This document shows positions 1 to 64,000 of a DNA stretch of 64,000 nucleotides, piece after piece. Below the pieces are notes generated by a model. The model worked only from the letters and a program-made list of their open reading frames with translations. It was not told the DNA's origin and made no database searches. Every line of letters begins with the position of its first letter. Positions within the stretch are counted from its first letter, which is position 1. Source of the DNA: Rhizobiaceae bacterium (GTDB lineage Bacteria; Pseudomonadota; Alphaproteobacteria; Rhizobiales; Rhizobiaceae); contig JAHBYY010000014.1 in assembly GCA_019635715.1 (NCBI GenBank), forward strand, positions 1-64,000, read 5' to 3'. The position numbers and the translations under genes were made by a program.

Positions 1-51
1 TTCGATTTTGCCTCCAACGCAGCCCGCGTGCTGATACTCAACAGACCCTAA
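1..51 (+). CDS. C-terminal tail of an upstream gene, probably the MlaF-type ABC ATPase
   Basis: The first 51 bases read in one open frame as 16 residues ending in LILNRP and a TAA stop, and the next gene's ATG follows with no gap. Only the tail is visible, so there is no motif. The identity is inferred purely from position: MlaD-like genes with an auxiliary lipoprotein downstream usually follow the permease and ATPase of the same lipid-transport ABC system. Confidence 0.5.
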   Translation, partial: FDFASNAARVLILNRP

Positions 52-1749
52 ATGGAAACCAGAGCCAACTACGTTACTGTCGGTATCTTTACGCTGATCG
101 CGATCGTCGCGGCCTTCGGCTTCATCTACTGGACGGCCGCGATCGGCGAGCGCGGCGAGACGGCGGTGCTGCGGGTGCGCATTCCGGGTTCGGCCTCGGG
201 CCTCGGTCGCGGCAGCGCCGTGCTGTTCAACGGCGTCAAGGTCGGCGACGTGCAGCGCGTCTATATCGACGTGATGAACCCGACGGTCGCCATCGCCGAC
301 ACCGAGGTCGACCGGCTGACCCCGATCACCAAGTCGTCGACGGCGGTGATCGGCATCGCCGGCCTGACCGGCCAGGCCAATATCGAGATCAAGGGCGCCG
401 GAAAGGGCGAGCCAAACCTGCTCGACGAGGCGGAGGCCGCCGACAGGGTGGCGCAGATCGACGCCGATCCCTCGGCGGTGACCAATCTGCTGCAGCGCGC
501 CCAGGACATTTTCGAGCGCGCCGACAAGGTGCTGGTCCAGCTCGAGGGATTCGCCACAGAAGCTCGTGGTCCTTTGACGGAGACCGTCCAGAACGCGCAG
601 AAATTTTCCGCTGCGCTCGCCAACAACGCCGACGGCATCGACACGTTCCTGCGCAGCGTGTCGACGCTCTCGGATGAGCTCGCCGGCGTGTCGGGCAAGC
701 TCGACGGTTCGCTCAAGGCGGCCGAAGGCATCCTCAAGGCGGTCGATCCAAAAAAGATCGAGACGATCGTCGGCAATGCGGAGACGTTTTCAGGCGATCT
801 GGCCAAGACCGGCAAGCAGCTCGACCAGGTCGTAGCCGACGCACGCGCCGCGATCGCGACCGTCTCGGAGTTCGGCCGCAGCTCGCAGCAGACGCTGGCC
901 AAGGTCGACGGCATCCTGGCGGCGGTCGATCCGGCCAAGGTGCGCAGCACGGTCGACAATGTCGAGCAGGTGACGCGCACCGCGAACGACGCCGTCGCCA
1001 GCGTGACGCGCGCCGCCAACCAGCTCGACGGCACGCTGAAGGCGGCCGACGAGATCATCAGGTCGGTGGACCCCAAGAAGCTCGAACAGGTCGTCGGCAA
1101 CGTCGATTCCTTCACTTCCGACATCGCCCGTGCCAGCAAGCAGATCGACACCGTCGTGAAGGGCGTGCAGGACACCGTGGCCTCGATCGGCGACTTCGCG
1201 ACGCGATCGCAGGCGTCGCTGGGCAAGGTCGACACCATCCTCGACAGTGTCGATCCGGCCAAGGTCCGCAGCGCGCTGTCGAACGTCGAGCAGGCCACGC
1301 GCAACGCCAATGCCGCCGTCGCCGACGTGTCGAAGGTCACGGAGAAGATCGGCCGCCGTGCCGACGACATCGATCGGATCGTCTCGAACGCCACCGAACT
1401 GTCTCAGCGCCTCAACGCCGCGTCGGTGCGGGTCGACGGCATCCTGGTGAAGGTCGACAACCTGCTCGGCTCGGACGAGACCGAAGGTCTGGTCAGCAAT
1501 GCCAACGAGACGCTGCGGTCGATCAAGCAGGTCGCCGATACGCTGAACGCCCGCCTTGGCGTCATCACCGACGGCCTCGCGCGGTTCTCCGGCCAGGGGC
1601 TGCGGGAGGTCGAGGCGCTGGTCCAGGATGGCCGTCGCTCGATCATCCGGATCGAGCAGGCGATCTCCGCCTTCGAGCGCAATCCGCAGCGCATTATTTC
1701 CGGTGGAGAGGGCGGCGTTCGGCAGTATGACGGGCGGGCCCGTCATTGA
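52..1749 (+). CDS. MlaD/MCE-domain protein of a lipid-transport ABC system
   Basis: Probable substrate-binding component of an Mla-type intermembrane phospholipid transporter, anchored in the inner membrane and facing the periplasm. Residues about 8-30 form one N-terminal membrane segment, and residues about 38-115 fit the MCE domain (GLGRGSAVLFNGVKVGDV; then the ITGLTGQA-like IAGLTGQANIEIKG). The rest, to residue 565, is a long helical, coiled-coil-like region. That region contains two copies of a 108-residue unit: LDGSLKAAEGIL at 218 matches LDGTLKAADEII at 326, and LAKVDGILAAVDPAKVRS at 282 matches LGKVDTILDSVDPAKVRS at 390. The start abuts the preceding stop (TAAATG), so it is coupled to the upstream gene. 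The auxiliary lipoprotein follows. Confidence 0.9.
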   Translation: METRANYVTVGIFTLIAIVAAFGFIYWTAAIGERGETAVLRVRIPGSASGLGRGSAVLFNGVKVGDVQRVYIDVMNPTVAIADTEVDRLTPITKSSTAVIGIAGLTGQANIEIKGAGKGEPNLLDEAEAADRVAQIDADPSAVTNLLQRAQDIFERADKVLVQLEGFATEARGPLTETVQNAQKFSAALANNADGIDTFLRSVSTLSDELAGVSGKLDGSLKAAEGILKAVDPKKIETIVGNAETFSGDLAKTGKQLDQVVADARAAIATVSEFGRSSQQTLAKVDGILAAVDPAKVRSTVDNVEQVTRTANDAVASVTRAANQLDGTLKAADEIIRSVDPKKLEQVVGNVDSFTSDIARASKQIDTVVKGVQDTVASIGDFATRSQASLGKVDTILDSVDPAKVRSALSNVEQATRNANAAVADVSKVTEKIGRRADDIDRIVSNATELSQRLNAASVRVDGILVKVDNLLGSDETEGLVSNANETLRSIKQVADTLNARLGVITDGLARFSGQGLREVEALVQDGRRSIIRIEQAISAFERNPQRIISGGEGGVRQYDGRARH

Positions 1750-1818
1750 CATGACGGAATGCGCGCCTCAAAAAATCTGTTGGTGCCCGGCCTTGGTGGT
1801 TAGGCCGCAGCGGGTGGC

Positions 1819-2442
1819 GTGGTGGAGCGTTTGAAGTTTCCGATGGGTCGAAATGTCCGGCTGCTGTCGGCCGGCTGCGCCTTCGCCGTTCTGGGTGGAT
1901 GCGCGGCGTTGCCGGGTGGTGGACCTGCTCCACTCGATACCTATGAGCTGACGGCTCCCGACATGCCGTCCCGGGCGGGCCGCGGCCGCGTCCAGATCCT
2001 GATTGCCGAGCCGTCGGCGCTGAAGGCGCTGGACGGCCAGAACATCGTCATCAAGACCGGTCACGGCAGCATCGAATATCTGAAGGGCGCCCAGTGGTCG
2101 GACCGGCTGCCGGATGTCCTCCAGGCGCGCCTTGCCGAGACGTTCGAGCGGGGCGGCGGCTTTGCCGGCGTCGGCATGCCGGGGCAGGGGCTGGCGATCG
2201 ACTATCAGGTGATCACCGACATCCGCGCCTTCGAGGTCACCGCCGGCGGCGGCGCGCGGGCGCAGGTCAGGCTGTTCGTCCGTCTGCTGAACGATCGCAA
2301 CGGCACCGTCAGGGCAGCGCGGACTTTCGACGCCTCGGTGCCGGTGTCGGGCGCCGGCAACGATGCCTATTTCCGCGCCCTCGACGCGGCCTTCGGCCAG
2401 GTCGCCGCCGAAATCGTCGACTGGGCCGGCGGCCTCGTCTGA
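1819..2442 (+). CDS. ABC-type transport auxiliary lipoprotein
   Basis: Predicted outer-membrane-facing lipoprotein that completes the Mla-like system with the MCE protein 69 bases upstream. The N-terminus has a hydrophobic stretch ending in a lipobox (AVLGGC, cysteine about residue 29 from the GTG start). The following 180 residues resemble the family of auxiliary lipoproteins found beside MlaD-like genes (DTYELTAPD near the N-terminus, RVQILIAEPSALKALDGQNI). The start is uncertain: GTG at 1819, or ATG at 1843, which gives a more typical signal peptide (MGRNVRLLSAGC). It is the last gene of the cluster, and a hairpin follows. Confidence 0.8.
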   Translation: MVERLKFPMGRNVRLLSAGCAFAVLGGCAALPGGGPAPLDTYELTAPDMPSRAGRGRVQILIAEPSALKALDGQNIVIKTGHGSIEYLKGAQWSDRLPDVLQARLAETFERGGGFAGVGMPGQGLAIDYQVITDIRAFEVTAGGGARAQVRLFVRLLNDRNGTVRAARTFDASVPVSGAGNDAYFRALDAAFGQVAAEIVDWAGGLV

Positions 2443-2502
2443 AGTCGGCGGGGACCGGCGCGCCGGACGTGCGCCGCTGTCGAACCGGATCCGCTCACGC
2501 AA

Positions 2503-2535
2503 AAGCCCGGCGCGCCCGACGCACCGGGCTTCCTT
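2503..2535. terminator. Possible terminator after the Mla-like cluster
   Basis: AAGCCCGG (2503-2510) pairs perfectly with CCGGGCTT (2524-2531) across a 13-base loop, followed by CCTTGC. The T-run is short, so this is only a moderate Rho-independent candidate. Confidence 0.45.
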
Positions 2536-2600
2536 GCAACTGGCGCCGCGGACGCACGGCAACGAACTCAGGCAGAAGATTGGCGATCAGTCCCCCTGCC

Positions 2601-2666
2601 GGCCCTTCGGGCCACCCTGCCGGGGCGAGACAAGCGGCTTGCCCCGGCAGGGTGGCCTGAAGGGCC
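2601..2666. repeat. Long inverted repeat, palindromic intergenic element
   Basis: Arms 2601-2629 and 2638-2666 match as an inverted repeat at 27 of 29 positions with an 8-base loop (core GGCCACCCTGCCGGGGC). Weaker pairing continues outwards. It lies in the 493-base gap between the lipoprotein and rpsD. Apart from this, the hairpin at 2503 and the promoter at 2734, I see no gene in that gap. It has the shape of the dispersed palindromic elements of rhizobial genomes. Confidence 0.7.
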
Positions 2667-2733
2667 GATGAGGGGGTGTCGGGAAACAATTTGTTGACCT
2701 GAACTCGTTGCCCTGCGCGATGTCGCCGACACG

Positions 2734-2762
2734 TTGACATTCCCGACCGTTTCGCCTATCCA
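2734..2762 (+). promoter_or_regulatory. Candidate promoter for rpsD
   Basis: A perfect -35 box TTGACA (2734-2739) is followed after 17 bases by TATCCA (2757-2762) as a weak -10. It lies about 175 bases upstream of the rpsD start, leaving a long leader that could carry autogenous S4 control. That control is known for S4 in enterobacteria but not demonstrated here. Confidence 0.5.
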
Positions 2763-2935
2763 CCCGCCAACGCCGGGCCGAAATGCCCGGCGTATCATTT
2801 GACGTGTCCCGTGGACCTTTTCGCAAAGCGTGCGTGGAAGGTTCTGTCAGGTTCCGCAAACGGGGACCAGAGGAGGGCGCGTTTCCTTCATCCGCCGCGT
2901 GAGCGTGCGGATGCAACGTTTTGAAAGGGAATGCG

Positions 2936-3553
2936 ATGAGCAAGCGCGAATCCGCGAAGTACAAGATCGACCGCCGCCTCGGCGAGAATATCTGGGGCCG
3001 GCCGAAGTCGCCGGTCAACAAGCGTGAATACGGCCCCGGCCAGCATGGCCAGCGCCGCAAGGGCAAGATGTCGGACTTCGGTCTGCAGCTTCGCGCCAAG
3101 CAGAAGCTGAAGGGCCACTACGGCGACGTCTCCGAGAAGCAGTTCCGCAAGGTCTATGAAGAGGCCGACCGCCGCCGCGGCGATACGTCGGAGAACCTGA
3201 TCGGCCTGCTGGAGTCGCGTCTCGACGCGGTCGTCTACCGCGCCAAGTTCGTCCCGACGATCTTCGCCGCCCGCCAGTTCGTCAACCACGGCCACGTCAA
3301 CGTCAACGGCAAGCGGGTCAACATCGGTTCGTACCGCTGCAAGGCCGGCGACGTGATCGAGGTGCGCGAGAAGTCGAAGCAGCTCGTCATCGTGCTGGAG
3401 TCGGTGCAGCTCGCCGAGCGCGACGTGCCGGACTACATCGAAGCCGATCACAACAAGATGACCGCGACCTTCGCCCGCGTTCCCGGCCTGGCCGACGTGC
3501 CGTTCGCGGTGCAGATGGAACCGAACCTGGTGGTCGAGTTCTACTCGCGCTGA
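2936..3553 (+). CDS. rpsD: 30S ribosomal protein S4
   Basis: Primary 16S rRNA-binding protein that nucleates assembly of the 30S subunit body. The 205-residue product has the family's full length. The N-terminus [37 protein letters not shown], and the S4 RNA-binding domain (about residues 95-160, [13 protein letters not shown] then [15 protein letters not shown]) are all typical of alphaproteobacterial S4. ATG 2936 was chosen over an in-frame TTG at 2921 because GAAAGGGA sits just upstream as a ribosome binding site and the protein then begins like its homologues. It is a single gene flanked by its own promoter candidate and terminator. Confidence 0.98.
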
Positions 3554-3586
3554 TAGCGCGTTCCTCTGTCGATATGTATGATTTGG

Positions 3587-3611
3587 GGAGCGGCCATCGG
3601 CCGCTCCTTTT
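3587..3611 (+). terminator. Rho-independent terminator of rpsD
   Basis: A perfect 9-bp stem, GGAGCGGCC/GGCCGCTCC, with a 3-base loop (ATC) is followed directly by TTTT. It starts 34 bases after the rpsD stop. Confidence 0.9.
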
Positions 3612-3639
3612 CATTTGACGACGCTGACGCGGGGGCGGA

Positions 3640-5145
3640 ATGCGAGATGCGGCCAAATCGGGCGCTGGGGACGCGGACCGCGCGGCGCCGGCACTGATCG
3701 TCGCCTTCGTCCTGTTGTGGACGGCTTATGCCACGTTCGGCCGCTACAACCTGGACATCCATGGCGACATGGTCGAGAACTATGCCTGGGGCATCGCCTG
3801 GCAGCTCGGATACCACAAGCATCCGCCGCTGTTCAGTTGGGTCGCCGCGGCATGGTTCGAGATCTTTCCGCGCGAGCGCGTCTTCTACCACCTGCTGGCA
3901 TCGGTGAACGTGGGCGTTGCAATCCATGCCCTGTGGCGCCTGTCCCGGCGCTTTCTGGATGCCAACCAGCAGGTCCTGCTGGTGTCGACGACGTTCTTCC
4001 TGCCGCCGCTGACCTTCCTGGCAGCGAACTACAATGCGACGTCGGCCATGCTGCCCTTCTGGGCACTGACGGCGCTCTTCTATGTGCGGACGCTGGAGCG
4101 GCGGCGGATCGTCGACGCGGTGCTGGCGGGCGCCTTCCTGGGCCTGGCCATGCTTGCCAAGTATCACTCGCTGGTGCTCGTCCTGGCGCTGGCCGCGCAT
4201 CTGCTGCTCGATCGCAGGGCGCGTCCGTTGCTGGCGACCCCGCTGCCCTGGATCGCCGCATGCGCCGGTATCGTCGTGCTGGCGCCGCATCTCGGCTGGC
4301 TGGTCCGCGAGGATTTCCCGACGCTGCGCTATGCCGCGGATCAGGGCGACGGGCTGGGCGACGCACTGCTTTCGGCGCTCCGCTTCATCCCCGTTCTGGT
4401 GCTCTACACGCTCCCCGCCTTCATCTTCCTGGCGAGCTTCCGGCGGTTCAGGGACGGGTTGCCGCTTTTGGCGGCGGGCCAGTTGACTGCGCTGCGCGCG
4501 ACTCCGGAAGGTACGGCGATGCTTGCGCTCATGGTGCTGCCGGTTGCCTTCACCATCGGGCTCGGCATCCTCACCCAGGCCCTGCTGTCGTCATTGTGGA
4601 CGATACCGTTCTTCGCGACGCTGCCGCTGGCGATCGTGCTGTGCCTGCCGAAGCAGGCGGCGCGAACCGCGCCGACGCGCGGGGTGGCGGTCGTCGCGGC
4701 CTATTGCGTCGTCCTGCTCGCCGTCGCGCCGTTCGCCCGGCAGGCGACGCTCGACCGCGCCCGCGGCAGTGCGGCGACGCCGCTCTCGATCATCGCCGAG
4801 CAGGCGCAGAACGTCTGGAGGGAGCGGACCGGACAGCGCCTTTCGATCGTTGCCGGCATGCCGGCACCCGTCGTCAACGCCTTCGCGTTCTACGCTTCGG
4901 ACCGGCCCTATGCGGTCCAGGCCATGTCGCTGCAGGCGACGCCGTGGGTCACTCCGGCGATGATCGCCGAGCAGGGCGCCCTGTCGATCTGTGCAAAGGA
5001 CGAGGCCTCCTGCGGGGCGGCGGCGCGCCTGCTTCTGGGCCGCGTCGACGAGACCGTTTCTCTTTCGGTTCCGGCAGTCGACGGGGCAGGGGGGCCGCGA
5101 AGCTGGGACTACGACCTCCATCTCCGCCGCCCGGGACAGCCCTGA
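3640..5145 (+). CDS. ArnT/PMT-like membrane glycosyltransferase (GT39-type)
   Basis: Polytopic membrane protein of 501 residues that probably transfers a sugar from a polyprenyl-phosphate donor to an envelope acceptor. After the first membrane segment comes a periplasmic loop with the acidic motif YNLDIHGDMVENYAWG (about residues 36-51). This is the position of the catalytic aspartate in PMT_2 proteins, and KHPPLFSW follows as in relatives. About ten hydrophobic segments run to about residue 365, then a soluble C-terminal domain. The GtrA-like flippase and GT2 genes downstream, on the other strand, fit a lipid-linked sugar system. The acceptor is unknown. Confidence 0.8.
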   Translation: MRDAAKSGAGDADRAAPALIVAFVLLWTAYATFGRYNLDIHGDMVENYAWGIAWQLGYHKHPPLFSWVAAAWFEIFPRERVFYHLLASVNVGVAIHALWRLSRRFLDANQQVLLVSTTFFLPPLTFLAANYNATSAMLPFWALTALFYVRTLERRRIVDAVLAGAFLGLAMLAKYHSLVLVLALAAHLLLDRRARPLLATPLPWIAACAGIVVLAPHLGWLVREDFPTLRYAADQGDGLGDALLSALRFIPVLVLYTLPAFIFLASFRRFRDGLPLLAAGQLTALRATPEGTAMLALMVLPVAFTIGLGILTQALLSSLWTIPFFATLPLAIVLCLPKQAARTAPTRGVAVVAAYCVVLLAVAPFARQATLDRARGSAATPLSIIAEQAQNVWRERTGQRLSIVAGMPAPVVNAFAFYASDRPYAVQAMSLQATPWVTPAMIAEQGALSICAKDEASCGAAARLLLGRVDETVSLSVPAVDGAGGPRSWDYDLHLRRPGQP

Positions 5146-5157
5146 ACCGGAACGGCA

Positions 5158-5559
5158 TCAGACGACACGGTCCTCGATCGACCAGCGCGCCGCGACGAAG
5201 TTGAGCACCGCCGCCGCGATGAGGCCGACGACCTTCGCCGGCAGCACCCCGATATGGGGCGCCAGGAATATGATCGCGCCCGACGATACGCCGAGGGTGA
5301 TCGCCGCGCCGAGGACGATGAAGCGCACCGCCGACCGGGCTTCGCCGACCTGCGCCGACCGCTCGAACGACCAGCGGGAGTTCACCAGATAGGAGAAGGC
5401 GATCGCCAGCGCCCAGCCGGCGACATTGGCGGGCAGTGGCGCCACTTGCGCCCAGATCAATACGGAGAAGACGGCGAGATCGATCAGGCTGTTGGCGACG
5501 CCCACCAGGCCGAAGCGCAGCATCTTGCCGACCGTCGACCGCGGCGGCCGCGGCATCAT
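5158..5559 (-). CDS. GtrA family membrane protein
   Basis: Small four-helix membrane protein of 133 residues of the GtrA/DPMS-related family, thought to flip or present polyprenyl-phosphate-linked sugars. RFGLVGVANSLIDLAVF opens the domain, NVAGWALAIAFSYLVNSRWSF is the family's central signature, and VLNFVAARWSIE closes it. The start overlaps the stop of the upstream GT2 gene as ATGA (5559-5556), so translation is coupled. GT2 + GtrA is the usual two-gene pair for making a lipid-linked hexose, here beside a GT39 enzyme that could use it. Confidence 0.88.
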   Translation of the reverse strand: MMPRPPRSTVGKMLRFGLVGVANSLIDLAVFSVLIWAQVAPLPANVAGWALAIAFSYLVNSRWSFERSAQVGEARSAVRFIVLGAAITLGVSSGAIIFLAPHIGVLPAKVVGLIAAAVLNFVAARWSIEDRVV

Positions 5560-6581
5560 TCGCGAGCGTCGTCCGGGCCGCGCCGTCGGGCGTGCCGCGG
5601 ATCGATCCCGAGGGTCTCGCGGACGACGAACAGCGGCCTGTTGCGGACCTCCTGGGCGATGCGGCCGACATATTCGCCGAGAATGCCGAGCGAGAGCAGG
5701 TTGAGTGCGCCGAGGAACAGGATGGCGACCATGGTCGAGGCGTAGCCCGGCTGGTCGGCGCCGTAGATGATCGTCTTGACGATGATGAAGATGCCCCAGA
5801 TCACCGCGACCGCGCCGAGCAGCAGGCCGAGCCCGCTCCAGATGCGCAGCGGCACGGTGGTGGAGGCGATGAAACCGTCGATGGCGAACCGGAACAACTT
5901 GCCGTAGCGCCATTTGGTCGTGCCGGCCGAGCGGCCGGTGCGGTCGTAGTCAATGTCGACATTGCGGAAGCCGACCCACGAATACAGCGCCTTGGTGAAG
6001 CGCGACCCCTCCGAGAGCCGGTTCAGCGTGTCGACCACCGCACGGTCGAGCAGCCGGAAATCGCCGACGTCGGGCCGGATCGGCACGTCGGCGATTCGGT
6101 TGTAGAGCCTGTAGAAGCCGCGCGCGGTCCACCGCTTGAACGCGCTGTCGCCGCCGCGGCTGCGTCTCACCGCATTGACGATGTCGGCACCGCGCCGCCA
6201 CTCCTCGATCATCCGCGGCACCACCTCCGGCGGGTCCTGAAGGTCGACGTCCATGGGGATCACCGCGTCGCCCGAAGCGTGCAGGAAGCCCGCGGCCAGC
6301 GCGGCCTCCTTGCCGAAGTTCCGGGAGAGACGCACCAGCTTCAGGCGCGGATTGCTCAGGCTGGCCGTGTGGATCGCCAACGGGGTGGCATCGGTGCTTC
6401 CGTCGTCGACGAAGACGACTTCGTAGTCGCCGCCTGCGAAGACCCCATGGCGCAAGGCCTCGAGCATCGGCACGCATTCGCCGAGAAACAGGGCGATCGT
6501 CTCCTCCTCGTCGAGGACCGGGACGATGATCGACAGCAGCTTGCCGGCACTTCCGCGCGTCTGCGCCATTTCACCTTGCAT
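5556..6581 (-). CDS. GT2 family polyprenyl-phosphate glycosyltransferase (DPM1/GtrB-like)
   Basis: Probably transfers a sugar from a nucleotide donor to polyprenyl phosphate at the cytoplasmic face of the inner membrane. The 341-residue product has an N-terminal GT-A domain ([51 protein letters not shown], where DVD is the metal-binding motif). Two C-terminal membrane helices follow ([38 protein letters not shown]), as in GtrB. ATG 6581 is the chosen start; ATG 6569, four codons on, is equally possible. It is divergent from ttcA and coupled to gtrA. Confidence 0.9.
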
Positions 6582-6684
6582 CGCGGTTCCACATCGGCCT
6601 ATCGAGACGTCGAGGGCTTCTACCCCGATCCCCGGCGCACTGTCATGCTGTTTGACGTGCGGCAACCGCGAAGGTCGCTTGACG

Positions 6685-7548
6685 ATGCTGCACATGGCGC
6701 AAAGGCCGGCCGCCGCCGCCACCGAGGTCGACGACGCCGGCGATGCGGGCTGTCATCCGATGCTGCGCGAAGTACGGTCGTCGGTCGAGTTCAACAAGCT
6801 GCGCAAGCGGCTGCTGCGCCAGGCGCGCGAAGCCATCGACGGGTTCGGCATGGTCAGGCCTGGCGACCGCTGGCTGGTGGCGCTGTCCGGCGGCAAGGAT
6901 TCCTATGGGCTGCTGGCCCTGCTGCTCGACCTGAAGTGGCGGGGCCTGCTGCCGGTCGACCTGCTCGCCTGCAATCTCGACCAGGGGCAGCCGAACTTTC
7001 CCAAGCACATCCTGCCGGACTTCCTCACCCGTCACGGCGTGCCGCACCGGATCGAATACCGCGACACCTATTCGATCGTCACCGACAAGGTCGCCGAGGG
7101 CGCCACCTATTGCTCGCTCTGTTCGCGGCTGCGCCGCGGCCACCTCTATCGGATCGCACGCGAGGAGGGCTGTTCGTCGCTGGTGCTCGGCCACCACCGC
7201 GAGGATATTCTCGAGACGTTCTTCATGAATCTGTTTCACGGCGGCCGCCTCGCGGCGATGCCGCCGAAGCTGATGAACGACGAGGGCGACGTGATGGTGC
7301 TGCGGCCGCTGGCCTACTGCGCCGAAACCGACATGGCGCGATTTGCCGAGGCGATGCAGTTCCCGATCATCCCCTGCGACCTGTGCGGCAGCCAGGAGGG
7401 ACTGCAGCGCAATGCGATGAAGGCGATGATCGACGACATCGAGCGCCGCATGCCCGGACGCAAGGACACGATGATCCGGGCGCTCGGCAACGTCCGCGCG
7501 TCGCATCTCCTCGACCGCAAGATCTTCGACTTCGCGGGTCTTTCCTGA
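6685..7548 (+). CDS. ttcA: tRNA 2-thiocytidine(32) synthetase TtcA
   Basis: Iron-sulfur-dependent enzyme that thiolates cytidine 32 of certain tRNAs using ATP. It has the PP-loop SGGKDS (about residues 69-74) and the two CxxC pairs that hold the Fe-S cluster in the family (CSLC about 144-147, CDLC about 235-238). [15 protein letters not shown] and the C-terminal [13 protein letters not shown] are also family features. At 287 residues the length is typical. An open frame continues upstream, but ATG 6685 avoids a long non-homologous extension; ATG 6694 is an alternative. The next gene begins 25 bases downstream and is probably co-transcribed. Confidence 0.95.
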
Positions 7549-7573
7549 CCCGCCGGCAAAAAGGTGAACTGAC

Positions 7574-8401
7574 ATGAAATTCGACGACAAGGACGTCGAC
7601 TGGCTCTCCGCGCTCCTCGCGGAGGCTGCCTCGGTCGAGATCATGCCGCGCTGGCGGCGGCTGTCGGATACCGATGTGCGCCAGAAGACCTCGACCATCG
7701 ATCTCGTGACGGAGGCCGACGTCAATGCCGAGCGCTACATCACCAGGCGTCTGAGGGAGCGCTATCCGGATGCGCTGGTGGTCGGCGAAGAAGCGCATGC
7801 CGAGGATCCGTCGGTGCTGCCGTCGCTGGGCGACGCCCAGCTCGCCTTCGTCATCGATCCGGTCGACGGGACGCTGAACTTCGCTGCCGGCCTGCCGCTG
7901 TTCGGCGTCATGCTGGCCGTGGTGGTCAACGGCGAGACGGTGGCCGGGATCATCCACGATCCGCTGGGCAAGGATTTTTTGATCGGCCTGCCCGGCGCCG
8001 GCGCGCATATCCGCCATGCCGACGGCCGGCTGGAGCGCTGCCGCGTGGCGGCACCGGGGCCGGCGAACCAGATGAGCGGCATCGCGTCCTGGTACATGAT
8101 GCAGGAGCCGGAACGATCCAGGGTCGCCAGGAACATGGCGAGGTTCCAGGCCTATTTCAATCTGCGCTGCGCTGCGCATGAATACCGTCTGCTGGCGACC
8201 GGCCACGGGCATTTCGTCGCCTATGTGAAGCTGATGCCGTGGGACCATCTCGCGGGCGTACTGATCCACAAGGAGGCCGGCGGCTACGCCGCGCGGCTCG
8301 ACGGCTCGGCCTATCTGCCGCGCCATGTCGGCGGCGGGCTGCTGGCCGCGCCCGACCGCGATAGCTGGGAGGAGATCCGGCGCACGCTCTGGGCCGAATA
8401 G
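7574..8401 (+). CDS. Inositol monophosphatase family protein
   Basis: Magnesium-dependent sugar-phosphate phosphatase of the IMPase/CysQ/HisN superfamily, 275 residues. The metal-binding motifs are all present: GEEAH (about residues 74-78), DPVDGTLNF (about 97-105) and WDHLAG (about 223-228). The substrate cannot be told from sequence; inositol phosphate, histidinol phosphate or a related sugar phosphate are all possible. It lies directly behind ttcA. A GC-rich tandem repeat follows the stop. Confidence 0.88.
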   Translation: MKFDDKDVDWLSALLAEAASVEIMPRWRRLSDTDVRQKTSTIDLVTEADVNAERYITRRLRERYPDALVVGEEAHAEDPSVLPSLGDAQLAFVIDPVDGTLNFAAGLPLFGVMLAVVVNGETVAGIIHDPLGKDFLIGLPGAGAHIRHADGRLERCRVAAPGPANQMSGIASWYMMQEPERSRVARNMARFQAYFNLRCAAHEYRLLATGHGHFVAYVKLMPWDHLAGVLIHKEAGGYAARLDGSAYLPRHVGGGLLAAPDRDSWEEIRRTLWAE

Positions 8402-8405
8402 GCCC

Positions 8406-8448
8406 GGCCGGGCCGGCGCCTCGGCCGGGCCGGCGCCCCGGCCGGCGG
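8406..8448. repeat. GC-rich 17-bp tandem repeat
   Basis: GGCCGGGCCGGCGCCTC (8406-8422) is followed by GGCCGGGCCGGCGCCCC (8423-8439) and a partial third unit. The units are themselves nearly palindromic. The repeat lies between the phosphatase stop and the convergent MFS stop, so it may form structure that ends both transcripts. Confidence 0.6.
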
Positions 8449-8468
8449 GAGGGTTCGCGTCGGCCCTC

Positions 8469-9734
8469 TCAGTGCCCGGATGGGCCCGCCGCGCGATGAT
8501 GATCGACATGCGCTTGGAACAGGCGGCCCTTCTCGGCGATGAGCACGAAGGCGATGCCGACCGCGGCGACGGCGCAGAAGCCCATGGCGAGCGGCGTCGT
8601 CGTGCCGTCGAAGGATTGCCCGATGAGGGCTCCGATCAGGCCTCCGCCGAGCGTCTGCAGGAAGCCCTGCACCGACGATGCCGACCCGGCGATGTGACCG
8701 AGCGGTTCCATTGCGATGGCGTTGAAATTGGAGCCGATCCAGCCGAACTGGAACATCGCCAGCGCGAACAGCAGGACGAAACCGGTCAGCGGCACATGAC
8801 CGAACAGCGACCAGACGAACCAGGTCGCACTGACCAGGAAGAACCCGATCATCGCGGCGTGCGACAGTCGCCGCATGCCGACGCGCATCACGAGGCGCGA
8901 GTTCAGGAAGGACGAGACGGCCATCAGGCCGGCGACCACCGCGAAAAGCACCGGGAACCAGACGCCGACGCCGTAGATGCCGACATAGACCTGCTGCGCC
9001 GAATTGATGAAGCCGAACAGCGCTCCGAAGATGGTCGTCGAGGCCAGCGTGTAGAACAGCGAAACGCGCGTCGACAGCACGATCGAAAAGGCGTTGCCGA
9101 TGGATTTCAGCGTGAACGGCCGCCTGTCCTCGGGATGCAGGGTCTCCGGCAGCCTGACAAAGGCCCAGACCGCGATGGCCAGCGCGATGGACCCCATGCT
9201 GATGAAGATCAGATGCCAGTTGCCGATCAGCATCATCACCTGGCCGATGCTCGGCGCCAGGACGGGGATGATCATGAACACCATGAAGATCAGCGACATG
9301 ATCTCGGCCATCTGCCGGCCGCCGAAGCGGTCACGCACCATCGATACCGCGATGACCCGCGTCGACGCCGCGCCGATGCCCTGGATGAAGCGAAGCGCCA
9401 GCAAGGTCTCGAAATTCGGCGCGAAGGCGGCCGCATAGGCCGCGACGAGATAGACTGTCAGGCCGAACAGGATGGGCCCGCGCCGACCGAACGTATCGGC
9501 CGCCGGCCCGTAGGGCAGCAGCGCGCAGGCCATGCCCAGGAAATAGGCCGAGATGACATATTGCCGATGGTTCTCCTCGACGATGCCGAGACTGGCGCCG
9601 ATCTCCTGCAGCCCCGGCAGCATGATGTCGATCGCCAGCGCGTTGAGCGCCATCAGGGCCGCGGCAAGCGCGATGAATTCCCACCTCGGGATGCCGAAGG
9701 CGGCCTGGCGTGTCGGGTCAGTCTGCTGGTCCAT
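8469..9734 (-). CDS. MFS multidrug efflux transporter, Bcr/CflA type
   Basis: Twelve-helix drug:proton antiporter of the DHA1 group, 421 residues, inner membrane. Helix 1 carries NALAIDIMLPGLQEIG, matching the TDMYLPALP-like motif of Bcr/CflA. PYGPAADTFGRRGPILFG is the MFS motif A between helices 2 and 3, and RFIQGIGAASTRVIAVSMVRDRF is the helix 4-5 antiporter region. ATG 9734 was chosen because CGGAGCG sits ahead of it; a longer open frame upstream has no homologous look. A histidine-rich C-terminus (AHVDHHRAAGPSGH) is visible. It stands alone after the grxD terminator. Confidence 0.88.
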   Translation of the reverse strand: MDQQTDPTRQAAFGIPRWEFIALAAALMALNALAIDIMLPGLQEIGASLGIVEENHRQYVISAYFLGMACALLPYGPAADTFGRRGPILFGLTVYLVAAYAAAFAPNFETLLALRFIQGIGAASTRVIAVSMVRDRFGGRQMAEIMSLIFMVFMIIPVLAPSIGQVMMLIGNWHLIFISMGSIALAIAVWAFVRLPETLHPEDRRPFTLKSIGNAFSIVLSTRVSLFYTLASTTIFGALFGFINSAQQVYVGIYGVGVWFPVLFAVVAGLMAVSSFLNSRLVMRVGMRRLSHAAMIGFFLVSATWFVWSLFGHVPLTGFVLLFALAMFQFGWIGSNFNAIAMEPLGHIAGSASSVQGFLQTLGGGLIGALIGQSFDGTTTPLAMGFCAVAAVGIAFVLIAEKGRLFQAHVDHHRAAGPSGH

Positions 9735-9758
9735 CGGATCGCTCCGGTTCCGCCCAAA

Positions 9759-9782
9759 TGAAAAGCGCCGGAAACCCGGCGC
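9759..9782 (-). terminator. Rho-independent terminator downstream of grxD
   Basis: Reading the minus strand, GCGCCGG and CCGGCGC form a perfect 7-bp stem with a 4-base loop and are followed by TTTTCATTT. It lies about 150 bases beyond the grxD stop and upstream of the MFS start. Confidence 0.8.
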
Positions 9783-9933
9783 ATTTTGTTGTCCGTATCC
9801 TGCTGAACCGGCTTCGCGCCGGACCGTTCCCAAAGCGCGTCGCGTCAAATCGGATTCAGGCGCCGCGCTTCAAGTTCTTGTTTTGATGCATGTCGTTGTC
9901 CCGAAACCAGTTCCCGCTTTCGGGCGGCATGCA

Positions 9934-10269
9934 TTAGGCCGCGCCACGGGCGCTGACGCCCTTTTCCTCGAAATAGGCCTGAAGCTCACCCGCCTGGAAC
10001 ATTTCGCGGATGATGTCGCAACCTCCGACGAACTCACCCTTCACATAGAGCTGCGGGATCGTCGGCCAGTTGGAGTAGTCCTTGATTCCCTGGCGGAGTT
10101 CGTTCGAGGTCAGGACATTGACGCCCTTGTAGTCGACGCCGACGTAGTCGAGAATCTGGACCACCTGGCCGGAAAAGCCGCATTGCGGGAAGCCGGGCGT
10201 GCCCTTCATGAACAGCACCACGTCGTTGCCCTTCACCTCATTGTCGATGTAGTCGTTGATTCCGCTCAT
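9934..10269 (-). CDS. grxD: Monothiol glutaredoxin, Grx4/GrxD type
   Basis: CGFS-class monothiol glutaredoxin of 111 residues that binds a [2Fe-2S] cluster and delivers Fe-S clusters with BolA partners. The active-site motif KGTPGFPQCGFS has its cysteine at residue 30. WPTIPQLYVKGEFVGGCDI contains the cis-proline and glutathione-binding loop. A BolA gene lies about 1.3 kb upstream on the same strand, and purL-BolA-grxD is a familiar alphaproteobacterial order. Here a divergent gene and a basic small protein have come between them. The terminator at 9759-9782 ends this transcript. Confidence 0.96.
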   Translation of the reverse strand: MSGINDYIDNEVKGNDVVLFMKGTPGFPQCGFSGQVVQILDYVGVDYKGVNVLTSNELRQGIKDYSNWPTIPQLYVKGEFVGGCDIIREMFQAGELQAYFEEKGVSARGAA

Positions 10270-10443
10270 ATGAATAACCTTTCCTGCCCGTGGCCGCCGG
10301 GCGCGAAGCTTTGGACTCAAATAGACCCAACGAATGCCTGAAACAAGACGCGGCGTCCGCCGGGTGCTGGTCCAGGTGGCAGGCGATCGGAACGACGCAA
10401 GGCGACCGGACCGGAAATCGGCTCGGCCACGGGGCGAAGAAAG

Positions 10444-11250
10444 GTGCGCGTGAGGAAGATCTGGTTCGTCACGGTGCTCGGTCTCATCGCACTGATCGGC
10501 AGCGCGGCATGGCTGTTGAAGGGCAGGAAGCAGGAGTCCCGCATCGCCGAAGGCGAACTGCCGTCGCTGTGCCGGCTGCTCGCATTCGAAGGGGCGACCT
10601 CGGTGGTGTGCGAGATGCCGGCCGGTGCGATGGAGGTCGCCATCCGCTACGCCGACCACGACGGCAGACCGTATCGTTCGCTCGACGCCTTCGATGCCGC
10701 AATGCGGGCCGAGGGCCGGAGTATCGTTCTGGCGATGAACGCCGGCATGTATCACGAAGACATGTCTCCGGTCGGGCTGCTGGTCGAGGACGGCCGGCAG
10801 ATCGCGCCGTTGCAGATCGGCGACGGTGACGGGAACTTCTTCCTCAAGCCGAACGGCGTCTTCGTCGTCGATGATACGGGCGCGGCCCTGGTCATGGAGA
10901 CGCAGAGCTATGCGGCGAGCGCAATCACCCCCCATTTCGCCACCCAGTCCGGTCCGATGCTCGTCGTCGACGGCAAAATCCATCCCCGCTTCGAGCCGGA
11001 CGGCCAGTCGCGCCACGTCCGCAACGGAGTGGGCGTGCGCGGCGACGGGACGATCGTCGCGGCGATCTCGCTCGACATGGTCAGCCTCGGCAAGTTCGCG
11101 CGGCTGTTCCGCGACGGTCTCGGCTGTCCGAACGCGCTGTTCCTCGACGGAGCCATTTCGGCTCTCTCGGACGGCAATCGGACGCTGCTTGGTGGAGTAT
11201 ATCCTGTCGGGCCGATCCTGGCGGTCACTGCAAGGCCGGCGACGCCATAG
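10444..11250 (+). CDS. Phosphodiester glycosidase (NAGPA-like) family protein
   Basis: Secreted or membrane-anchored protein of 268 residues with one N-terminal hydrophobic helix (about residues 6-24). The body matches the NAGPA-type domain: LAMNAGMYHEDMSPVGLLVEDG, FFLKPNGVFVV, ATQSGPMLVVDG, RNGVGVRGDGTIVAAIS and ALFLDGAISAL. Enzymes of this fold cleave phosphodiester-linked sugars or polysaccharides, but the substrate here is unknown. The start is either GTG 10444 or GTG 10450. It is divergent from grxD. Confidence 0.8.
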   Translation: MRVRKIWFVTVLGLIALIGSAAWLLKGRKQESRIAEGELPSLCRLLAFEGATSVVCEMPAGAMEVAIRYADHDGRPYRSLDAFDAAMRAEGRSIVLAMNAGMYHEDMSPVGLLVEDGRQIAPLQIGDGDGNFFLKPNGVFVVDDTGAALVMETQSYAASAITPHFATQSGPMLVVDGKIHPRFEPDGQSRHVRNGVGVRGDGTIVAAISLDMVSLGKFARLFRDGLGCPNALFLDGAISALSDGNRTLLGGVYPVGPILAVTARPATP

Positions 11251-11271
11251 GGCAGATCTGCGGTCGCGCTC

Positions 11272-11544
11272 TCAGCGCCTCGCCGTGCCCCGACGCAGCG
11301 ACCGCGTGTGCGCGGCCGTCTTGGCCTTGACGCGGCGCTGCTGGCTGACGGCGCGGGTGCGCGTCGTCTTCTTGCGGCTCTTCTGCTGCGACGCCGGCTT
11401 GATCAGCTTCTCGATGCGGCGCAGCCGCTCGGCGGCGGTCAGCGTGCGCTTGCGGCGCCGCGCCCGCTTGCCCGTCGCCTTCTTCATCGCCTCGCTGAGG
11501 ACGCTCTTGACCACACCCTCAACGAGGTCGCCGATCATCGACAT
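11272..11544 (-). CDS. Very basic small protein of unknown function
   Basis: A 90-residue protein beginning MSMIGDLVEGVVKSVLSEAM and then almost entirely arginine- and lysine-rich (KRARRRKRTL, RLRRIEKLIKP, RRVKAKT), with a predicted helix followed by a disordered basic tail. No enzyme motif is present. The composition suggests nucleic-acid binding, which is inference only. It lies 11 bases downstream of the BolA gene and is probably co-transcribed with it. Confidence 0.6.
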   Translation of the reverse strand: MSMIGDLVEGVVKSVLSEAMKKATGKRARRRKRTLTAAERLRRIEKLIKPASQQKSRKKTTRTRAVSQQRRVKAKTAAHTRSLRRGTARR

Positions 11545-11555
11545 GTGAGTGATCC

Positions 11556-11783
11556 TCAGTCCGGTGCGCTTGTCTGCAGGGCGAGCGCGTGCAGCACGCC
11601 GCCCATGTTGCCCTTGAGTGCCTCGTAGACCATCTGGTGCTGCTGGACGCGATTCTTGCCGCGAAAACTCTCGGCGACGACCTCGGCCGCGTAGTGGTCG
11701 CCATCGCCGGCAAGGTCGCGGATGGTGACCCTGGCCCCCGGAATGCCTTCCTTGATCAGCCGCTCGATGTCGCGCGCGTCCAT
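11556..11783 (-). CDS. BolA/IbaG family protein
   Basis: BolA-fold partner of monothiol glutaredoxin in Fe-S cluster handling and iron regulation, 75 residues. DARDIERLIKEGIPGARVTIRDL opens the class II KH-like fold, and GKNRVQQHQMVYEALKGNM contains the conserved histidine region and the helix that contacts glutaredoxin. ATG 11783 is preferred; an in-frame GTG at 11789 adds two residues. It sits between purL and the small basic protein, with grxD further on, consistent with the usual functional pairing. Confidence 0.93.
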   Translation of the reverse strand: MDARDIERLIKEGIPGARVTIRDLAGDGDHYAAEVVAESFRGKNRVQQHQMVYEALKGNMGGVLHALALQTSAPD

Positions 11784-11911
11784 TGCCACAGGGCGGAATC
11801 TCCATTGCTTCGGCGTTCAGCATGGCCGCAACGACCGGGCGGGTCAATGCGGCCGCGCCGGCGCGTCAAAGCAAACGCATGTGGCGGGGATGGCAATCCG
11901 ACCATGAGGCC

Positions 11912-12028
11912 GTCGTCCTCGGGCTTGTCCCGAGGATCTGCCGTACAAAGGCAGGTATGCGTGACTACGGTGCCGCTGGTGAAACGCCGTCAGCCGCTGC
12001 GGATCCTCGGGACAAGCCCGAGGATGAC
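11912..12028. repeat. Palindromic intergenic element, 27-bp inverted arms
   Basis: Arms 11912-11938 and 12002-12028 are inverted copies with one mismatch. Each arm is itself a hairpin (CCTCGGG-CTTGT-CCCGAGG). It fills most of the 295-base gap between purL and the BolA gene. GATCCTCGGGACAAGCCCGA is a very common dispersed intergenic motif in Rhizobiales. It may act as a transcript processing or attenuation structure between the two genes. Confidence 0.8.
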
Positions 12029-12078
12029 GTCGGAGCCATGCAGCCCGCGATCCAGATAGATTTGCCCTGGATGGCGCG

Positions 12079-14316
<2,238 letters not shown>

Positions 14317-14453
14317 CTCTCGGGGGCCGTGCCTGCGCTGGATCGGATGGCGCTTCATATAGCAAGCGCCGTCCAATGACACCCTCGCGGCGGCAAAATT
14401 CCGGCATGGCCACAGGCGCTCGGGGCGCGTTCCGGCCTGGATGTCTCCGGGCG

Positions 14454-15875
14454 TCAGCCGTAGGAATCGTATCCTGCCTCGCCATGGTCGAGCAGCCTGC
14501 GCAGGATGGCGAAGCCGTGCGCCACCTCGTCGGTGGTGCGCGGGATCGAGAAGCCGACGCGGATGCGGTGGAAGACGCGCTCGCTGCGGCCGGGCTTGTA
14601 CTCGTCCTCGTCGTCGATCAGCACGCCTTCATCCGCCGCGACCTGCTTGAAGGTCGCCGAGACCCACGGTTCCGGAAGCTTGATCCAGAGATAGGGCGCG
14701 TGAGGATGCGAGCGGAATTCCAGCCCGTCGAAGACCTTTCGGGCCAGGGCCTCGCGCTTGACGAGTTCGCGCCGGACCGCGCCGCGCAGCCGGTCGGCCT
14801 CACCGCTGGCGACCAGATCGGCCGCGAGTTCGGCCAGCATGAACGGGATGCCGCCGGTGACCATCTTGTGGGCGGTCTGGACGCGTGGCGCGAAATGCGT
14901 CGGACAGGCGACCCATCCGCCCCGCACGCCTGCCGACACGGCCTTGGAGAGGCCGCCGACATGGAAGGTCCGCTCCGGCGCAAGCGCCGCGATCGACGCC
15001 GGCTTGGGATCCATCAGCGTGCCGTAGATCGAATCCTCGATGATCGAGACATTGTACTTGCGGGCGATCTCGGCGATCGCCTTCATGCGCTCCATCGGCA
15101 TGGTCGACAGCGTCGGATTCTGCAGCGCCGGCATCAGGAAGACCAGCTTCGGGTGCTGCTGCGCGCATAGGCGCTCGAAGTCTTCCGGATCGGCGCCGTT
15201 CTCGTCATTGCCGAAGGCGACGCTGCGCCGGCCGATCAGATTGGCGCTGCGCGAGATCGACGAATAGGTCAGGTGCTCGAAGGCGATCCTGTCGCCGGGC
15301 GCTGTGGCCACGGCGATCACCGCCATGATGGCGGCATGGCAGCCGAGGGTCGGGACGACGTTGCGGGCGTCCGGCGCCCAGTCGTCGGTCGCCAGCCACT
15401 GGCGCCCTGCCTTGCGCCATTCCGAGCGCACTTCGCGGGTATAGTCTCCGATCTTCTCGGGGTGTGCCGCGGCGATGCGGACGACCGCGTCGCGAATGAT
15501 CGCGCTCTGGCCGAGATCTGGGGCCGAGGTCGAATCCATGCGCAGCTTGCCGGGGCGGGGCAACTGGTCGAATTTCGCCGGCAGGCGATTGAGATCGGCG
15601 GGAATGGCCTCACGCGGGCCGGTCTCGTTGCTGCCAAGAACATAGGTGCCGCGTCCGACCTCGCCGCTGACCAGGCCGCGCTGGCGCGCCACGGCGTAGG
15701 CACGGGTCACCGTGCCGATGGTGACGCCGATGTCGTAGGCGAGGTTGCGCTGCGGCGGCAGCTTCGCCCCGGGCGCCAACCTGCCATCCGAAATATCGGC
15801 CTCGATGCGTTCGGCGAGGCGCAGATAGAGGGGGCCATGGCCCTGCGACAGGTCGGGAAGCCAATTTGTCATCAT
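14454..15875 (-). CDS. MocR-type regulator (GntR HTH + PLP aminotransferase-like domain)
   Basis: Transcriptional regulator of 473 residues with an N-terminal GntR winged helix ([55 protein letters not shown]). A fold-type I aminotransferase domain follows ([26 protein letters not shown], and the PLP lysine motif [18 protein letters not shown]). MocR proteins use PLP or an amino-acid-like ligand to control transport or vitamin genes. A perfect palindrome, TTGTCATCATGACAA, covers its own start codons, suggesting autoregulation. The target is unknown; the divergent DUF1127 gene is a candidate. Confidence 0.88.
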
Positions 15876-15902
15876 GACAATTCCGTACATTGCAATTGCA
15901 AT
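15866..15902. promoter_or_regulatory. Two palindromes at the MocR start, candidate operators
   Basis: TTGTCATCATGACAA (15866-15880) is a perfect 15-base palindrome overlapping both possible ATGs of the MocR gene. ATTGCAATTGCAAT (15889-15902) is a second perfect palindrome 8 bases further upstream, made of two TTGCAA units. Both are well placed for autorepression or for control of the divergent DUF1127 gene. Confidence 0.55.
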
Positions 15903-15974
15903 AGAGTCAATTCACAAGGTGTCCCCATGATCAGCGGCTCGATTGTCCTGATCTGCAAATTCTGGAGCAAGACA

Positions 15975-16214
15975 ATGGGTGCAATCGATACAATCTCGGA
16001 TCAGGTTTCCTCACCGGCGCGCAAGGATTCGGCGCGCCGGGTCGTCAATGCGGTCGCAGAGATCGCCCGGACAATGGGAGCCTTCGTCGCCGACATGATC
16101 GAAAAGCGCCGCAGCCGTCTCGTCCTGCTGTCGCTCACCGACGAGCAGTTGAAGGATATCGGCCTGTCGCGCGCCGATGCCGAGCGCGAGGGCTTGCGCA
16201 AGCCTTGGGAATGA
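15975..16214 (+). CDS. DUF1127 domain protein
   Basis: Small 79-residue protein whose C-terminus is the DUF1127 motif (RSRLVLLSLTDEQLKDIGLSRADAEREGLRKPW). In alphaproteobacteria such arginine-rich small proteins have been tied to RNA turnover and to phosphate or stress responses; that is family knowledge and not shown here. GGAG at 15964-15967 fits ATG 15975, and an in-frame ATG at 15927 is less likely. It is divergent from the MocR gene, with the two palindromes between them. Confidence 0.85.
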   Translation: MGAIDTISDQVSSPARKDSARRVVNAVAEIARTMGAFVADMIEKRRSRLVLLSLTDEQLKDIGLSRADAEREGLRKPWE

Positions 16215-16228
16215 GGGTGGCCGGCGGC

Positions 16229-16654
16229 TCAGGCCGCCGCGCCGCACGACGTGTCGCCGGCGGTCCAGCGGCGCAGATCCGCCGAAATGCGCGCGCCGAG
16301 CGGTTCGGACAGCAACGGACCGAACGCGTCCACCTTCGACGAGCTCACATGCGCCTGCACGACCAGCAGCGGCCGGCCGCCGAAGTTCTTGGCCGGCACC
16401 AGCAGGAACCTGGGTTGTCCGCCGAAGGCGTTGAGCTCGTTGGCGAATTTGTAGGACTTGAAGGCCGGGTCCTTCGACGCGAACCAGCATCGGTGGGCCG
16501 CCGTCGCCACGACCTCCATCGACCGCAAGCCGGCGCTCTTGCCCGCCGGGACGACGTTCACCTGCGCCGGCTTGCCGTTCTGGCAGGCGACCAGCGCCAG
16601 CGCGACGGCCGGCAGGATGATCATCGGGCGAAGGCGCCGAAGGGTGGCGCTCAC
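16229..16654 (-). CDS. Small lipoprotein of unknown function, coupled to purQ
   Basis: A 141-residue protein with a signal peptide and lipobox (ALALVAC, cysteine about residue 24), then a mixed domain ([43 protein letters not shown]). No known enzyme motif is seen. It starts with GTG at 16654, overlapping the purQ stop as GTGA, so it is translated behind purQ. That coupling is odd for an exported lipoprotein and more likely reflects compact gene order than a purine role. Confidence 0.75.
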
Positions 16655-17328
16655 GCCGCGGCGGCCTTGATGCCGAGCGCGCTTTCGAACAGCCCGCGGC
16701 CGTCGACGCCACCGTGTGCCTTCTCAATCAGGTCTTCGGGGTGCGGCATCAGGCCGAGCACGTTGCCGGCCGCGTTCATGACGCCGGCGATATCGTTGAG
16801 CGAGCCGTTGGGGTTGGTGCCTTCCGCGTAGCGGAACACCACCTGGCCTTCGCCCTCGATGCGGGCGAGCGTGCCCGCGTCGGCAAAATAGTTGCCGTCA
16901 TGATGGGCGACCGGCGTGCGGATGACCTGGCCCGGCGCGTAGTTGCGGGTGAACAGCGTGTTGGCATTGGCAACCGACAGCTTGACCTCGCGGCATACGA
17001 ACTTCAGCGACGTGTTGCGCATCAGGGCGCCGGGCAGCAGCCCGGCCTCCAGCAGGATCTGGAATCCGTTGCAGACGCCGATGACCGGCACGCCCTTCTT
17101 CGCCTTCTCGGCCACCGCCTGCATCACCGGCTTGCGCGCGCCGATCGCGCCGCAGCGCAAATAGTCGCCATAGGAGAAGCCGCCGGGGATGACGATCAGG
17201 TCGACGTCCGGGATTTCGGTCTCGGTCTGCCAGATGGTGGCGGGCGCCCGGCCGGAAATCTTGGTCAATGCCGCGATCATGTCGCGGTCGCGGTTCAGGC
17301 CGGGGAGAAGGACGACGGCGGATTTCAT
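16651..17328 (-). CDS. purQ: Phosphoribosylformylglycinamidine synthase, glutaminase subunit PurQ
   Basis: Class I glutamine amidotransferase that feeds ammonia to PurL. It has 225 residues, the full family length. The nucleophile elbow is [19 protein letters not shown] (cysteine about residue 86), with [15 protein letters not shown] upstream and the catalytic His/Glu pair in LMPHPEDL near the C-terminus. The start overlaps the stop of the small gene upstream as ATGA, and its stop overlaps the lipoprotein start as GTGA. The order is purC-purS-small gene-purQ on the minus strand. Confidence 0.98.
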
Positions 17329-17582
17329 GCGTTGGGCTCGAAAGGGCGTTGCGGTTCGGCGAGTTCGCGAAGTTCAAGGGGACGTTCGATGCGCTCGAGC
17401 CGGTCGTCGTGCCGCGCCAGAACGCCGTAGATGTTGTGAATGTCAGTCTGGATGCTGACGATATGACCGCGGATCACGTTGATCTCTCGCTTCACCTCGC
17501 CGACATCCATGCGAAGCTCTGACAGGTCATGATGCATCCGCTTCATCAGCTCATACATCAGCTCGTTCGTGACTTCCGGCAT
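17325..17582 (-). CDS. Small coiled-coil protein between purS and purQ
   Basis: An 85-residue, mainly helical protein ([55 protein letters not shown]) with a heptad-like pattern and no catalytic motif. ATG 17582 is chosen; an in-frame start 18 bases earlier is possible. The stop overlaps the purQ start (ATGA), so the two are translationally coupled. It may be a passenger or an oligomeric accessory factor of the PurSQL complex. No evidence separates these. Confidence 0.75.
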
Positions 17583-17602
17583 CGCGCCCTCCGGGCACAA
17601 CC

Positions 17603-17845
17603 TCAGATAAGCGTCACACTATAGTTCTCGATGACGGTGTTGGCCAACAGCTTCTCGCACATGGCCTTGAGCTCGGCCTCGGCCTTGGCCTTGTCCGAGC
17701 TCTGCAACTCCACGTCGAACACCTTGCCCTGGCGCACCGAGCCCACCCCCGAAAAGCCCAGCGTGCCGAGCGCGCCCTCGATCGCCTTGCCTTGCGGGTC
17801 GAGGACGCCATTCTTGAGGGTGACGGTGACGCGGGCCTTGATCAC
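17603..17845 (-). CDS. purS: Phosphoribosylformylglycinamidine synthase subunit PurS
   Basis: Small bridging subunit (80 residues) that holds PurL and PurQ together in the three-part FGAM synthase. KARVTVTLKNGVLDPQGKAI at the N-terminus and GKVFDVELQSSDKAKAEAEL are characteristic, and the length is typical. Its presence agrees with the short PurL at 12079. It lies between purC and the coiled-coil gene in one minus-strand operon. Confidence 0.96.
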   Translation of the reverse strand: MIKARVTVTLKNGVLDPQGKAIEGALGTLGFSGVGSVRQGKVFDVELQSSDKAKAEAELKAMCEKLLANTVIENYSVTLI

Positions 17846-17894
17846 GGGGCTGTGGTTCCTTCGGGAGAATGCTGTGGCAGGGTGAGGGCGGCGA

Positions 17895-18686
17895 TCAGTG
17901 CGGCTTGCCCTTGCCGTTGCCGCTGGAGACGAGGATCGGGCCGCTCGGGCGCGGCGGATCGTTCTCGTTCATGATGCCGAGCCGGCGTGCCACTTCCTGG
18001 TAGGCCTCGACCAGGCCGCCCATGTCGCGGCGGAAGCGGTCCTTGTCGAGCTTGTCCTGCGTGGCGACATCCCACAGGCGGCAGGAGTCGGGCGAAATCT
18101 CGTCGGCGACGACGATGCGCATCATGTCGCCTTCGTACAGCCGGCCGCACTCCATCTTGAAGTCGACGAGCTGGATGCCGACGCCGAGGAACAGGCCCGA
18201 GAGGAAGTCGTTGACACGGATGGCGAGCGCCATGATGTCGTCGATCTCCTGGGGGCTCGCCCAGCCGAACGCCGTGATGTGCTCTTCCGAGACCATCGGG
18301 TCGTCGAGCGCGTCGGCCTTGTAGTAGAACTCGATGATCGAGCGCGGCAGGACGGTGCCTTCCTCCATGCCGAGGCGTTTTGCCAGCGAGCCGGCGGCGA
18401 TGTTGCGGACCACCACCTCGAGCGGGATGATCTCGACCTCCTTGATCAACTGCTCGCGCATGTTGATGCGGCGGATGAAGTGGGTGGGGATGCCCATCCG
18501 GTTGAGATGGTTGAAGATGTGCTCGGAGATGCGGTTGTTGATGACGCCCTTGCCATCGACAATCTCATGCTTCTTCTTGTTGAACGCGGTCGCGTCGTCC
18601 TTGAAGAACTGGATCAGCGTGCCAGGTTCGGGACCTTCGTAGAGGATCTTGGCCTTGCCTTCATAGATGCGGCGGCGATTTTTCAT
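17895..18686 (-). CDS. purC: Phosphoribosylaminoimidazole-succinocarboxamide synthase
   Basis: SAICAR synthetase joins CAIR and aspartate with ATP in purine synthesis. The 263-residue length is normal. [15 protein letters not shown] carries the ATP-binding start, [20 protein letters not shown] and [21 protein letters not shown] contain the family signatures, and [23 protein letters not shown] and [10 protein letters not shown] complete the active site. AGAAAG precedes the ATG. It appears to be the first gene of the purC-purS-purQ operon. Confidence 0.98.
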
Positions 18687-18956
18687 TGAGCTTTCTCTGA
18701 TCGTGCTGGATGTCGGGGCGGAGCCAGCACCTCACGTTTCGCGCATCGGCGCGTAGGATGGCAGTTCAGTCGCGGTCTCTAACCCAAACGACCGCTTTCC
18801 TCAATTGGCATTTCCCGGCAATCAACGGCTTTCGCGTGCGATTTGCCGCACCGCAACATGGATGCCCGTATTGACCCTGATGCGTCGTTTTGGTTTGTGC
18901 TCCGGTAACGACTATATGGGACCCGCAGAATCGAATTCCCAGCCGGAGGATTGGTC

Positions 18957-19277
18957 ATGAGCAGCATGAAGGAACGCGAGGAAGGCTTCGAGCGCAAATT
19001 CGCGTTCGACGAGGAGCTTCGCTTCAAGGCGACCGCGCGGCGCAACAAGCTGCTGGGCCTGTGGGCGGCGGAAAAGCTCGGCAAGTCGGGTGCCGACGCC
19101 GAAGCCTATGCCAAGGAGGTCGTGAAGGCCGATTTCGAAGAGGCCGGCGACGATGACGTGCTGCGCAAGGTGCGCAAGGATTTCGACGCGGGCGGCATTG
19201 CCCAGACCGACCAGCAGATTCGCCAGAAGATGACGGAATTGCTCGCTCAGGCCGTCGAGCAGATACAGAACACCTGA
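18957..19277 (+). CDS. DUF1476 protein, ATPase inhibitor zeta subunit
   Basis: Small soluble protein of 106 residues matching the zeta subunit that inhibits the F1-ATPase in alphaproteobacteria. MKEREEGFERKFAFDEELRFKATARRNKLLGLWAAEKLG is the inhibitory N-terminal region, and the C-terminal helices end in AQAVEQIQNT. GGAGGA at 18945-18950 sits 6 bases before ATG 18957. It is divergent from purC with 270 bases between, which hold the promoters of both but no further gene. Confidence 0.93.
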   Translation: MSSMKEREEGFERKFAFDEELRFKATARRNKLLGLWAAEKLGKSGADAEAYAKEVVKADFEEAGDDDVLRKVRKDFDAGGIAQTDQQIRQKMTELLAQAVEQIQNT

Positions 19278-19332
19278 CCCGGTCCTCGACGGGCCGCCCT
19301 TCTTCTCGAAATTCGCGGCGGAAACGACGTAA

Positions 19333-19418
19333 GTGCCGGGGACAGTTTAACTTTTTCGGCCCGCGTGACTTCCGGGCGTTGCGGCTTTTCCGCCGAAAGA
19401 AGGTAACTGTCCCCTGCG
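19333..19418. repeat. Imperfect inverted repeat with GGGGACAGTT arms
   Basis: GTGCCGGGGACAGTTTAACT on the left is mirrored by AAGGTAACTGTCCCC on the right, with an inner TTTTTCGGC...GCCGAAAGAA pairing. It lies in the gap between DUF1476 and the convergent methyltransferase and could end both transcripts. Similar GGGGACAGTT palindromes are dispersed in many environmental proteobacteria. Confidence 0.55.
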
Positions 19419-19534
19419 TTTTTCCTTCGACCCTCCACCTCATGCGGACGGCTTTCGGTCTCTCGGGGAGGCTGAGTAAAGCTGTTCCCGGGTGCGGCCC
19501 CGCTGCGGCGCGACGCCATGCTCGATGGGGCGCC

Positions 19535-20305
19535 CTAGGTCCGGCAGACGAAGACCAGCGTGCGCCCGGCCAGCGTATCCATGTGGTTGACCCTGCCCAG
19601 CACGCGGCGGTTCTGGTCGTAGACGGATTGCGAATAGCCTTTCTGGTGGCGGTGCATGAGCGCCGTGCCGAGGGCCAGCAACGGATAGAAGAGGATCGAC
19701 AGAGCCATCGATCCCTTCTTGCGCCGGTCGATCAGGTAGTCGACGTCGGCGAAGCCGGCATAGCGAAGTCCATAGTCCCAATAATGGATCGCAAGCGGAT
19801 TGATGTGACCGCAGAGCCTGCCGGCATCTTCGATCCGGTCGCTCGGCCCATAGAACATATGGTGATGGCCGTAGAGGAAGTATTTCAGGCGGCTGCTCAT
19901 ATTGCCGGGATTGGGCACGCTGAACAGGAACAGCCCGCCGGGTTCGAGGACGCGGCGGATGTCGGAGAGCAGCATGTAGGGCCGGCGGCTGTGCTCGAGG
20001 ACCTCGATCGACAGCACGATGTCCCATCGTCCCGGCGATGCATCGAGCGGCTCGTTGAGGTCGATGTGGCGCGAGGGCACCGAAGCGGCGTAGCTGGAAA
20101 GGTCGATGTCGACGCCCAGCAGGTAGTCGGAAGGATCCCAGCCGCGCTTGCGATAGAGATCGGCGATCAGTTCGAGCGTGTAGCCGCTGCCGCAGCCCAG
20201 ATCGAGAATGCGCTTCGGGCCGGTCGCGGTCGCTTCGCCGACGATGCGCAGGACGAGATCGTTGGTGGCCTGTCCCGACGCCTTGCTGATCTTGTCGCTG
20301 CTCAT
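19535..20305 (-). CDS. SAM-dependent class I methyltransferase
   Basis: A 256-residue methyltransferase with a standard AdoMet fold: motif I RILDLGCGSGYTLELIA (about residues 32-48), the acidic loop LLGVDID (about 62-68), WDIVLSIEVLEHSRRP (about 93-109) and LEPGGLFLFSVPNPGNM. The C-terminal part has a hydrophobic stretch (ALSILFYPLLALGTALMH), so it may associate with the membrane. The methyl acceptor cannot be assigned. It resembles methyltransferases of glycan or polyprenyl pathways, but that is a guess. Confidence 0.8.
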   Translation of the reverse strand: MSSDKISKASGQATNDLVLRIVGEATATGPKRILDLGCGSGYTLELIADLYRKRGWDPSDYLLGVDIDLSSYAASVPSRHIDLNEPLDASPGRWDIVLSIEVLEHSRRPYMLLSDIRRVLEPGGLFLFSVPNPGNMSSRLKYFLYGHHHMFYGPSDRIEDAGRLCGHINPLAIHYWDYGLRYAGFADVDYLIDRRKKGSMALSILFYPLLALGTALMHRHQKGYSQSVYDQNRRVLGRVNHMDTLAGRTLVFVCRT

Positions 20306-20451
20306 CGGCTCCCGACCGTTCCTTGCCCGAACTGCGCCAATCGTCCTGCGCGGCGTTGGTGCATTGACGAGTTCCGGCCGGGGAGCTTAGACCGCATAAC
20401 CGGCTACGGCGTCAACGGGCGCAAGCTGCAAACGGAGGAGCGACGCACGGC

Positions 20452-21282
20452 ATGTACCTAGCCGAGAGACTTGCAGCGGACGAGGTCATCTTCACAGCAT
20501 GGTCCGGCGTCCCCGACGCGTTGACGGTCGAGATCGTCGCCAGCCAGGGCTTCGACGCGGTCACGCTCGACATGCAGCATGGCGGCCATCACGAGGACAG
20601 CGTGCTGCGCTCCGTCGTGCCGATCCGCCATGCGAACAAGCATGCGGTCGTGCGCATTCCGGTCGGACGCTTCGACATGGCAAGCCGCGCGCTCGATTTC
20701 GGCGCCGAAGCGGTCATCGCCCCCATGGTCAATTCGGTCTCGGATGCCCGGCTTTTCGCCGAGTCGATGAAGTACCCGCCGCTCGGCGGACGGTCCTGGG
20801 GCCCGACCTTCAGCTTCGGCCGGCTGGGCGGCACATCGCAGCAGGCATGGCTGGAGACCTCCAATCCGCAGGTCGTATCGATCGCGATGATCGAGACGCG
20901 CGCCGCCCTGGCGCATCTCGACGCCATCCTGGCGGTGCCGGGAATAGATGCGATCTTCGTCGGTCCCTCGGATTTCTCGATCGCCTGGACGAACGGCCGG
21001 ACCATCAATGCGACGCTCGAGGACATGATGGAGGTCGTCGGCCAGATCGCGGCGCGGGCGCGGGCGGCCGGCAAGCATGCCGGCATGTTCGTAATGGACC
21101 CGGCGCTGACCGGCCGCTACATCGATATGGGCTACCGCTTCCTCGCGCTCGGCAACGAGCAGCGCTATGTCGCGCTGGGATCTGAACAGTTGCTGTCGGC
21201 GGCGCGAAAGTCGGCGGAGGGTTCCTCCGCCGGCAGCGTCGATGCCGATCCCTACGCCAGCTCCGGCCGGCCGGGATCGTAG
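20452..21282 (+). CDS. HpcH/HpaI family aldolase
   Basis: Class II pyruvate-type aldolase/citrate lyase family protein of 276 residues, likely cleaving a 4-hydroxy-2-oxo acid. GFDAVTLDMQHGGHHEDSV contains the catalytic base region (QHG), GAEAVIAPMVNSVSDA and MIETRAALAHLDAILAVPGI the metal-binding glutamate, and DAIFVGPSDFSIAW the aspartate. The natural substrate is unknown. Its last 31 bases overlap the convergent FAD oxidoreductase, and the low-complexity C-terminus (SAEGSSAGSVDADPYASSG) reads into that gene. Confidence 0.88.
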   Translation: MYLAERLAADEVIFTAWSGVPDALTVEIVASQGFDAVTLDMQHGGHHEDSVLRSVVPIRHANKHAVVRIPVGRFDMASRALDFGAEAVIAPMVNSVSDARLFAESMKYPPLGGRSWGPTFSFGRLGGTSQQAWLETSNPQVVSIAMIETRAALAHLDAILAVPGIDAIFVGPSDFSIAWTNGRTINATLEDMMEVVGQIAARARAAGKHAGMFVMDPALTGRYIDMGYRFLALGNEQRYVALGSEQLLSAARKSAEGSSAGSVDADPYASSGRPGS

Positions 21283-22337
21283 GGCGCCAGATCGGCGTCG
21301 CGCCCGAGGCCGGAAATCTCCCGCGCGGCGAGGTCGCCGACGACCGGCGCCAGCGTGATGCCGGAATGCAGGACCGCGACATAGAGCCCGGCCATGGCTG
21401 CCGGCCGGCCGATCGCCGGATATCCGTCGGCGGGTGTCGGACGATGGCCGACGGTGGCGAAATCCAGGTCGAGGTTCTCGGCACCGTCGATCGCGGTTCT
21501 GAGCCGTGCGATCAACTGCCTCGCGGCTTCCTCGGCGTGACTGCCGGGATCGCCGCCGGCGAAATCGCTGCCGGCGATCAGCCTGCCTTCGCCGGTCTGG
21601 CGCACATGAAACTCGGGCGTCATCACCAGGCCGTTGAGAAGCCGCCGCGCCGCGATCGTCGAATGCGCGATCAGCCCGGCCGGCGCGCTCATGCGCAGCC
21701 TGACGCCGGCCGTCTCGAGCAGCCGGGCGCTTTCGGTCCCGGCCGCGATGACCGTATCGTCGGCATCCAGGACCTCGCCGTCGGCAAGCCGGACGCCGCG
21801 GACACGTCCCGCTACGGTCCGCAGTTCCGCGACGCGGCTGGACGATCGCACCCGCGCGCCCGCATCCACGGCCGCAGCCAGCAGGGCGCATGCCGCCTGG
21901 CGCGGCTCGGCCACGCCTTCCTCGGCAATATGCAGCGCGCGCTGCGGCGGCGCCCGCAGGGAAGGTTCCAGGGCCGTGATCTCCGATCTTTCGACCCAGC
22001 GGACGCCGTAGCCCCAGGCGCCGTGTTCGTCCGCATAGGCTTGCAGGCGATCGGCGGGCAGATCCCAGAGCAGCCCCCCGCACCAGTTCAAGGTAAGGCC
22101 CGGAACCGTCTCGGCCAGCCGTTTCCATCCCTGCATCGACCGGCGACGGAACTGAAAATAGCGCTGCGGATTGCCCCAGCTCGCATTGATCCAGGCGAAC
22201 GAGTTCGCCGTCGCCAGCCCGCCGGGCTCCGGCAGATCGTCGAGGACCGTGACGCTGCATCCCCGGCGCACCAGATGAAGGGCGATCGAGGCGCCGATGA
22301 TGCCGGCGCCGACGATGAGAATCCGGCTTGCGGGCAT
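21252..22337 (-). CDS. FAD-dependent oxidoreductase of the DAO family
   Basis: D-amino-acid-oxidase/glycine-oxidase-like flavoprotein of 361 residues. The dinucleotide-binding fold is at the N-terminus (RILIVGAGIIGASIALHLVRRG), GGLATANSFAWINASWGNP follows, and the C-terminal HRPTPADGYPAIGRP and GLYVAVLHSGITLAP close the FAD site as in the family. The substrate is probably an amino or imino acid. It is followed 3 bases from its start by the RBBP9-like hydrolase upstream on the same strand, so the two are likely co-transcribed. Confidence 0.87.
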   Translation of the reverse strand: MPASRILIVGAGIIGASIALHLVRRGCSVTVLDDLPEPGGLATANSFAWINASWGNPQRYFQFRRRSMQGWKRLAETVPGLTLNWCGGLLWDLPADRLQAYADEHGAWGYGVRWVERSEITALEPSLRAPPQRALHIAEEGVAEPRQAACALLAAAVDAGARVRSSSRVAELRTVAGRVRGVRLADGEVLDADDTVIAAGTESARLLETAGVRLRMSAPAGLIAHSTIAARRLLNGLVMTPEFHVRQTGEGRLIAGSDFAGGDPGSHAEEAARQLIARLRTAIDGAENLDLDFATVGHRPTPADGYPAIGRPAAMAGLYVAVLHSGITLAPVVGDLAAREISGLGRDADLAPYDPGRPELA

Positions 22338-22340
22338 GGT

Positions 22341-22895
22341 TCAGGCCTTCAGGCGCGTCAGGAAATTGGCGAAGGCCATGGTGCCTTCCGGCCACGGGCC
22401 GTATCCGGCGTCGGCGTTGATGTGGCCGGCTTCGCCTGCCTGGATGAACAACGACCCCCAGGCGGCGGCGATGTCTTCCGCCACGTCGAGGGCGCAGAAC
22501 GGATCGTTGGCGCTGGCCACGACGACGGAGGGAAAAGGCAGCGGCTCGCGTGGGTATGGGCCGAACGTCATCAGGTGTCGCGGCCGGATCGCCGGATTGG
22601 CGACGTCGGGCGGCGCGACGAGGAAGGCCCCGGCGACCGGCTTGCGGAAATCGGCGACAGCCTGGACGACGGCCGCGACGCCCAGCGAATGCGCGACGAT
22701 GACGACCGGGCGCTCCGCTTCGTTCACCGCATCCGCCACGGTGGCCGTCCAATCCTCGCGAACGGGTTTTGACCATTCGGCCTGTTCGACGCGTCTGGCC
22801 GTCGACAGATTGGCCTGCCAGCGGCTCTGCCAGTGATCCGGCCCCGAATTGGTGTATCCGGGAACGATGAGGATATCGGCTTCCTTGACCTTCAT
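22341..22895 (-). CDS. RBBP9/YdeN-type serine hydrolase
   Basis: Small alpha/beta-hydrolase of 184 residues. DILIVPGYTNSGPDHWQSRW is the family N-terminus, VIVAHSLGV carries the nucleophilic serine, DVANPAIRP and SANDPFC hold the acid, and GEAGHINADAGYG the catalytic histidine. The substrate is unknown. It precedes the FAD oxidoreductase by 3 bases. A second member of the same family lies 1.3 kb away at 24238-24813. Confidence 0.88.
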   Translation of the reverse strand: MKVKEADILIVPGYTNSGPDHWQSRWQANLSTARRVEQAEWSKPVREDWTATVADAVNEAERPVVIVAHSLGVAAVVQAVADFRKPVAGAFLVAPPDVANPAIRPRHLMTFGPYPREPLPFPSVVVASANDPFCALDVAEDIAAAWGSLFIQAGEAGHINADAGYGPWPEGTMAFANFLTRLKA

Positions 22896-23082
22896 GGCTC
22901 GGATTTAGCGATGCAGGGGGCGATACGCAACGCAGGACGAAGAACCGCCGTCAAATGTTTCAGTCACTCAGCCGAGATCCTGGGCATGAGATTGTGAACA
23001 CCGTGTTCGCTTTGTGCCGGCTTGTCCTGGACGGTCCCAACGACGATCTTGGGAGACGGAACCAGATGGTGGGAGTGCCGAC

Positions 23083-23979
23083 ATGGCGATCACGAGGCGG
23101 GAATTTGCCGGAGCTGCCGGTGCCATCGCCATCGGCGCAGTGGCGGGCAAGGCCCGCGCGGAGACAGAAGTGACCCAGACCCTTCCTTTCGCAGCGGATG
23201 CGCCGGAAAGCGTTTCGACCGTCGGCATCAAGGCGCGCGATGCCGCGCTGCTCGCTTCCTACTATGCCGACGCGGTAGGGCTGCGTGAAATCTCGCGGCG
23301 GCCCGGCACGATCGTCATGGGCGCCGGCGGTCTGCCTCTTCTGGAGATCGAGGAGTTCAAGGCGGCGCGCGACGACGATCCGCGTTCGGCCGGGCTCTAC
23401 CACACGGCATTCCTTCTGCCGACGCGGGTCGATCTGGCGCGTTGGGCGCGCCGGGCGATCGACAGGCAGATTCCCGTCGTCGGCGCCTCGGACCATCTGG
23501 TCAGCGAGGCGATCTACCTGACGGACCCGGAGGGCAACGGCGTCGAGATCTATGCGGATCGCCCGAAATCCTCGTGGAAATTCAAGGGCGACTCGATCGA
23601 GATGGCGACTCTGGCGCTCGACGTGAAGGGGCTGCTGGGAGAATTGAAGCCGGGCATCAGGGAGTGGTCCGAAGCGCCGGCCGGCAGCATGGTCGGGCAT
23701 ATCCATCTGCGCGTCGGCAATGCCGCCGAGGCGGAGCGCTGGTGGAAAGAGAAGCTCGGCTTCGACACGATGCTGAATTTCGGCGGCAGCGCCGTGTTCC
23801 TGGCCACCGGCGGCTATCACCACCATGTCGGGGCGAATTCCTGGCAAAGCGCCGGCGCGAAGGAGCGCGACAGCGACCGGAGCGGACTGTCCTTCGTCGA
23901 GTTCAAGTCGCGGACCGCGACCTCCGAGGCGACCCATGAGGATCCATGGGGCAATGTCGTGCGGATCGTGCCTGCCTGA
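23083..23979 (+). CDS. Tat-exported VOC-family protein
   Basis: A 298-residue protein with a twin-arginine signal (ITRREFAGAAGAIAIGAVAGKARA) followed by two glyoxalase/VOC modules. The first covers about residues 45-155 (VGIKARDAALLASYYADAVGL, YHTAFLLPTR, YLTDPEGNGVEIYAD). The second covers about 175-298 (MVGHIHLRVGNAAEAERWW, HHHVGANSW, EDPWGNVVRIVPA). The His/Glu pattern suggests a metal-dependent dioxygenase or lyase, but substrates are unknown and Tat export is unusual for this fold. ATG 23083 is chosen because it begins the Tat signal and has GGGAG upstream. Confidence 0.85.
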   Translation: MAITRREFAGAAGAIAIGAVAGKARAETEVTQTLPFAADAPESVSTVGIKARDAALLASYYADAVGLREISRRPGTIVMGAGGLPLLEIEEFKAARDDDPRSAGLYHTAFLLPTRVDLARWARRAIDRQIPVVGASDHLVSEAIYLTDPEGNGVEIYADRPKSSWKFKGDSIEMATLALDVKGLLGELKPGIREWSEAPAGSMVGHIHLRVGNAAEAERWWKEKLGFDTMLNFGGSAVFLATGGYHHHVGANSWQSAGAKERDSDRSGLSFVEFKSRTATSEATHEDPWGNVVRIVPA

Positions 23980-23994
23980 TCGACGACGAAATCC

Positions 23995-24171
23995 CTACTT
24001 CTTCGCCTCGATGATGAGGCGCGGCTCGTCCGCCTGCGTACCGTCGCTGCCCATGCTGAAAAAGCCGTCGGCATAGAGGAACAGCGCGACAAGCGCCGCG
24101 ACCGAAAGGGCGCCTGCGGCAAACCAGTTCACGCTGCGCGACGCGTTGCCGTCGGTGATGTCTTCTTGCAT
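23995..24171 (-). CDS. Small single-pass membrane protein
   Basis: A 58-residue protein with one membrane helix (NWFAAGALSVAALVALFLYADGF) and a short acidic C-terminus (SDGTQADEPRLIIEAKK). GGAGAGG lies exactly 6 bases ahead of ATG 24171, which decides the start over ATG 24177. Its function is unknown. It is convergent with the VOC gene and downstream of the second RBBP9-like hydrolase. Confidence 0.7.
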   Translation of the reverse strand: MQEDITDGNASRSVNWFAAGALSVAALVALFLYADGFFSMGSDGTQADEPRLIIEAKK

Positions 24172-24237
24172 GACCATCCTCTCCGCGTGCCCGTCGATGA
24201 CAGCGGAAACGTGGCGGGAGCGCCCGGGTTCCGTTAC

Positions 24238-24809
24238 CTACAGTCCTGCCCGGGCTAGCAGGCGTCCGAGCAGCAGCAGGCCATCCGGCCAGAGTTCGAG
24301 GCGCGCCTCGTTGCCCATATGGCCAAGGTCGCCGGCGTCGGCGAGCTCCGCTCCCCAGGCGGAGGCGAAGGCCTGCGCCCGCTCGAAGCCGACGCGCGGA
24401 TCGTTGCGGGTCGCCACGACCAGCGCCGGGAAGGGCAGGGGCGCGAGCGGCATCGGCGCGAAGGGGCGCACGAGGTCGAAGGCGGGGTCGGGATCCTCGA
24501 CATCGGTCGGCGCCACGAGGAAGGCCGCGGCCACCTTGGCGCGGTTCGGCTGCGAAGCTGCGGCGGCCCATTTCACGGCGGCGGCGACGGACAGCGAATG
24601 CGCCAGCAGCACGACACGGCGCGGCGCGGCGGCCACCGCGGCGTCGACCCGGGCGATCCAGTCGCCGGGCTCCGGCCTGTCCCATTCCGCCTGCAGGACA
24701 CGGCTGCTGTTCGGAAATACCCGGCACCAATGCGGCATCCAGTGGTCCGGCCCGGAATTGCCGCGGCCGGGCAGGGCGAGGAAGTCGAAGGATGCCCTGG
24801 TGCTGATCA

Positions 24810-24813
<4 letters not shown>
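24238..24813 (-). CDS. RBBP9/YdeN-type serine hydrolase, second copy
   Basis: A 191-residue alpha/beta-hydrolase with FLALPGRGNSGPDHWMPHW, the nucleophile motif LLAHSLSVAAA, the acid near ATRNDPRV and the histidine in AGDLGHMGNEARLE. It is a paralogue of the protein at 22341-22895 with the same GPDHW opening, but has S instead of G after HSL. Its start overlaps the purB stop as ATGA, so it is translated with purB. The coupling is probably positional; no purine role is apparent. Confidence 0.87.
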
Positions 24814-26117
<1,304 letters not shown>

Positions 26118-26175
26118 TGGGGCGTCCTGACAGGTTCGAGCTTTGCGAGCCTGTTAACAGACGATCACCCCGGCC

Positions 26176-26712
26176 TCAATCGCGGCGGCGGGCAAACCAG
26201 GCCGAGACGGCGAGAAGCGCGACGAAACCGATCGGAAAATACAGCCGGACGCCGCTGACGATGAACTGGACGACCGCCGAGCCGATGGTGAACACGAACT
26301 GGTTCGCCCACAGCCTGCTGAACGCCGGCCCGTGCCAGTGGGCGTAATAGGCGCGGTACTGGAGCGCGAAGATCGCTGCGGTCATGCCGATCGTGATGAT
26401 GGTGAATGCCAGCATGGCGGCGGCGCAGCGCCGCTGCGAACTGCGCCCGCCGACAAGGCCGGCGACGGTGAAGGCCAGGGGAAACGCCAGCGCTGCGCCC
26501 GCCGCGAACATGCCGGAAACCGTTGCGATGCTGCCGGTGGTCTGCCAGCCGCGCAGAAGCAGGGCGGTGTAGGCACTGCCGCCCATCGCGCAGGCCCAGA
26601 GCAGTGACCCGACAAGCGCGGTCGCCAAGCCGGGCGCGACGGAGGCGACGCGCCTTGCCGCCGCGTCAAGACCCGTCGAAACCGTTTCCGGCCGGTGCTC
26701 GGTCGCCGTCAT
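26176..26712 (-). CDS. Polytopic membrane protein of unknown function
   Basis: A 178-residue protein with about four hydrophobic segments (TALVGSLLWACAMGGSAY, SGMFAAGAALAFPLAFTV, AMLAFTIITIGMTAAIFA, LYFPIGFVALLAVSAW) and an arginine-rich cytoplasmic end. No family motif is recognised. ATG 26712 is preferred to a GTG two codons upstream. It stands between purB and the P1 peptidase, all on the minus strand but separated by ordinary gaps. Confidence 0.7.
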   Translation of the reverse strand: MTATEHRPETVSTGLDAAARRVASVAPGLATALVGSLLWACAMGGSAYTALLLRGWQTTGSIATVSGMFAAGAALAFPLAFTVAGLVGGRSSQRRCAAAMLAFTIITIGMTAAIFALQYRAYYAHWHGPAFSRLWANQFVFTIGSAVVQFIVSGVRLYFPIGFVALLAVSAWFARRRD

Positions 26713-26865
26713 CGACACCCGCCCGCAGGGCCGGCGAGTGGGCCGGCGGGCCAGGTCATGGCGGGGATCTGAATGCGCATCTGCGTCTCCGCGGGCAGGG
26801 GCCGGCAGAATGAGCGATCAGCTATGCCCTGGAAGGTGTTAATGCCGGGTATCGGGAAGCTTGGC

Positions 26866-27873
26866 CTATCGCAGCGACGACCAGGCCGGGAACCTGTCAC
26901 CCGGTTCGGCGGTCGCGGCATGCACGCCGCGCGCGATGGCGCGTGCCATGGTGGCGCCGGCCGCGACATATAGGTCGACGGCTTCGGCGGTGGAGAGCGG
27001 TACGCCGCTGGTCCCGGTCGCCAGCGCAAAGACCAGGTCGCCGTCGAACGGCGTGTGCGACGGCCAGAGCGCGCGGGCAAAGCCGTCATGGGCGGCCATG
27101 GCGAGGCGTTTCGCGGCCGCCTTGGTCAGGACGGCGTCGGTGGCGATGATCGCGATGGTGGTGTTCTCAGCCGGCACCGCGTCGCGGTATTTGAGGCGGA
27201 TGTCGGTGGCGCTCGCGGCTATCGTTTGAGGAAGACCCAGGCCGCCGAACTCCGCGGCGATCTCGAACGGCGCCGCCCAGAAATGTCGTCCGCCGCCGAT
27301 CGTGGCAGAGCCGACCGCGTTGACCGCGGCGAGCGCGCCGACGGTGATCCCGCCGGAGATGACCGTCGACGCCGAGCCCAATCCGCCCCTGAGGCCGGCC
27401 GTCAGCGCGCCGGTGCCAGCGCCGGAGGTTCCGATGGCAAAGTCCCGGCCCGCCGATTGCACTGCATCGAAGCCGAGCTCGCGATAGGGGGGATAGCGGC
27501 CCCAATCCTTGTCTCCGCCGTTGGCGAGGTCGAAGAGGATAGCTCCCGGCACGATCGGAATGCGGTGCACGCCGACCTGGAAGCCGATGCCGCGCTCGCG
27601 CAGCGCCGCCTGCACGCCGGACGCGGCGTCGAGACCGAATGCCGAGCCGCCGGACAGCACGACGGCGTCGACGGTCTCGACCAGATTGTGCGGTTCGAGG
27701 AGGTCGGTCTCGCGTGTTCCCGGCGCACCGCCGAGAACCTGGACCGCCGCGACAGCCGGCCTCTCGCACAGCACTACCGTGACGCCGGATTTCAGCCTGG
27801 CGTCCGACGCATTGCCGACCGCCAGTCCCGACACGTCGGTGATCAGGTTGCGCGGCCCGGCCGTGAAGCTCAT
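26866..27873 (-). CDS. P1 (S58) family peptidase, DmpA/NylC-like
   Basis: N-terminal-nucleophile hydrolase of 335 residues, related to DmpA aminopeptidase and NylC oligoamide hydrolase. These enzymes self-cleave before a Ser or Thr that becomes the nucleophile. Here ENTTIAIIATDAVL (about residue 241) offers the Asn-Thr cleavage site, and NLITDVSGLAVGNA, VVLSGGSAFGLDAASGV and GTGALTAGLRGGLGSA are family motifs. The start overlaps the stop of the upstream substrate-binding protein as ATGA, suggesting that the transporter imports what this enzyme cuts. Confidence 0.88.
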   Translation of the reverse strand: MSFTAGPRNLITDVSGLAVGNASDARLKSGVTVVLCERPAVAAVQVLGGAPGTRETDLLEPHNLVETVDAVVLSGGSAFGLDAASGVQAALRERGIGFQVGVHRIPIVPGAILFDLANGGDKDWGRYPPYRELGFDAVQSAGRDFAIGTSGAGTGALTAGLRGGLGSASTVISGGITVGALAAVNAVGSATIGGGRHFWAAPFEIAAEFGGLGLPQTIAASATDIRLKYRDAVPAENTTIAIIATDAVLTKAAAKRLAMAAHDGFARALWPSHTPFDGDLVFALATGTSGVPLSTAEAVDLYVAAGATMARAIARGVHAATAEPGDRFPAWSSLR

Positions 27874-28904
27874 TGGCTTTCCACTTCGCGGAAAGCGCCG
27901 TCGGCGAACCGGAACAGCCGGTATGGAGTGCGGTCGAGGTCGCCTTTGCCGTCGAAGGCCAGATCGCCCAGCGCGGTCGCGTAGCCGCCGGAGGGTGTCC
28001 CTCCCGCCATGGCACGCGCGATCTCGACGGCGGCATAGGCCGGCAGGACATAGCCTTCAGGATTGACGCCTTGCCCGCGCAGCCCGTCGATCACGGCCGG
28101 ATCGGCGACCTCCGACCACTCGGGAAGCCCGACCATCAGCGTTCCCTCGGCGATCGGCACCCCGCCGGAGGCGGCGCGCAAAGCCTCGCCGCCGGCGAAC
28201 ACCATGGTCGCGCCGAGGCCGCGCGCATCGCGCGCCATGATCGCGATGTCGTCGCGGTCGCCGCCGACGAAGACATGCGTGGCCCCGGCCTTGCGCAACC
28301 TGACCACCAGCCCGATCTGGTTTTCGAGCTGGGGCCGGAACGTGTCGACGAAGACCGGCTTCAGCGCCAGGCGCGACACCGCGGCCCGCAGGCGTTCGGC
28401 AAGCTCGCGCCCATAGATCGTCCCGTCGTCGACGATGGCGAAGAGATCGTCGCGCCACGCCCGCGGCAGCAGCGACGCCACGGCCTCGCCCTCCGCATCC
28501 GCCCGCGGCGCCAGCCTGTAGACGAGCCAGCCCGTCTGCGGCTTCGCATCGGTCAGCCTGTTGGTTCGGACGCCCGGCGTGATGACCGGAATCGCCGCAT
28601 CCTTGAGGATCGGCAGCGCCGCCTCGATCGCGTCGGTACAGAGGAAGCCGACGACGATCGCAACGCCCGCTGCCACGAAGGCGCGTGCCGCCTCGGCGCC
28701 GCCGTCCGCACTGCAGCGGTCGTCGACCAGCGTCAGCGCGGCGTCGCCCGCCGCCGCCGCGGCCCCGGCGGCCAGTTGCCGCCCGAGAAGCTCGGAAGGC
28801 CCCGACAGCGGCGCGGCCACGCCGATGCGCAGAGGCTCAGCCGCCGCGGCGGCTGCCGCCGCGACCAGCAGGAGAGCAGCTATCGCGGCTCGGGCGCGCA
28901 ACAT
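27870..28904 (-). CDS. Periplasmic substrate-binding protein, branched-chain amino acid ABC type
   Basis: LivK-type type I periplasmic binding protein of 344 residues with a signal peptide (LRARAAIAALLLVAAAAAA, cut near AAAEP). PLRIGVAAPLSGPSELLGRQ, VVGFLCTDAIEAALPIL, DAAIPVITPGVRTNRLT and FAIVDDGTIYGRELAERLR fit the family. No permease or ATPase gene is adjacent, so it either works with a transporter elsewhere or acts as a sensor. It is translationally coupled (ATGA) to the P1 peptidase, pointing to an amide or peptide ligand. Confidence 0.83.
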   Translation of the reverse strand: MLRARAAIAALLLVAAAAAAAAEPLRIGVAAPLSGPSELLGRQLAAGAAAAAGDAALTLVDDRCSADGGAEAARAFVAAGVAIVVGFLCTDAIEAALPILKDAAIPVITPGVRTNRLTDAKPQTGWLVYRLAPRADAEGEAVASLLPRAWRDDLFAIVDDGTIYGRELAERLRAAVSRLALKPVFVDTFRPQLENQIGLVVRLRKAGATHVFVGGDRDDIAIMARDARGLGATMVFAGGEALRAASGGVPIAEGTLMVGLPEWSEVADPAVIDGLRGQGVNPEGYVLPAYAAVEIARAMAGGTPSGGYATALGDLAFDGKGDLDRTPYRLFRFADGAFREVESQ

Positions 28905-29071
28905 GCGTGTCGGTGGACCTCTTTGCCGGGCGGGTGTTTCCGCCAGACTGGTAATGGCCGCCGCGCCGCCGCGCAACCGCGTTGTGCCAAGGGGATGCCC
29001 TGCCAATTCCTTGTGACGCGGACGTGATCGCCATATATAGCGGTCGATCGCCAAAATCCCGGGAACGCATA

Positions 29072-29566
29072 GTGCTGAAGAAAGCCGACGTCGAGCCGCA
29101 GGCCTATCGCGATGCGATGGCGCATTTTGCCGGCGCGGTTCATGTCGTCACCACGGACGGTGCCGGCGGAAGACGCGGCGCGACGATCATCGCCGCCTGC
29201 TCGGTGTCTGATGCGCCGCCGATGGTGCTTGCCTGCCTCAATCGGGAAAACCCGAAGAACGAGGCCTTCGTGCGCAACGGCTGCTTCGCGCTGAACACGC
29301 TGGCCCCGCACCAGGAACCGCTGGCGATCGGCTTCTCCGGCGTCACCGGCCTGGCGGTCGGCGACCGTTTCGCCCTTGGCCAATGGGACACGATCGCCAC
29401 CGGCGCGCCGACGCTGAAAGGCGCATTGGCCGTCTTCGACTGTGAACTGGTGGAGACCAAGGACATGGCGACCCACCGCATTCTGTTCGGCAGGGTGACA
29501 GGCCTGCGCATCGGCGATAGCGTCGACGCGCTGCTCTATCACAACCGGACATACCGGGTGCTCTGA
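29072..29566 (+). CDS. Flavin reductase family protein (FMN-binding)
   Basis: A 164-residue flavin reductase-like protein. YRDAMAHFAGAVHVVTTDG opens the domain, GRRGATIIAACSVSDAPPMVLACLNR contains the flavin phosphate-binding loop, GCFALNTLAPHQ follows, and LLYHNRTYRVL is the usual C-terminus. It would supply reduced FMN to a monooxygenase, which is not obvious nearby. The start is GTG 29072 with GGGAACG upstream; longer starts add non-homologous sequence. It lies just before the CoxD-like gene on the same strand and may share its transcript. Confidence 0.87.
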   Translation: MLKKADVEPQAYRDAMAHFAGAVHVVTTDGAGGRRGATIIAACSVSDAPPMVLACLNRENPKNEAFVRNGCFALNTLAPHQEPLAIGFSGVTGLAVGDRFALGQWDTIATGAPTLKGALAVFDCELVETKDMATHRILFGRVTGLRIGDSVDALLYHNRTYRVL

Positions 29567-29577
29567 GCCCGAGGACG

Positions 29578-30510
29578 ATGATGAGCGAGCAAAATCCCCG
29601 CGCGGTTCCGCAAAGCATCGACGAGACGGCCGAACTGCTCGCTTCGGCCGACTATGTCGCCGACCGTTCTCTGGCGACCGTGCTTTTCCTGGCGCTGCGG
29701 ATGAAGCGGCCGCTGTTCCTCGAAGGCGAGGCCGGCGTCGGCAAGACCGAGATCGCCAAGGTGCTGGCGTCGGCACTCGGCCGGCCGCTGATCCGGCTGC
29801 AATGCTACGAGGGTCTCGATGTCTCCTCGGCCGTCTACGAGTGGAACTATGCGGCCCAGATGATCGAAATCCGCATGGAGGAGGCGGAGGGCAAGGTCGA
29901 GCGCAGCACGCTCGAACGCAACGTCTTCTCGGAAAAATACCTGATCCGCCGGCCGGTCCTGCAGGCGCTCGACGGCAAGCCGGGCGCGGCGCCGGTGTTC
30001 CTCATCGACGAGCTCGATCGTACCGACGAGGCGTTCGAGGCGTTCCTGCTCGAAATCCTCTCCGATTTCCAGGTGACGGTGCCGGAGCTGGGCACCATCA
30101 GGGCGGCCGAGCCGCCGATCGTCATCATCACGACGAACCGCACCCGCGAGATCCACGACGCCCTGAAACGGCGCTGCCTGTATCATTGGGTGGACTATCC
30201 GGATGCGGTGCGCGAACTCGAAATCGTCTCGCGCAAGGTTCCGCAGGCCAACGGCCGGCTTTCGGCGGAAGTGGTGCGCTTCGTCCAGAAGCTGCGCACG
30301 CTCGAGCTGTTCAAGGTGCCGGGCGTCGCCGAGACGATCGACTGGGCCAACGCATTGACGGAACTCGACAGAATCGCGCTCGATCCGGAGACGGTGTCCG
30401 ACACGATCGGCGTATTGCTGAAATATCAGGACGACATCGCCCGCATCGAGCAGGGCGAGGGCCGGCGCCTTCTCAAGGAGGTGAAGGCGGAACTCTCGGC
30501 CGCGGAGTAG
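29578..30510 (+). CDS. MoxR-type AAA ATPase, CoxD-like
   Basis: AAA+ chaperone of 310 residues of the MoxR/CoxD group, which activates molybdenum hydroxylases such as CO dehydrogenase. Walker A is GEAGVGKTEIAK (about residues 49-60), Walker B FLIDELDR (about 141-148), with sensor IVIITTNRTREIHDALKRRC. It is paired, as usual, with a VWA-domain CoxE-like gene downstream, and then XdhC-type and MoeA/MobA-type genes. Together these look like a maturation set for a xanthine/CO-dehydrogenase-family enzyme encoded elsewhere. Confidence 0.9.
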   Translation: MMSEQNPRAVPQSIDETAELLASADYVADRSLATVLFLALRMKRPLFLEGEAGVGKTEIAKVLASALGRPLIRLQCYEGLDVSSAVYEWNYAAQMIEIRMEEAEGKVERSTLERNVFSEKYLIRRPVLQALDGKPGAAPVFLIDELDRTDEAFEAFLLEILSDFQVTVPELGTIRAAEPPIVIITTNRTREIHDALKRRCLYHWVDYPDAVRELEIVSRKVPQANGRLSAEVVRFVQKLRTLELFKVPGVAETIDWANALTELDRIALDPETVSDTIGVLLKYQDDIARIEQGEGRRLLKEVKAELSAAE

Positions 30511-30528
30511 GCTGTGAAGCGGGACGGC

Positions 30529-30632
30529 GGCATACCCCCACCCCTTACCCCTCCCCGCAAGGGGGAGGGGGATCCTGAGACATTGGCGCCCCCCTCGCCC
30601 TCGCGGGGAGGGGTAAGGGACGGGAGTATGCC
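30529..30632. repeat. Inverted repeat whose right arm contains the next gene's start
   Basis: Arms 30529-30558 and 30603-30632 are inverted copies at 27 of 30 positions (core CTTACCCCTCCCCGC), with GC-rich inner pairing. The right arm contains AAGGGA, GGGAG and the ATG at 30628 of the CoxE-like gene. TTACCCCTCCCCGC palindromes are dispersed intergenic elements in Rhizobiales. This one fills the whole gap between the coxD- and coxE-like genes. Confidence 0.75.
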
Positions 30633-31878
30633 AGGCGACACACTTGCCGACCACGGAATTTCTGCCAGGTCCGCCGGCCGGCTCGCCGACAACATCGTCT
30701 TTTTCGCCCGCACGCTTCGCAAGGCCGGGCTGCGCATCGGGCCGGCCTCGGTCAAGGATGCGATCGAGGCGGTGCTCTCCGCCGGCATCGGCACGCGCGA
30801 CGATTTCTACTGGACGCTGCACGCCGTGCTGGTCACGCGCCATGAGGACCATGCCGTCTTCGACGAGGCTTTTCGCCTCTACTGGCGGTCGCGGGAACTG
30901 GTCGAGAAGCTGCTCGCCATGTTCTCGCCGGTGGCGCCCGACCAGCGCGAGCGCCAAAAGCCGCGCGCCGCCGAGAACCGGGTCAGCCAGGCGCTGTTCG
31001 AGGGCCACGAGGGCCGCGGGCGCGAGGAAATGCCCGAGATCGAGGTCGATGCGCGCTTCACCGTCTCCGGAAACGAGATCCTGCGCGCCAAGGATTTCGC
31101 CCAGATGACCGCCGCCGAGATCGGCCAGGCGCGACGCCAGATCGAGGCGCTGCGCCTGCCGTTCGACCTGGTCGCCACCCGCCGCTACAAGGCCGATCCG
31201 CGTGGCCGGCGCGCCGACCCACGGGCGATGCTGCGGACCTCGGCGCGTACCGGCGGCGACCTCATCCTGCCGAAATTCCGGTCGCCGCGTCAGGTGCACC
31301 CGCCGCTGGTCGTGCTCGCCGACATCTCCGGCTCGATGAGCCAGTACACCCGCATCTTCCTGCATTTCCTGCATGCGCTTGCCGAGAAGCGGCGGCGGGT
31401 GCACACCTTCGTCTTCGGCACGCGGCTGACCAACCTGACGCGCCAGCTCAGGCATCGGGACCCGGACGCCGCGCTGGCGGACTGCTCGGCGGCCGTCAGG
31501 GACTGGTCCGGGGGCACGCGGATCGGCGACGCGCTGTCGGAGTTCAATCGCCGCTGGTCGCGGCGCGTGCTGGGGCAGGGGGCGGTCGTGCTCTTGATCA
31601 CCGACGGGCTGGAGCGCGACGTGGTGGAGGGCCTTTCCGGGGAGATGGAGCGCCTGCACAAATCGTGCCGGCGGCTGATCTGGCTGAACCCGCTGCTGCG
31701 CTTCGATGGGTTCGAGCCGCGGGCCCGCGGCGTGCGGGCGATGCTGCCGCATGTCGATGAATTCCGGCCGGTGCACAATCTCAACGCCCTGGCCGATTTG
31801 TGCGCATCGCTCGGCGAGCGGCCGGCCGCCGAGCTCGATCCGCGGAGGTTCCTCCATGCAGGGACGCGCGCCGCATGA
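30628..31878 (+). CDS. VWA-domain protein, CoxE-like
   Basis: A 416-residue protein of the CoxE family, partner of the MoxR ATPase in inserting the active-site metal or sulfur of molybdenum hydroxylases. The N-terminal half is helical and charged. The VWA domain begins about residue 232 with the MIDAS motif DISGSMSQYTR and continues FGTRLTNLTRQL, WSGGTRIGDALSEFNR and VLLITDGLERD. An in-frame start at 30514 exists, but its first 38 codons are just translated palindrome repeat, so ATG 30628 was chosen. Confidence 0.88.
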   Translation: MPGDTLADHGISARSAGRLADNIVFFARTLRKAGLRIGPASVKDAIEAVLSAGIGTRDDFYWTLHAVLVTRHEDHAVFDEAFRLYWRSRELVEKLLAMFSPVAPDQRERQKPRAAENRVSQALFEGHEGRGREEMPEIEVDARFTVSGNEILRAKDFAQMTAAEIGQARRQIEALRLPFDLVATRRYKADPRGRRADPRAMLRTSARTGGDLILPKFRSPRQVHPPLVVLADISGSMSQYTRIFLHFLHALAEKRRRVHTFVFGTRLTNLTRQLRHRDPDAALADCSAAVRDWSGGTRIGDALSEFNRRWSRRVLGQGAVVLLITDGLERDVVEGLSGEMERLHKSCRRLIWLNPLLRFDGFEPRARGVRAMLPHVDEFRPVHNLNALADLCASLGERPAAELDPRRFLHAGTRAA

Positions 31879-31897
31879 AGGCAATGAGAGGAGGAGC

Positions 31898-32239
31898 ATG
31901 ATGGGCGAGACATCCGCGGCGAGCGAGCCGCTCGACCCGCTGTTCATGGCCGAGGACTGGCTGGCGAACGGGCGCAAGGTCGCCGTCGCGACCGTCATCG
32001 AAACCTGGGGATCGGCGCCGCGCCCGGTCGGCAGCCATCTGGTGATCGATGCCGACGGCAATTTCCATGGCTCCGTATCGGGCGGCTGCGTCGAGGGCGC
32101 GGTGGTGACCGAGGCGCTCGATGTGCTGGCGGACGGCAAGCCGCGCCTGCTGGAGTTCGGCGTCGCCGACGAGACGGCGTGGCGCGTCGGCCTCTCCTGC
32201 GGCGGGCGAATAAAAGTCTATGTCGAGATGGTGGCCTAG
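31898..32239 (+). CDS. XdhC/CoxI family protein, N-terminal-type domain
   Basis: A 113-residue protein equal to the N-terminal half of XdhC/CoxI, which sulfurates or inserts the molybdenum cofactor of xanthine-dehydrogenase-type enzymes. VAVATVIETWGSAPRPVGSH, DGNFHGSVSGGCVEGAVV and VGLSCGGRIKVYVE are diagnostic, including the conserved cysteines in GGC and SCGG. GAGGAG precedes the tandem ATGs (31898 and 31901). The missing Rossmann half is encoded separately just downstream. Confidence 0.88.
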   Translation: MMGETSAASEPLDPLFMAEDWLANGRKVAVATVIETWGSAPRPVGSHLVIDADGNFHGSVSGGCVEGAVVTEALDVLADGKPRLLEFGVADETAWRVGLSCGGRIKVYVEMVA

Positions 32240-32241
32240 CC

Positions 32242-32949
32242 ATGGACTTGCTGTCGCTGAAGGCCCTCAATGCCGAGCGCCGGCAGCGCCGGGCCGCGAT
32301 CCTGCTCACCGAGCTGACGAGCGGCACGGACCGCATCATCCGCGAGGAGGATGCGGTGGCAGGCGAATTGGGCGAGGCGGTGCGGAAGGCGTTTCGAACC
32401 GGCATCTCCTCCGTCGTCGCCGCCGACGGGATCGGCTATTTCCTGACAGTCGCCCTGCCCAAGCCCCGCCTGGTGGTGATCGGCGCGGTCCATATCAGCC
32501 AGGCGCTCGCCCCGCTGGCCAGGGTCGCCGGCTTCGACATGGAGATCATCGATCCGCGCACCGGCTTCGCCACGGCGGAACGGTTTCCCGACGTGCCGCT
32601 GCACGCCGACTGGCCGGAGACGGTGCTGCGGGGCAGATCGCTCGACGGCTACACCGCCGTCGCGGCCCTCACCCATGACCCGAAGATCGACGACCATCCT
32701 CTGAAGGCGGCGCTCGACGCGGGCTGCTTCTATGTCGGCGCGCTCGGCAGCCGCAAGACGCATGCCGCCAGGGTGGAGCGACTGAGGGCGGCCGGCGCGA
32801 CGGATACGCAGATCGCCCGCATCCATGCGCCGATCGGCATCGACATCGGCGCCGTCAGCCCGCAGGAGATCGCCGTCGCGATCATCGCGCAAATCGTCCA
32901 GGCGCTGCGGTCGCGCGGCCTCGATGCCGTGGCGGGCCGCGCGGCATGA
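32242..32949 (+). CDS. XdhC/CoxI family protein, Rossmann domain
   Basis: A 235-residue protein whose C-terminal two thirds form the XdhC Rossmann domain: PRLVVIGAVHISQALAPLAR (nucleotide-binding turn), MEIIDPRTGFATAERFP, YTAVAALTHDPKIDDHPL, YVGALGSRKTHAARVERL and RIHAPIGIDIGAVSPQEIAV. It starts 2 bases after the first XdhC gene, so the two act as a split XdhC. Its stop overlaps the next start as ATGA. Confidence 0.9.
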   Translation: MDLLSLKALNAERRQRRAAILLTELTSGTDRIIREEDAVAGELGEAVRKAFRTGISSVVAADGIGYFLTVALPKPRLVVIGAVHISQALAPLARVAGFDMEIIDPRTGFATAERFPDVPLHADWPETVLRGRSLDGYTAVAALTHDPKIDDHPLKAALDAGCFYVGALGSRKTHAARVERLRAAGATDTQIARIHAPIGIDIGAVSPQEIAVAIIAQIVQALRSRGLDAVAGRAA

Positions 32950-34553
32950 AGTTCGGACCGCTGGCCCTGGGGGACGCCGAAGGCGCGCTTCTGGCGCATG
33001 CGATCACCGCGGGCCGCCGCTACCCGAAGGCCCACCGGCTCACCGCATCCGACCTCGCCGATCTTGCCGCGGCAGGCGTGCACGAGGTCATCGCCGCGGT
33101 GCTGGATGCCGACGACGTCGACGAGGATACCGCCGCTGCGCGGATTGCCGCCCGGCTCGGGGCGGTTCACGTCGAGGCCAGGCCGGCCGCCACCGGGCGT
33201 GTCAACCTCTATGCGGCGGCGGACGGTCTGTTCGTCGTCGACAAGGCGGCCGTCGATGCGCTCAATGCGGTCGATCCGGCGATCACGCTGGCCACGCTGG
33301 CCGACGAGGTCGCGGTCGAGAAGGGCAGGATGGTCGCGACGGTCAAGATCATTCCGTTCGCGGTGGCGGCGGATCGCGTGGCGGCCGCCTGCGCGGTGCT
33401 CGATCGATCCGAGCCCTTCGCCGTGAGGCCGTTTTCGGCGCGGCGGGTCGGCCTGATCCAGACCGAGCTTCCGGGATTGAAGGAGAGCGTTCTCGCCAAG
33501 ACCCGCCGGGTGACGGAGGCGCGGCTGGCGCGCTCCGGCAGTGCGATCGGTCTGGAGATGCGCAGTCCTCATGATGCCGGGCCGCTGGCCGAGGCCTTGC
33601 GCAACGTCCTGCGCGATCACGACATGGCGGTCGTCTTCGGGGCTTCCGCGCTGTGCGATTTCGACGATGTGATCCCTGCGGCGATCCGTCTGGCGGGCGG
33701 AGAGCTGGTGCGCGCGGGGATGCCTGTCGATCCCGGCAATTTGCTGGTGCTCGGGCGCGTGGACGGCAAGGTCGTTCTCGGCGCGCCGGGTTGCGCGCGC
33801 AGCCCGAAGGAAAACGGCTTCGACTGGGTTCTCGACCGCCTGCTGGCGGGGCTCGACGTCACTTCGGCCGACATCGCCGGAATGGGCGTCGGCGGGCTGC
33901 TGATGGAGATCGCCGCCCGGCCGCAGCCGCGCGAGGCGATCGACGATCCGCTCCCCGTGCAGGTCGACGCGATCGTGCTCGCCGCCGGCAGGTCGAGCCG
34001 GATGGGCGGCCCGAACAAGCTGCTCGCCCGCTTCGGCGACGAGCCCCTCGTCCGCCGCGTCGTCCATGCGGCGCTGGCGTCGAAGGCCGCCTCGGTGACC
34101 GTGGTTACCGGTCATCAGGAAGACCGCATCCGCGAGGCGCTGCGCGACCTGCACGTTTCCTTCGCACCGAACCCCGACTATGAGAGCGGTCTTTCGAGCT
34201 CCCTCAAGGTTGGGATCGCCGCTCTGCCGAAAGGGGCGACGGGTGCGCTGGTGATGCTGGGCGATATGCCGGACGTGGCCGGTGCCGATGTCGACAGGCT
34301 GATTTCGGGCTTCGTGGCGGCCGGCGGTCGCTCGGTGGTCCGTGCCACCCATGGCGGCAAGCGCGGAAATCCGGTGATCCTGCCGCATTCCGCCTTCGCG
34401 GGCGTCGCGGCGCTGAGCGGCGATACGGGCGCGCGCCACCTCATCGAAGCGGGTTCGGCGCCCGTCATCGATGTCGAGATCGGGCAGGGCGCGTCGCTCG
34501 ACGTGGACACGGCCGAGGCCATGGCGGCGGCCGGCGGCGTGCTGCAGGGATGA
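32946..34553 (+). CDS. Molybdenum cofactor fusion: MoeA-like + MobA/MocA-like nucleotidyltransferase
   Basis: A 535-residue two-domain protein. Residues 1 to about 335 resemble a molybdopterin-binding (MoeA/MogA-like) domain (GRRYPKAHRL, KIIPFAVAADRV, VFGASALCDFDDVIPAAI, GMPVDPGNLLVLG). Residues about 345-535 form a MobA-like domain with the nucleotide motif IVLAAGRSSRMGGPNKLLA, followed by MLGDMPDVAGADVDRLI, as in MocA cytidylyltransferases that make MCD for hydroxylases. It closes the CoxD/CoxE/XdhC operon and is coupled to it by an ATGA overlap. Confidence 0.9.
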   Translation: MKFGPLALGDAEGALLAHAITAGRRYPKAHRLTASDLADLAAAGVHEVIAAVLDADDVDEDTAAARIAARLGAVHVEARPAATGRVNLYAAADGLFVVDKAAVDALNAVDPAITLATLADEVAVEKGRMVATVKIIPFAVAADRVAAACAVLDRSEPFAVRPFSARRVGLIQTELPGLKESVLAKTRRVTEARLARSGSAIGLEMRSPHDAGPLAEALRNVLRDHDMAVVFGASALCDFDDVIPAAIRLAGGELVRAGMPVDPGNLLVLGRVDGKVVLGAPGCARSPKENGFDWVLDRLLAGLDVTSADIAGMGVGGLLMEIAARPQPREAIDDPLPVQVDAIVLAAGRSSRMGGPNKLLARFGDEPLVRRVVHAALASKAASVTVVTGHQEDRIREALRDLHVSFAPNPDYESGLSSSLKVGIAALPKGATGALVMLGDMPDVAGADVDRLISGFVAAGGRSVVRATHGGKRGNPVILPHSAFAGVAALSGDTGARHLIEAGSAPVIDVEIGQGASLDVDTAEAMAAAGGVLQG

Positions 34554-34596
34554 CGGCAGGGATGACTGCGCGGCCGCCAGACGGTAGAGGCCGGTG

Positions 34597-35565
34597 ATGG
34601 GTGGGTTTTCATTCTTGGTCGGTCAGGTTTTCGTAGCACGACCGAGGGGGGCAACGAAGGGTGCCTGCATCGCAAGTCACTTCCGATGGGATTTGCCCCG
34701 CGCGGCGCTCGCCTTTGCACTCCTGCTGCTGCTCTCCGCCCCCGCCGCCGCCGATTCGCTCAAACCCTTCAAGGACGAACTGTTCGCCTATCCCGGCATA
34801 TTGAGTGCCGAGCCCGACGGCGCCTACTCGGTCGTCGACTATAACGAGGCGCGGGACATTGATGCGCGCGATGAGGTGCCCGAGCGCAGGGTCAAGGCCA
34901 AGTACGTCTCCACGGCGGTCCGCAAGGTGCAGAAGGATCTCGTGCTGCAGTCGCCGGCCGGCAAGGTCCGCCATTTCGCGGTCGGAGCCACGGCCGGGGC
35001 CCACTACATCGCCGTCTACCTGCACGGCCAGGGCGGCAGCCGCAGGCAGGGCGTCGACGACTTCACCTTCGGCGGCAATTTCAACCGCATCAAGAATCTG
35101 ATGGCGGCGAATGGCGGCCTCTATCTTTCGCCGGACTTTCCCGACTTCGGCGATGGCGGCGCCGCGCAGATCGCGGCGCTGATCGCCCACTATGCCGATG
35201 CGTCTCCGGGGGCGAAGGTGTATGTGGCATGCGGCTCGATGGGTGGCGGGCTGTGCTGGAAGCTTGCCGGCGATGCCTCGACTGCCGCGAAGCTGTCCGG
35301 GCTGCTGCTGCTGGGCTCGCATTGGGACGACGCATTCCTCTCCAGCCCCGCCTTCAAGCGCAGGGTTCCTGTGTTCTTCGGGCAGGGAAGCCGCGACACC
35401 GTTTTTCCGGTGGACAAGCAGGAGGCGTTTTTCCGCGAGATCCGCAGCCGCGCCAAAGGCTACCCGGCGCGGTTCGTCCGCTTCGAGACGGGCACGCACG
35501 GCACGCCCATCCGCATGACGGACTGGCGCGACACGCTCAACTGGATGATCTCGGTCGGTCCGTAG
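34597..35565 (+). CDS. Exported alpha/beta-hydrolase-like protein
   Basis: Secreted hydrolase-like protein of about 322 residues. The hydrophobic signal (AALAFALLLLLSAPAAADS) sits 30 residues in from ATG 34597, so a shorter start, for instance TTG 34693, is plausible. The core has IAVYLHGQGGSRRQGVDDF, the nucleophile-elbow-like VACGSMGGGLCWKLAG, FFGQGSRDTVFPVDKQEA (acid region) and FETGTHGTPIRMTDW (histidine). The nucleophile position would be the serine of CGSMGG. The substrate is unknown. It is preceded by a 40-base gap after the MobA-like gene. Confidence 0.72.
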   Translation: MGGFSFLVGQVFVARPRGATKGACIASHFRWDLPRAALAFALLLLLSAPAAADSLKPFKDELFAYPGILSAEPDGAYSVVDYNEARDIDARDEVPERRVKAKYVSTAVRKVQKDLVLQSPAGKVRHFAVGATAGAHYIAVYLHGQGGSRRQGVDDFTFGGNFNRIKNLMAANGGLYLSPDFPDFGDGGAAQIAALIAHYADASPGAKVYVACGSMGGGLCWKLAGDASTAAKLSGLLLLGSHWDDAFLSSPAFKRRVPVFFGQGSRDTVFPVDKQEAFFREIRSRAKGYPARFVRFETGTHGTPIRMTDWRDTLNWMISVGP

Positions 35566-35574
35566 CAGGACGCG

Positions 35575-36621
35575 TCACGGGCCGGTGTGGAAGTCCAGCA
35601 CCGTTTCCGGATCGATCTCGCCGTTGTACGAGGCATCGACATCGTATTTGACCAGGGTGAACTGGCCCTCGCGAAACATCCACAGTCCGCTCGAGGATGC
35701 GTCGGCGATGCCGCGCCATTTCGCTGCCGAGGTAATGGTCCTGCTGGCATCGTCGTAGAACGAATTCACCAGCTCGGCGCTGGTCGTATAGCCGATGATG
35801 CCGATGCTCTCGACCTTCTCGTCAGAATCCTCGCGCTCGTAGCGGATGTCGAGTTCCGGCTCGGCGAACTGGAGTTCCCGGACCCCGCCCTCCCGCTGGT
35901 AGAGATAGTAGACGTGGCTCTCATTGTAGGCGCTGCTGCTGCAGTTGAAGCGGAAGAGCCGGACCTCCTGCTCCTGTTCGTTCGGATCGTCCGATTTGTA
36001 GCGGTAGGCGATACGATGCTGCTCCGGCTCGTCGGTGGTTCCGTCGGCGCCGATCGCCGGGCAATTGCCGGCGTGCGCCGCCACGAAGATGCGGCGGGCG
36101 TCCGCCAATGCCGCGTCGTCGGCCGACGGGGCAGGGCCGTCACCGCATTTTTCGGGCAGGCTTGCCTCCATCGAGGTGTCGGAGGCGCGCAGCGAGCCGG
36201 TCTCGATGCTCATCGGCGTGAACACAGCGGCCTGGATCTGGGGATTCGACAGCCGGGCCGTGTAGCAGCCGGAGTAGACCTTCTCCGAACCATCCTTGCC
36301 ATAGGCGGTGATCGCGACCGGTACCGAATAGAAGACGCTGCCGGCGGCACCCTCCTCGCTCGCAGCGCCGGTGACGACCGCCACGCTCTCCGTGTCGGCG
36401 AAACCCTTGGCGAAGGCTTCCAGGCTGCTCGAAGGCTTCTTCTCGCCGTAATAGCCCCAGGCGCGGGCATATTCCTTGCGGCCGATCGCATTGTAGTAGG
36501 ATCTGATCAGGCTGGCGGCATCCGACCGGTTGTCGAGGTAGGCCGGCGGCCCTTCCTGAGCCGGCGCGGAGGTTGCCATGCAGGCGAGGGCGCATCCCGC
36601 AACCACCATTCTTCCGATCAT
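35575..36621 (-). CDS. Exported protein, DUF1176-like
   Basis: A 348-residue secreted protein with a signal peptide (MIGRMVVAGCALACMATSAPAQ). The C-terminal half (VRLFRFNCSSSAYNESHVYY, SFYDDASRTITSAAKWRG, GLWMFREGQFTLVKYDVDA) resembles DUF1176 proteins, whose function is unknown. The N-terminal part (RSYYNAIGRKEYARAWGYYG) looks like a separate small NTF2-like or repeat module. GGGGAGAG precedes ATG 36621. It is convergent with the hydrolase-like gene. Confidence 0.72.
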   Translation of the reverse strand: MIGRMVVAGCALACMATSAPAQEGPPAYLDNRSDAASLIRSYYNAIGRKEYARAWGYYGEKKPSSSLEAFAKGFADTESVAVVTGAASEEGAAGSVFYSVPVAITAYGKDGSEKVYSGCYTARLSNPQIQAAVFTPMSIETGSLRASDTSMEASLPEKCGDGPAPSADDAALADARRIFVAAHAGNCPAIGADGTTDEPEQHRIAYRYKSDDPNEQEQEVRLFRFNCSSSAYNESHVYYLYQREGGVRELQFAEPELDIRYEREDSDEKVESIGIIGYTTSAELVNSFYDDASRTITSAAKWRGIADASSSGLWMFREGQFTLVKYDVDASYNGEIDPETVLDFHTGP

Positions 36622-36738
36622 CCGCGACTCTCCCCTTTGCCGTTGATCGTAACGCGGATTGCGGCACGTCGATGGCCCTTGCCGCCGTGGCGAGGTACGC
36701 CTATCTGCGCGCTGCCAACGGCGATCAGGGAGGATATT

Positions 36739-37245
36739 GTGGCAATCTCGATGTATCAGGCGAGCGTTCCAGTTTTTGCCGCTCGGCTCGAAGCACTTGC
36801 GAAGGTGTTGCACAAGGCGGACGCCAATATCGCGGATCGGAAGATCGATCCCGCCGTCATCCTGTCCTCCCGGCTGGCGCCCGACATGCTGCCGCTGCTG
36901 CGCCAGGTGCAGATCGCCACCGATCATGCGAAGGGAGCCTCCTCACGCCTGGCAGGTCGCGAGATCGTGCGCTTCGAGGACAGCGAGGACGGCTTTGCAG
37001 CGCTGCAGGACCGGCTGGGCCGGACGCTGTCGCTGCTGGCGAGCTTCACGCCGGACGAGATTGACGGAAGCGAGGAACGCCGGATCGAGCTCAAGCTCGG
37101 CGGACGTGAGATCGCTTTCGACGGCCAGCGCTACCTGCTGCATTTCGCCATGCCGAATTTCTATTTCCACGTGACGACGGCCTACGCCATCCTGCGGCAC
37201 AACGGCGTGCCGCTCGGCAAGCTCGACTTCATGGGCGCCGCATGA
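36739..37245 (+). CDS. DUF1993 family protein
   Basis: A 168-residue protein of the DUF1993 family, a DinB-like four-helix fold of unknown function. MYQASVPVFAARLEALAKVLHKAD is the usual N-terminus, SSRLAPDMLPLLRQVQIATDH the central helix, and MPNFYFHVTTAYAILRHNGVPLGKLDFMG the C-terminal signature. The start is taken as GTG 36739 because GGGAGGA is 4-5 bases upstream; ATG 36751 would lack spacing. It is divergent from the DUF1176-like gene. Confidence 0.88.
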   Translation: MAISMYQASVPVFAARLEALAKVLHKADANIADRKIDPAVILSSRLAPDMLPLLRQVQIATDHAKGASSRLAGREIVRFEDSEDGFAALQDRLGRTLSLLASFTPDEIDGSEERRIELKLGGREIAFDGQRYLLHFAMPNFYFHVTTAYAILRHNGVPLGKLDFMGAA

Positions 37246-37260
37246 GCTGGCACCTGCGGC

Positions 37261-37431
37261 TCAGCGGATGTGAACGGCACGATAGCGGGGGAGGCGCGGA
37301 AAGTCGGCGGGCCTGATCGTCAGCACCGACAGGTCGGGATCGACGAGACCGGCGCGGGCCGCCATCGGAAAGGGGTTCCGCGTGGCGGGGTTTGGCCTGG
37401 GGCGGGAAAACAGCTCGGTCGAGAAAGCCAT
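37261..37431 (-). CDS. Possible 56-residue protein, weakly supported
   Basis: This short frame (MAFSTELFSRPRPNPATRNP to RYRAVHIR) has GGAG about 10 bases upstream and lies in the otherwise empty 411-base gap between the DUF1993 gene and the J-domain-like gene. It has no recognisable motif or family. The rest of the gap (37432-37656) is AT-richer and probably holds the promoter of the gene at 37657. Confidence 0.3.
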   Translation of the reverse strand: MAFSTELFSRPRPNPATRNPFPMAARAGLVDPDLSVLTIRPADFPRLPRYRAVHIR

Positions 37432-37656
37432 GGTCGAGGCGCTCCGCTGATACCTCCCACGTCGGATATAGGCGATTCCGTGTGATTGTGCAGTGCAGCA
37501 TAATGCAGGGCTGCCATGCAGGCGCCGGGATCGCGGCGTCATTTTTCCTTAACAATTGCATCGATTCGGCCGGTTTGTGCGCAACATGTGTTAACCGGAT
37601 CGACATACTGTCTGGAACCGACGGATCGCTCGCCACTTCGGTGACAGGAGGCTGAC

Positions 37657-38118
37657 GTGGCAACGATGGCATTCAGGAACTTTTCCGCCGTTCTCGACGC
37701 CCTGCCTGCGGGACCGCCGCCGGAGGATGATTTCGGCCGCGTTCCGACGGTTCCCTTCGACCATCTCGCCGTGGTCGACGAACTCCATTCAGGTCGGATC
37801 GTCATATCGCAGGATATGGTGGCGCAGGAATATCTGGACGCAGCCCGGCTGAGCGAGGCGGAATTGCACGCGCTGCTCGACGGGATCGTCATCGAGACGG
37901 GTCCCGCCTTGACCGCGAGGCTGTCGACCGACCCTGCCGACATCGCTCGGGAACTCGCGCTCGACGGTCTCGACCTCGACGGACTGACGCAGCTTCGCCG
38001 GCGGTTCGCCTTCGCCAACCATCCGGACCGGCTTGCGGCGCCGCAGCGGCAGATCGGCATGGTACGCATGCAGGTTGCCAACATGCTGATCGACGAAGCC
38101 TGCCGGCGGTTGCGCTGA
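37657..38118 (+). CDS. Small protein with a J-domain-like C-terminus
   Basis: A 153-residue protein. The C-terminal 45 residues (LRRRFAFANHPDRL then MVRMQVANMLIDEACRRL) have the layout of J-domain helix II, the HPD loop and helix III. That motif makes DnaJ proteins stimulate Hsp70. The N-terminal 100 residues have no known domain. GTG 37657 is favoured by AGGAGG 5-6 bases upstream; ATG 37666 is possible. Helix I and the basic face of helix II are poorly conserved, so true co-chaperone activity is unproven. Confidence 0.7.
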   Translation: MATMAFRNFSAVLDALPAGPPPEDDFGRVPTVPFDHLAVVDELHSGRIVISQDMVAQEYLDAARLSEAELHALLDGIVIETGPALTARLSTDPADIARELALDGLDLDGLTQLRRRFAFANHPDRLAAPQRQIGMVRMQVANMLIDEACRRLR

Positions 38119-38200
38119 GGACTTCACAAATCCGCAATCCCGGATAGGTTGAGCCCGCCCGGCGCAGAGTGGCGCGGGTCAGGGATTTCCGGAGATTGTC

Positions 38201-39250
38201 ATGCAGATGCGCCAACTGGGCCGCACGGATCTTGTCGTGTCGCGTGTCTGCCTGGGTACGATGACCTGGGGGCAGCAGAACACCGAGGCCGAGGGGCACG
38301 CCCAGATGGACCGGGCCTTCGAGCGCGGGGTGAACTTCATCGACACGGCGGAGCTCTATTCGATCCCGCCGAAGCCGGACACCCAGGGCAGCACCGAGCG
38401 CATCGTCGGCACCTGGATGCGGGCGCGCAGAAATCGCGACCAGGTCATCCTGGCGACGAAGGTGGTGGGGCGCACCGCCAGTGACTGGTTCCGGGGGCGC
38501 CCGGCCAAGCTGGCGCGCGCCGACATCTTCGACGCCATCGACAAGTCGCTGCTGCGGCTTCAGACCGACTATGTCGACCTCTATCAACTGCATTTTCCCG
38601 ACCGCCTCATCCCATGGGGCGCCAACCCGACGCGGGCAGGCGAGTGGCCGGCGCCGCGCGCCGAGGACGAGACGCCGATCGCCGAGACGCTGGCCGCGCT
38701 CGGGGATTTGGTGAAGGCCGGCAAGGTCCGGCATGTCGGCCTGTCCAACGAAAGTTCGTGGGGCGTGATGCGCTTCGTCTTCGAGGCCGAGCGCGGAACC
38801 GGCCCGCGGGTGGCGACGCTGCAGAACGCCTACAGCCTGGTCAACCGCACCTTCGAGGTGAACCTGGCGGAAGTCTGCGACCGCGAGGATATCGGCCTGC
38901 TGGCCTATTCGCCGCTCGCCCAGGGATATCTCAGCGGCAAATACGATCACGGCGCCCGGCCGGCCGGGGCGCGCACCACGCTGTTCAACCGCGGTCAGCG
39001 CTACGAGACCCCCAACGCCGCCGAGACCATTCTGGAATACAACGAACTCGCACGGAGTTTCGGCATCGAGCCCGCCCTGTTGGCCGGTGCCTTCGTGCTC
39101 AACCGGCCCTTCGTGGCCTCGAGCATCATCGGCGCGACGACGCTCGCCCAGCTCGACACGGCGCTCGACGCGGCAAATCTCCCCTGGACCGCCGACATGC
39201 AGCAGGCCGTCGACGCCATCCATCAACGCACCGGCAATCCCTGCCCGTAG
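38201..39250 (+). CDS. Aldo/keto reductase, Tas-like
   Basis: NADPH-dependent aldo/keto reductase of 349 residues, TIM barrel. RQLGRTDLVVSRVCLGTMTWG and FIDTAELYSIPP carry the catalytic Asp/Tyr (DTAELY), VILATKVVG the lysine region, LYQLHFPD the histidine, and SIIGATTLAQLDTAL the cofactor loop. The long insert (QQNTEAEGHAQMD, RLIPWGANPTRAGEWP) matches Tas and related proteins. GGAG lies ahead of ATG 38201. It is the last complete core gene before the radC junction. Confidence 0.93.
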   Translation: MQMRQLGRTDLVVSRVCLGTMTWGQQNTEAEGHAQMDRAFERGVNFIDTAELYSIPPKPDTQGSTERIVGTWMRARRNRDQVILATKVVGRTASDWFRGRPAKLARADIFDAIDKSLLRLQTDYVDLYQLHFPDRLIPWGANPTRAGEWPAPRAEDETPIAETLAALGDLVKAGKVRHVGLSNESSWGVMRFVFEAERGTGPRVATLQNAYSLVNRTFEVNLAEVCDREDIGLLAYSPLAQGYLSGKYDHGARPAGARTTLFNRGQRYETPNAAETILEYNELARSFGIEPALLAGAFVLNRPFVASSIIGATTLAQLDTALDAANLPWTADMQQAVDAIHQRTGNPCP

Positions 39251-39255
39251 AGGAG

Positions 39256-39456
39256 TCAGATCAGCATCAGGCCCTTCATGCTGACGTGACCCTTCTTGCC
39301 GATGATGATGTGGTCATGGACGGCGATGCCGAGGTTCCGGCCGGACTCGATGATCGTCTTGGTCATGTCGATGTCGGCGCGCGACGGCGTCGGATCGCCC
39401 GAGGGGTGGTTGTGGATCATGCCATCCATTACGCTAAGACATTGATCAATAAGCAA
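39256..39456 (-). pseudogene. radC: Truncated radC, C-terminal remnant
   Basis: The frame contains the end of a RadC/JAB-domain protein: [40 protein letters not shown] and a final LMLI, with the HxHPSGD metal motif. Everything before HNHPSGD, normally about three quarters of RadC, is missing. It is replaced by unrelated AT-richer sequence containing an in-frame TGA about five codons before the first possible start. The break at about 39417 marks the left edge of the genomic island. Confidence 0.85.
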
Positions 39457-39501
39457 ATAATGTAAATTTCATAATGACTGGTGCCGGAGAATGGGGGCGG
39501 T

Positions 39502-39536
39502 TGATCATGCGTGAACGTGACCGTCACGTTTGATCA
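39502..39536. repeat. Inverted repeat after the HTH gene
   Basis: AACGTGA-CCG-TCACGTT (39514-39530) is a perfect palindrome, flanked on both sides by TGATCA, which is itself palindromic. It sits 2 bases beyond the stop of the excisionase-like gene. There is no T-run, so a protein-binding or recombination site is as likely as a terminator. Confidence 0.5.
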
Positions 39537-39537
39537 C

Positions 39538-39810
39538 CTAGGTGCTCGCCGTGTCCCTTGGGGCACGGCATTGCACTTTATTCTTTTCATCCCAGGCATC
39601 AAGCTCATCGAGGGGGTAGAGCACGGCCTTGCCGATTTTGACGAAGGACGGTCCAAGACGCATCGCGCGCCAATTCCGTAGGGTCCCAACCGAAATACCA
39701 CCTCGGTAGCGCTCAGCTACCTCCTCAGGCGTAAGGTATTTGCTATCTGGCACTGCCGCCTCCTTCGGCAGCATGACCAAGGCCTTGCCGCCGCGTCTTG
39801 AGTTGATCAT
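39538..39810 (-). CDS. Excisionase/AlpA-like helix-turn-helix protein
   Basis: A 90-residue protein with a MerR-like excisionase HTH: KYLTPEEVAERYRGGISVGTLRNWRAMRLGPSFVKIGKAVLYPLDELDAW. Such proteins direct excision of integrative elements or activate their genes. The start is ATG 39810, or ATG 39774, which removes a basic leader. No integrase neighbours it. Its place next to the radC junction fits a recombination-directionality factor, but AlpA-like regulators of other kinds cannot be excluded. Confidence 0.75.
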   Translation of the reverse strand: MINSRRGGKALVMLPKEAAVPDSKYLTPEEVAERYRGGISVGTLRNWRAMRLGPSFVKIGKAVLYPLDELDAWDEKNKVQCRAPRDTAST

Positions 39811-40057
39811 CGCGGTAGTTCTTTGAGGGGCGCTTCGGGTTTAATTTTAAGGGCCAAAGACCGGTGCCTCACGCTGCCGCACGGACATACATGCTGCGCC
39901 ATTCGCCGCCGCGAAAGACGTTCCCGGCTCGGGTCGGAGAAACGGATACCGTATAGGCCACATAGGCGGGGTTGGACGAACTGCTTCCGTTGACTCGCCA
40001 GGTGCCGCGCAGATGCTGCGCAACGGTTATGTGGGCGATTTCGGGCCCGAGTTTCTG

Positions 40058-40144
40058 GCGGGTACGGCGGAATACGAAAGACGCGATTCCCTTCAAAATC
40101 CAGTTCCGAGAGGAGTGCCGGTTCGACCCCGGCCACCCGCACCA
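40058..40144 (+). other. Degenerate tRNA-Leu-like sequence (pseudo-tRNA or att remnant)
   Basis: The 87 bases have class II tRNA layout. There is an acceptor GCGGGTA/CACCCGC (six of seven pairs), a D-stem GCG/CGC, a variable arm TCC-GAGA-GGA, a perfect T-arm GCCGG-TTCGACC-CCGGC, discriminator A and an encoded CCA. The loop TTCAAAA would give anticodon CAA (leucine), but the 5' side of the anticodon stem does not pair, and G18G19 are absent from the D-loop. It is therefore unlikely to be functional. A second isolated T-arm-like hairpin (ACACG-TTCGAGT-CGTGT) is at 40176-40192. The rest of 39811-40355 shows no convincing gene. Confidence 0.6.
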
Positions 40145-40355
40145 TCATTCAGTGCTACCGTTGAAGGTGGAGACCACACGTTCGAGTCGTGTTCGGTGCG
40201 CTGTCTCTCTCCGAGATGGTCCAAAGTTATGGCGCTTGGCCGAGTCGTGACCCCGTCGTCGGATCATTCATCTACGTTGAACTAGCCAAAGCAGTCACCC
40301 AGCACACGGTGCTGGCTCGGCGTGCGGATCCCCGGAAAATGCGTACTCGTATTGG

Positions 40356-40841
40356 CTATCCCGGCAGAGCAAACTTTGAATAGTGCTGCCGGATATACGC
40401 CAGCTTCGGATCAATGTAGCTCTGACAGAAAGGCCTGCTCGGATCGGTGCGGTAGTAGTTCTGATAGCGCGCATCCGATGCCCTAAAGCCCACAAACGAT
40501 AGAACTAAGGTGTGCACCGCCTCGCCAGTCTCTTCGCCCAAGCGGGCAATTGCTTGCTCAGCTTCATGGCGCTGGCTCTCTTCAAATATATAAATCGCAC
40601 TGCGATATTTGCTTTGCAGCGATCGGGCTCGCTTGGCGGAGTGCGTTCTGAGATGGACCTCGGACAGCGTCGTCAAACCAATGACCGTGGGATCGAAGGT
40701 GACGATCACCCCCTCTGCCCAGGTGTTTGCCGGCGCCGTCGATTGTAGAAAACCCTGGTCGACCTGCGTGACGCCGCGCAACGCTTGGAAAACACCCTCG
40801 GTGCACCAGTGGCAGCCTCCACCAAAGCCGACCTTTGCCAT
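40356..40841 (-). CDS. msrA: Divergent peptide-methionine (S)-S-oxide reductase (MsrA-like)
   Basis: First of three MsrA proteins in the island, 161 residues. MsrA reduces the S-epimer of methionine sulfoxide. The usual GCFWG active site reads GGGCHWCTEGVF here, typical of a divergent MsrA branch, followed by VIVTFDPTVIGLTTLSEVHLRTH and KYRSAIYIFEE. ATG 40841 has AGGAG 6 bases upstream. It follows the broken hydrolase gene and dps in one minus-strand group whose upstream region carries the LysR-type dyad. Confidence 0.88.
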   Translation of the reverse strand: MAKVGFGGGCHWCTEGVFQALRGVTQVDQGFLQSTAPANTWAEGVIVTFDPTVIGLTTLSEVHLRTHSAKRARSLQSKYRSAIYIFEESQRHEAEQAIARLGEETGEAVHTLVLSFVGFRASDARYQNYYRTDPSRPFCQSYIDPKLAYIRQHYSKFALPG

Positions 40842-40843
40842 CC

Positions 40844-41176
40844 TCAACTCCTGCGCAAAGGCAAAACGGCTAGGCCGGACCTATCGAGCTGGCTTACGAA
40901 CGCGATGATACGCTGTCCGACATCGTCCGCCATTTCGACATGAGGGTAGTGCCCGGCGCCCGCGACAATCATGGTTCCGCCATTGATCCTCGAAGCCAAG
41001 CTCCGAGCTTCTTCGACAGGGTCCGGGAAGTCTGGATCCTTCGAGCCCATCACGATGAGGCTTGGCACGGAGACTTCGTCTAGGAACGCTGCGGTGTCGG
41101 ACTTGCCCGTGTCGTCGAAGGCTATCCTACCGCCCTCTGTCTGAATAAACTGGGTCTGCGCATCGTTAGACGCCAT
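40844..41176 (-). pseudogene. Alpha/beta-hydrolase with internal deletion
   Basis: The 110-residue product starts like an alpha/beta-hydrolase (QFIQTEGGRIAFDDTGKSD) and then passes straight to the family's last third (VPSLIVMGSKDPDFPDPVEEA with the acid, and IVAGAGHYPHVEMADDV with the catalytic histidine). The nucleophile-elbow region, normally about 130 residues, is absent. The frame stays open, so this is an in-frame deletion that leaves an inactive hydrolase. It lies between dps and the divergent msrA. Confidence 0.75.
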
Positions 41177-41205
41177 GAAACGATCCGATCCGTTGAGCAG
41201 CAATC

Positions 41206-41700
41206 CTATCGGCTGACTTCGAAAAGAAACCACGCACGGCGTTCCGCCTCGTCGGTCCAGGTATCGATCAGGCCGGAGGTCGCATTGTCCTTCGCCTGAT
41301 CGGCGACGTCCTTTGCGCGACGCAGCGACTCGACCATATGAAGATTATCAGCGCGCAATTCCGTCAGCATGTCCTGCGGCGTGACGAACTCCGCGTCGTT
41401 GTCCTTGATCGTCTGGTGGCGGGCGATATCGCCGATCGATCGGATGGTCGTATTACCGGTCTTCCGGGCGCGCTCAGCCATAGCATCGGTAGCAGCGAGG
41501 ATCTCCGCGGCTTGCTCGTCGAGAAGCAGGTGGTAGTCCCTGAAGTACGGGCCCGAGACATGCCAATGAAAGTTCTTGGTCTTGAGGTAGACCGCATAGC
41601 TGTTCGCCAAAATGATCTTCAGCGCATCCGCGACCGTCATGGTCGCGCTTTCGTCCAGGTCAGAAGGTGAAGGCGCGGTTGCAGCACTGGAGTTTGTCAT
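41206..41700 (-). CDS. dps: Dps/ferritin-like DNA-protecting protein
   Basis: Ferritin-fold protein that oxidises iron with hydrogen peroxide and protects DNA, about 164 residues from ATG 41700; ATG 41721 is an alternative. ILANSYAVYLKTKNFHWHVSGPYFRDYHLLLDEQAAEIL contains the ferroxidase residues (H, D, E) of Dps. SIGDIARHQTIKDND and the final DEAERRAWFLFEVSR complete the four-helix bundle. The LysR-type dyad at 41810-41824 lies 110 bases upstream. It leads a group that continues into a broken hydrolase and msrA. Confidence 0.92.
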   Translation of the reverse strand: MTNSSAATAPSPSDLDESATMTVADALKIILANSYAVYLKTKNFHWHVSGPYFRDYHLLLDEQAAEILAATDAMAERARKTGNTTIRSIGDIARHQTIKDNDAEFVTPQDMLTELRADNLHMVESLRRAKDVADQAKDNATSGLIDTWTDEAERRAWFLFEVSR

Positions 41701-41809
41701 CGCTTGGACTTTCTCGATCATGGCTTGCACAACAGACCAGCGCCGATTCTTTCGCACGCTAAGGTACAGAAAATGAATTTACGTCAGGATGAAGTCCAAT
41801 GACCTGTAA

Positions 41810-41824
41810 CTATAGTTTCGATAG
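41810..41824. promoter_or_regulatory. LysR-type dyad, copy 1 (upstream of dps)
   Basis: CTATAGTTTCGATAG contains T-N11-A (41811-41823), and its arms CTATAG/CGATAG match at five of six positions around TTT. It is identical to the copy at 48541. It lies between dps and the gene at 41902. Confidence 0.6.
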
Positions 41825-41901
41825 TTCAGGCGACCAGAAACGAGCCTAGGGGCCTAGGTTCGCGCCCATCACGGTCACCACGTTTAGCGGTGAAGCCAAG
41901 C

Positions 41902-42168
41902 TCATGCGTCCGGTCGAAAGTGGAGCACGAACGCCACGACCTTTTCTGCGGACATCTCACACGGCTTGAGTGAAGCCTTGCCCGCTGAGACGCGGTACAG
42001 GTTGAAGCTAACGATATCGGTTCCAGCCAGCTCTCGGGCAAAAAGGCTGTTACGTCGGCCATCTTTGGAGCGGCGGACTGTAACGCCGAAGCGCCGGGCT
42101 TTGTAAGTGCCCCCACTATATCCGTCCGGTAGCTTAGCGAAAGCCGTATCGAATTCTTTCTCCTCCAT
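41902..42168 (-). CDS. Conserved small protein of unknown function
   Basis: An 88-residue protein (FAKLPDGYSGGTYKARRFGV, RNSLFARELAGTDIVSFNLYRV, SLKPCEMSAEKVVAFVLHF). Proteins of this look are found beside methionine sulfoxide reductase genes and have sometimes been given that name, although they lack an MsrA active site. This protein has one cysteine (KPCEM). It starts 1 base after the glutaredoxin stop and is probably co-transcribed with it. Confidence 0.75.
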   Translation of the reverse strand: MEEKEFDTAFAKLPDGYSGGTYKARRFGVTVRRSKDGRRNSLFARELAGTDIVSFNLYRVSAGKASLKPCEMSAEKVVAFVLHFRPDA

Positions 42169-42169
42169 T

Positions 42170-42445
42170 TCACGTCACTGGTGGCCGTCCGATGGCGAGC
42201 AGCTGGTCGAGCCCGCCTCTGGCATCGAGGGCATGGAGTTCGTCAGAGCCGCCCACATGCGTGCCGTTGATGAATATCTGCGGCACGGTCCTTCGACCTG
42301 AGACGTCGATCATCGCTTTTCGGTTTTCCGCACTAGCCTCGATGTCGACTTCCGTGAACGCTACCCCCTTTTTTGTAAGCAGCGCTTTCGCTCTGCGGCA
42401 GTATGGGCACCAACTCGTGACATAGAGGAGGACTTCTGGCTTCAT
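42170..42445 (-). CDS. grxC: Dithiol glutaredoxin, GrxC type
   Basis: Glutathione-dependent thiol oxidoreductase of 91 residues. The active site is CPYC (about residues 13-16, in TSWCPYCRRAKALL), the cis-proline is in TVPQIFI and the glutathione loop is GGSDEL. GGAGA lies 6 bases ahead of ATG 42445. The product would reduce protein disulfides and glutathione adducts, in line with the other redox-repair genes of the island. It may be the tail of the long minus-strand group from 48322, although 139 bases separate it from the response regulator. Confidence 0.95.
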   Translation of the reverse strand: MKPEVLLYVTSWCPYCRRAKALLTKKGVAFTEVDIEASAENRKAMIDVSGRRTVPQIFINGTHVGGSDELHALDARGGLDQLLAIGRPPVT

Positions 42446-42584
42446 TTTGCATCTCCAATCGTTGACGCGTGACGTGAGTCCTTCGCGGCAGAACCTAAGT
42501 ATCACCGCGACTCTCGAACGGCTGGGAGCGAGGGCGCAAAACTACGTGACGGCTGATTTGAGGCAGGCCGCAAGATCCAGGTCA

Positions 42585-42962
42585 TCACGCAGCCATTTTC
42601 CTGACCGCATCCAGCACCCGGTCTTGCCGGTATGGCTTGGAGAAGAATGGAATATCCGCTGGGACAACAGCTTCTTCCGGCCACGGCCTTCCGGACGTGA
42701 TTATGATCTGAATGGTCGGCCATTTGTTTCGAATACGGATGGCTAGCATGATGCCGTCGATGCCGCCCGGCATGTCCACGTCGGTGAAGACGACCCGGAT
42801 GTCGCGCCGTTCTTCCAAAGCCACGAGCGCAGCAGAGGCATCTGATGCTTCCAGCACTTCGAAGCCGGCTTCTTCAATCATGTCCGATGCAAAGAGACGG
42901 AGAAGTGGCTCATCTTCCACGACAAGCACGACTGGTTTGTTCATTCCACACACGTACTCCAT
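42585..42962 (-). CDS. Single-domain response regulator (CheY-like receiver)
   Basis: A stand-alone receiver of about 125 residues with no output domain. VVLVVEDEPLLRLFASDMIEEAGF opens it, the phosphorylated aspartate is in VVFTDVDMPGG, IIITSGR has the conserved Thr/Ser and FFSKPYRQD the lysine. Its ATG (42962) overlaps the TGA of the HWE kinase upstream (TGATG), so the two are a cognate pair; ATG 42944 is a second possible start. Rhizobial HWE kinases often work with such receivers in stress signalling. Confidence 0.9.
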   Translation of the reverse strand: MEYVCGMNKPVVLVVEDEPLLRLFASDMIEEAGFEVLEASDASAALVALEERRDIRVVFTDVDMPGGIDGIMLAIRIRNKWPTIQIIITSGRPWPEEAVVPADIPFFSKPYRQDRVLDAVRKMAA

Positions 42963-44569
42963 CAAGCCTGGACCAACTGGCGCATAGAGGCATGCAGGTC
43001 CGCCGCGAGGCCTTCTGGATCGAAGCGAAGATCGACGCCACCAGTACCGACCAAACCAATGCTGATTAGCTTTGAGCCGAAGCCTTTACGCGTCGGCGGC
43101 ACAACGGGAGGTCCGCCCCTCTCTCGCCACTCGATCTTCAGCAGATCGCCGTCCTGGCTGTCTTTGACGCCCCAAGACAGCGACACCTTCCCATAGTCAT
43201 TCGTCAGAGCGCCGTATTTGCAGGCGTTCGTCAGAAGTTCGTGCACGATGAGGGAAAAGGACAGCGCCGCTCTTGGCCCTAGCGCCACGGGCAATCCGGT
43301 CATTCTAACCCGATCCGAAAATCCGATCGCGTCTATGACGGTCGCCGCAACAGCTTGGAGATCAGCCTGTGTCCAGCTTGTCTGGAGCAGGGCGTCGTGT
43401 GCTGCGCTCAACGCCATCAGCCGGCGCTCGAAGGCATAAACAGCATCGCGGTCGGTGACGGTTCGCAAGGTTTGGCTCGCGATAGCCTGAACCATGGTGA
43501 GCGTATTCTTCAGGCGATGCGCGATTTCACCATTTACGATGTGCTGGCGCTGCTCGGCACGATGCCGAGCGACCCCTGCTTCAAGTCGGTCTGCAGCGCT
43601 CCGCAAGAATGCAATCTCTTCGGCAGGCCATAGCCGGGGGGTGCCGCAATGCACAAAGAAAACGGCAATTGTCTTGCCCTGATCGCGCACTGGCATGTCG
43701 ATCACTGCGCGAATACCAATACGCAACGCGCCATCGAGATTGTGCAGCGCGCGCTCGTCAGACAGGGCGTCCCTAACTATCAGAGGGTCGCCATCGACAA
43801 GTGGCTTGTGCAAACTCCCAAACTCGTCAAGCCGGTGTCGACCGGCGATGCTCATCACACCCGGTGCGGTCCAGTGTGTTTCAACGTTGATCGTCTCAAC
43901 GTCATGGTCGACGGTTCCAAACCCGGCTCGGTCCGTGGCGAGGGTCCGACCAACGATGGCAGAGGTGCCAGACGTCATCTCCTCTGTGCCGCTACTGCTG
44001 CGGATTACCTCACCGATCTCAACAAGAGCGGTCTGGAGTTCAGTTAGGCGCTCGCTAGCCTTGGCGATTCGACGCAGTTCGAGATTCTCGCTGGCGAGAC
44101 GGGCAAGCGCCTGGAGCATCGCCCTTTCCATCTCGCTCAGCCCTGCCGGCCGCGGAGCTGTATCGATAACACACAGCCGACCGACTACCGCCCCGGATCG
44201 AAGGACAAGCGGCGCGCCAGCATATGCCCTGAAGTGCTTTTCGCCGGTGACAAGTGGATTGCGTTTCGTTCGCGCATCGGCTGTCAAATCGACGATCTCT
44301 AGGAGGTCGCCTTTATCGATGTCGATCCGACAGACCGAATGTTCGATATCCGTCTCGCACACGTCGAGCCCGTACTTGGCCTTGAACCATTGTCGGTCTG
44401 TGTCGAGAAGCGTAATCAGAGCGATAGGAACGCCACAGGCCTTGGCCGCAACGAACACGAGATCGTCGAAGGACTGCTCGTCCGGTGTGTCGAGAACCAT
44501 GAGTTCAGCAAGCGCCTTCGCTCGCTGAACCGCCCCCACGTCGGCCGCACTGGCGCTCAGGCTCAGCAC
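42962..44569 (-). CDS. HWE-type sensor histidine kinase with two GAF domains
   Basis: Cytoplasmic sensor kinase of about 535 residues. A GAF domain lies at about residues 15-160 (VPIALITLLDTDRQWFKAKYG, HFRAYAGAPLVL) and a second at about 170-325. The HWE/HisKA_2 core has the H-box HRLKNTLTMVQAIASQTLR, the N-box IVHELLTNACKYGAL, and the W-x-E motif in LKIEWRERGGPP. There is no membrane segment, so it reads an internal signal. GTG 44569 has AGGA upstream and starts 2 bases after the oxidoreductase stop; ATG 44623, overlapping that gene, is possible. Confidence 0.9.
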   Translation of the reverse strand: MLSLSASAADVGAVQRAKALAELMVLDTPDEQSFDDLVFVAAKACGVPIALITLLDTDRQWFKAKYGLDVCETDIEHSVCRIDIDKGDLLEIVDLTADARTKRNPLVTGEKHFRAYAGAPLVLRSGAVVGRLCVIDTAPRPAGLSEMERAMLQALARLASENLELRRIAKASERLTELQTALVEIGEVIRSSSGTEEMTSGTSAIVGRTLATDRAGFGTVDHDVETINVETHWTAPGVMSIAGRHRLDEFGSLHKPLVDGDPLIVRDALSDERALHNLDGALRIGIRAVIDMPVRDQGKTIAVFFVHCGTPRLWPAEEIAFLRSAADRLEAGVARHRAEQRQHIVNGEIAHRLKNTLTMVQAIASQTLRTVTDRDAVYAFERRLMALSAAHDALLQTSWTQADLQAVAATVIDAIGFSDRVRMTGLPVALGPRAALSFSLIVHELLTNACKYGALTNDYGKVSLSWGVKDSQDGDLLKIEWRERGGPPVVPPTRKGFGSKLISIGLVGTGGVDLRFDPEGLAADLHASMRQLVQA

Positions 44570-44570
44570 G

Positions 44571-45641
44571 TCAATGTCCTTGCACGCGAGGCGGCCACTG
44601 CCGCGCCGATGTCCCAGCCTCACGCGTCACTGCAGCATCGCCACCTTCGACGATGAGGACAATCTTGCCTTGAATATGACCCGCCTCAGCACGCTCGTGG
44701 GCGGCAGCCGCTTCCGAGAGGGGGTACGTGCTATCGACCGCGACGCGAACGGTCCCGCTGTCCAGCAATCGGCCTAACTCGGCGAGTTGGGCTCCGTTGG
44801 ATCGGACCTGTGTTGCAGAGACCGTAACGCCAAGGTTAGCGGCTTCATCGTGTCCCTCGAAGCCAAGCGGAAAGATTGGAAAAAGCGCGCCGCCGCGACG
44901 TATCGAACGCAAGAAGCGACTGGCTGTCGGGCCACCTACTGCATCGACGACGAGGTCCACCTCGCGCACCGAGTCTTCCGCCTTGATTTTCGTGTAGTCG
45001 ATGAATTCGTCGGCGCCGAGATCGCGCAGAAATGTCTCGTGTCGGCTTGACGCGACAGCTATCACGCGCGCGCCCTTGTGTTTTGCTAACTGCAGTGCGA
45101 GGTGACCGACACCGCCGCCGGCGCCATTGATCATGACGCTTTTGCCTTCCAACGGGACCGGGTCGTGCCTCCCGGGCTGCAGGGGATTGGGTTCGCTATG
45201 ACCCAGCTCTATCAGGTACTGCCACGCGGTCAGTCCCGACATCGGCGCTGCAGCGGCATGAACATGGTCGAGGCCGCGAGGTTTTAGCGCCAGATCTGAT
45301 GCCGGTGCCGAAACGTACTCCGCATATCCCAGGCTTTCGCCAAAACTTGGGAATCGGATCATTCCAAAAACTTCGTCACCCGGCGAAAACGCTGTGACAT
45401 CTGAGGCGACAGCCTCAACGATCCCAGACACGTCCGAGCCGGGTATGGCCGGCAACTCGATCGACGGTCTCCACTCGGGGGGCAGCGCCTTGTACCCTTC
45501 TCTGAGATACCAATCTGGAGGATTGAGGCCAGCCGCATGCACTCGGACGAGAACCTCGCCTGGCCTGACGGCGGGCTTTGGAGCATCCTCGTAGCGGAGT
45601 ACGCCGGGAGCACCGAATTCGTGGAAGCGGATTGCCTTCAT
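44571..45641 (-). CDS. NADP-dependent quinone oxidoreductase (zinc-independent MDR family)
   Basis: Medium-chain reductase of 356 residues. MKAIRFHEFGAPGVLRYEDAPKP and VRVHAAGLNPPDWYLREG are the N-terminal domain, and GKSVMINGAGGGVGHLALQLAKHKGA is the NADPH-binding fold with the GxGGxG pattern. The structural and catalytic zinc cysteines of alcohol dehydrogenases are absent, so it is the quinone/enone reductase type. The C-terminus runs about 25 residues beyond the usual end (after GKIVLIVE). GGAGG precedes ATG 45641. It lies in the island's long minus-strand operon. Confidence 0.9.
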   Translation of the reverse strand: MKAIRFHEFGAPGVLRYEDAPKPAVRPGEVLVRVHAAGLNPPDWYLREGYKALPPEWRPSIELPAIPGSDVSGIVEAVASDVTAFSPGDEVFGMIRFPSFGESLGYAEYVSAPASDLALKPRGLDHVHAAAAPMSGLTAWQYLIELGHSEPNPLQPGRHDPVPLEGKSVMINGAGGGVGHLALQLAKHKGARVIAVASSRHETFLRDLGADEFIDYTKIKAEDSVREVDLVVDAVGGPTASRFLRSIRRGGALFPIFPLGFEGHDEAANLGVTVSATQVRSNGAQLAELGRLLDSGTVRVAVDSTYPLSEAAAAHERAEAGHIQGKIVLIVEGGDAAVTREAGTSARQWPPRVQGH

Positions 45642-45654
45642 CAATATCCTCCGG

Positions 45655-46920
45655 TCAAACGCGTTCAAGAAGAGCAACGGTGCCCTGGCCGCCGTCAGCG
45701 CAGATGCTGACGATCCCTCGCGACCCAACCGGCAGGGCCCACAGTTCCTTCACCGCTTGGCTAAGATCGCGCGCGCCGGTCGCCCCGAAGGGATGTCCGA
45801 TGGCTACCGAACCGCCATTGGGGTTGACTCGATTCCAATCGAACTCGCCCATGGCGGCCTCGACGCCGGCCTTTTCGCGTACCCAATCCGGATCGGCGAT
45901 GGCCGCGACATTGGCCAACACCTGGGCAGCGAACGCTTCGTGGATCTCCCACAGAGCGATGTCGGAGAAGCCGAGGCGATGCCGCGCGAGCAAGCGCGGT
46001 ATCCCGTAGGAAGGCGCCATCAGGAGCCCTTCCGAATGGAGGTCGACTGCCGACACTTCGTAGTCGACGAGCCGCGCGAAAGGCGTACCGGCAGGGAGTC
46101 TCCTCAGACCCGCGTCGTTGGCAACCCAGCAGCCGGCCGCTCCATCGGTGATGGGGGAACTGTTGCCGGCCGTCAGGCTGCCCTGTCCGCTCTCCCGATC
46201 GAAGGCTGGCTTTAGGGCGGCGAGGCGCTCGGCAGACGTATCTGCTCGCGGGTTCGCGTCGCGCGCCAACTCCGGCAGAGAGATGACAAGGTCGTCGAAG
46301 AAGCCGTTGTCCCAACCGGCGACGGCTCGCTGGTGGCTCTTCAGAGCCCAGTCGTCCTGAGCTTCGCGCGAGACACGCCAAGCTTTGGCGGTCTCTTCCA
46401 TGTGATCGCCCATCGTCCGACCGGTGATACGGTTGGCCCACCCCTTGGTTGGGAGCACGAAGTCGCGCGGCGTCAGCGATTGCAGCGCCGAAAGTGCCGC
46501 GGCCGGATCCTGCCCGAACAGATCGGTCAATCGCTTGGATGCTTCAGCGGTTAAGGCGAGCGACGGCCTGCTCATGACCTCTGCGCCGCCGACCATTGTC
46601 AGGTCTGTCCCGCCACCAAGTAGTCCTGCCGCAGCGAAGGTTGCAGTCATGCTGGTCGAGCACGCTAGGACAACGGAGAACGCGGGGATGCTGGGGTTGA
46701 GCTTGGCGTCCAGCCAAACTTCCCGAGCGATGTTGCTCCATCCCAGGTTGGGTATGACGGTTCCCCAAACAGCCAGATCGGGCTCGGCTAAATTCGCCAT
46801 CGCATGAACCACGGGCACGGATAACGAGACCGCGTCGTAGTTCGCCAACGCCCCGCTACCTCGACCGAAGGGTGTCCGCAGCCCAGCCGCGACGAAAACA
46901 GGTTCAGCAAAGCGACTCAT
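45655..46920 (-). CDS. Acetyl-CoA C-acyltransferase (thiolase)
   Basis: Thiolase family enzyme of 421 residues. The acylated cysteine is in FSVVLACSTSMTATFAAAG (about residue 88), the histidine in LWEIHEAFAAQVLAN, and the C-terminal cysteine in SICADGGQGTVAL, with NPNGGSVAIGHPFGATGAR as the CoA loop. A FadI-like role in fatty-acid or aromatic breakdown is likely, or degradative handling of lipid oxidation products in this context (inference). It precedes the quinone oxidoreductase by 13 bases. Confidence 0.92.
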   Translation of the reverse strand: MSRFAEPVFVAAGLRTPFGRGSGALANYDAVSLSVPVVHAMANLAEPDLAVWGTVIPNLGWSNIAREVWLDAKLNPSIPAFSVVLACSTSMTATFAAAGLLGGGTDLTMVGGAEVMSRPSLALTAEASKRLTDLFGQDPAAALSALQSLTPRDFVLPTKGWANRITGRTMGDHMEETAKAWRVSREAQDDWALKSHQRAVAGWDNGFFDDLVISLPELARDANPRADTSAERLAALKPAFDRESGQGSLTAGNSSPITDGAAGCWVANDAGLRRLPAGTPFARLVDYEVSAVDLHSEGLLMAPSYGIPRLLARHRLGFSDIALWEIHEAFAAQVLANVAAIADPDWVREKAGVEAAMGEFDWNRVNPNGGSVAIGHPFGATGARDLSQAVKELWALPVGSRGIVSICADGGQGTVALLERV

Positions 46921-46977
46921 ACTGATCTCCTGGGAATCGGAAGTTGAAGAAGGATGAGCGTGGGCGGTTCGCTGCGT

Positions 46978-47724
46978 TTAACCACCATAGCGCTCAGTCT
47001 TGATGATTGAGGGGTCGAGGCCTGCCGAGAGCGCACCGTCCGTTGCGATGTTGACGAAGCCGTTGGAGCCGCAGACGAACACCTGCGAAGGGTTTCGGCC
47101 GAGACGGGAGATTGTCTCCTTGACCATCAAGCCGTCGATGCGCCGATCAAAGTCCGACGCGCGCAAGGGCGCCTCGCGGGTGATCGCCAGCGCCAAGCTG
47201 AATGCTGGATCGTCCGTTTCAATTGAGTGCAGTTCCCTGGAGAACAGCACGTCTTGGGCGGTCCGCGCCGACAGGAGCAATGCAACTGGGACCGTCTGCG
47301 CTAGGGATCGGCGCTGGCGGATCATCGACATCAGCGGCACCACGCCGGAGCCCGCCCCAATCAGTAGGACTGGCTCGTCGGCAGGCTCCGGCCATAGGAA
47401 ATGGCCACCGAGCGGCCCACGGAGTTCGATCTCGTCGCCGGTTGCTGCGATATCATGGAAGAACGGTGAGACCTCGCCATCGTGAAGGCGCTCGATGGCG
47501 AGTTCGAGGATCGGAGATGAAGCGGGCGACGAGGCGATCGAATAGCTTCGCATCGCGGTGTAGCCGTCGGGCGCGGTCAGACGGACATCGACGTGCTGGC
47601 CCGCGACATGAGCGAACGGGTTCCCCAACCGCAGGAAGAAGCTCTTGATACTCGGAGTCTGTTGGACGATTTCTTCGATGAAGCAGGACTGCCAAAACGC
47701 GGGTTGCGCGCCGATCTCAGTCAT
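46978..47724 (-). CDS. FAD/NAD(P)-binding ferredoxin reductase-type oxidoreductase
   Basis: Flavoprotein reductase of 248 residues without an iron-sulfur domain. MRSYSIASSPASSP contains the RxYS FAD motif, ELRGPLGGHFLW the second FAD motif, and LLIGAGSGVVPLMSMIRQ the NAD(P) site; FVCGSNGFVNIATDGAL is near the C-terminus. The start overlaps the stop of the sulfite-oxidase-like gene by eight bases, so the reductase probably passes NAD(P)H electrons to that molybdoenzyme. Confidence 0.9.
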   Translation of the reverse strand: MTEIGAQPAFWQSCFIEEIVQQTPSIKSFFLRLGNPFAHVAGQHVDVRLTAPDGYTAMRSYSIASSPASSPILELAIERLHDGEVSPFFHDIAATGDEIELRGPLGGHFLWPEPADEPVLLIGAGSGVVPLMSMIRQRRSLAQTVPVALLLSARTAQDVLFSRELHSIETDDPAFSLALAITREAPLRASDFDRRIDGLMVKETISRLGRNPSQVFVCGSNGFVNIATDGALSAGLDPSIIKTERYGG

Positions 47725-48322
47725 GGGTGTATCTCTGCTCGCGCCAAGGATCGCCGTAGATGTGGTATCCACGCAGCTCCCAGAAGCCGGCTTCATCACG
47801 CGTTGTGAATTGCAGCGCGTTCACCCATTTTGCGGACTTCCAGAAGTATAGGTGAGGAACGAGGAGGCGCGCCGGTCCTCCATGATCGCGTGGAAGTGGC
47901 TGGCCCTCGTAGTTCAGAGCGATCATCGCCTTCCCCGACAACATGTCGGCCAAAGGAACATTCGTCGAATACCCGTCGTAGCAATGCGCCAAGACGAAGT
48001 CGGTTGGCCGCTCAATCCCTGCTGCCGCAAGGATGTCCTCGATGAGCACGCCCTCCCATGCAGTATCGAGCTTGGACCAGGACGTCACACAGTGAATGTC
48101 TTTGGTCACCTTCGTTTTAGGCAGGGCGTTGAACTCGCCCCAATTCCAGACCTTAATGGGTCTCGGGCCGATCTTGACCGTGAACTTCCAGTCGGATGTC
48201 TCAATGCGCGGCGTCGGTCCCGCTGTCAGAACCGGAAAATTTTCAACGAGGTGCTGACCAGGCGGGATTCGGTTCGAGTGGTCGCCGCCTGAACCGCGGC
48301 CGGTAAAACCTCTGGTGACCAT
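47717..48322 (-). CDS. Sulfite-oxidase-like molybdopterin oxidoreductase
   Basis: Molybdenum enzyme of the SUOX/MsrP (YedY) fold, 201 residues, cytoplasmic with no Tat signal or heme domain. FPVLTAGPTPRIETSDWKFTV opens it. The molybdenum-ligand cysteine is in KDIHCVTSWSKLDTAWEGV, and LAHCYDGYSTNVPLADML, HGGPARLLVPHLYFWKSAKW and GYHIYGDPWREQRY complete the cofactor site. By homology it could reduce an S- or N-oxide with electrons from the adjacent flavin reductase. The substrate is unproven. It heads the long operon running to 42585. Confidence 0.9.
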   Translation of the reverse strand: MVTRGFTGRGSGGDHSNRIPPGQHLVENFPVLTAGPTPRIETSDWKFTVKIGPRPIKVWNWGEFNALPKTKVTKDIHCVTSWSKLDTAWEGVLIEDILAAAGIERPTDFVLAHCYDGYSTNVPLADMLSGKAMIALNYEGQPLPRDHGGPARLLVPHLYFWKSAKWVNALQFTTRDEAGFWELRGYHIYGDPWREQRYTHD

Positions 48323-48540
48323 GTCGAACCCCCTTGCTTGTCACGACAGACCGGAGCCGGGTTCATTACAGACTATTAGGTACAACAACTTCGCGCAAGC
48401 AAAGGTCGAGCTTTCCGATAGGCTGAATCTTGGATCACCGGCGTGTTCTACGATACAACAATAGTTTCGCCCGCTATGAGCTGCGACGATTGCATAGATA
48501 CTATAGCGGCATATCGCCAAGTTTGACCAATGCCTGTTCG

Positions 48541-48555
48541 CTATAGTTTCGATAG
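48541..48555. promoter_or_regulatory. LysR-type dyad, copy 2 (between the molybdoenzyme operon and nadE)
   Basis: CTATAGTTTCGATAG, identical to copy 1, lies in the 347-base divergent region 48323-48669, 115 bases before nadE and 219 before the molybdoenzyme start. That region is AT-rich and holds no gene. A weaker half-copy (AATAGTTTCG) is near 48460. Confidence 0.6.
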
Positions 48556-48669
48556 CTTTTTGCAAGAGTCGCAACTGCGTTCCCCTCGGCAAACTGCCAG
48601 GGTATGCTCCCTCGCGCACACGCTTCGCTGCGAGCGTGGATGCGCGCTGCGCGACAATGAAAGATCGAG

Positions 48670-49509
48670 ATGACCATCCAGACCGAGATCATCGGTGCGC
48701 TCAACGTCTCCGTTTCATTCGACGCGCGACGTGAGACGGTAGGCCGGACCAGGTTTCTTAGCGACTACCTGGAGAGATCGGGTCTTCGCGCATTCATCCT
48801 GGGCATCAGTGGAGGTATCGACTCTCTCACTGCAGGTCTGCTTGCGCAGTCGGCTGTGAGGACACTGCGCGAGCGCGGTTACGACAGTGCATTCGTGGCA
48901 GTCCGATTGCCATACGGCACGCAGGCCGACGAAGCCGACGCGCAACTTGCCCTGCAAGCGATCAAGCCCGACCGAACAGTCACGATCGATGTGAAACCGG
49001 CGACGGACAATATCTGGCAAGAGGTGTTGAATGCTGGTCTCGCCCCCGCAGATTCGAGCGAACGCGATCTCGTTCTCGGGAACATCAAGGCGCGTCAGCG
49101 CATGGTGGCGCAATTCGCACTTGCAGGCAGCTTGCGGGGTTTGGTCATCGGGACGGACCATGCTGCGGAGGCGGTGATGGGATTCTTCACTAAGTTCGGC
49201 GATGGAGCAGCCGACCTCTTGCCGCTAGCGGGCCTGAACAAACGGCGCGTGCGCGCGATAGCATCGTACTTAGGCGCACCGGCAAAGCTGATCGGCAAGG
49301 TTCCTACCGCAGACTTGGATGATGGCGCGCCGTTGCGACCGGACGAGGATGTCTATGGCGTGACCTACGACCAAATCGACGATTTCCTCGAAGGTAAAGC
49401 CGTGAATGAGTCAGTTGCGGGGACGATCGCAAGCGCATACCGCGCGACGGCGCACAAGCGCGCGCTCCCTGTGGCGCACAGCTCGAGAAGTGGCCGTCAA
49501 GAGCGCTGA
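48670..49509 (+). CDS. nadE: NAD synthetase, ammonia-dependent type
   Basis: Makes NAD from deamido-NAD, ATP and ammonia, 279 residues with no glutaminase domain. The PP-loop is LGISGGIDSLTAG (about residues 44-56), the adenylate region IGTDHAAEAVMGFFTKFGDGAADLLPLAGLNK, and PTADLDDGAPLRPDED the C-terminal loop. It lies on a stress island with GAPDH and NAD(P)H-using repair enzymes, so a second NAD supply under oxidative stress is a sensible reading. It is divergent from the molybdoenzyme operon, with a dyad between them. Confidence 0.95.
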   Translation: MTIQTEIIGALNVSVSFDARRETVGRTRFLSDYLERSGLRAFILGISGGIDSLTAGLLAQSAVRTLRERGYDSAFVAVRLPYGTQADEADAQLALQAIKPDRTVTIDVKPATDNIWQEVLNAGLAPADSSERDLVLGNIKARQRMVAQFALAGSLRGLVIGTDHAAEAVMGFFTKFGDGAADLLPLAGLNKRRVRAIASYLGAPAKLIGKVPTADLDDGAPLRPDEDVYGVTYDQIDDFLEGKAVNESVAGTIASAYRATAHKRALPVAHSSRSGRQER

Positions 49510-49538
49510 GGGAGAACCGCCCCACCAACGGGGTACGT

Positions 49539-49555
49539 GGTATGGAAACTATACC
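49539..49555. promoter_or_regulatory. LysR-type dyad, copy 3 (between nadE and the redoxin operon)
   Basis: GGTATGGAAACTATACC is the same motif read from the other strand. Its seven-base arms match except at one position, and it contains T-N11-A at 49541-49553. It lies 205 bases upstream of the redoxin start, in a 250-base gap with no other gene seen. Confidence 0.6.
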
Positions 49556-49759
49556 GAGCAGCTATTGGTATTGTGGATCGTAACAATTCATAGTTGCTGC
49601 TGCGGAAATCTTGGTTTCCTGAGGCAAGGATCGGACGAAAACTCGATCGAATCGATCAAGAGACCTCAAGCCAAAGAGCGCAGATCAGGACAGCAGTTCG
49701 CCTGCCGCCGCAATGCTCGGCCAGACATCGGGCTTCTGCATTGAGGTTGGAGAAAGCGG

Positions 49760-50233
49760 ATGAGCGCTACCGGAGCACAAGCGCCCGAGCTTCGTGTGCA
49801 ACATTGGATCGGCGGAGACGGACACCGCCTTGACGTGCCCCTCAAGCTCTCAGACATCGGTAGCGGACCGAAGATTCTGTTCGCGTTCCAGCACTGGTGC
49901 CGTGGTTGCCATTTGCATGGCTTTCCCACGCTTCAAAGATTGCATGGGGCGTTGGAATCCAGAGGCGTCGGGTTTGCGGTCGTCCAAACGGTTTTCGAAG
50001 GCGCGCAAGAGAACACATTCGAAAAACTGCGCGTCAATCAGCTCCAGTACGGCTTACCTGTCGCCTTTGGTCACGACGAGCCACCACCAGGTGCACCGTT
50101 CCCAACGCTCATGGGGGATTATCATACCCGGGGAACGCCTTGGTTTGTGGTGATCGATGCCGATGGCTACATTGTCTTCTCTGACTTCCATCTAGAAGCA
50201 GATCGTCTTGTGGCGGAACTGGAGCGGGCGTGA
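49760..50233 (+). CDS. Thioredoxin-fold redoxin protein
   Basis: A 157-residue thioredoxin-like protein with the CxxC motif CRGC (in FAFQHWCRGCHLHGFPTLQ), the cis-proline in HTRGTPWFVVIDADG and no signal peptide. It fits the AhpC/TSA-redoxin group that reduces thiols or peroxides in the cytoplasm. It is the first gene of a three-gene plus-strand operon with a DM13 protein and an MFS transporter, and the LysR-type dyad is upstream. Confidence 0.85.
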   Translation: MSATGAQAPELRVQHWIGGDGHRLDVPLKLSDIGSGPKILFAFQHWCRGCHLHGFPTLQRLHGALESRGVGFAVVQTVFEGAQENTFEKLRVNQLQYGLPVAFGHDEPPPGAPFPTLMGDYHTRGTPWFVVIDADGYIVFSDFHLEADRLVAELERA

Positions 50234-50237
50234 CGCT

Positions 50238-50729
50238 ATGCCGCGTTGGCTGATCCTCACCGGGACTCACATCCTCGTCATGTCCATAGGCTTCGCCGGT
50301 GGGATCTATCTGCTGCCGATCCTGACTGCGCCGCCTGCGCCCACTGAAGCCGCGCTCCAGAGTTCTGCTTCGAAAGCGGTCTACGTGGGGCGGTTTGCAC
50401 GCGATCTTAAGGGCAGTGATCTACTGCACTGGGGTGACGGAGAGGTTCGTGTCGCGCCCGATCGGATCGTGCACCTTGGGCGTCTGTCTCCTGGTCCGGA
50501 TTACAAAGTCTACCTCGCGCCCCGGTTTGTAGACACCAAACAGGACTTCCTTGAAGCCAAAGGCTCTTCAGTTCTGCTGGGAGATGTGAAGACCTTCGCT
50601 GGGTTCATCGTGGCGGTGCCAAGAGGCGTCGACGTTGACGATTACAGCGCAGTTGTCATCTGGTGCGAGGCGTTTGATCAATTCATCAGCGCTGCGGAGT
50701 ATCGAGTTCCGCGACAGGCTCTGAAATGA
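50238..50729 (+). CDS. Membrane-anchored DM13-domain protein
   Basis: A 163-residue protein with one N-terminal membrane helix (ILTGTHILVMSIGFAGGIYLL) and an external DM13 domain: VYVGRFARDLKGSDLLHWGDGEVRV, PGPDYKVYLAPRFVDTK and YSAVVIWCEAFDQFISAAEYR with the conserved cysteine in WCEAF. DM13 domains are thought to take part in extracytoplasmic redox or electron transfer. It starts 4 bases after the redoxin and overlaps the MFS gene as ATGA. Confidence 0.88.
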   Translation: MPRWLILTGTHILVMSIGFAGGIYLLPILTAPPAPTEAALQSSASKAVYVGRFARDLKGSDLLHWGDGEVRVAPDRIVHLGRLSPGPDYKVYLAPRFVDTKQDFLEAKGSSVLLGDVKTFAGFIVAVPRGVDVDDYSAVVIWCEAFDQFISAAEYRVPRQALK

Positions 50730-52006
50730 GCCAGGCATTGGACAACGTGAAGGCTGCTTGCACGCGTGGTCTCGTCCTCGCGCCAGTAGCCGCCTTGCTG
50801 TTGAGCGTCGCCATCTTGCTGCTCGGCAACGGGCTGCTGGGCACGCTTTTGATCGTCAGAGCTGGTCAGGAGGGCTTCTCGGCCGCCGCGATCAGCGCGA
50901 TGATGTCGTTCTACTTCGCAGGCTTCACGATTGGCGCGCTGGTTTTGCCTCGCATCATTGTGTCGGTGGGGCACGTACGGACCTTCGCCGGCTTTGCGGC
51001 GATCGCATCGATGACCGCCCTTCTCCATGTAGCGTTCGTAAATCCGGTAGCTTGGATGCCGCTTCGGCTCGTGACCGGCTTCGCATATGCGGGAATGATC
51101 CTCGCAACGGAAAGCTGGCTCAATGCCCACGCGGTTCAATCCACACGCGGTCAGCTTTTGTCGATTTTCGGCGTTGTCTCCATGGGTTCTTGGGCGACCG
51201 GACAGGCGCTCCTCAACATCGCTCCACCCGCCGATGTTACACTTTTCCTCATCGTCTCGCTGCTGATATCTGCCGCAGTGGTTCCGATCACTCTACTCCC
51301 CAGTCATTCGCCGGCCGACGTACGGCACGAGTCGGTTGCATTCAGGGATCTCTTTTCTGTTTCGCCCTTGGCGTCGATCGGCGTCTTCTTGGCCGGGCTG
51401 GCCATAGGCGGCTTCTGGGGCATGGGGCCTAATTTCGCGCAAAGGATTGGTCTCGACGTCGCCGGCATCTCCGCCTTCATGGCCGCGGTTCTCGGAGGAA
51501 CGCTTGTGTTGCAATGGCCGCTCGGTTGGCTCTCCGACCGGGTGTCCAGGAACCTGGTCATCGCAGGAGCGGCGCTGGCATCCGCCGTGGCAGCCATCGG
51601 CGTGTCGGTGGCGGCAGACGCCCCTTTGCCCGTCCTTCTTGCGGCGGGAGCGCTCTTCGGCGGTTTTGGCATCCCGATCTACTCGCTGTGTCTCGCCGCC
51701 GCGAACGACGACCTTCCTCCAGGGCGGCTGCTCGGCACCGCGCGAGGGCTTCTGCTGCTCAACGGGATCGGAACGGCGGCCGGACCACTTGTCGGGGGCG
51801 TGGTGATGGATCGTGTCGGGCCTGGTGGGCTGTTCGTCTATGCTGCTGTCCTGCTGACCATGCTAGCGGTGTTAGCGGGCCTACGCGGTCGCTCTCGCTC
51901 CGCAATCGAGGTAAAGGCGACACGTTGTCCGAGTACGCCGATGATCACCGCCTCTCTCGATGCGATGATACGAACCCAGGACGAGCCGCAGAGCGTTCGG
52001 AACTAG
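50726..52006 (+). CDS. MFS transporter, YcaD-like
   Basis: Major facilitator protein of 426 residues with twelve hydrophobic segments. GFTIGALVLPRIIVSVGHVRTFAGF is motif A-like, RLVTGFAYAGMILATESWLNAHA matches the YcaD subgroup (E/W-LN motif), and LQWPLGWLSDRVSRN is the second-half repeat. The substrate is unknown. It is coupled to the DM13 gene by ATGA and so belongs to the redoxin operon, which suggests export or import of a redox-active small molecule (inference). Confidence 0.88.
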   Translation: MSQALDNVKAACTRGLVLAPVAALLLSVAILLLGNGLLGTLLIVRAGQEGFSAAAISAMMSFYFAGFTIGALVLPRIIVSVGHVRTFAGFAAIASMTALLHVAFVNPVAWMPLRLVTGFAYAGMILATESWLNAHAVQSTRGQLLSIFGVVSMGSWATGQALLNIAPPADVTLFLIVSLLISAAVVPITLLPSHSPADVRHESVAFRDLFSVSPLASIGVFLAGLAIGGFWGMGPNFAQRIGLDVAGISAFMAAVLGGTLVLQWPLGWLSDRVSRNLVIAGAALASAVAAIGVSVAADAPLPVLLAAGALFGGFGIPIYSLCLAAANDDLPPGRLLGTARGLLLLNGIGTAAGPLVGGVVMDRVGPGGLFVYAAVLLTMLAVLAGLRGRSRSAIEVKATRCPSTPMITASLDAMIRTQDEPQSVRN

Positions 52007-52030
52007 CGCTGCGGCCCCGGCGACCGTTTG

Positions 52031-52480
52031 CTATGAGACAGCTTCGACCTTCAGCTCTCGGCCGTTGAATTGAACCGTCTCGCCAGCCTGAGCCCCGTCG
52101 ATTACCTCGAAGATCGGCGCCATCGTCGATATGCCCATAAGCTCGCGCCCATGGCAGACGAACTTGTCCGTTGACACCGCGACGACGAAGTAGCGACCCG
52201 ACAACTTGATGACCGCCCCTTCTGTAACCGCCGTCTTCGGTCCGAAGTCGATTGTTCTCAGCTTGTCGAGCTTGTCGGCGTAATCGTCCAGCGTATCGTC
52301 GAGCGCCTCGGCGAAGTCGCTCGCGATCTCGGCTTGTGCCTGTTCGTCGTTCTCGATCGGCTCGCTCCGATCCAAGCGAGCGGTGGAAACATAATCGAGA
52401 TACTTGTCGCGAGCGCTCTGCAGAGCAGCGGTCTCCAACGACAGCATCGTTTCCCGGATGTGGTCCTTATTCCAATCCAT
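52031..52480 (-). CDS. Protein with a Gre-factor-like C-terminal domain
   Basis: A 149-residue protein. The N-terminal half is a charged helical hairpin (DHIRETMLSLETAALQSARDKY, DFAEALDDTLDDYADKLDKL), and the C-terminal half (VTEGAVIKLSGRYFVVAVST, MGISTMAPIFEVIDGAQAGETVQFNG) resembles the C-terminal domain of GreA/GreB elongation factors. The N-terminal hairpin tip lacks the two acidic residues in the GreA arrangement, so it may bind the RNA polymerase secondary channel without stimulating cleavage. It is convergent with the MFS gene. Confidence 0.7.
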   Translation of the reverse strand: MDWNKDHIRETMLSLETAALQSARDKYLDYVSTARLDRSEPIENDEQAQAEIASDFAEALDDTLDDYADKLDKLRTIDFGPKTAVTEGAVIKLSGRYFVVAVSTDKFVCHGRELMGISTMAPIFEVIDGAQAGETVQFNGRELKVEAVS

Positions 52481-52566
52481 CTGCACCTCGTTGCATTGCA
52501 ATTTGAAATGATAAGCCGATCTATCGAAGCAAGCCGTTGAAAGGCCGCGTTCCGCAGCCGGCACCG

Positions 52567-53139
52567 TTATTCTTCGATGATGACGTCTTCGCCCTGGTAG
52601 GGGATTCTGATCAGCCGAGGATCCCGAATGATGCTGGTCACGAGCCAGACATACGTCTGTTCTGCGGTATCGAAGCCGAGAATGCTGAATGCGCCCCCGA
52701 ACGGGCATGCCGGAAAATCGGGGAAGCCTTCTCGAAGAACGTAACGCTCGGGTTCGCGATCGAATTCGGCCTTATAGACCTTCCGCAGCCCATGCTTGCT
52801 CGGAACGCCTTCGTCGCCTGCAGGCGTTATCTCACGATGTTCCAGGAGGCGCTCGGAAAGATCACGGTGGCAAATCTCGTCGAACACGTCGAAGGCATCA
52901 ATCAGCAAACCTTTTCGCTCGGTCGCGGGATCGGTGATCGCGTAGATGTTCGAAGCATCTTCGGCACCGTCCCCGCTTTCGAGACGCAGCGCTGCGTCGA
53001 CGCGAATGGAGCATGGATCGAGCATCGATCCCAGTTCGAGATCGACTAGGTTGCCGTCCTTGACGCGGTACTCGCGGTCATAGCCCTTCGCGACGAAGGT
53101 CTGCACTGCTTCTAGAACGTCGGTCACTTGGGCGGTCAT
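52567..53139 (-). CDS. Conserved hypothetical protein
   Basis: A 190-residue acidic protein. Its N-terminal half (VLEAVQTFVAKGYDREYRVK, ALRLESGDGAEDASNIYAIT, KGLLIDAFDVFDE) resembles small proteins often misnamed phosphoribosylpyrophosphate synthetase. They lack PRPP synthase motifs and have no known role. The C-terminal half (YVLREGFPDFPACPFGGAFS, VWLVTSIIRDPRLIRIPYQG) is unfamiliar. It is 86 bases upstream of the Gre-like gene and likely shares its transcript. Confidence 0.7.
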   Translation of the reverse strand: MTAQVTDVLEAVQTFVAKGYDREYRVKDGNLVDLELGSMLDPCSIRVDAALRLESGDGAEDASNIYAITDPATERKGLLIDAFDVFDEICHRDLSERLLEHREITPAGDEGVPSKHGLRKVYKAEFDREPERYVLREGFPDFPACPFGGAFSILGFDTAEQTYVWLVTSIIRDPRLIRIPYQGEDVIIEE

Positions 53140-53230
53140 TGATGCACCTCGAGTTCACGTTGGGACGGAAGGGCGGCTGTGGACGGCGCGCGGCAGCCTG
53201 CTGGATCTAGTTGAGGCTCGCGCGCAGCGA

Positions 53231-54199
53231 TCACAGCCACTTGGCCTTCTTGAACCGCACGAACAGGAAGAGGCAGAACATCAGCATGACACCGAGCACG
53301 ACGAAGTAGCCGTAAGCCGTGTCCAGTTCCGGCATGTTCTTGAAGTTCATGCCGTATATGCCTGCAATCGCTGTCGGCACTGCGAGGATCGCGGCCCATG
53401 CCGCAAGTTGGCGTGTGACGACCCCGATTCTTTGCGCTTCGAGAAGGCTGCTGAACTCGAATACAGTGGATAGCACCTGCAGGAGGCCATCGACCATGGA
53501 CTGGACACGATCAACATGGTCGGCAACGTCGTTGAAGTAGGGCCGCACCTCAGCGCTGATGCAGGGAAAGTGTCCGCGCACGAGCTTGCGCACCAGTTCG
53601 GCCATAGCGCCAAGGGTGCGCTGAAAGCGCGTCAGCTCGCATCTCAGGCCGAAGATGCGAGCAACGTCCTCTCGCCCAAGGAAGTCGTCGAGCGACCGCC
53701 TCTCCATCGCAAGTACGTCATCCTCGATCATTTCGAAGATGGGCAGATACTGATCCACGATCCGGTGAAGGATCGCGTGGAGGACGTAATCGACGCCTTT
53801 TCCGAACTGGGCGGGCGAACGCTCGAGTTGCTCTCGAAGGTTGCCCAATGCACCAGCGTTGCCGTGGCGAACGGTGATAAGATGGTTATGGCCAGTAAAG
53901 ATCGCCGTCTTGCCGTAACGTATGCGGTCCCCGACCAGCTCAGCTGTCTGGGCGACGACGTAAAGCTCGCCGTTATAAACTTCGAGCTTGGGCGGGCATA
54001 TCGGGTGCATCGCGTTGTCTATCGCCAAAGGATGCAGATTATAGGTCGCCTGAAGCGCCCTCAGTTCGTTGACGGAAGGCTCGCTGAGCCCAATCCAGCA
54101 GAAGCCCGAACGGTTCTTGTCGAGCTCGACGCGTTCGTCGATAGCCACTTCTCGGATACGCCGACCCTCGTTGTAGTAATATGCAGCGATGACACTCAT
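53231..54199 (-). CDS. corA: CorA family magnesium/divalent cation transporter
   Basis: Pentameric inner-membrane channel subunit of 322 residues. The long cytoplasmic part (DKNRSGFCWIGLSEPSVNELRALQ, YVLHAILHRIVDQYLPIFEMIEDDV) leads to two C-terminal membrane helices with the selectivity signature YGMNFKNMPE and a basic end (RFKKAKWL). Its substrate may be Mg, Co or Ni. The start overlaps the stop of the glutathione transferase gene as ATGA. Confidence 0.93.
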   Translation of the reverse strand: MSVIAAYYYNEGRRIREVAIDERVELDKNRSGFCWIGLSEPSVNELRALQATYNLHPLAIDNAMHPICPPKLEVYNGELYVVAQTAELVGDRIRYGKTAIFTGHNHLITVRHGNAGALGNLREQLERSPAQFGKGVDYVLHAILHRIVDQYLPIFEMIEDDVLAMERRSLDDFLGREDVARIFGLRCELTRFQRTLGAMAELVRKLVRGHFPCISAEVRPYFNDVADHVDRVQSMVDGLLQVLSTVFEFSSLLEAQRIGVVTRQLAAWAAILAVPTAIAGIYGMNFKNMPELDTAYGYFVVLGVMLMFCLFLFVRFKKAKWL

Positions 54200-54900
54200 G
54201 CTGATCTCGCCGGCATGAGCAGCCCACGTTGGACTGCTGGGCGCGCAAGGCCGCGATCCAGCCACGCTCGGACATTCGAATGATCGCTAAACCGCAGTAG
54301 GTCGCCGGCATCGTAGGCGCCAACCAGGGCGTTCACCCAACCGAGGGTCGCAATGTCAGCAATGGAGTAGTCGTCAACGATCCAGCTGCGCCCGTCCAAC
54401 TGGCGATCCAAGACGCCTAGAAGACGTCTGGACTCGTCGGCGAACCGCTGCTGAGGCCGCTTATCCTCGTAGTCCTTACCGCCCCAACGCAAGAAAAAGC
54501 CGAGTTGACCGAACATTGGGCCAATCGCCGACATCTGGAAGAATACCCAGCTTAGCGCCTCGTAGCGCTTGGCTGATGCTCTCGGGACGAGCTGGTCGGT
54601 CTTCTCGGCCAAATAAACGAGGATCGCACCGGATTCCCAAACGCCGAGCGGCTTACCGTCCGGGCCCACTGGGTCGATGATCGCAGGTATGCGGCCATTC
54701 GGGTTTAGTGAAACGAAGGCCGGATCTTTGCTTTCGTTTTTAGAGATGTCGATAAAGTGCGGCTCGTACGGCAGGCCGATCTCCTCGAGCATGATCGAGA
54801 CCTTGACGCCGTTGGGCGTGGGCGCGGCGTAGAGCTGCAGAAGGTCGGGGTTGGATGCCGGCCAGCGTTGTGTGATCGGAAACGAAGAAAGGTCTGGCAT
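54196..54900 (-). CDS. Glutathione S-transferase, YfcG/Ure2p-like
   Basis: A 234-residue GST-fold protein. LLQLYAAPTPNGVKVSIMLEEIGLPYEPHFIDI and NPNGRIPAIIDP (cis-proline), then GVWESGAILVYLAEKT (Glu-Ser glutathione motif), make the thioredoxin-like domain. The helical domain ends RSWIVDDYSIADIATLGWV. Such proteins act as glutathione-dependent disulfide reductases or peroxidases. It is coupled (ATGA) to corA. Confidence 0.92.
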   Translation of the reverse strand: MPDLSSFPITQRWPASNPDLLQLYAAPTPNGVKVSIMLEEIGLPYEPHFIDISKNESKDPAFVSLNPNGRIPAIIDPVGPDGKPLGVWESGAILVYLAEKTDQLVPRASAKRYEALSWVFFQMSAIGPMFGQLGFFLRWGGKDYEDKRPQQRFADESRRLLGVLDRQLDGRSWIVDDYSIADIATLGWVNALVGAYDAGDLLRFSDHSNVRAWLDRGLARPAVQRGLLMPARSA

Positions 54901-54965
54901 GATGTGGCGATCCTAACAACTCGATGGCTGAGGAGCGGTCTGACCGCTTGATTAGCTGGGTTTCA

Positions 54966-54992
54966 GACCCGCACCATCAGTGGATGCGGGTC
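54966..54992 (-). terminator. Hairpin between msrA and the GST gene
   Basis: GACCCGCA (54966-54973) and TGCGGGTC (54985-54992) form a perfect 8-bp stem with an 11-base loop, beyond the stop of the msrB-msrA operon. There is no T-run, so termination is possible but not certain. Confidence 0.4.
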
Positions 54993-55034
54993 CGATGGTG
55001 CGACCCAGGGGCTCAGCCGCAATTGTCGCTGCAG

Positions 55035-55574
55035 TTATTCCGCTGCCGCGCCGGCCTCAGCCTGGGTGTCGCCAGCGTCTTTACGCTTCGGGAGCACCCA
55101 GTTAGCGCGCGGGAAATGACAGGTATATCCGCCCGGCCTCTTCTCCAGATAATCCTGGTGCTCCGGCTCTGCTTCCCAGAAGTCACCCACGGGCTCGACT
55201 TCGGTGACGACCTTGCCGTCCCACAGTCCGGACGCGTCGACGTCGGCTATCGTATCTTCGGCGATGCGCTTCTGCTCCTCGTCGACGTAATAGATGCCAG
55301 ACCGATAGGAGAGGCCGCGGTCGTTGCCTTGGCGGTTCTTTGTCGTCGGATCATGGATCTGGAAGAAGTATTCCAGGATATTACGGTAGCTCGTCACTGT
55401 CGGGTCGAAGGTGATCTCGATCCCCTCTGCATGAGTGCCATGGTTGCGGTACGTGGCATTCGGCACGTCGCCACCGGTGTAGCCGACGCGGGTCGAAACG
55501 ATGCCGGGCTGCTTGCGGATCAGATCCTGCATTCCCCAAAAGCATCCGCCAGCGAGAACAGCGCGCTGTTGCAT
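55035..55574 (-). CDS. msrA: Peptide-methionine (S)-S-oxide reductase MsrA
   Basis: Second MsrA of the island, 179 residues. The catalytic motif is [52 protein letters not shown] and [13 protein letters not shown] are standard, and [13 protein letters not shown] has the resolving cysteine region. It begins 1 base after the MsrB stop, so the two repair both epimers of methionine sulfoxide from one transcript driven from the dyad at 56131. Confidence 0.97.
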
Positions 55575-55575
55575 G

Positions 55576-56019
55576 TTAGGCCTCCTCTACTTGGTCGAGA
55601 TATTCGCCATAGCCCGCGGCTTCCATCTCATCGCGCGGGATGAATCGAAGTGATGCCGAGTTGATGCAGTAGCGCAGGCCGCCGCGGTCGGACGGCCCGT
55701 CCGGAAACACGTGGCCAAGATGGCTGTCGCCGTGCACCGAGCGAACCTCCGTCCGGACCATGCCATGCGAGCTGTCTCGCACTTCGTTCACGTGAGCCGC
55801 GACGATCGGCTTGGTAAAGCTCGGCCAGCCAGTGCCGGACTCGAACTTGTCCGTCGACGCGAACAACGGCTCGCCGGATACGACGTCAACGTAGATGCCC
55901 GCCTCCTTGTTGTCGTTATACTCGCCGGTAAAGGGTCTCTCGGTGCCGTCCTGCTGGGTGATCCGGCGTTGTTCCGGGGTCAGGCGTTCGATTGCTGCCT
56001 GCGACTTTTCAAACTTCAT
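55576..56019 (-). CDS. msrB: Peptide-methionine (R)-S-oxide reductase MsrB, zinc-less form
   Basis: Reduces the R-epimer of methionine sulfoxide, 147 residues. [39 protein letters not shown] and the catalytic cysteine in [12 protein letters not shown] are present. The two CxxC pairs that bind structural zinc in many MsrBs are absent ([10 protein letters not shown] and RSVHGDSH). Only one cysteine remains, so recycling may need an external thiol such as the island's glutaredoxin. A LysR-type dyad lies 112 bases upstream. Confidence 0.96.
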
Positions 56020-56130
56020 GGTGAATCTCCATTACTTAGTTAGAGGGTCAGGCACACTACGTTCAATTTATCACGTCGATACTCACATCAACTATCGCAG
56101 TGGCCCCAACATTAATCCAATACGTCGTGC

Positions 56131-56145
56131 GTATAGTTTCTATAC
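56131..56145. promoter_or_regulatory. LysR-type dyad, copy 4 (upstream of msrB)
   Basis: GTATAGTTTCTATAC is a perfect 6-3-6 palindrome containing T-N11-A. It lies 112 bases upstream of msrB and just downstream of the lysR stop, in AT-rich sequence with no other gene. Confidence 0.65.
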
Positions 56146-56169
56146 CGCACATGCCTCTTGCTTGGCGGG

Positions 56170-57045
56170 TCAACTCCATTCGTATCGGGCTGCAAGCTGA
56201 GCGATTTTTCGTATCTCGACCGGTGCCGTAGATCCGGACGCGGTGGCAATCACGATCTCACGCTCGATAGCGAAGCCCTCGATCGGCCTGGTGATCAAGC
56301 CGTGGGTGGTGGCCGAGCGTTCGGGCAGAATGCATACCCCCCGACCTTCGGCGACGATGCGCTGCACCCAATCATCTCGATCTGAGCGAAAGCGAGGACG
56401 TATCCGCACCTCTCGACGCGCGAAGTGATCGAGGATTTGATCGCGGCATTCGCATTTCAGTCGATCTACAAACGGGAAAGAGAGCAGGTCTTCGCCACGA
56501 ACGACTTCGCACGCCGCTAAGGGGTGATCTGCAGCGCAGCCGAGCACGAAACGCTCCCGGAAGAGAGGACGCACATCAAGTTTACGATCCGGCCTGGATT
56601 CGCGAGGCAGGATGCACGCGTGATATTTGCCTGAGAGCACCTCCGACGTGTCCTCGCCCGACTGGAGCGAGTGCAGTTTGATCTCGATGGACGGCACCTC
56701 TTCCAGAGCGCTCTCGAAAAAGGCTGTGAAGGCCCTCGGGCCGACGCTGGAGGCGACAGCAACATCGAGAACGCGATGCCGCCCCATCGCCCAGTTTTCC
56801 GAGTGATGTCTTACGCTCTTCATCGCAACCAGCATTCGGCGGAATTCCAGCTCGACGTCCTGACCCAGGCTCGTTAGCCGGCTGTTCTTCCCGTCACGAT
56901 AGATAAGCGGTCCACCGAGTTCCTCCTCCAGGCGGCGGATCGCTCGGGTCAGGCTTGGTTGTGACACACCACTGAGGCGAGCAGCCGCAGTGAAATTCAG
57001 CGTCTCGGCCAAGTTGATGAAATAGCTGACCTGATTGAGTTCCAT
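56170..57045 (-). CDS. LysR-type transcriptional regulator
   Basis: A 291-residue regulator. MELNQVSYFINLAETLNFTAAARLSGVSQPSLTRAIRRLEEELGGPLIYR is the winged HTH. The effector domain runs from about residue 90 (VLDVAVASSVGPRAFTAFFE, LFRERFVLGCAADHPLAACE, DDWVQRIVAEGRGVCILPER). Several cysteines (CAADHP, KCECRDQ, GVCILP) could make it redox-sensitive, as in OxyR-like proteins, although it is not OxyR. The T-N11-A dyads on this island suit a LysR protein. Its promoter region carries two MarR-like palindromes. Confidence 0.92.
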   Translation of the reverse strand: MELNQVSYFINLAETLNFTAAARLSGVSQPSLTRAIRRLEEELGGPLIYRDGKNSRLTSLGQDVELEFRRMLVAMKSVRHHSENWAMGRHRVLDVAVASSVGPRAFTAFFESALEEVPSIEIKLHSLQSGEDTSEVLSGKYHACILPRESRPDRKLDVRPLFRERFVLGCAADHPLAACEVVRGEDLLSFPFVDRLKCECRDQILDHFARREVRIRPRFRSDRDDWVQRIVAEGRGVCILPERSATTHGLITRPIEGFAIEREIVIATASGSTAPVEIRKIAQLAARYEWS

Positions 57046-57109
57046 AGCCCTTTGGCCTGCGCCTGACGAATGCCACCCCAGTGGACCAATCTGACTATGG
57101 CCACAGAAG

Positions 57110-57124
57110 TATGCGCGACGCATA
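57110..57124. promoter_or_regulatory. Second-type palindrome, copy 1 (lysR/osmC intergenic)
   Basis: TATGCGCGACGCATA is a perfect 6-3-6 palindrome (TATGCG-CGA-CGCATA), 65 bases upstream of lysR in the divergent region with the hydrolase-OsmC gene. Confidence 0.6.
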
Positions 57125-57147
57125 TAATAGTGGTTTAGGGGCTTGTC

Positions 57148-57166
57148 TATATGCGCCACGCATATA
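57148..57166. promoter_or_regulatory. Second-type palindrome, copy 2 (lysR/osmC intergenic)
   Basis: TATATGCGCCACGCATATA is a perfect 8-3-8 palindrome centred 40 bases from copy 1. That is about four helical turns, so two dimers could sit on the same face of the DNA. Confidence 0.65.
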
Positions 57167-57266
57167 AAAAGAATGCCTTGGCGGTTATCTCGGGTCGATG
57201 GTGCTCCGGGTCAGGTTCGAAGGGTTTCGGTGCACCTGCCAAGCCGCCGTTGGAGGCTCGAAGCAT

Positions 57267-58493
57267 ATGGCAGGAACACGGTTCAAGTTTGCCGGGGGAG
57301 CGGCGTCGGAGCTAACCGGGCACCTAGAGGCGCCGGAAGGGACTCCTCGCGGCTGGGCGATTTTCGCCCATTGTTTCACTTGCGGGAAGGACAGTCGCGC
57401 CGCCGTCCACATCGCACGCGCGCTCTCGCGGGCTGGTATCGGCGTCTTGCGGTTCGACTTCGCCGGCACAGGGCTCGCGAGTGCCGCGGAAGAAGAGGTA
57501 AGCTTCGCTTCTGACGTCGACGATCTGAGGGCAGCCGCGAAGGCCATGGCGGCTGCCGGTATGCCACCCGCCCTCCTTGTCGGGCACAGCCTGGGTGGAA
57601 CGGCTGCGATCGTAGCCGCTGCCGCGCTGCCGGATGTCGCCGCGGTGGTGACGATCGGTGCGCCGGCCGACCTTCAGCATATCTTGCGCGTTTTCCGGCC
57701 TGGCGACCTTGACGCGATAGCGAGCGAGGGCGAGGCCTCTGTGGAGATCGCTGGCAGGCCCTTCCTCATCCGCCGCACCTTCCTGGAAACGGTAGAGCGA
57801 GCCGACATCGAGAAGTCCATCGCCGCGCTTCGACGTCCGGTGCTGGTCATGCATTCGCCGGTGGACCAAGTCGTGGGCATCGAGCACGCCTCGCGCATCT
57901 TCGTCGCATCACGCCATCCTAAGAGTTTTGTCTCGCTCGACACGGCGGATCACCTTCTCACCGACGTCGACGATGCGAACTACGCCTCAGCTATGGTCGC
58001 CGCGTGGGCCAGCCGCTTTCTTCCGCCGCTAGCGGCGGATCTTCCGCAGGTCGAGGCGGCGAAAGGTGTCGTTGCATCGGAGACGCTCGCGGGAAAGTTC
58101 CAGCTCACGGTGCGCAGTGGCGAGCACACTCTGTTCGCCGACGAGCCGGAATCGGTCGGAGGTCTTGGGAGCGGCTTGTCTCCCTACGAACTGGTGTCAG
58201 CCGGGCTAGCTGCCTGCACGGTGATGACGATGCGCCTTTACGCCGACCGCAAGGGCTTCCCGCTCGAAAGAGCGACGACGACCGTGCGGCACGAGAAGGT
58301 GGCGGACATGATGCCGCCTGACCGCTTCACACGCACCATCGTTCTCGATGGGCCGCTCAGCGATGATCAACGCGCGCGCATTCTTGAGATCGCGGATCGG
58401 TGTCCCGTCGATCTGACGCTCGTCCGGGGTTCTGATGTGCAGACCGAGCTTTCGAGCGGCGGTCAGCCTGCCGGTGCGGCGTCGTCGAGTTGA
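57267..58493 (+). CDS. Alpha/beta-hydrolase fused to an OsmC domain
   Basis: A 408-residue two-domain protein. Residues 1 to about 255 form an alpha/beta-hydrolase ([23 protein letters not shown], nucleophile [13 protein letters not shown], acid near HSPVDQVV, histidine in [13 protein letters not shown]). Residues about 265-400 form an OsmC domain with the peroxidatic cysteine in [18 protein letters not shown] and the second cysteine in [10 protein letters not shown]. The OsmC part would reduce organic hydroperoxides; the hydrolase part may release them from esters (inference). GGAGG precedes ATG 57267. msrA follows 28 bases downstream. Confidence 0.92.
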
Positions 58494-58521
58494 TTTGGTA
58501 TACAGAGCTAAGGGTAAACGG

Positions 58522-59058
58522 ATGGAGAGCCTGCCCGCTACAGACCAGGCGCCGGCGCGAACCGATCGAGCGATACTCGCGGGTGGGTGTTTCTGGGGTC
58601 TCGAAGATTTGCTGCGCCGCGCGAATGGCGTCGTGTCCACGCGTGTTGGCTATATCGGCGGCGAGATGCCAGATCCGACTTATGCGCGGCATTATGGCCA
58701 TGCGGAAGCCGTCGAGGTAACTTTCGACCCGTCGATCCTGACGTACAGAGCGCTTCTTGAACTGTTCTTCCAGATTCACGACCCAACAACGTATGAACAA
58801 CAGGGCAGCGATGTAGGCCCGAGCTATCGATCGGCCATTTTTTATACTTCCGCAGCGCAGATGGACATCGCGTTAGCGACGATCGCCGAGATCGAAGCGT
58901 CGGGTCGCTGGCCTGGGCCAGTCGTGTCCGAGATCAACCCGGAAGAATCTTTCTGGGAGGCTGAGCCCGAGCATCAGAAATATCTCATGCGTGAACCCGG
59001 TGGCTATAGCTGCCACTTCGCGCGACCGACCTGGCGATTGGACCGAGCGAAGCGATGA
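58522..59058 (+). CDS. msrA: Peptide-methionine (S)-S-oxide reductase MsrA, third copy
   Basis: Third MsrA of the island, 178 residues. [36 protein letters not shown] holds the active site, [14 protein letters not shown] and [23 protein letters not shown] the core, and [13 protein letters not shown] the end. It is clearly a paralogue of the copy at 55035 but sits under a different promoter, together with the hydrolase-OsmC fusion. AAGGGT lies before ATG 58522. Confidence 0.96.
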
Positions 59059-59134
59059 GCGAGCTTCGACTATCATCGACAACACTGCTGCAAGGGTGCT
59101 CGCGCTTTGACGTGCTGGCAGCCGGGTCACCGCC

Positions 59135-59896
59135 ATGATGCCGGAATACGTGATCGCCGGCTTGTGGGGCCTTTTGTCGGGAAGCGGACTGCTGGTGGGG
59201 GCGGTGCTGGCGGACGTGCTTTTCGGGCGACTTACTCACCGCATGATCTCCGCAGTCATGGGCTTTGGTGGCGGCGTGTTGATTGCCGTTGTCGCTACCG
59301 AACTCATCGGCGATCGCGTTTCGGCCGGGATGGGCCCAATTGCGATCTTCGCGCTGCTCGCCGGAGCTGCGATCTTCAGCGGCACAAACTGGTTTCTGTC
59401 TCGCCAAGGCGCGAAGCATCGAAAGCGATGCGGTGAATGCACGGAGCAGGCCACTGAACAGGAGCACCGTGGTAGTGGTGCCGCAATTGCGCTCGGCAGC
59501 GTTCTCGACGGAATTCCAGAGGCCCTTGTGATCGGGATGTCGGTGGCTGATGGCGGCAGAATCAGCCTGGCCGTCGTGGCAGGCTTCTTTCTCGCTAATG
59601 TGCCGCAGGGCCTATCGAGCACTTCAGGGATGAAGGTTGCGGGCCGACCTCGAAGCTATATCTACGCGGTCTGGGTCGGCATTCCCCTACTCGTTTGCGT
59701 TGCCGCCGGTGTAGGAAATCTTCTCCTCGTTTCGGCATCAACTCAGGCGCCAGCCATTCTTTCTTTCGCGGCCGGCGCCGTCATAGCGATGCTGGCAGAA
59801 GCCATGATACCCGAAGCTTTCGAAAAGGCGCCGCCGTTCATAGGGCTCATCACGGTCGTGGGATTTCTGGCGGCATATCTCATTGCTCAACACTGA
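59135..59896 (+). CDS. ZIP family metal transporter
   Basis: A 253-residue, eight-helix transporter. The transport-site helix 4 reads AIALGSVLDGIPEALVIGM and helix 5 FLANVPQGLSS, which fit the ZIP metal-binding pair HxxPE/ExxPE in altered form (D-G-I-P-E and N-V-P-Q). The loop between helices 3 and 4 has CGECTEQATEQEHRG, a small metal-binding patch. Zinc or manganese uptake would suit an oxidative-stress cluster. It follows msrA with a 76-base gap. Confidence 0.82.
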   Translation: MMPEYVIAGLWGLLSGSGLLVGAVLADVLFGRLTHRMISAVMGFGGGVLIAVVATELIGDRVSAGMGPIAIFALLAGAAIFSGTNWFLSRQGAKHRKRCGECTEQATEQEHRGSGAAIALGSVLDGIPEALVIGMSVADGGRISLAVVAGFFLANVPQGLSSTSGMKVAGRPRSYIYAVWVGIPLLVCVAAGVGNLLLVSASTQAPAILSFAAGAVIAMLAEAMIPEAFEKAPPFIGLITVVGFLAAYLIAQH

Positions 59897-59916
59897 GTGA
59901 TGCGATTGCGATAGTC

Positions 59917-60456
59917 CTACGCCTCGCCGCTGTTTTCGCGATCTACGCCACGCTCATGCAACTCGGCATCGATCGGGCAGTTCGTGCAACCCTCATAGCA
60001 ACACAAGCGGCAGATACGATAAGAATGCTCAAGATTTTCCAGGCGATTGCGTAAGACGCGTTCCGCTATGGCGCCGAGAACTTTCAGTTCGTCTGGGCTT
60101 AGGATGGATAACCCCTCTGCGATCACCTCGTCGCGCGAGGAAAGGACTTCGTCGCTCGCTATCTTGCCCGCCGCAGTGAGATAGAGGGACCGGGTGCGAC
60201 CATCCGTGAAATGCTCACGGCGTTCGACCAATCCCTCAGCCGCTAACCGATCCACCAAACGGACTGTCGCTGCATGGGAGAGGCCGACGCCGATAGAGAG
60301 CATGCGAATCGAGAGCCCAGGCATGTGCGCAATCAACGCCAGGGCCGATGCTGCGGGTCCAGCTTCCGGCGCCCGCGATGAACTAGCGCGAACGATGTCG
60401 TCGCTGATCATGAGTGCGAACGCCCCAAAGATATTTCGATCGCGAGGTTCATCCAT
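59917..60456 (-). CDS. MarR-family regulator with a C-terminal cysteine cluster
   Basis: A 179-residue regulator. The MarR wHTH covers about residues 40-125 (LIAHMPGLSIRMLSIGVGLSHAATVRLVDRLAAEGLVERREHFTDGRTRSLYLTAAG). The C-terminus adds a cysteine-rich tail, CRLCCYEGCTNCPID, with five cysteines that could bind an Fe-S cluster or zinc or sense oxidants. ATG 60456 is chosen over 60483 because a palindrome-like operator (60468-60484) then falls just upstream. It is convergent with the ZIP gene and divergent from gap. Confidence 0.88.
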   Translation of the reverse strand: MDEPRDRNIFGAFALMISDDIVRASSSRAPEAGPAASALALIAHMPGLSIRMLSIGVGLSHAATVRLVDRLAAEGLVERREHFTDGRTRSLYLTAAGKIASDEVLSSRDEVIAEGLSILSPDELKVLGAIAERVLRNRLENLEHSYRICRLCCYEGCTNCPIDAELHERGVDRENSGEA

Positions 60457-60467
60457 TGCCACATCTA

Positions 60468-60484
60468 TATGTGCGCGAAGCATA
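60468..60484. promoter_or_regulatory. Weak operator-like site upstream of the MarR gene
   Basis: TATGTGCGCGAAGCATA is a degenerate relative of the TATGCG-NNA-CGCATA palindrome, just upstream of ATG 60456. It could serve autoregulation. The match is imperfect. Confidence 0.3.
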
Positions 60485-60771
60485 GACAGCAAGCCATACC
60501 CGTGTGGTGCCGGTCGGCAAGCGAGAGGAGAAAAAGCCGGATTCACAGAGGCTTACGACACCCCAGCGATGACACTGGATATCGAAAGTCCGCTATTTAG
60601 ATCATGGCGGCGTACGGAATGCCGATACCTGGCGGCTATAGATCGGTGTCGCTTGCCGTGGTTCCGGCTGCCTTGAGGCCGAATCACATCTTTGCAGCGC
60701 CACTTCGCGTTGTGGTCCAAAGTCCGCGCCGACATTGCCACGTTGACCCCAAGCACCCACGCAGATAGGTC

Positions 60772-60786
60772 TATGCGTGACGCATA
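60772..60786. promoter_or_regulatory. Second-type palindrome, copy 3 (marR/gap intergenic)
   Basis: TATGCGTGACGCATA is a perfect 6-3-6 palindrome 109 bases upstream of gap. The surrounding gap 60485-60894 contains no other feature that I can support. Confidence 0.6.
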
Positions 60787-60894
60787 CATAAATGTGTCGG
60801 CACGAACATGCTGCCAGAGGCGAGTTCATGCGCCATGCGTCACTGAGTGAATGGCGTATGCTCTAGTCAGTAGGGCAAGCCAGGGGAGACAGGC

Positions 60895-61902
60895 ATGACG
60901 GTTAAGGTCGCAATCAATGGTTTCGGTCGGATCGGGCGACTAGCCTTACGGTCGATCGTCGAACTACGTCGAGAGGACGTCGAAGTGGTTGCGATCAACG
61001 ACCTCGGGCCGGTCGCTACCTTGGCGCACCTTCTGAGGTACGACTCGGTTCATGGTCCCTTTCGTGGATCGATCGACCTCGGCGAAGACTGGATCGACGT
61101 CGGGTCCGGTAAAATCAGGGTGTCGTCGGAACACGATCCAGCAAACCTGCCCCATGATGAGCTTGGTGTTGACGTGGCGCTCGAATGCACGGGCTTCTTC
61201 ACATCCAAGGAGAAGGCCGAGTCGCACATTCGTGCGGGAGCAAAACGCGTGCTCATCTCCGCGCCGAGCGATGGGGCAGACAAGACGATCGTCTTCAAGG
61301 TCAATCACGACACGCTGACCGCTGACGACGTCGTCGTATCTAATGGCTCATGCACGACCAATGTCCTCGCGCCTGTCGCGAAGGTACTGAACGACCTCTG
61401 CGGCATAGAGCGAGGCTATATGACCACGGTTCACGCTTATACCGGTGACCAGCCGACGCAGGATACCGTCCACAAGGATCTCTACCGCGCCCGCGCAGCC
61501 GCACTCTCAATGATTCCGACTTCCACCGGGGCTGCGAACGCGATTGGCCGCGTGCTGCCGGAACTAAAAGGTAAGCTTCACGGCTCGTCCATCCGCGTCC
61601 CAACGCCGAACGTGTCGGTCATAGATTTGGCTGTTTCGACGTCGCGTGAGGTTTCGATAGACGAGGTGAACGACGCCATCCGTCAGACTGCCGCCGGTGC
61701 GATGAGTGGGGTGCTCGCCTTCACGACAGAGCCCTTGGTGTCGGTCGATCTGAACCATCGGACGGAATCCTCAATCGTGGCACTTCCCCAAACAGATGTT
61801 GTCGATGGCAGGATGGTTCGCGTGCTTGCTTGGTACGACAATGAATGGAGCTTTGCGACGCGCATGGCGGATACCGCGGTCGCAATGGCGAAGCTCATTT
61901 AG
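60895..61902 (+). CDS. gap: Glyceraldehyde-3-phosphate dehydrogenase
   Basis: Glycolytic GAPDH of 335 residues. VAINGFGRIGRLALRSI is the NAD site, the catalytic cysteine is in SNGSCTTNVLAPVAKVL (glycine replaces the usual alanine of SNASCTTN), and TVHAYTGDQPTQD has the histidine. RARAAALSMIPTSTGAANAIG and WYDNEWSFATRM are also present. GGGGAG lies 7 bases ahead of ATG 60895. A copy on a stress island, with a MarR-type palindrome upstream, suggests a back-up for an oxidant-sensitive housekeeping enzyme (inference). Confidence 0.97.
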   Translation: MTVKVAINGFGRIGRLALRSIVELRREDVEVVAINDLGPVATLAHLLRYDSVHGPFRGSIDLGEDWIDVGSGKIRVSSEHDPANLPHDELGVDVALECTGFFTSKEKAESHIRAGAKRVLISAPSDGADKTIVFKVNHDTLTADDVVVSNGSCTTNVLAPVAKVLNDLCGIERGYMTTVHAYTGDQPTQDTVHKDLYRARAAALSMIPTSTGAANAIGRVLPELKGKLHGSSIRVPTPNVSVIDLAVSTSREVSIDEVNDAIRQTAAGAMSGVLAFTTEPLVSVDLNHRTESSIVALPQTDVVDGRMVRVLAWYDNEWSFATRMADTAVAMAKLI

Positions 61903-61915
61903 CCGATCGAGTGCC

Positions 61916-61935
61916 CGCAAAGTCGTCACTTTGCG
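61916..61935 (+). terminator. Hairpin after gap
   Basis: CGCAAAG (61916-61922) and CTTTGCG (61929-61935) form a perfect 7-bp stem with a 6-base loop, 14 bases after the gap stop. No T-run follows, so it may only slow or process the transcript. Confidence 0.4.
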
Positions 61936-61967
61936 AAAAGGTGGGTTTTCCAAAGAAGGAAGCATCG

Positions 61968-62270
61968 ATGAGCATGACTGGACCATTGGCGCGCGCAGCG
62001 AGAGCCCTGATTCAGTGGCCGCGATCGCACGTCGCCAAGATCGCTGAGTTGGACGAGGAGACGTTAGCCCGGTTCGAGGCCGGCGGTAGCGTGCTTGCAG
62101 CTTCGGAACTGACGCGGTTGCGTGACGCGCTCGAACGGGGCGGCGCCGTCTTCATCGATGAGGATCATCGCGCGGGATCAGGCGTGAGGCTTAAGTTCAA
62201 CGCTAAGGACGTGCGTGCCATTAATCGGATGGAGGGCGAAGGCGGGCCGGTAGGCACCGACGATGTCTGA
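61968..62270 (+). CDS. Small XRE-like helix-turn-helix protein
   Basis: A 100-residue protein with a degenerate Cro/C1-type HTH (ARALIQWPRSHVAKIAELDEETLARFEAGG, LTRLRDALERGGAVFIDED, GVRLKFN), a common type of small regulator in alphaproteobacteria. GAAGGAAG precedes ATG 61968; ATG 61974 is also possible. It lies 65 bases behind gap and may be co-transcribed with it. The following 192 bases contain only a partial TATGCT-CGA-CGCA motif near 62354. Confidence 0.75.
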   Translation: MSMTGPLARAARALIQWPRSHVAKIAELDEETLARFEAGGSVLAASELTRLRDALERGGAVFIDEDHRAGSGVRLKFNAKDVRAINRMEGEGGPVGTDDV

Positions 62271-62462
62271 AACCTCAGATTCTCGCGCCGGAGCTGGGGT
62301 ATGCGGCGACAGACACTCATTCCTGCCGTGACCACGCCTACATGCACACAACCGTATGCTCGACGCACTATCCTTCGAGACGGCAATTAGGGGGATGGGG
62401 CAACGCAGGCGTATGACCTAATATGTCGATATTCACGGGTCTCATGATCGGCCCAAGACCAT

Positions 62463-63431
62463 CTACACTCTCCCGTGGCCTGATGGACCTTTCTTGAAAA
62501 GCCTGTCACGCGCTTCAAATCCAAAAACGATCGTCGTCGTCATCACGAGGTAGGCAACTATGCCGCCCGGAGAGAGTGTAGGCACTGCGGCGAGGATCAA
62601 AGCGTCGTTGCCACCGGGTATGAGGCCGATACCTATTCCCATCAACGCTCCACCGACAATCGATCGCAGAATGCCGGCAACCGTCGGCCGTTGAAAACGC
62701 AAACGTCCCTGACGCACGGATGCCGTGATTGCTCCCGCAACAGAGGCAATGACCGCAACGAGTGCGACCTCGCCTGTTGGCGTCATTCGAAGAGGAAGGC
62801 CGCGTTGGATCAGGTCAGCGAACGTCCAAGCCGGTGACAGGGCGTAGAGAAGTCCACCAGCGATACCGAGGCCAATCATTGAGGCGCCAAACGCCCACCC
62901 CGGTCTTTTTCGCGATGCACCCTTCGTCGATACGAACATCATCGCCAGCGCGAGTACAACCGCAAGGGCGAGAACCATAGCGGCCCCAGGAATGCTTGGG
63001 CTCCCGATAACACTTGTCCATGTCACGAGAGAGCCGGGCCGACCATGATCGGCAATCAAGATCCCGACTGCTAGTCCCACAGGAAGAGCCAGCAGTCGCA
63101 TTTCGCCATCGCCTAACCGTGCCAACGATCCAAGCAGACAGGCGTCATTGATGAGCGCCCCAAAGCCGAAGGCGATGGCGCCGATTAGGAGAAAGGCGTT
63201 GACGTTCGTCGAGGGTGCCAGGGTCGCGTTCAGCGACCCAGACCAAGCGAGCGGAATAGCAACAAGGCCCGCCGCTGCAGACGCCGCAAGAAATCCGACG
63301 AACATTCTTGGTCGGCGTCGTTTCTGCAACTCGTGAGCAGCCACGACCAGGCATGTCCCACCTCGGTTTGCGGAATACCCAAACCAGAATGCCAGCATGC
63401 ATATGAGAAGGTCGAACGCGATGGATTCCAA
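62463..63431 (-). CDS. YeeE/YedE family sulfur-compound transporter
   Basis: Inner-membrane protein of 322 residues with about nine hydrophobic segments, of the YeeE/YedE family that includes thiosulfate transporters. FGYSANRGGTCLVVAAHEL and FGFGALINDACLLGSLARLG keep two of the cysteines expected along the path. The third family motif reads GGALMGIGIGLIPGGNDALI, with no cysteine. No YeeD/TusA-like partner gene is beside it. It is downstream of a MarR gene, 26 bases from its stop. Confidence 0.82.
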   Translation of the reverse strand: MESIAFDLLICMLAFWFGYSANRGGTCLVVAAHELQKRRRPRMFVGFLAASAAAGLVAIPLAWSGSLNATLAPSTNVNAFLLIGAIAFGFGALINDACLLGSLARLGDGEMRLLALPVGLAVGILIADHGRPGSLVTWTSVIGSPSIPGAAMVLALAVVLALAMMFVSTKGASRKRPGWAFGASMIGLGIAGGLLYALSPAWTFADLIQRGLPLRMTPTGEVALVAVIASVAGAITASVRQGRLRFQRPTVAGILRSIVGGALMGIGIGLIPGGNDALILAAVPTLSPGGIVAYLVMTTTIVFGFEARDRLFKKGPSGHGRV

Positions 63432-63457
63432 GGTATCAAGCCTGATTCATTTTCTCG

Positions 63458-63988
63458 TCAGTCGTTCTTCGAAGGACGCCGGGGTGGCGAGCGGGCTGGC
63501 GGCGTTGCGCTTTCAGTAGGTCGTCGCCTCGGGTAGCCGCCCAGATGCCGGAGGCTTGCGAGCTCATTTTTGTTCAACCCGTTTTCGAGAAGCCGCTCGG
63601 ACAACGCGCCTAGGTCGTTCAGGTCCATGGGTGATAGGGGCGAGACCCACGCCGCGATCACCTGCTCGTGCGCTCTGAGCAAGGCTTTAGTCATCTGTTC
63701 ACCGGAATTGGTGAGGTGGATGAAACGCGCCCGTTTGTCGACGGTGTGTCGCCGCCGTTCGACCAGATGACCGGTTTCAAGCCTGTCGATCAATCGCACG
63801 GTCCCAGCATGGGAAAGACGAAGCCGGCTAGCTAGGACGCTGATAGGGACCCCAGGCTCAACACTAAGAAAGATCATCAGCGCAGCCGCTGGTCCGCTCG
63901 GCGAAAGCGAGGCTGAGGCACTCGCGATGCTGTCAGCCACCGCGAGCGCAAGTGCACCAAAATGATACTTGGCTGCCTCCGGCTCCAT
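63458..63988 (-). CDS. MarR-family regulator
   Basis: A 176-residue regulator. The wHTH is at about residues 33-115 (AALMIFLSVEPGVPISVLASRLRLSHAGTVRLIDRLETGHLVERRRHTVDKRARFIHLTNSG), with a basic proline-rich end (YPRRRPTESATPPARSPPRR). It resembles the MarR at 59917 in its HTH (LSHAGTVRLIDRL against LSHAATVRLVDRL) but lacks the cysteine tail. The two are paralogues that might share one palindrome. It precedes the YeeE/YedE gene and probably controls it. Confidence 0.88.
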   Translation of the reverse strand: MEPEAAKYHFGALALAVADSIASASASLSPSGPAAALMIFLSVEPGVPISVLASRLRLSHAGTVRLIDRLETGHLVERRRHTVDKRARFIHLTNSGEQMTKALLRAHEQVIAAWVSPLSPMDLNDLGALSERLLENGLNKNELASLRHLGGYPRRRPTESATPPARSPPRRPSKND

Positions 63989-64000
63989 CCATCAACGATA

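Follow-up and report, generated by a model that had tools for sequence, protein, structure and literature searches.

The 64,000-nucleotide stretch of Rhizobiaceae DNA analysed here (the window) carries an island that very probably forms a self-contained LysR-type activator regulon of oxidative-damage repair. The sequence itself establishes the operator unit and its orientation, which genes it faces, how it is tied to one LysR clade, and that the island is mobile; LysR binding, activation rather than repression and oxidant sensing are properties that we infer.

Four operator units face redox-repair operons

LysR proteins bind T-N11-A dyads in target promoters. The four dyads reported in the initial annotation are all present, with CTATAGTTTCGATAG at 41810 and 48541, GTATAGTTTCCATAC on the minus strand at 49540 and GTATAGTTTCTATAC at 56131; each contains T-N11-A and is intergenic by the present gene reading. 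The predicted operator is longer than the dyad first described and consists of the dyad, nine bases and ATTGG. Read on the gene strand, the form common to all four units is STATNGAAACTATNS-N9-ATTGG, often followed by a -10-like ATAGT:

41796..41824 (-), unit facing dps, CTATCGAAACTATAG-N9-ATTGG, 0 mismatches
48527..48555 (-), unit facing the molybdoenzyme operon, CTATCGAAACTATAG-N9-ATTGG, 0 mismatches
49540..49568 (+), unit facing redoxin-DM13-MFS, GTATGGAAACTATAC-N9-ATTGG, 0 mismatches
56117..56145 (-), unit facing msrB-msrA, GTATAGAAACTATAC-N9-ATTGG, 0 mismatches

A -10-like TATAGT lies downstream of the 48527..48555 unit, as do CATAGT and GATAGT downstream of the units at 49540..49568 and 56117..56145, respectively. 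The weak match at 48492 (two mismatches) falls in the part of the molybdoenzyme promoter that holds the -10-like TATAGT. In the LysR family the dyad usually lies between about -50 and -75 and a second contact is made near -35; the site often lies in the gap divergent from lysR and is often autoregulatory, an arrangement that is common and not required; the composite pattern (dyad-N9-ATTGG) found no unit in the lysR gap of the window. The proposed regulator, the target operons and their neighbours are:

56170..57045 (-), LysR-type regulator, proposed reader of the four units; Pfam HTH_1 and LysR_substrate
55576..56019 (-), msrB, target; Pfam SelR, NCBIfam TIGR00357 above cut-off
55035..55574 (-), msrA, in the target operon with msrB; Pfam PMSR, TIGR00401 above cut-off
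54196..54900 (-), glutathione S-transferase (GST)-like gene downstream of msrBA; named from the annotation of its plasmid counterpart and synteny
47717..48322 (-), molybdopterin oxidoreductase, target; Pfam Oxidored_molyb
46978..47799 (-), FAD/NAD reductase adjoining the molybdoenzyme; Pfam FAD_binding_6 and NAD_binding_1
49760..50233 (+), redoxin-like, target; weak Pfam Redoxin match, 20.3 bits, below the cut-off of 26.6
50208..50729 (+), DM13-domain protein, target operon; Pfam DM13
50726..52006 (+), MFS transporter, target operon; Pfam MFS_1
41206..41757 (-), Dps-like ferritin, target; Pfam Ferritin, NCBIfam Dps models below their cut-offs
40844..41233 (-), short hydrolase-like gene of the dps operon, overlapping dps and msrA2; no Pfam match, named by eye and in the initial annotation
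40356..40847 (-), divergent MsrA-like gene at the end of the dps operon; Pfam PMSR 76 bits, TIGR00401 58 bits, below the cut-off of 108
48670..49509 (+), nadE, on the island and faced by no operator; NCBIfam NF001979 above cut-off
59917..60546 (-), MarR-family regulator of the island; Pfam MarR_2

The FAD/NAD reductase probably belongs to the molybdoenzyme operon, an adjacency that is kept in many loci. The GST-like gene, with a unit of its own in 0 of 19 upstream regions, may be a member of the msrBA transcript. No tRNA or tmRNA was found in the window.

The targets first listed stand for dps, the molybdoenzyme, the redoxin and msrB. The fifth, nadE, is rejected and placed outside the regulon because no unit faces it: the site at 48541 faces the molybdoenzyme operon, and nadE has facing units in 0 of 2 upstream regions and opposite-strand units in both. 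Distances of about 90-115 bases had been given for three starts; this holds for msrB (111) and not for the redoxin (205) or the molybdoenzyme (218), and the third distance was probably that to nadE (114), a non-target. The dps unit lies 52 bases from a long GTG start, or 88 or 109 bases from inner ATGs.

Conservation of the unit in related islands

The dyad, which the initial annotation expected to recur before the same genes elsewhere, is kept upstream of orthologous genes in related islands. Across 53 island loci (910 kb), the pattern STATAGTTTCBATAS gave 65 exact and 27 one-mismatch matches, and 51 loci had either; three control patterns over the same loci gave 0 exact and 2 one-mismatch matches in all. 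The two loci in which the dyad is missing are a fragment (L077) and a locus whose contig ends about 640 bp beyond lysR (L030). With the composite unit, the window and 61 loci yielded 80 exact and 42 one-mismatch matches, and the reversed control 0 of either. All operator counts omit the loci with a LysR below 35% identity (L065-L072, L074-L076 and L078-L082), several of which do sit in the alignment behind the LysR model.

Because many loci are near-identical recent transfers, non-redundant upstream regions were counted gene by gene, leaving out those of the window. Allowing up to two mismatches, a facing unit precedes msrB in 24 of 28 regions, the molybdoenzyme (Moco) in 13 of 15, dps in five of six and the redoxin in eight of 19; in several other loci the site is carried by a dehydrogenase gene instead of the redoxin. 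Among 18 other gene classes at the same threshold, 16 gave 0 and the remaining two, DUFx and MarR, gave 1/15 and 2/24, with 0 for shuffled sequence. The predicted regulon is wider than the window shows: in relatives the unit also stands before genes for 6-phosphogluconate dehydrogenase, cytochrome P460 and zinc-type dehydrogenases. Cytochrome P460 is also a unit-faced gene class in the genus Sphingopyxis, and in G019 it is faced by a unit that lies on a contig other than that of lysR.

In 48 representatives (<70% identity over 100 bp), the flank upstream of the unit has a mean information of 0.08 bit versus 1.45 for the dyad, and the outer TAT/ATA arms show symmetry and almost no variation, findings that carry a selection caveat, the representatives having been chosen with the composite pattern. 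Any of the four bases may precede GAAAC. ATAGT is frequent at position 50/51 and is exact at the -10 place in 25 of 47 representatives (L203 omitted). Conservation at the fixed positions partly reflects selection, since the composite pattern was tuned on these same loci; the dyad of the initial annotation was not.

Frequency of the motif in the window, its genome and the class

Searching the window with STATAGTTTCKATAS at up to three mismatches gave 8 matches (two places counted on both strands) versus 1.17 expected, a number reached by none of 100 window shuffles. A background frequency of the dyad in its own genome (4.57 Mb in 151 contigs, 85% complete) would have refuted the initial reading and was not found: STATAGTTTCBATAS has four exact matches, all in the window, one match with one mismatch and three with two, of which one (48492) is inside the window. 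Its reversed control gave 13 matches at up to two mismatches, so only the exact matches stand out. The dyad with the linked ATTGG again has four exact matches, all in the window, and the next best has two mismatches; the control gave two at up to three mismatches. Among 385 genomes of the class, the composite pattern at up to one mismatch was found in 17, including the genome of the window, versus 28 for the reversed control, and there is thus no signal outside the carriers.

The unit tracks a LysR clade

The LysR protein matches HTH_1 and LysR_substrate with 66.7 and 103.7 bits, above the gathering cut-offs, and its AlphaFold model has a mean pLDDT of 89. Used as a query against the window, it found only 56170-57045. 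The proposal that this protein is the regulator is supported by the co-occurrence of lysR and unit, and by retention of the unit beside LysR proteins of 42-60% identity, including loci where the MarR of the island was not found. In one genus, all eight genomes with lysR have 4-10 units and 70 of the 72 without it have none (control 0); in G535 units persist and lysR was not found. Eleven loci encode a 42-60% identical LysR, ten of them with msrB, which has a facing unit at one to three mismatches in nine of the ten. The msrB unit of L214 (44% LysR) has four mismatches, equal to the control level, and the match beside the G267 LysR (L203, 42%) is weak and oddly placed. No unit was found in two loci with 35% and 30% LysR relatives.

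In distant loci the unit usually lies immediately before or after lysR, and in L119, L216 and L217 it lies in a divergent lysR/dehydrogenase gap. Units facing lysR were found in 0 of 29 upstream regions, so autoregulation is not indicated. At least two of the 385 class genomes matched in a LysR search of the best six candidates per genome, in which distant relatives were probably missed; phages gave no LysR match at E 1e-30.

C198 is present in all 16 aligned LysR rows, C144 in 15 and C238 in 14, a count that omits three interrupted-frame stretches (L045, and L063 in two pieces). C198 is no marker of this clade, since it also occurs in LysR proteins of 30-35% identity without the operator.

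Proposed mechanism and alternative explanations

We propose that the LysR protein (56170-57045) binds the 15-bp T-N11-A dyad, STATNGAAACTATNS on the gene strand, at a fixed 9 bp upstream of ATTGG, which would serve as the -35 region and perhaps as a second LysR contact too. With ATTGG as -35 and the following ATAGT as -10, the dyad would lie near -54, a usual place for a LysR activator. Oxidants would change the protein, probably via the conserved cysteines C198, C144 and C238, and the changed form would activate msrB-msrA, the molybdoenzyme-reductase operon, redoxin-DM13-MFS and dps-hydrolase-msrA together; in relatives it would also drive zinc-type quinone/alcohol dehydrogenases, 6-phosphogluconate dehydrogenase and cytochrome P460.

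The regulon may be real and read by LysR while responding not to an oxidant but to an electrophile, a quinone, a reactive nitrogen species or a small-molecule ligand; oxidant defence would then be one of its outputs. We regard this as rather unlikely. PF03466 domains often bind ligands, and the lysR-divergent dehydrogenase (L119, L216 and L217), the GST, the MFS exporter and cytochrome P460 would be expected under electrophile or nitrogen-oxide stress as well; arguing for oxidants are the three msrA genes, msrB, Dps and redoxin of the island and the conserved LysR cysteines. The same direction is indicated by the Sinorhizobium meliloti pSymA pair msrB2/msrA3, given as H2O2-induced in a review table (PMC6315971). 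That entry also names RpoH1, heat shock and NCR peptides (PMC6315971), so control of the S. meliloti pair would not lie with LysR alone.

That the dyad is instead the site of the island MarR (59917-60546), with LysR a bystander, is very unlikely, and we reject it because no match to this MarR was found in the S. meliloti and G036 loci, where the unit is retained next to LysR. The incomplete gene table of the S. meliloti locus lists no MarR, and the only MarR relatives in the P. versutus and G019 loci are at 32-38% identity. The MarR does accompany the unit elsewhere: most close loci of sufficient length have it at 76-89% identity, and within one genus it goes with the unit in seven of 80 genomes, all with lysR. 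Distant loci usually have the unit directly beside lysR, and T-N11-A at a fixed distance to a -35-like element fits what is known of LysR activators.

GGAAC-like -35 sequences are promoter elements of alternative sigma factors, and the conserved block, which is directional and often has a GGAAAC core, could be such a promoter rather than a regulator site. This is highly improbable and is rejected on the free base before GAAAC, the symmetric and nearly fixed TAT/ATA arms (with the selection caveat above), the -35/-10-like pair downstream of the block and the tracking of lysR by the block. Chance, or a dispersed repeat copied with mobile or recently duplicated sequence, is a practically negligible explanation although two of the four dyads are identical, since the flanks are unrelated where the unit stays (the bit values above, selection caveat included), orientation and place relative to genes are fixed, and the genome, locus and gene-anchored unit counts already contradict it.

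Mobility of the island

The island with its units is horizontally mobile, a near-identical copy being present in unrelated hosts: Thauera and Pantoea copies are 99.93% identical over 15.4 kb. Its lysR matches 222 plasmid records at E 1e-60; identity is 80-90% in 158 of these, and 165 of the 222 are predicted to be conjugative. Carriers span alpha-, beta- and gammaproteobacteria and plasmids, many from wastewater and hospital sources. The picture suggests a stress response that crosses bacterial classes together with its regulator and promoters. A more specific proposal, possible and on balance doubtful, is a transmissible oxidant-tolerance regulon whose LysR senses oxidants that damage methionine (reactive chlorine or chloramine, and perhaps reactive nitrogen) and travels with its operators and modular repair genes. 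If true, this would be a mobile stress regulon with its own regulator, not plugged into the host's OxyR, SoxR or RpoH.

Comparison with known systems

OxyR is a LysR-type peroxide sensor that governs oxidative defence genes at scattered promoters through a C199-C208 disulfide pair and a series of four ATAG elements at 10-bp steps (ATAG-N7-CTAT). Both proteins belong to the LysR family, OxyR 4x6g is the best single-sequence PDB match of the window LysR (E 7.5e-15), and an RDQ stretch adjoining the sensor cysteine region is common to both; the best PDB match of the profile is another LysR, 7w06. In contrast to OxyR, the window LysR scores 72 bits on the OxyR equivalog NF008361 versus a cut-off of 329, its C198 aligns one residue off what we take to be C199 in OxyR numbering, and it has no C208 partner, column 208 being Cys only in L122 (a 30% outgroup). 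The operator also differs, being an ATAG-N3-CTAT-like 15-bp dyad-N9-ATTGG.

HypT (YjiE) of Escherichia coli is a LysR-type reactive-chlorine regulator linked to methionine oxidation; it is activated by M123, M206 and M230 and governs methionine and cysteine biosynthesis and iron uptake genes (PMC7464077). Compared with that description, the present unit faces msr and redox genes and the conserved residues are cysteines. Besides the start, only Met column 215 is kept in most LysR rows (14 of 16), and there the window LysR has Ile.

The operator and regulon were not found in the literature searched, in which subscription papers were mostly outside reach. A LysR-msrB-msrA neighbourhood is reported for Thalassobacter, S. 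meliloti and Sphingopyxis, with no regulatory site or regulon described in the parts seen (PMC4247871). On IncP-6 and blaAFM plasmids, an msrB-msrA-yfcG-corA cluster has been called an anti-oxidative system (PMC8421773) and is also named in PMC9984417, PMC4785139 and PMC7096625. Compared by gene order rather than sequence identity, it equals the msrB-msrA-GST-CorA of the window, and the portions of those papers available to us describe no LysR regulator, operator or other operons. With dyad-N9-ATTGG, a LysR clade that is otherwise anonymous gains a precise candidate operator, and the analysis suggests that the gene order mentioned only in passing for carbapenemase plasmids belongs to a defined regulon.

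Putative operator units in the window and its own genome

The four copies of a 15-bp T-N11-A dyad of LysR type that the initial annotation had reported are present in the window sequence, and two regulators encoded in the island could read them:

41810, dyad facing dps
48541, dyad facing the molybdoenzyme operon
49540, dyad facing the redoxin-DM13-MFS operon
56131, dyad facing msrB-msrA
56170-57045 (-), LysR-type regulator, the proposed reader
59917-60546 (-), MarR-type regulator

As for background frequency, a search of the 4.57 Mb genome with the pattern STATAGTTTCBATAS gave four exact matches, all inside the window. With up to two mismatches there are 8 genome matches versus 13 for the reversed pattern, so that only exact dyad matches stand out. 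Read on the strand of the gene that each faces, the four sites show one common unit: STATNGAAACTATNS, nine bases and ATTGG. This composite unit, STATNGAAACTATNS-N9-ATTGG, also has four exact matches in the genome, all in the window, with the next best at two mismatches; a reversed composite control gave two genome matches at up to three mismatches. Of 47 representatives sharing <70% identity over 100 bp, 25 have ATAGT at 50-51 bases from the start of the dyad, although this element was not a selection criterion. If ATTGG and ATAGT serve as -35 and -10 elements, the dyad centre would fall at about -54, a position that we infer from these spacings.

Conservation in related islands

A contig scan recovered 69 LysR loci, 52 of them full-length (290 or 291 of 291 residues; 78-95% identity to the window protein), with hosts that by record title are alpha-, beta- and gammaproteobacteria, and one contig assigned to an Acidobacteriota bin. 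The lysR frame is interrupted in two loci (L063:10001-10872 and L045:5466-6338). Gene order is mostly conserved, running GAPDH-MarR-ZIP-MsrA3-hydrolase/OsmC-LysR-MsrB-MsrA-GST-CorA, two unknown genes, and MFS-DM13-redoxin-(NadE)-molybdoenzyme-reductase-thiolase; dps and an additional MsrA are present in some related loci only.

In the full-length loci and one fragment (53 loci, 910 kb, many near-identical), the dyad occurs 65 times exactly, 27 times at one mismatch and 22 times at two, against no exact match, two one-mismatch matches in total, and 13, 9 and 3 two-mismatch matches for three control patterns. The dyad sought in related islands was found at up to one mismatch in 51 of the 53 loci, and L030 and the fragment L077 have none at this threshold. 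The whole genomes of 39 carriers hold 78 exact dyads versus one reversed-control match, with at least one exact dyad in 35; the loci in the other four genomes (L017, L018, L058 and L060) hold the dyad at one mismatch. An insertion of ~1.15 kb lies between operator and msrB in the lysR-msrB gap of the Serratia and Mixta copies (L039 and L073), and the msrBA operon there may have lost its control through it.

Genes faced by the unit

Sites were also assessed without being picked by the motif, by taking up to 300 bp upstream of orthologous gene starts in the fetched loci, removing redundancy, and scoring units that face the gene at up to two mismatches. Such units precede MsrB in 24 of 28 non-redundant upstreams, the molybdoenzyme in 13 of 15, Dps in 5 of 6 and redoxin in 8 of 19. 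The redoxin shortfall arises in part because in several loci a dehydrogenase gene intervenes and is itself faced by the site; the window's own dehydrogenase class has no facing unit (0/2). Sixteen of 18 other gene classes have none (LysR 0/29, GST 0/19, hydrolase/OsmC 0/14), the remaining two are low (DUFx 1/15, MarR 2/24), and shuffled sequences gave none. On the opposite strand, the only units are before NadE (2/2), LysR (1) and MarR (1). The initial annotation had nadE share the site at 48541; with NadE at 0/2 facing and 2/2 opposite, this site belongs to the molybdoenzyme operon.

In the window, the hydrolase-like gene of the dps operon (40844-41233) is short; its relative in locus L196 matches in two pieces ~520 bp apart, and the window copy may carry an internal deletion. 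The molybdopterin oxidoreductase at 47717-48322, which matches MsrP and sulfite dehydrogenase weakly, adjoins an FAD/NAD reductase (46978-47799), and the two may work together as an NAD(P)H-driven sulfoxide reductase pair.

LysR or MarR as the regulator

Eighty genomes from the genus of Sphingopyxis sp. H073 (carrier of L020) were compared. All eight that are LysR-positive (E 1e-50) contain 4-10 units when one mismatch is allowed; 70 of the 72 LysR-negative genomes have none, G496 has one one-mismatch unit and G535 five, and controls gave no match in the 80. G535 (L197/L198) retains units and island genes up to msrB, but a LysR was not found anywhere in its genome and none of the units is close to msrB. 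This state resembles a natural deletion and could serve as a comparison. MarR accompanies LysR in seven of the eight positives, and in the eighth (genome of L049) the contig ends at lysR; the genus test alone therefore cannot separate the two regulators.

Distant loci do separate them. For the S. meliloti pSymA locus (trxB-lysR-msrB-msrA-hydrolase/OsmC; LysR 60%), the features listed within 12 kb include no MarR, and the G036 locus (LysR 43%) gave no MarR match, yet both keep the unit, in favour of LysR as originally proposed. Across 11 distant loci (LysR 42-60%; L114 and L117 are from the same species, L115 and L215 apparently close kin), msrB is present in ten and faced by a unit at 1-3 mismatches in nine; in the tenth, L214, msrB lies away from lysR and its unit appears only at four mismatches. 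In L119, L216 and L217 the gap between lysR and the dehydrogenase gene holds a unit at one mismatch, and in L014 a 48% LysR paralogue adjoins a second msrB-msrA with a three-mismatch unit. The loci with LysR at 35% and 30% have no unit even when four mismatches are allowed; at this threshold the reversed control matched once in the 16 loci examined. Counting against the tie between LysR and operator, G267 (LysR 42%, 1.5 kb flank only) has its three-mismatch match ~700 bp beyond lysR. The operator core reads GAATC, not GAAAC, in L114, L116, L117 and L213 (S. meliloti, R. gallicum and G704 group; LysR 55-60%), a possible co-change of regulator and operator. A second MarR relative in the window (63563-63895) is 44% identical to part of the first.

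Further putative regulon members and mobility

In the Sphingopyxis genus, units also face 6-phosphogluconate dehydrogenase, cytochrome P460, a zinc-type dehydrogenase and a 112-residue gene (no Pfam match) preceding a second MsrA; in L048 and L053 a unit faces a 285-residue protein, whose L048 copy has no Pfam match. An exact unit in G019 faces a cytochrome P460 pair on a contig other than that of lysR, the first protein being 47% identical to the Sphingopyxis-genus cytochrome P460.

Operator units before cytochrome P460 genes in two lineages
L195:2545
L222:about 1501

That P460 genes recur downstream of the unit in two lineages, in one of them on a separate contig from lysR, speaks for a functioning regulon, and these targets give a hint of chemistry involving hydroxylamine, NO or chloramine.

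Over 15.4 kb, the Thauera and Pantoea copies of the island share 99.93% identity. LysR is encoded on 222 of 72,556 plasmid records (E 1e-60), 158 at 80-90% identity and 165 predicted conjugative; many of the 60 records listed come from wastewater, sinks and patients. All six plasmid records scanned (L113-L118) carry the unit. On L113, a plasmid typed non-mobilizable, the island adjoins trbG/trbI, and a Tn5403 transposase lies next to its shortened MFS gene. GC content in the window, mostly 0.65-0.70, drops near 39-40 kb to about 0.58-0.62.

Candidate sensor cysteines and comparison with known systems

Three LysR cysteines are conserved: C198 (16/16 rows; 40/41 in a wider set), C144 (15/16; 39/41) and C238 (14/16; 39/41). 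In the confidently predicted model (mean pLDDT 89), C198 immediately precedes a helix, and C144 and C238 lie within strands. By profile alignment, C198 is one residue off the position of OxyR C199, a cysteine in the wild type and Asp in structure 4x6g, and an RDQ stretch follows in both. C198 also occurs in the operator-less 30% and 35% proteins and is therefore no mark of this clade. By the equivalog model and by the cysteine pair, the LysR protein is not an OxyR.

The review table in PMC6315971 lists SMa1894 (msrB2) and SMa1896 (msrA3) as responsive to H2O2, heat shock and NCR peptides, and names RpoH1, not OxyR. We infer that these are the msr pair beside the pSymA LysR, since no other msr genes in the table bear SMa (pSymA) numbers. 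An msrB-msrA-yfcG-corA cluster has been named on IncP-6 and blaAFM plasmids (PMC8421773, PMC9984417, PMC4785139, PMC7096625) and is called an anti-oxidative system in the first of these papers, and PMC4247871 records LysR adjoining msrB-msrA in three alphaproteobacteria; the passages returned by full-text literature searches describe neither this operator nor this regulon. The system is best read as a LysR-type redox regulon, unusual in travelling with its own regulator.
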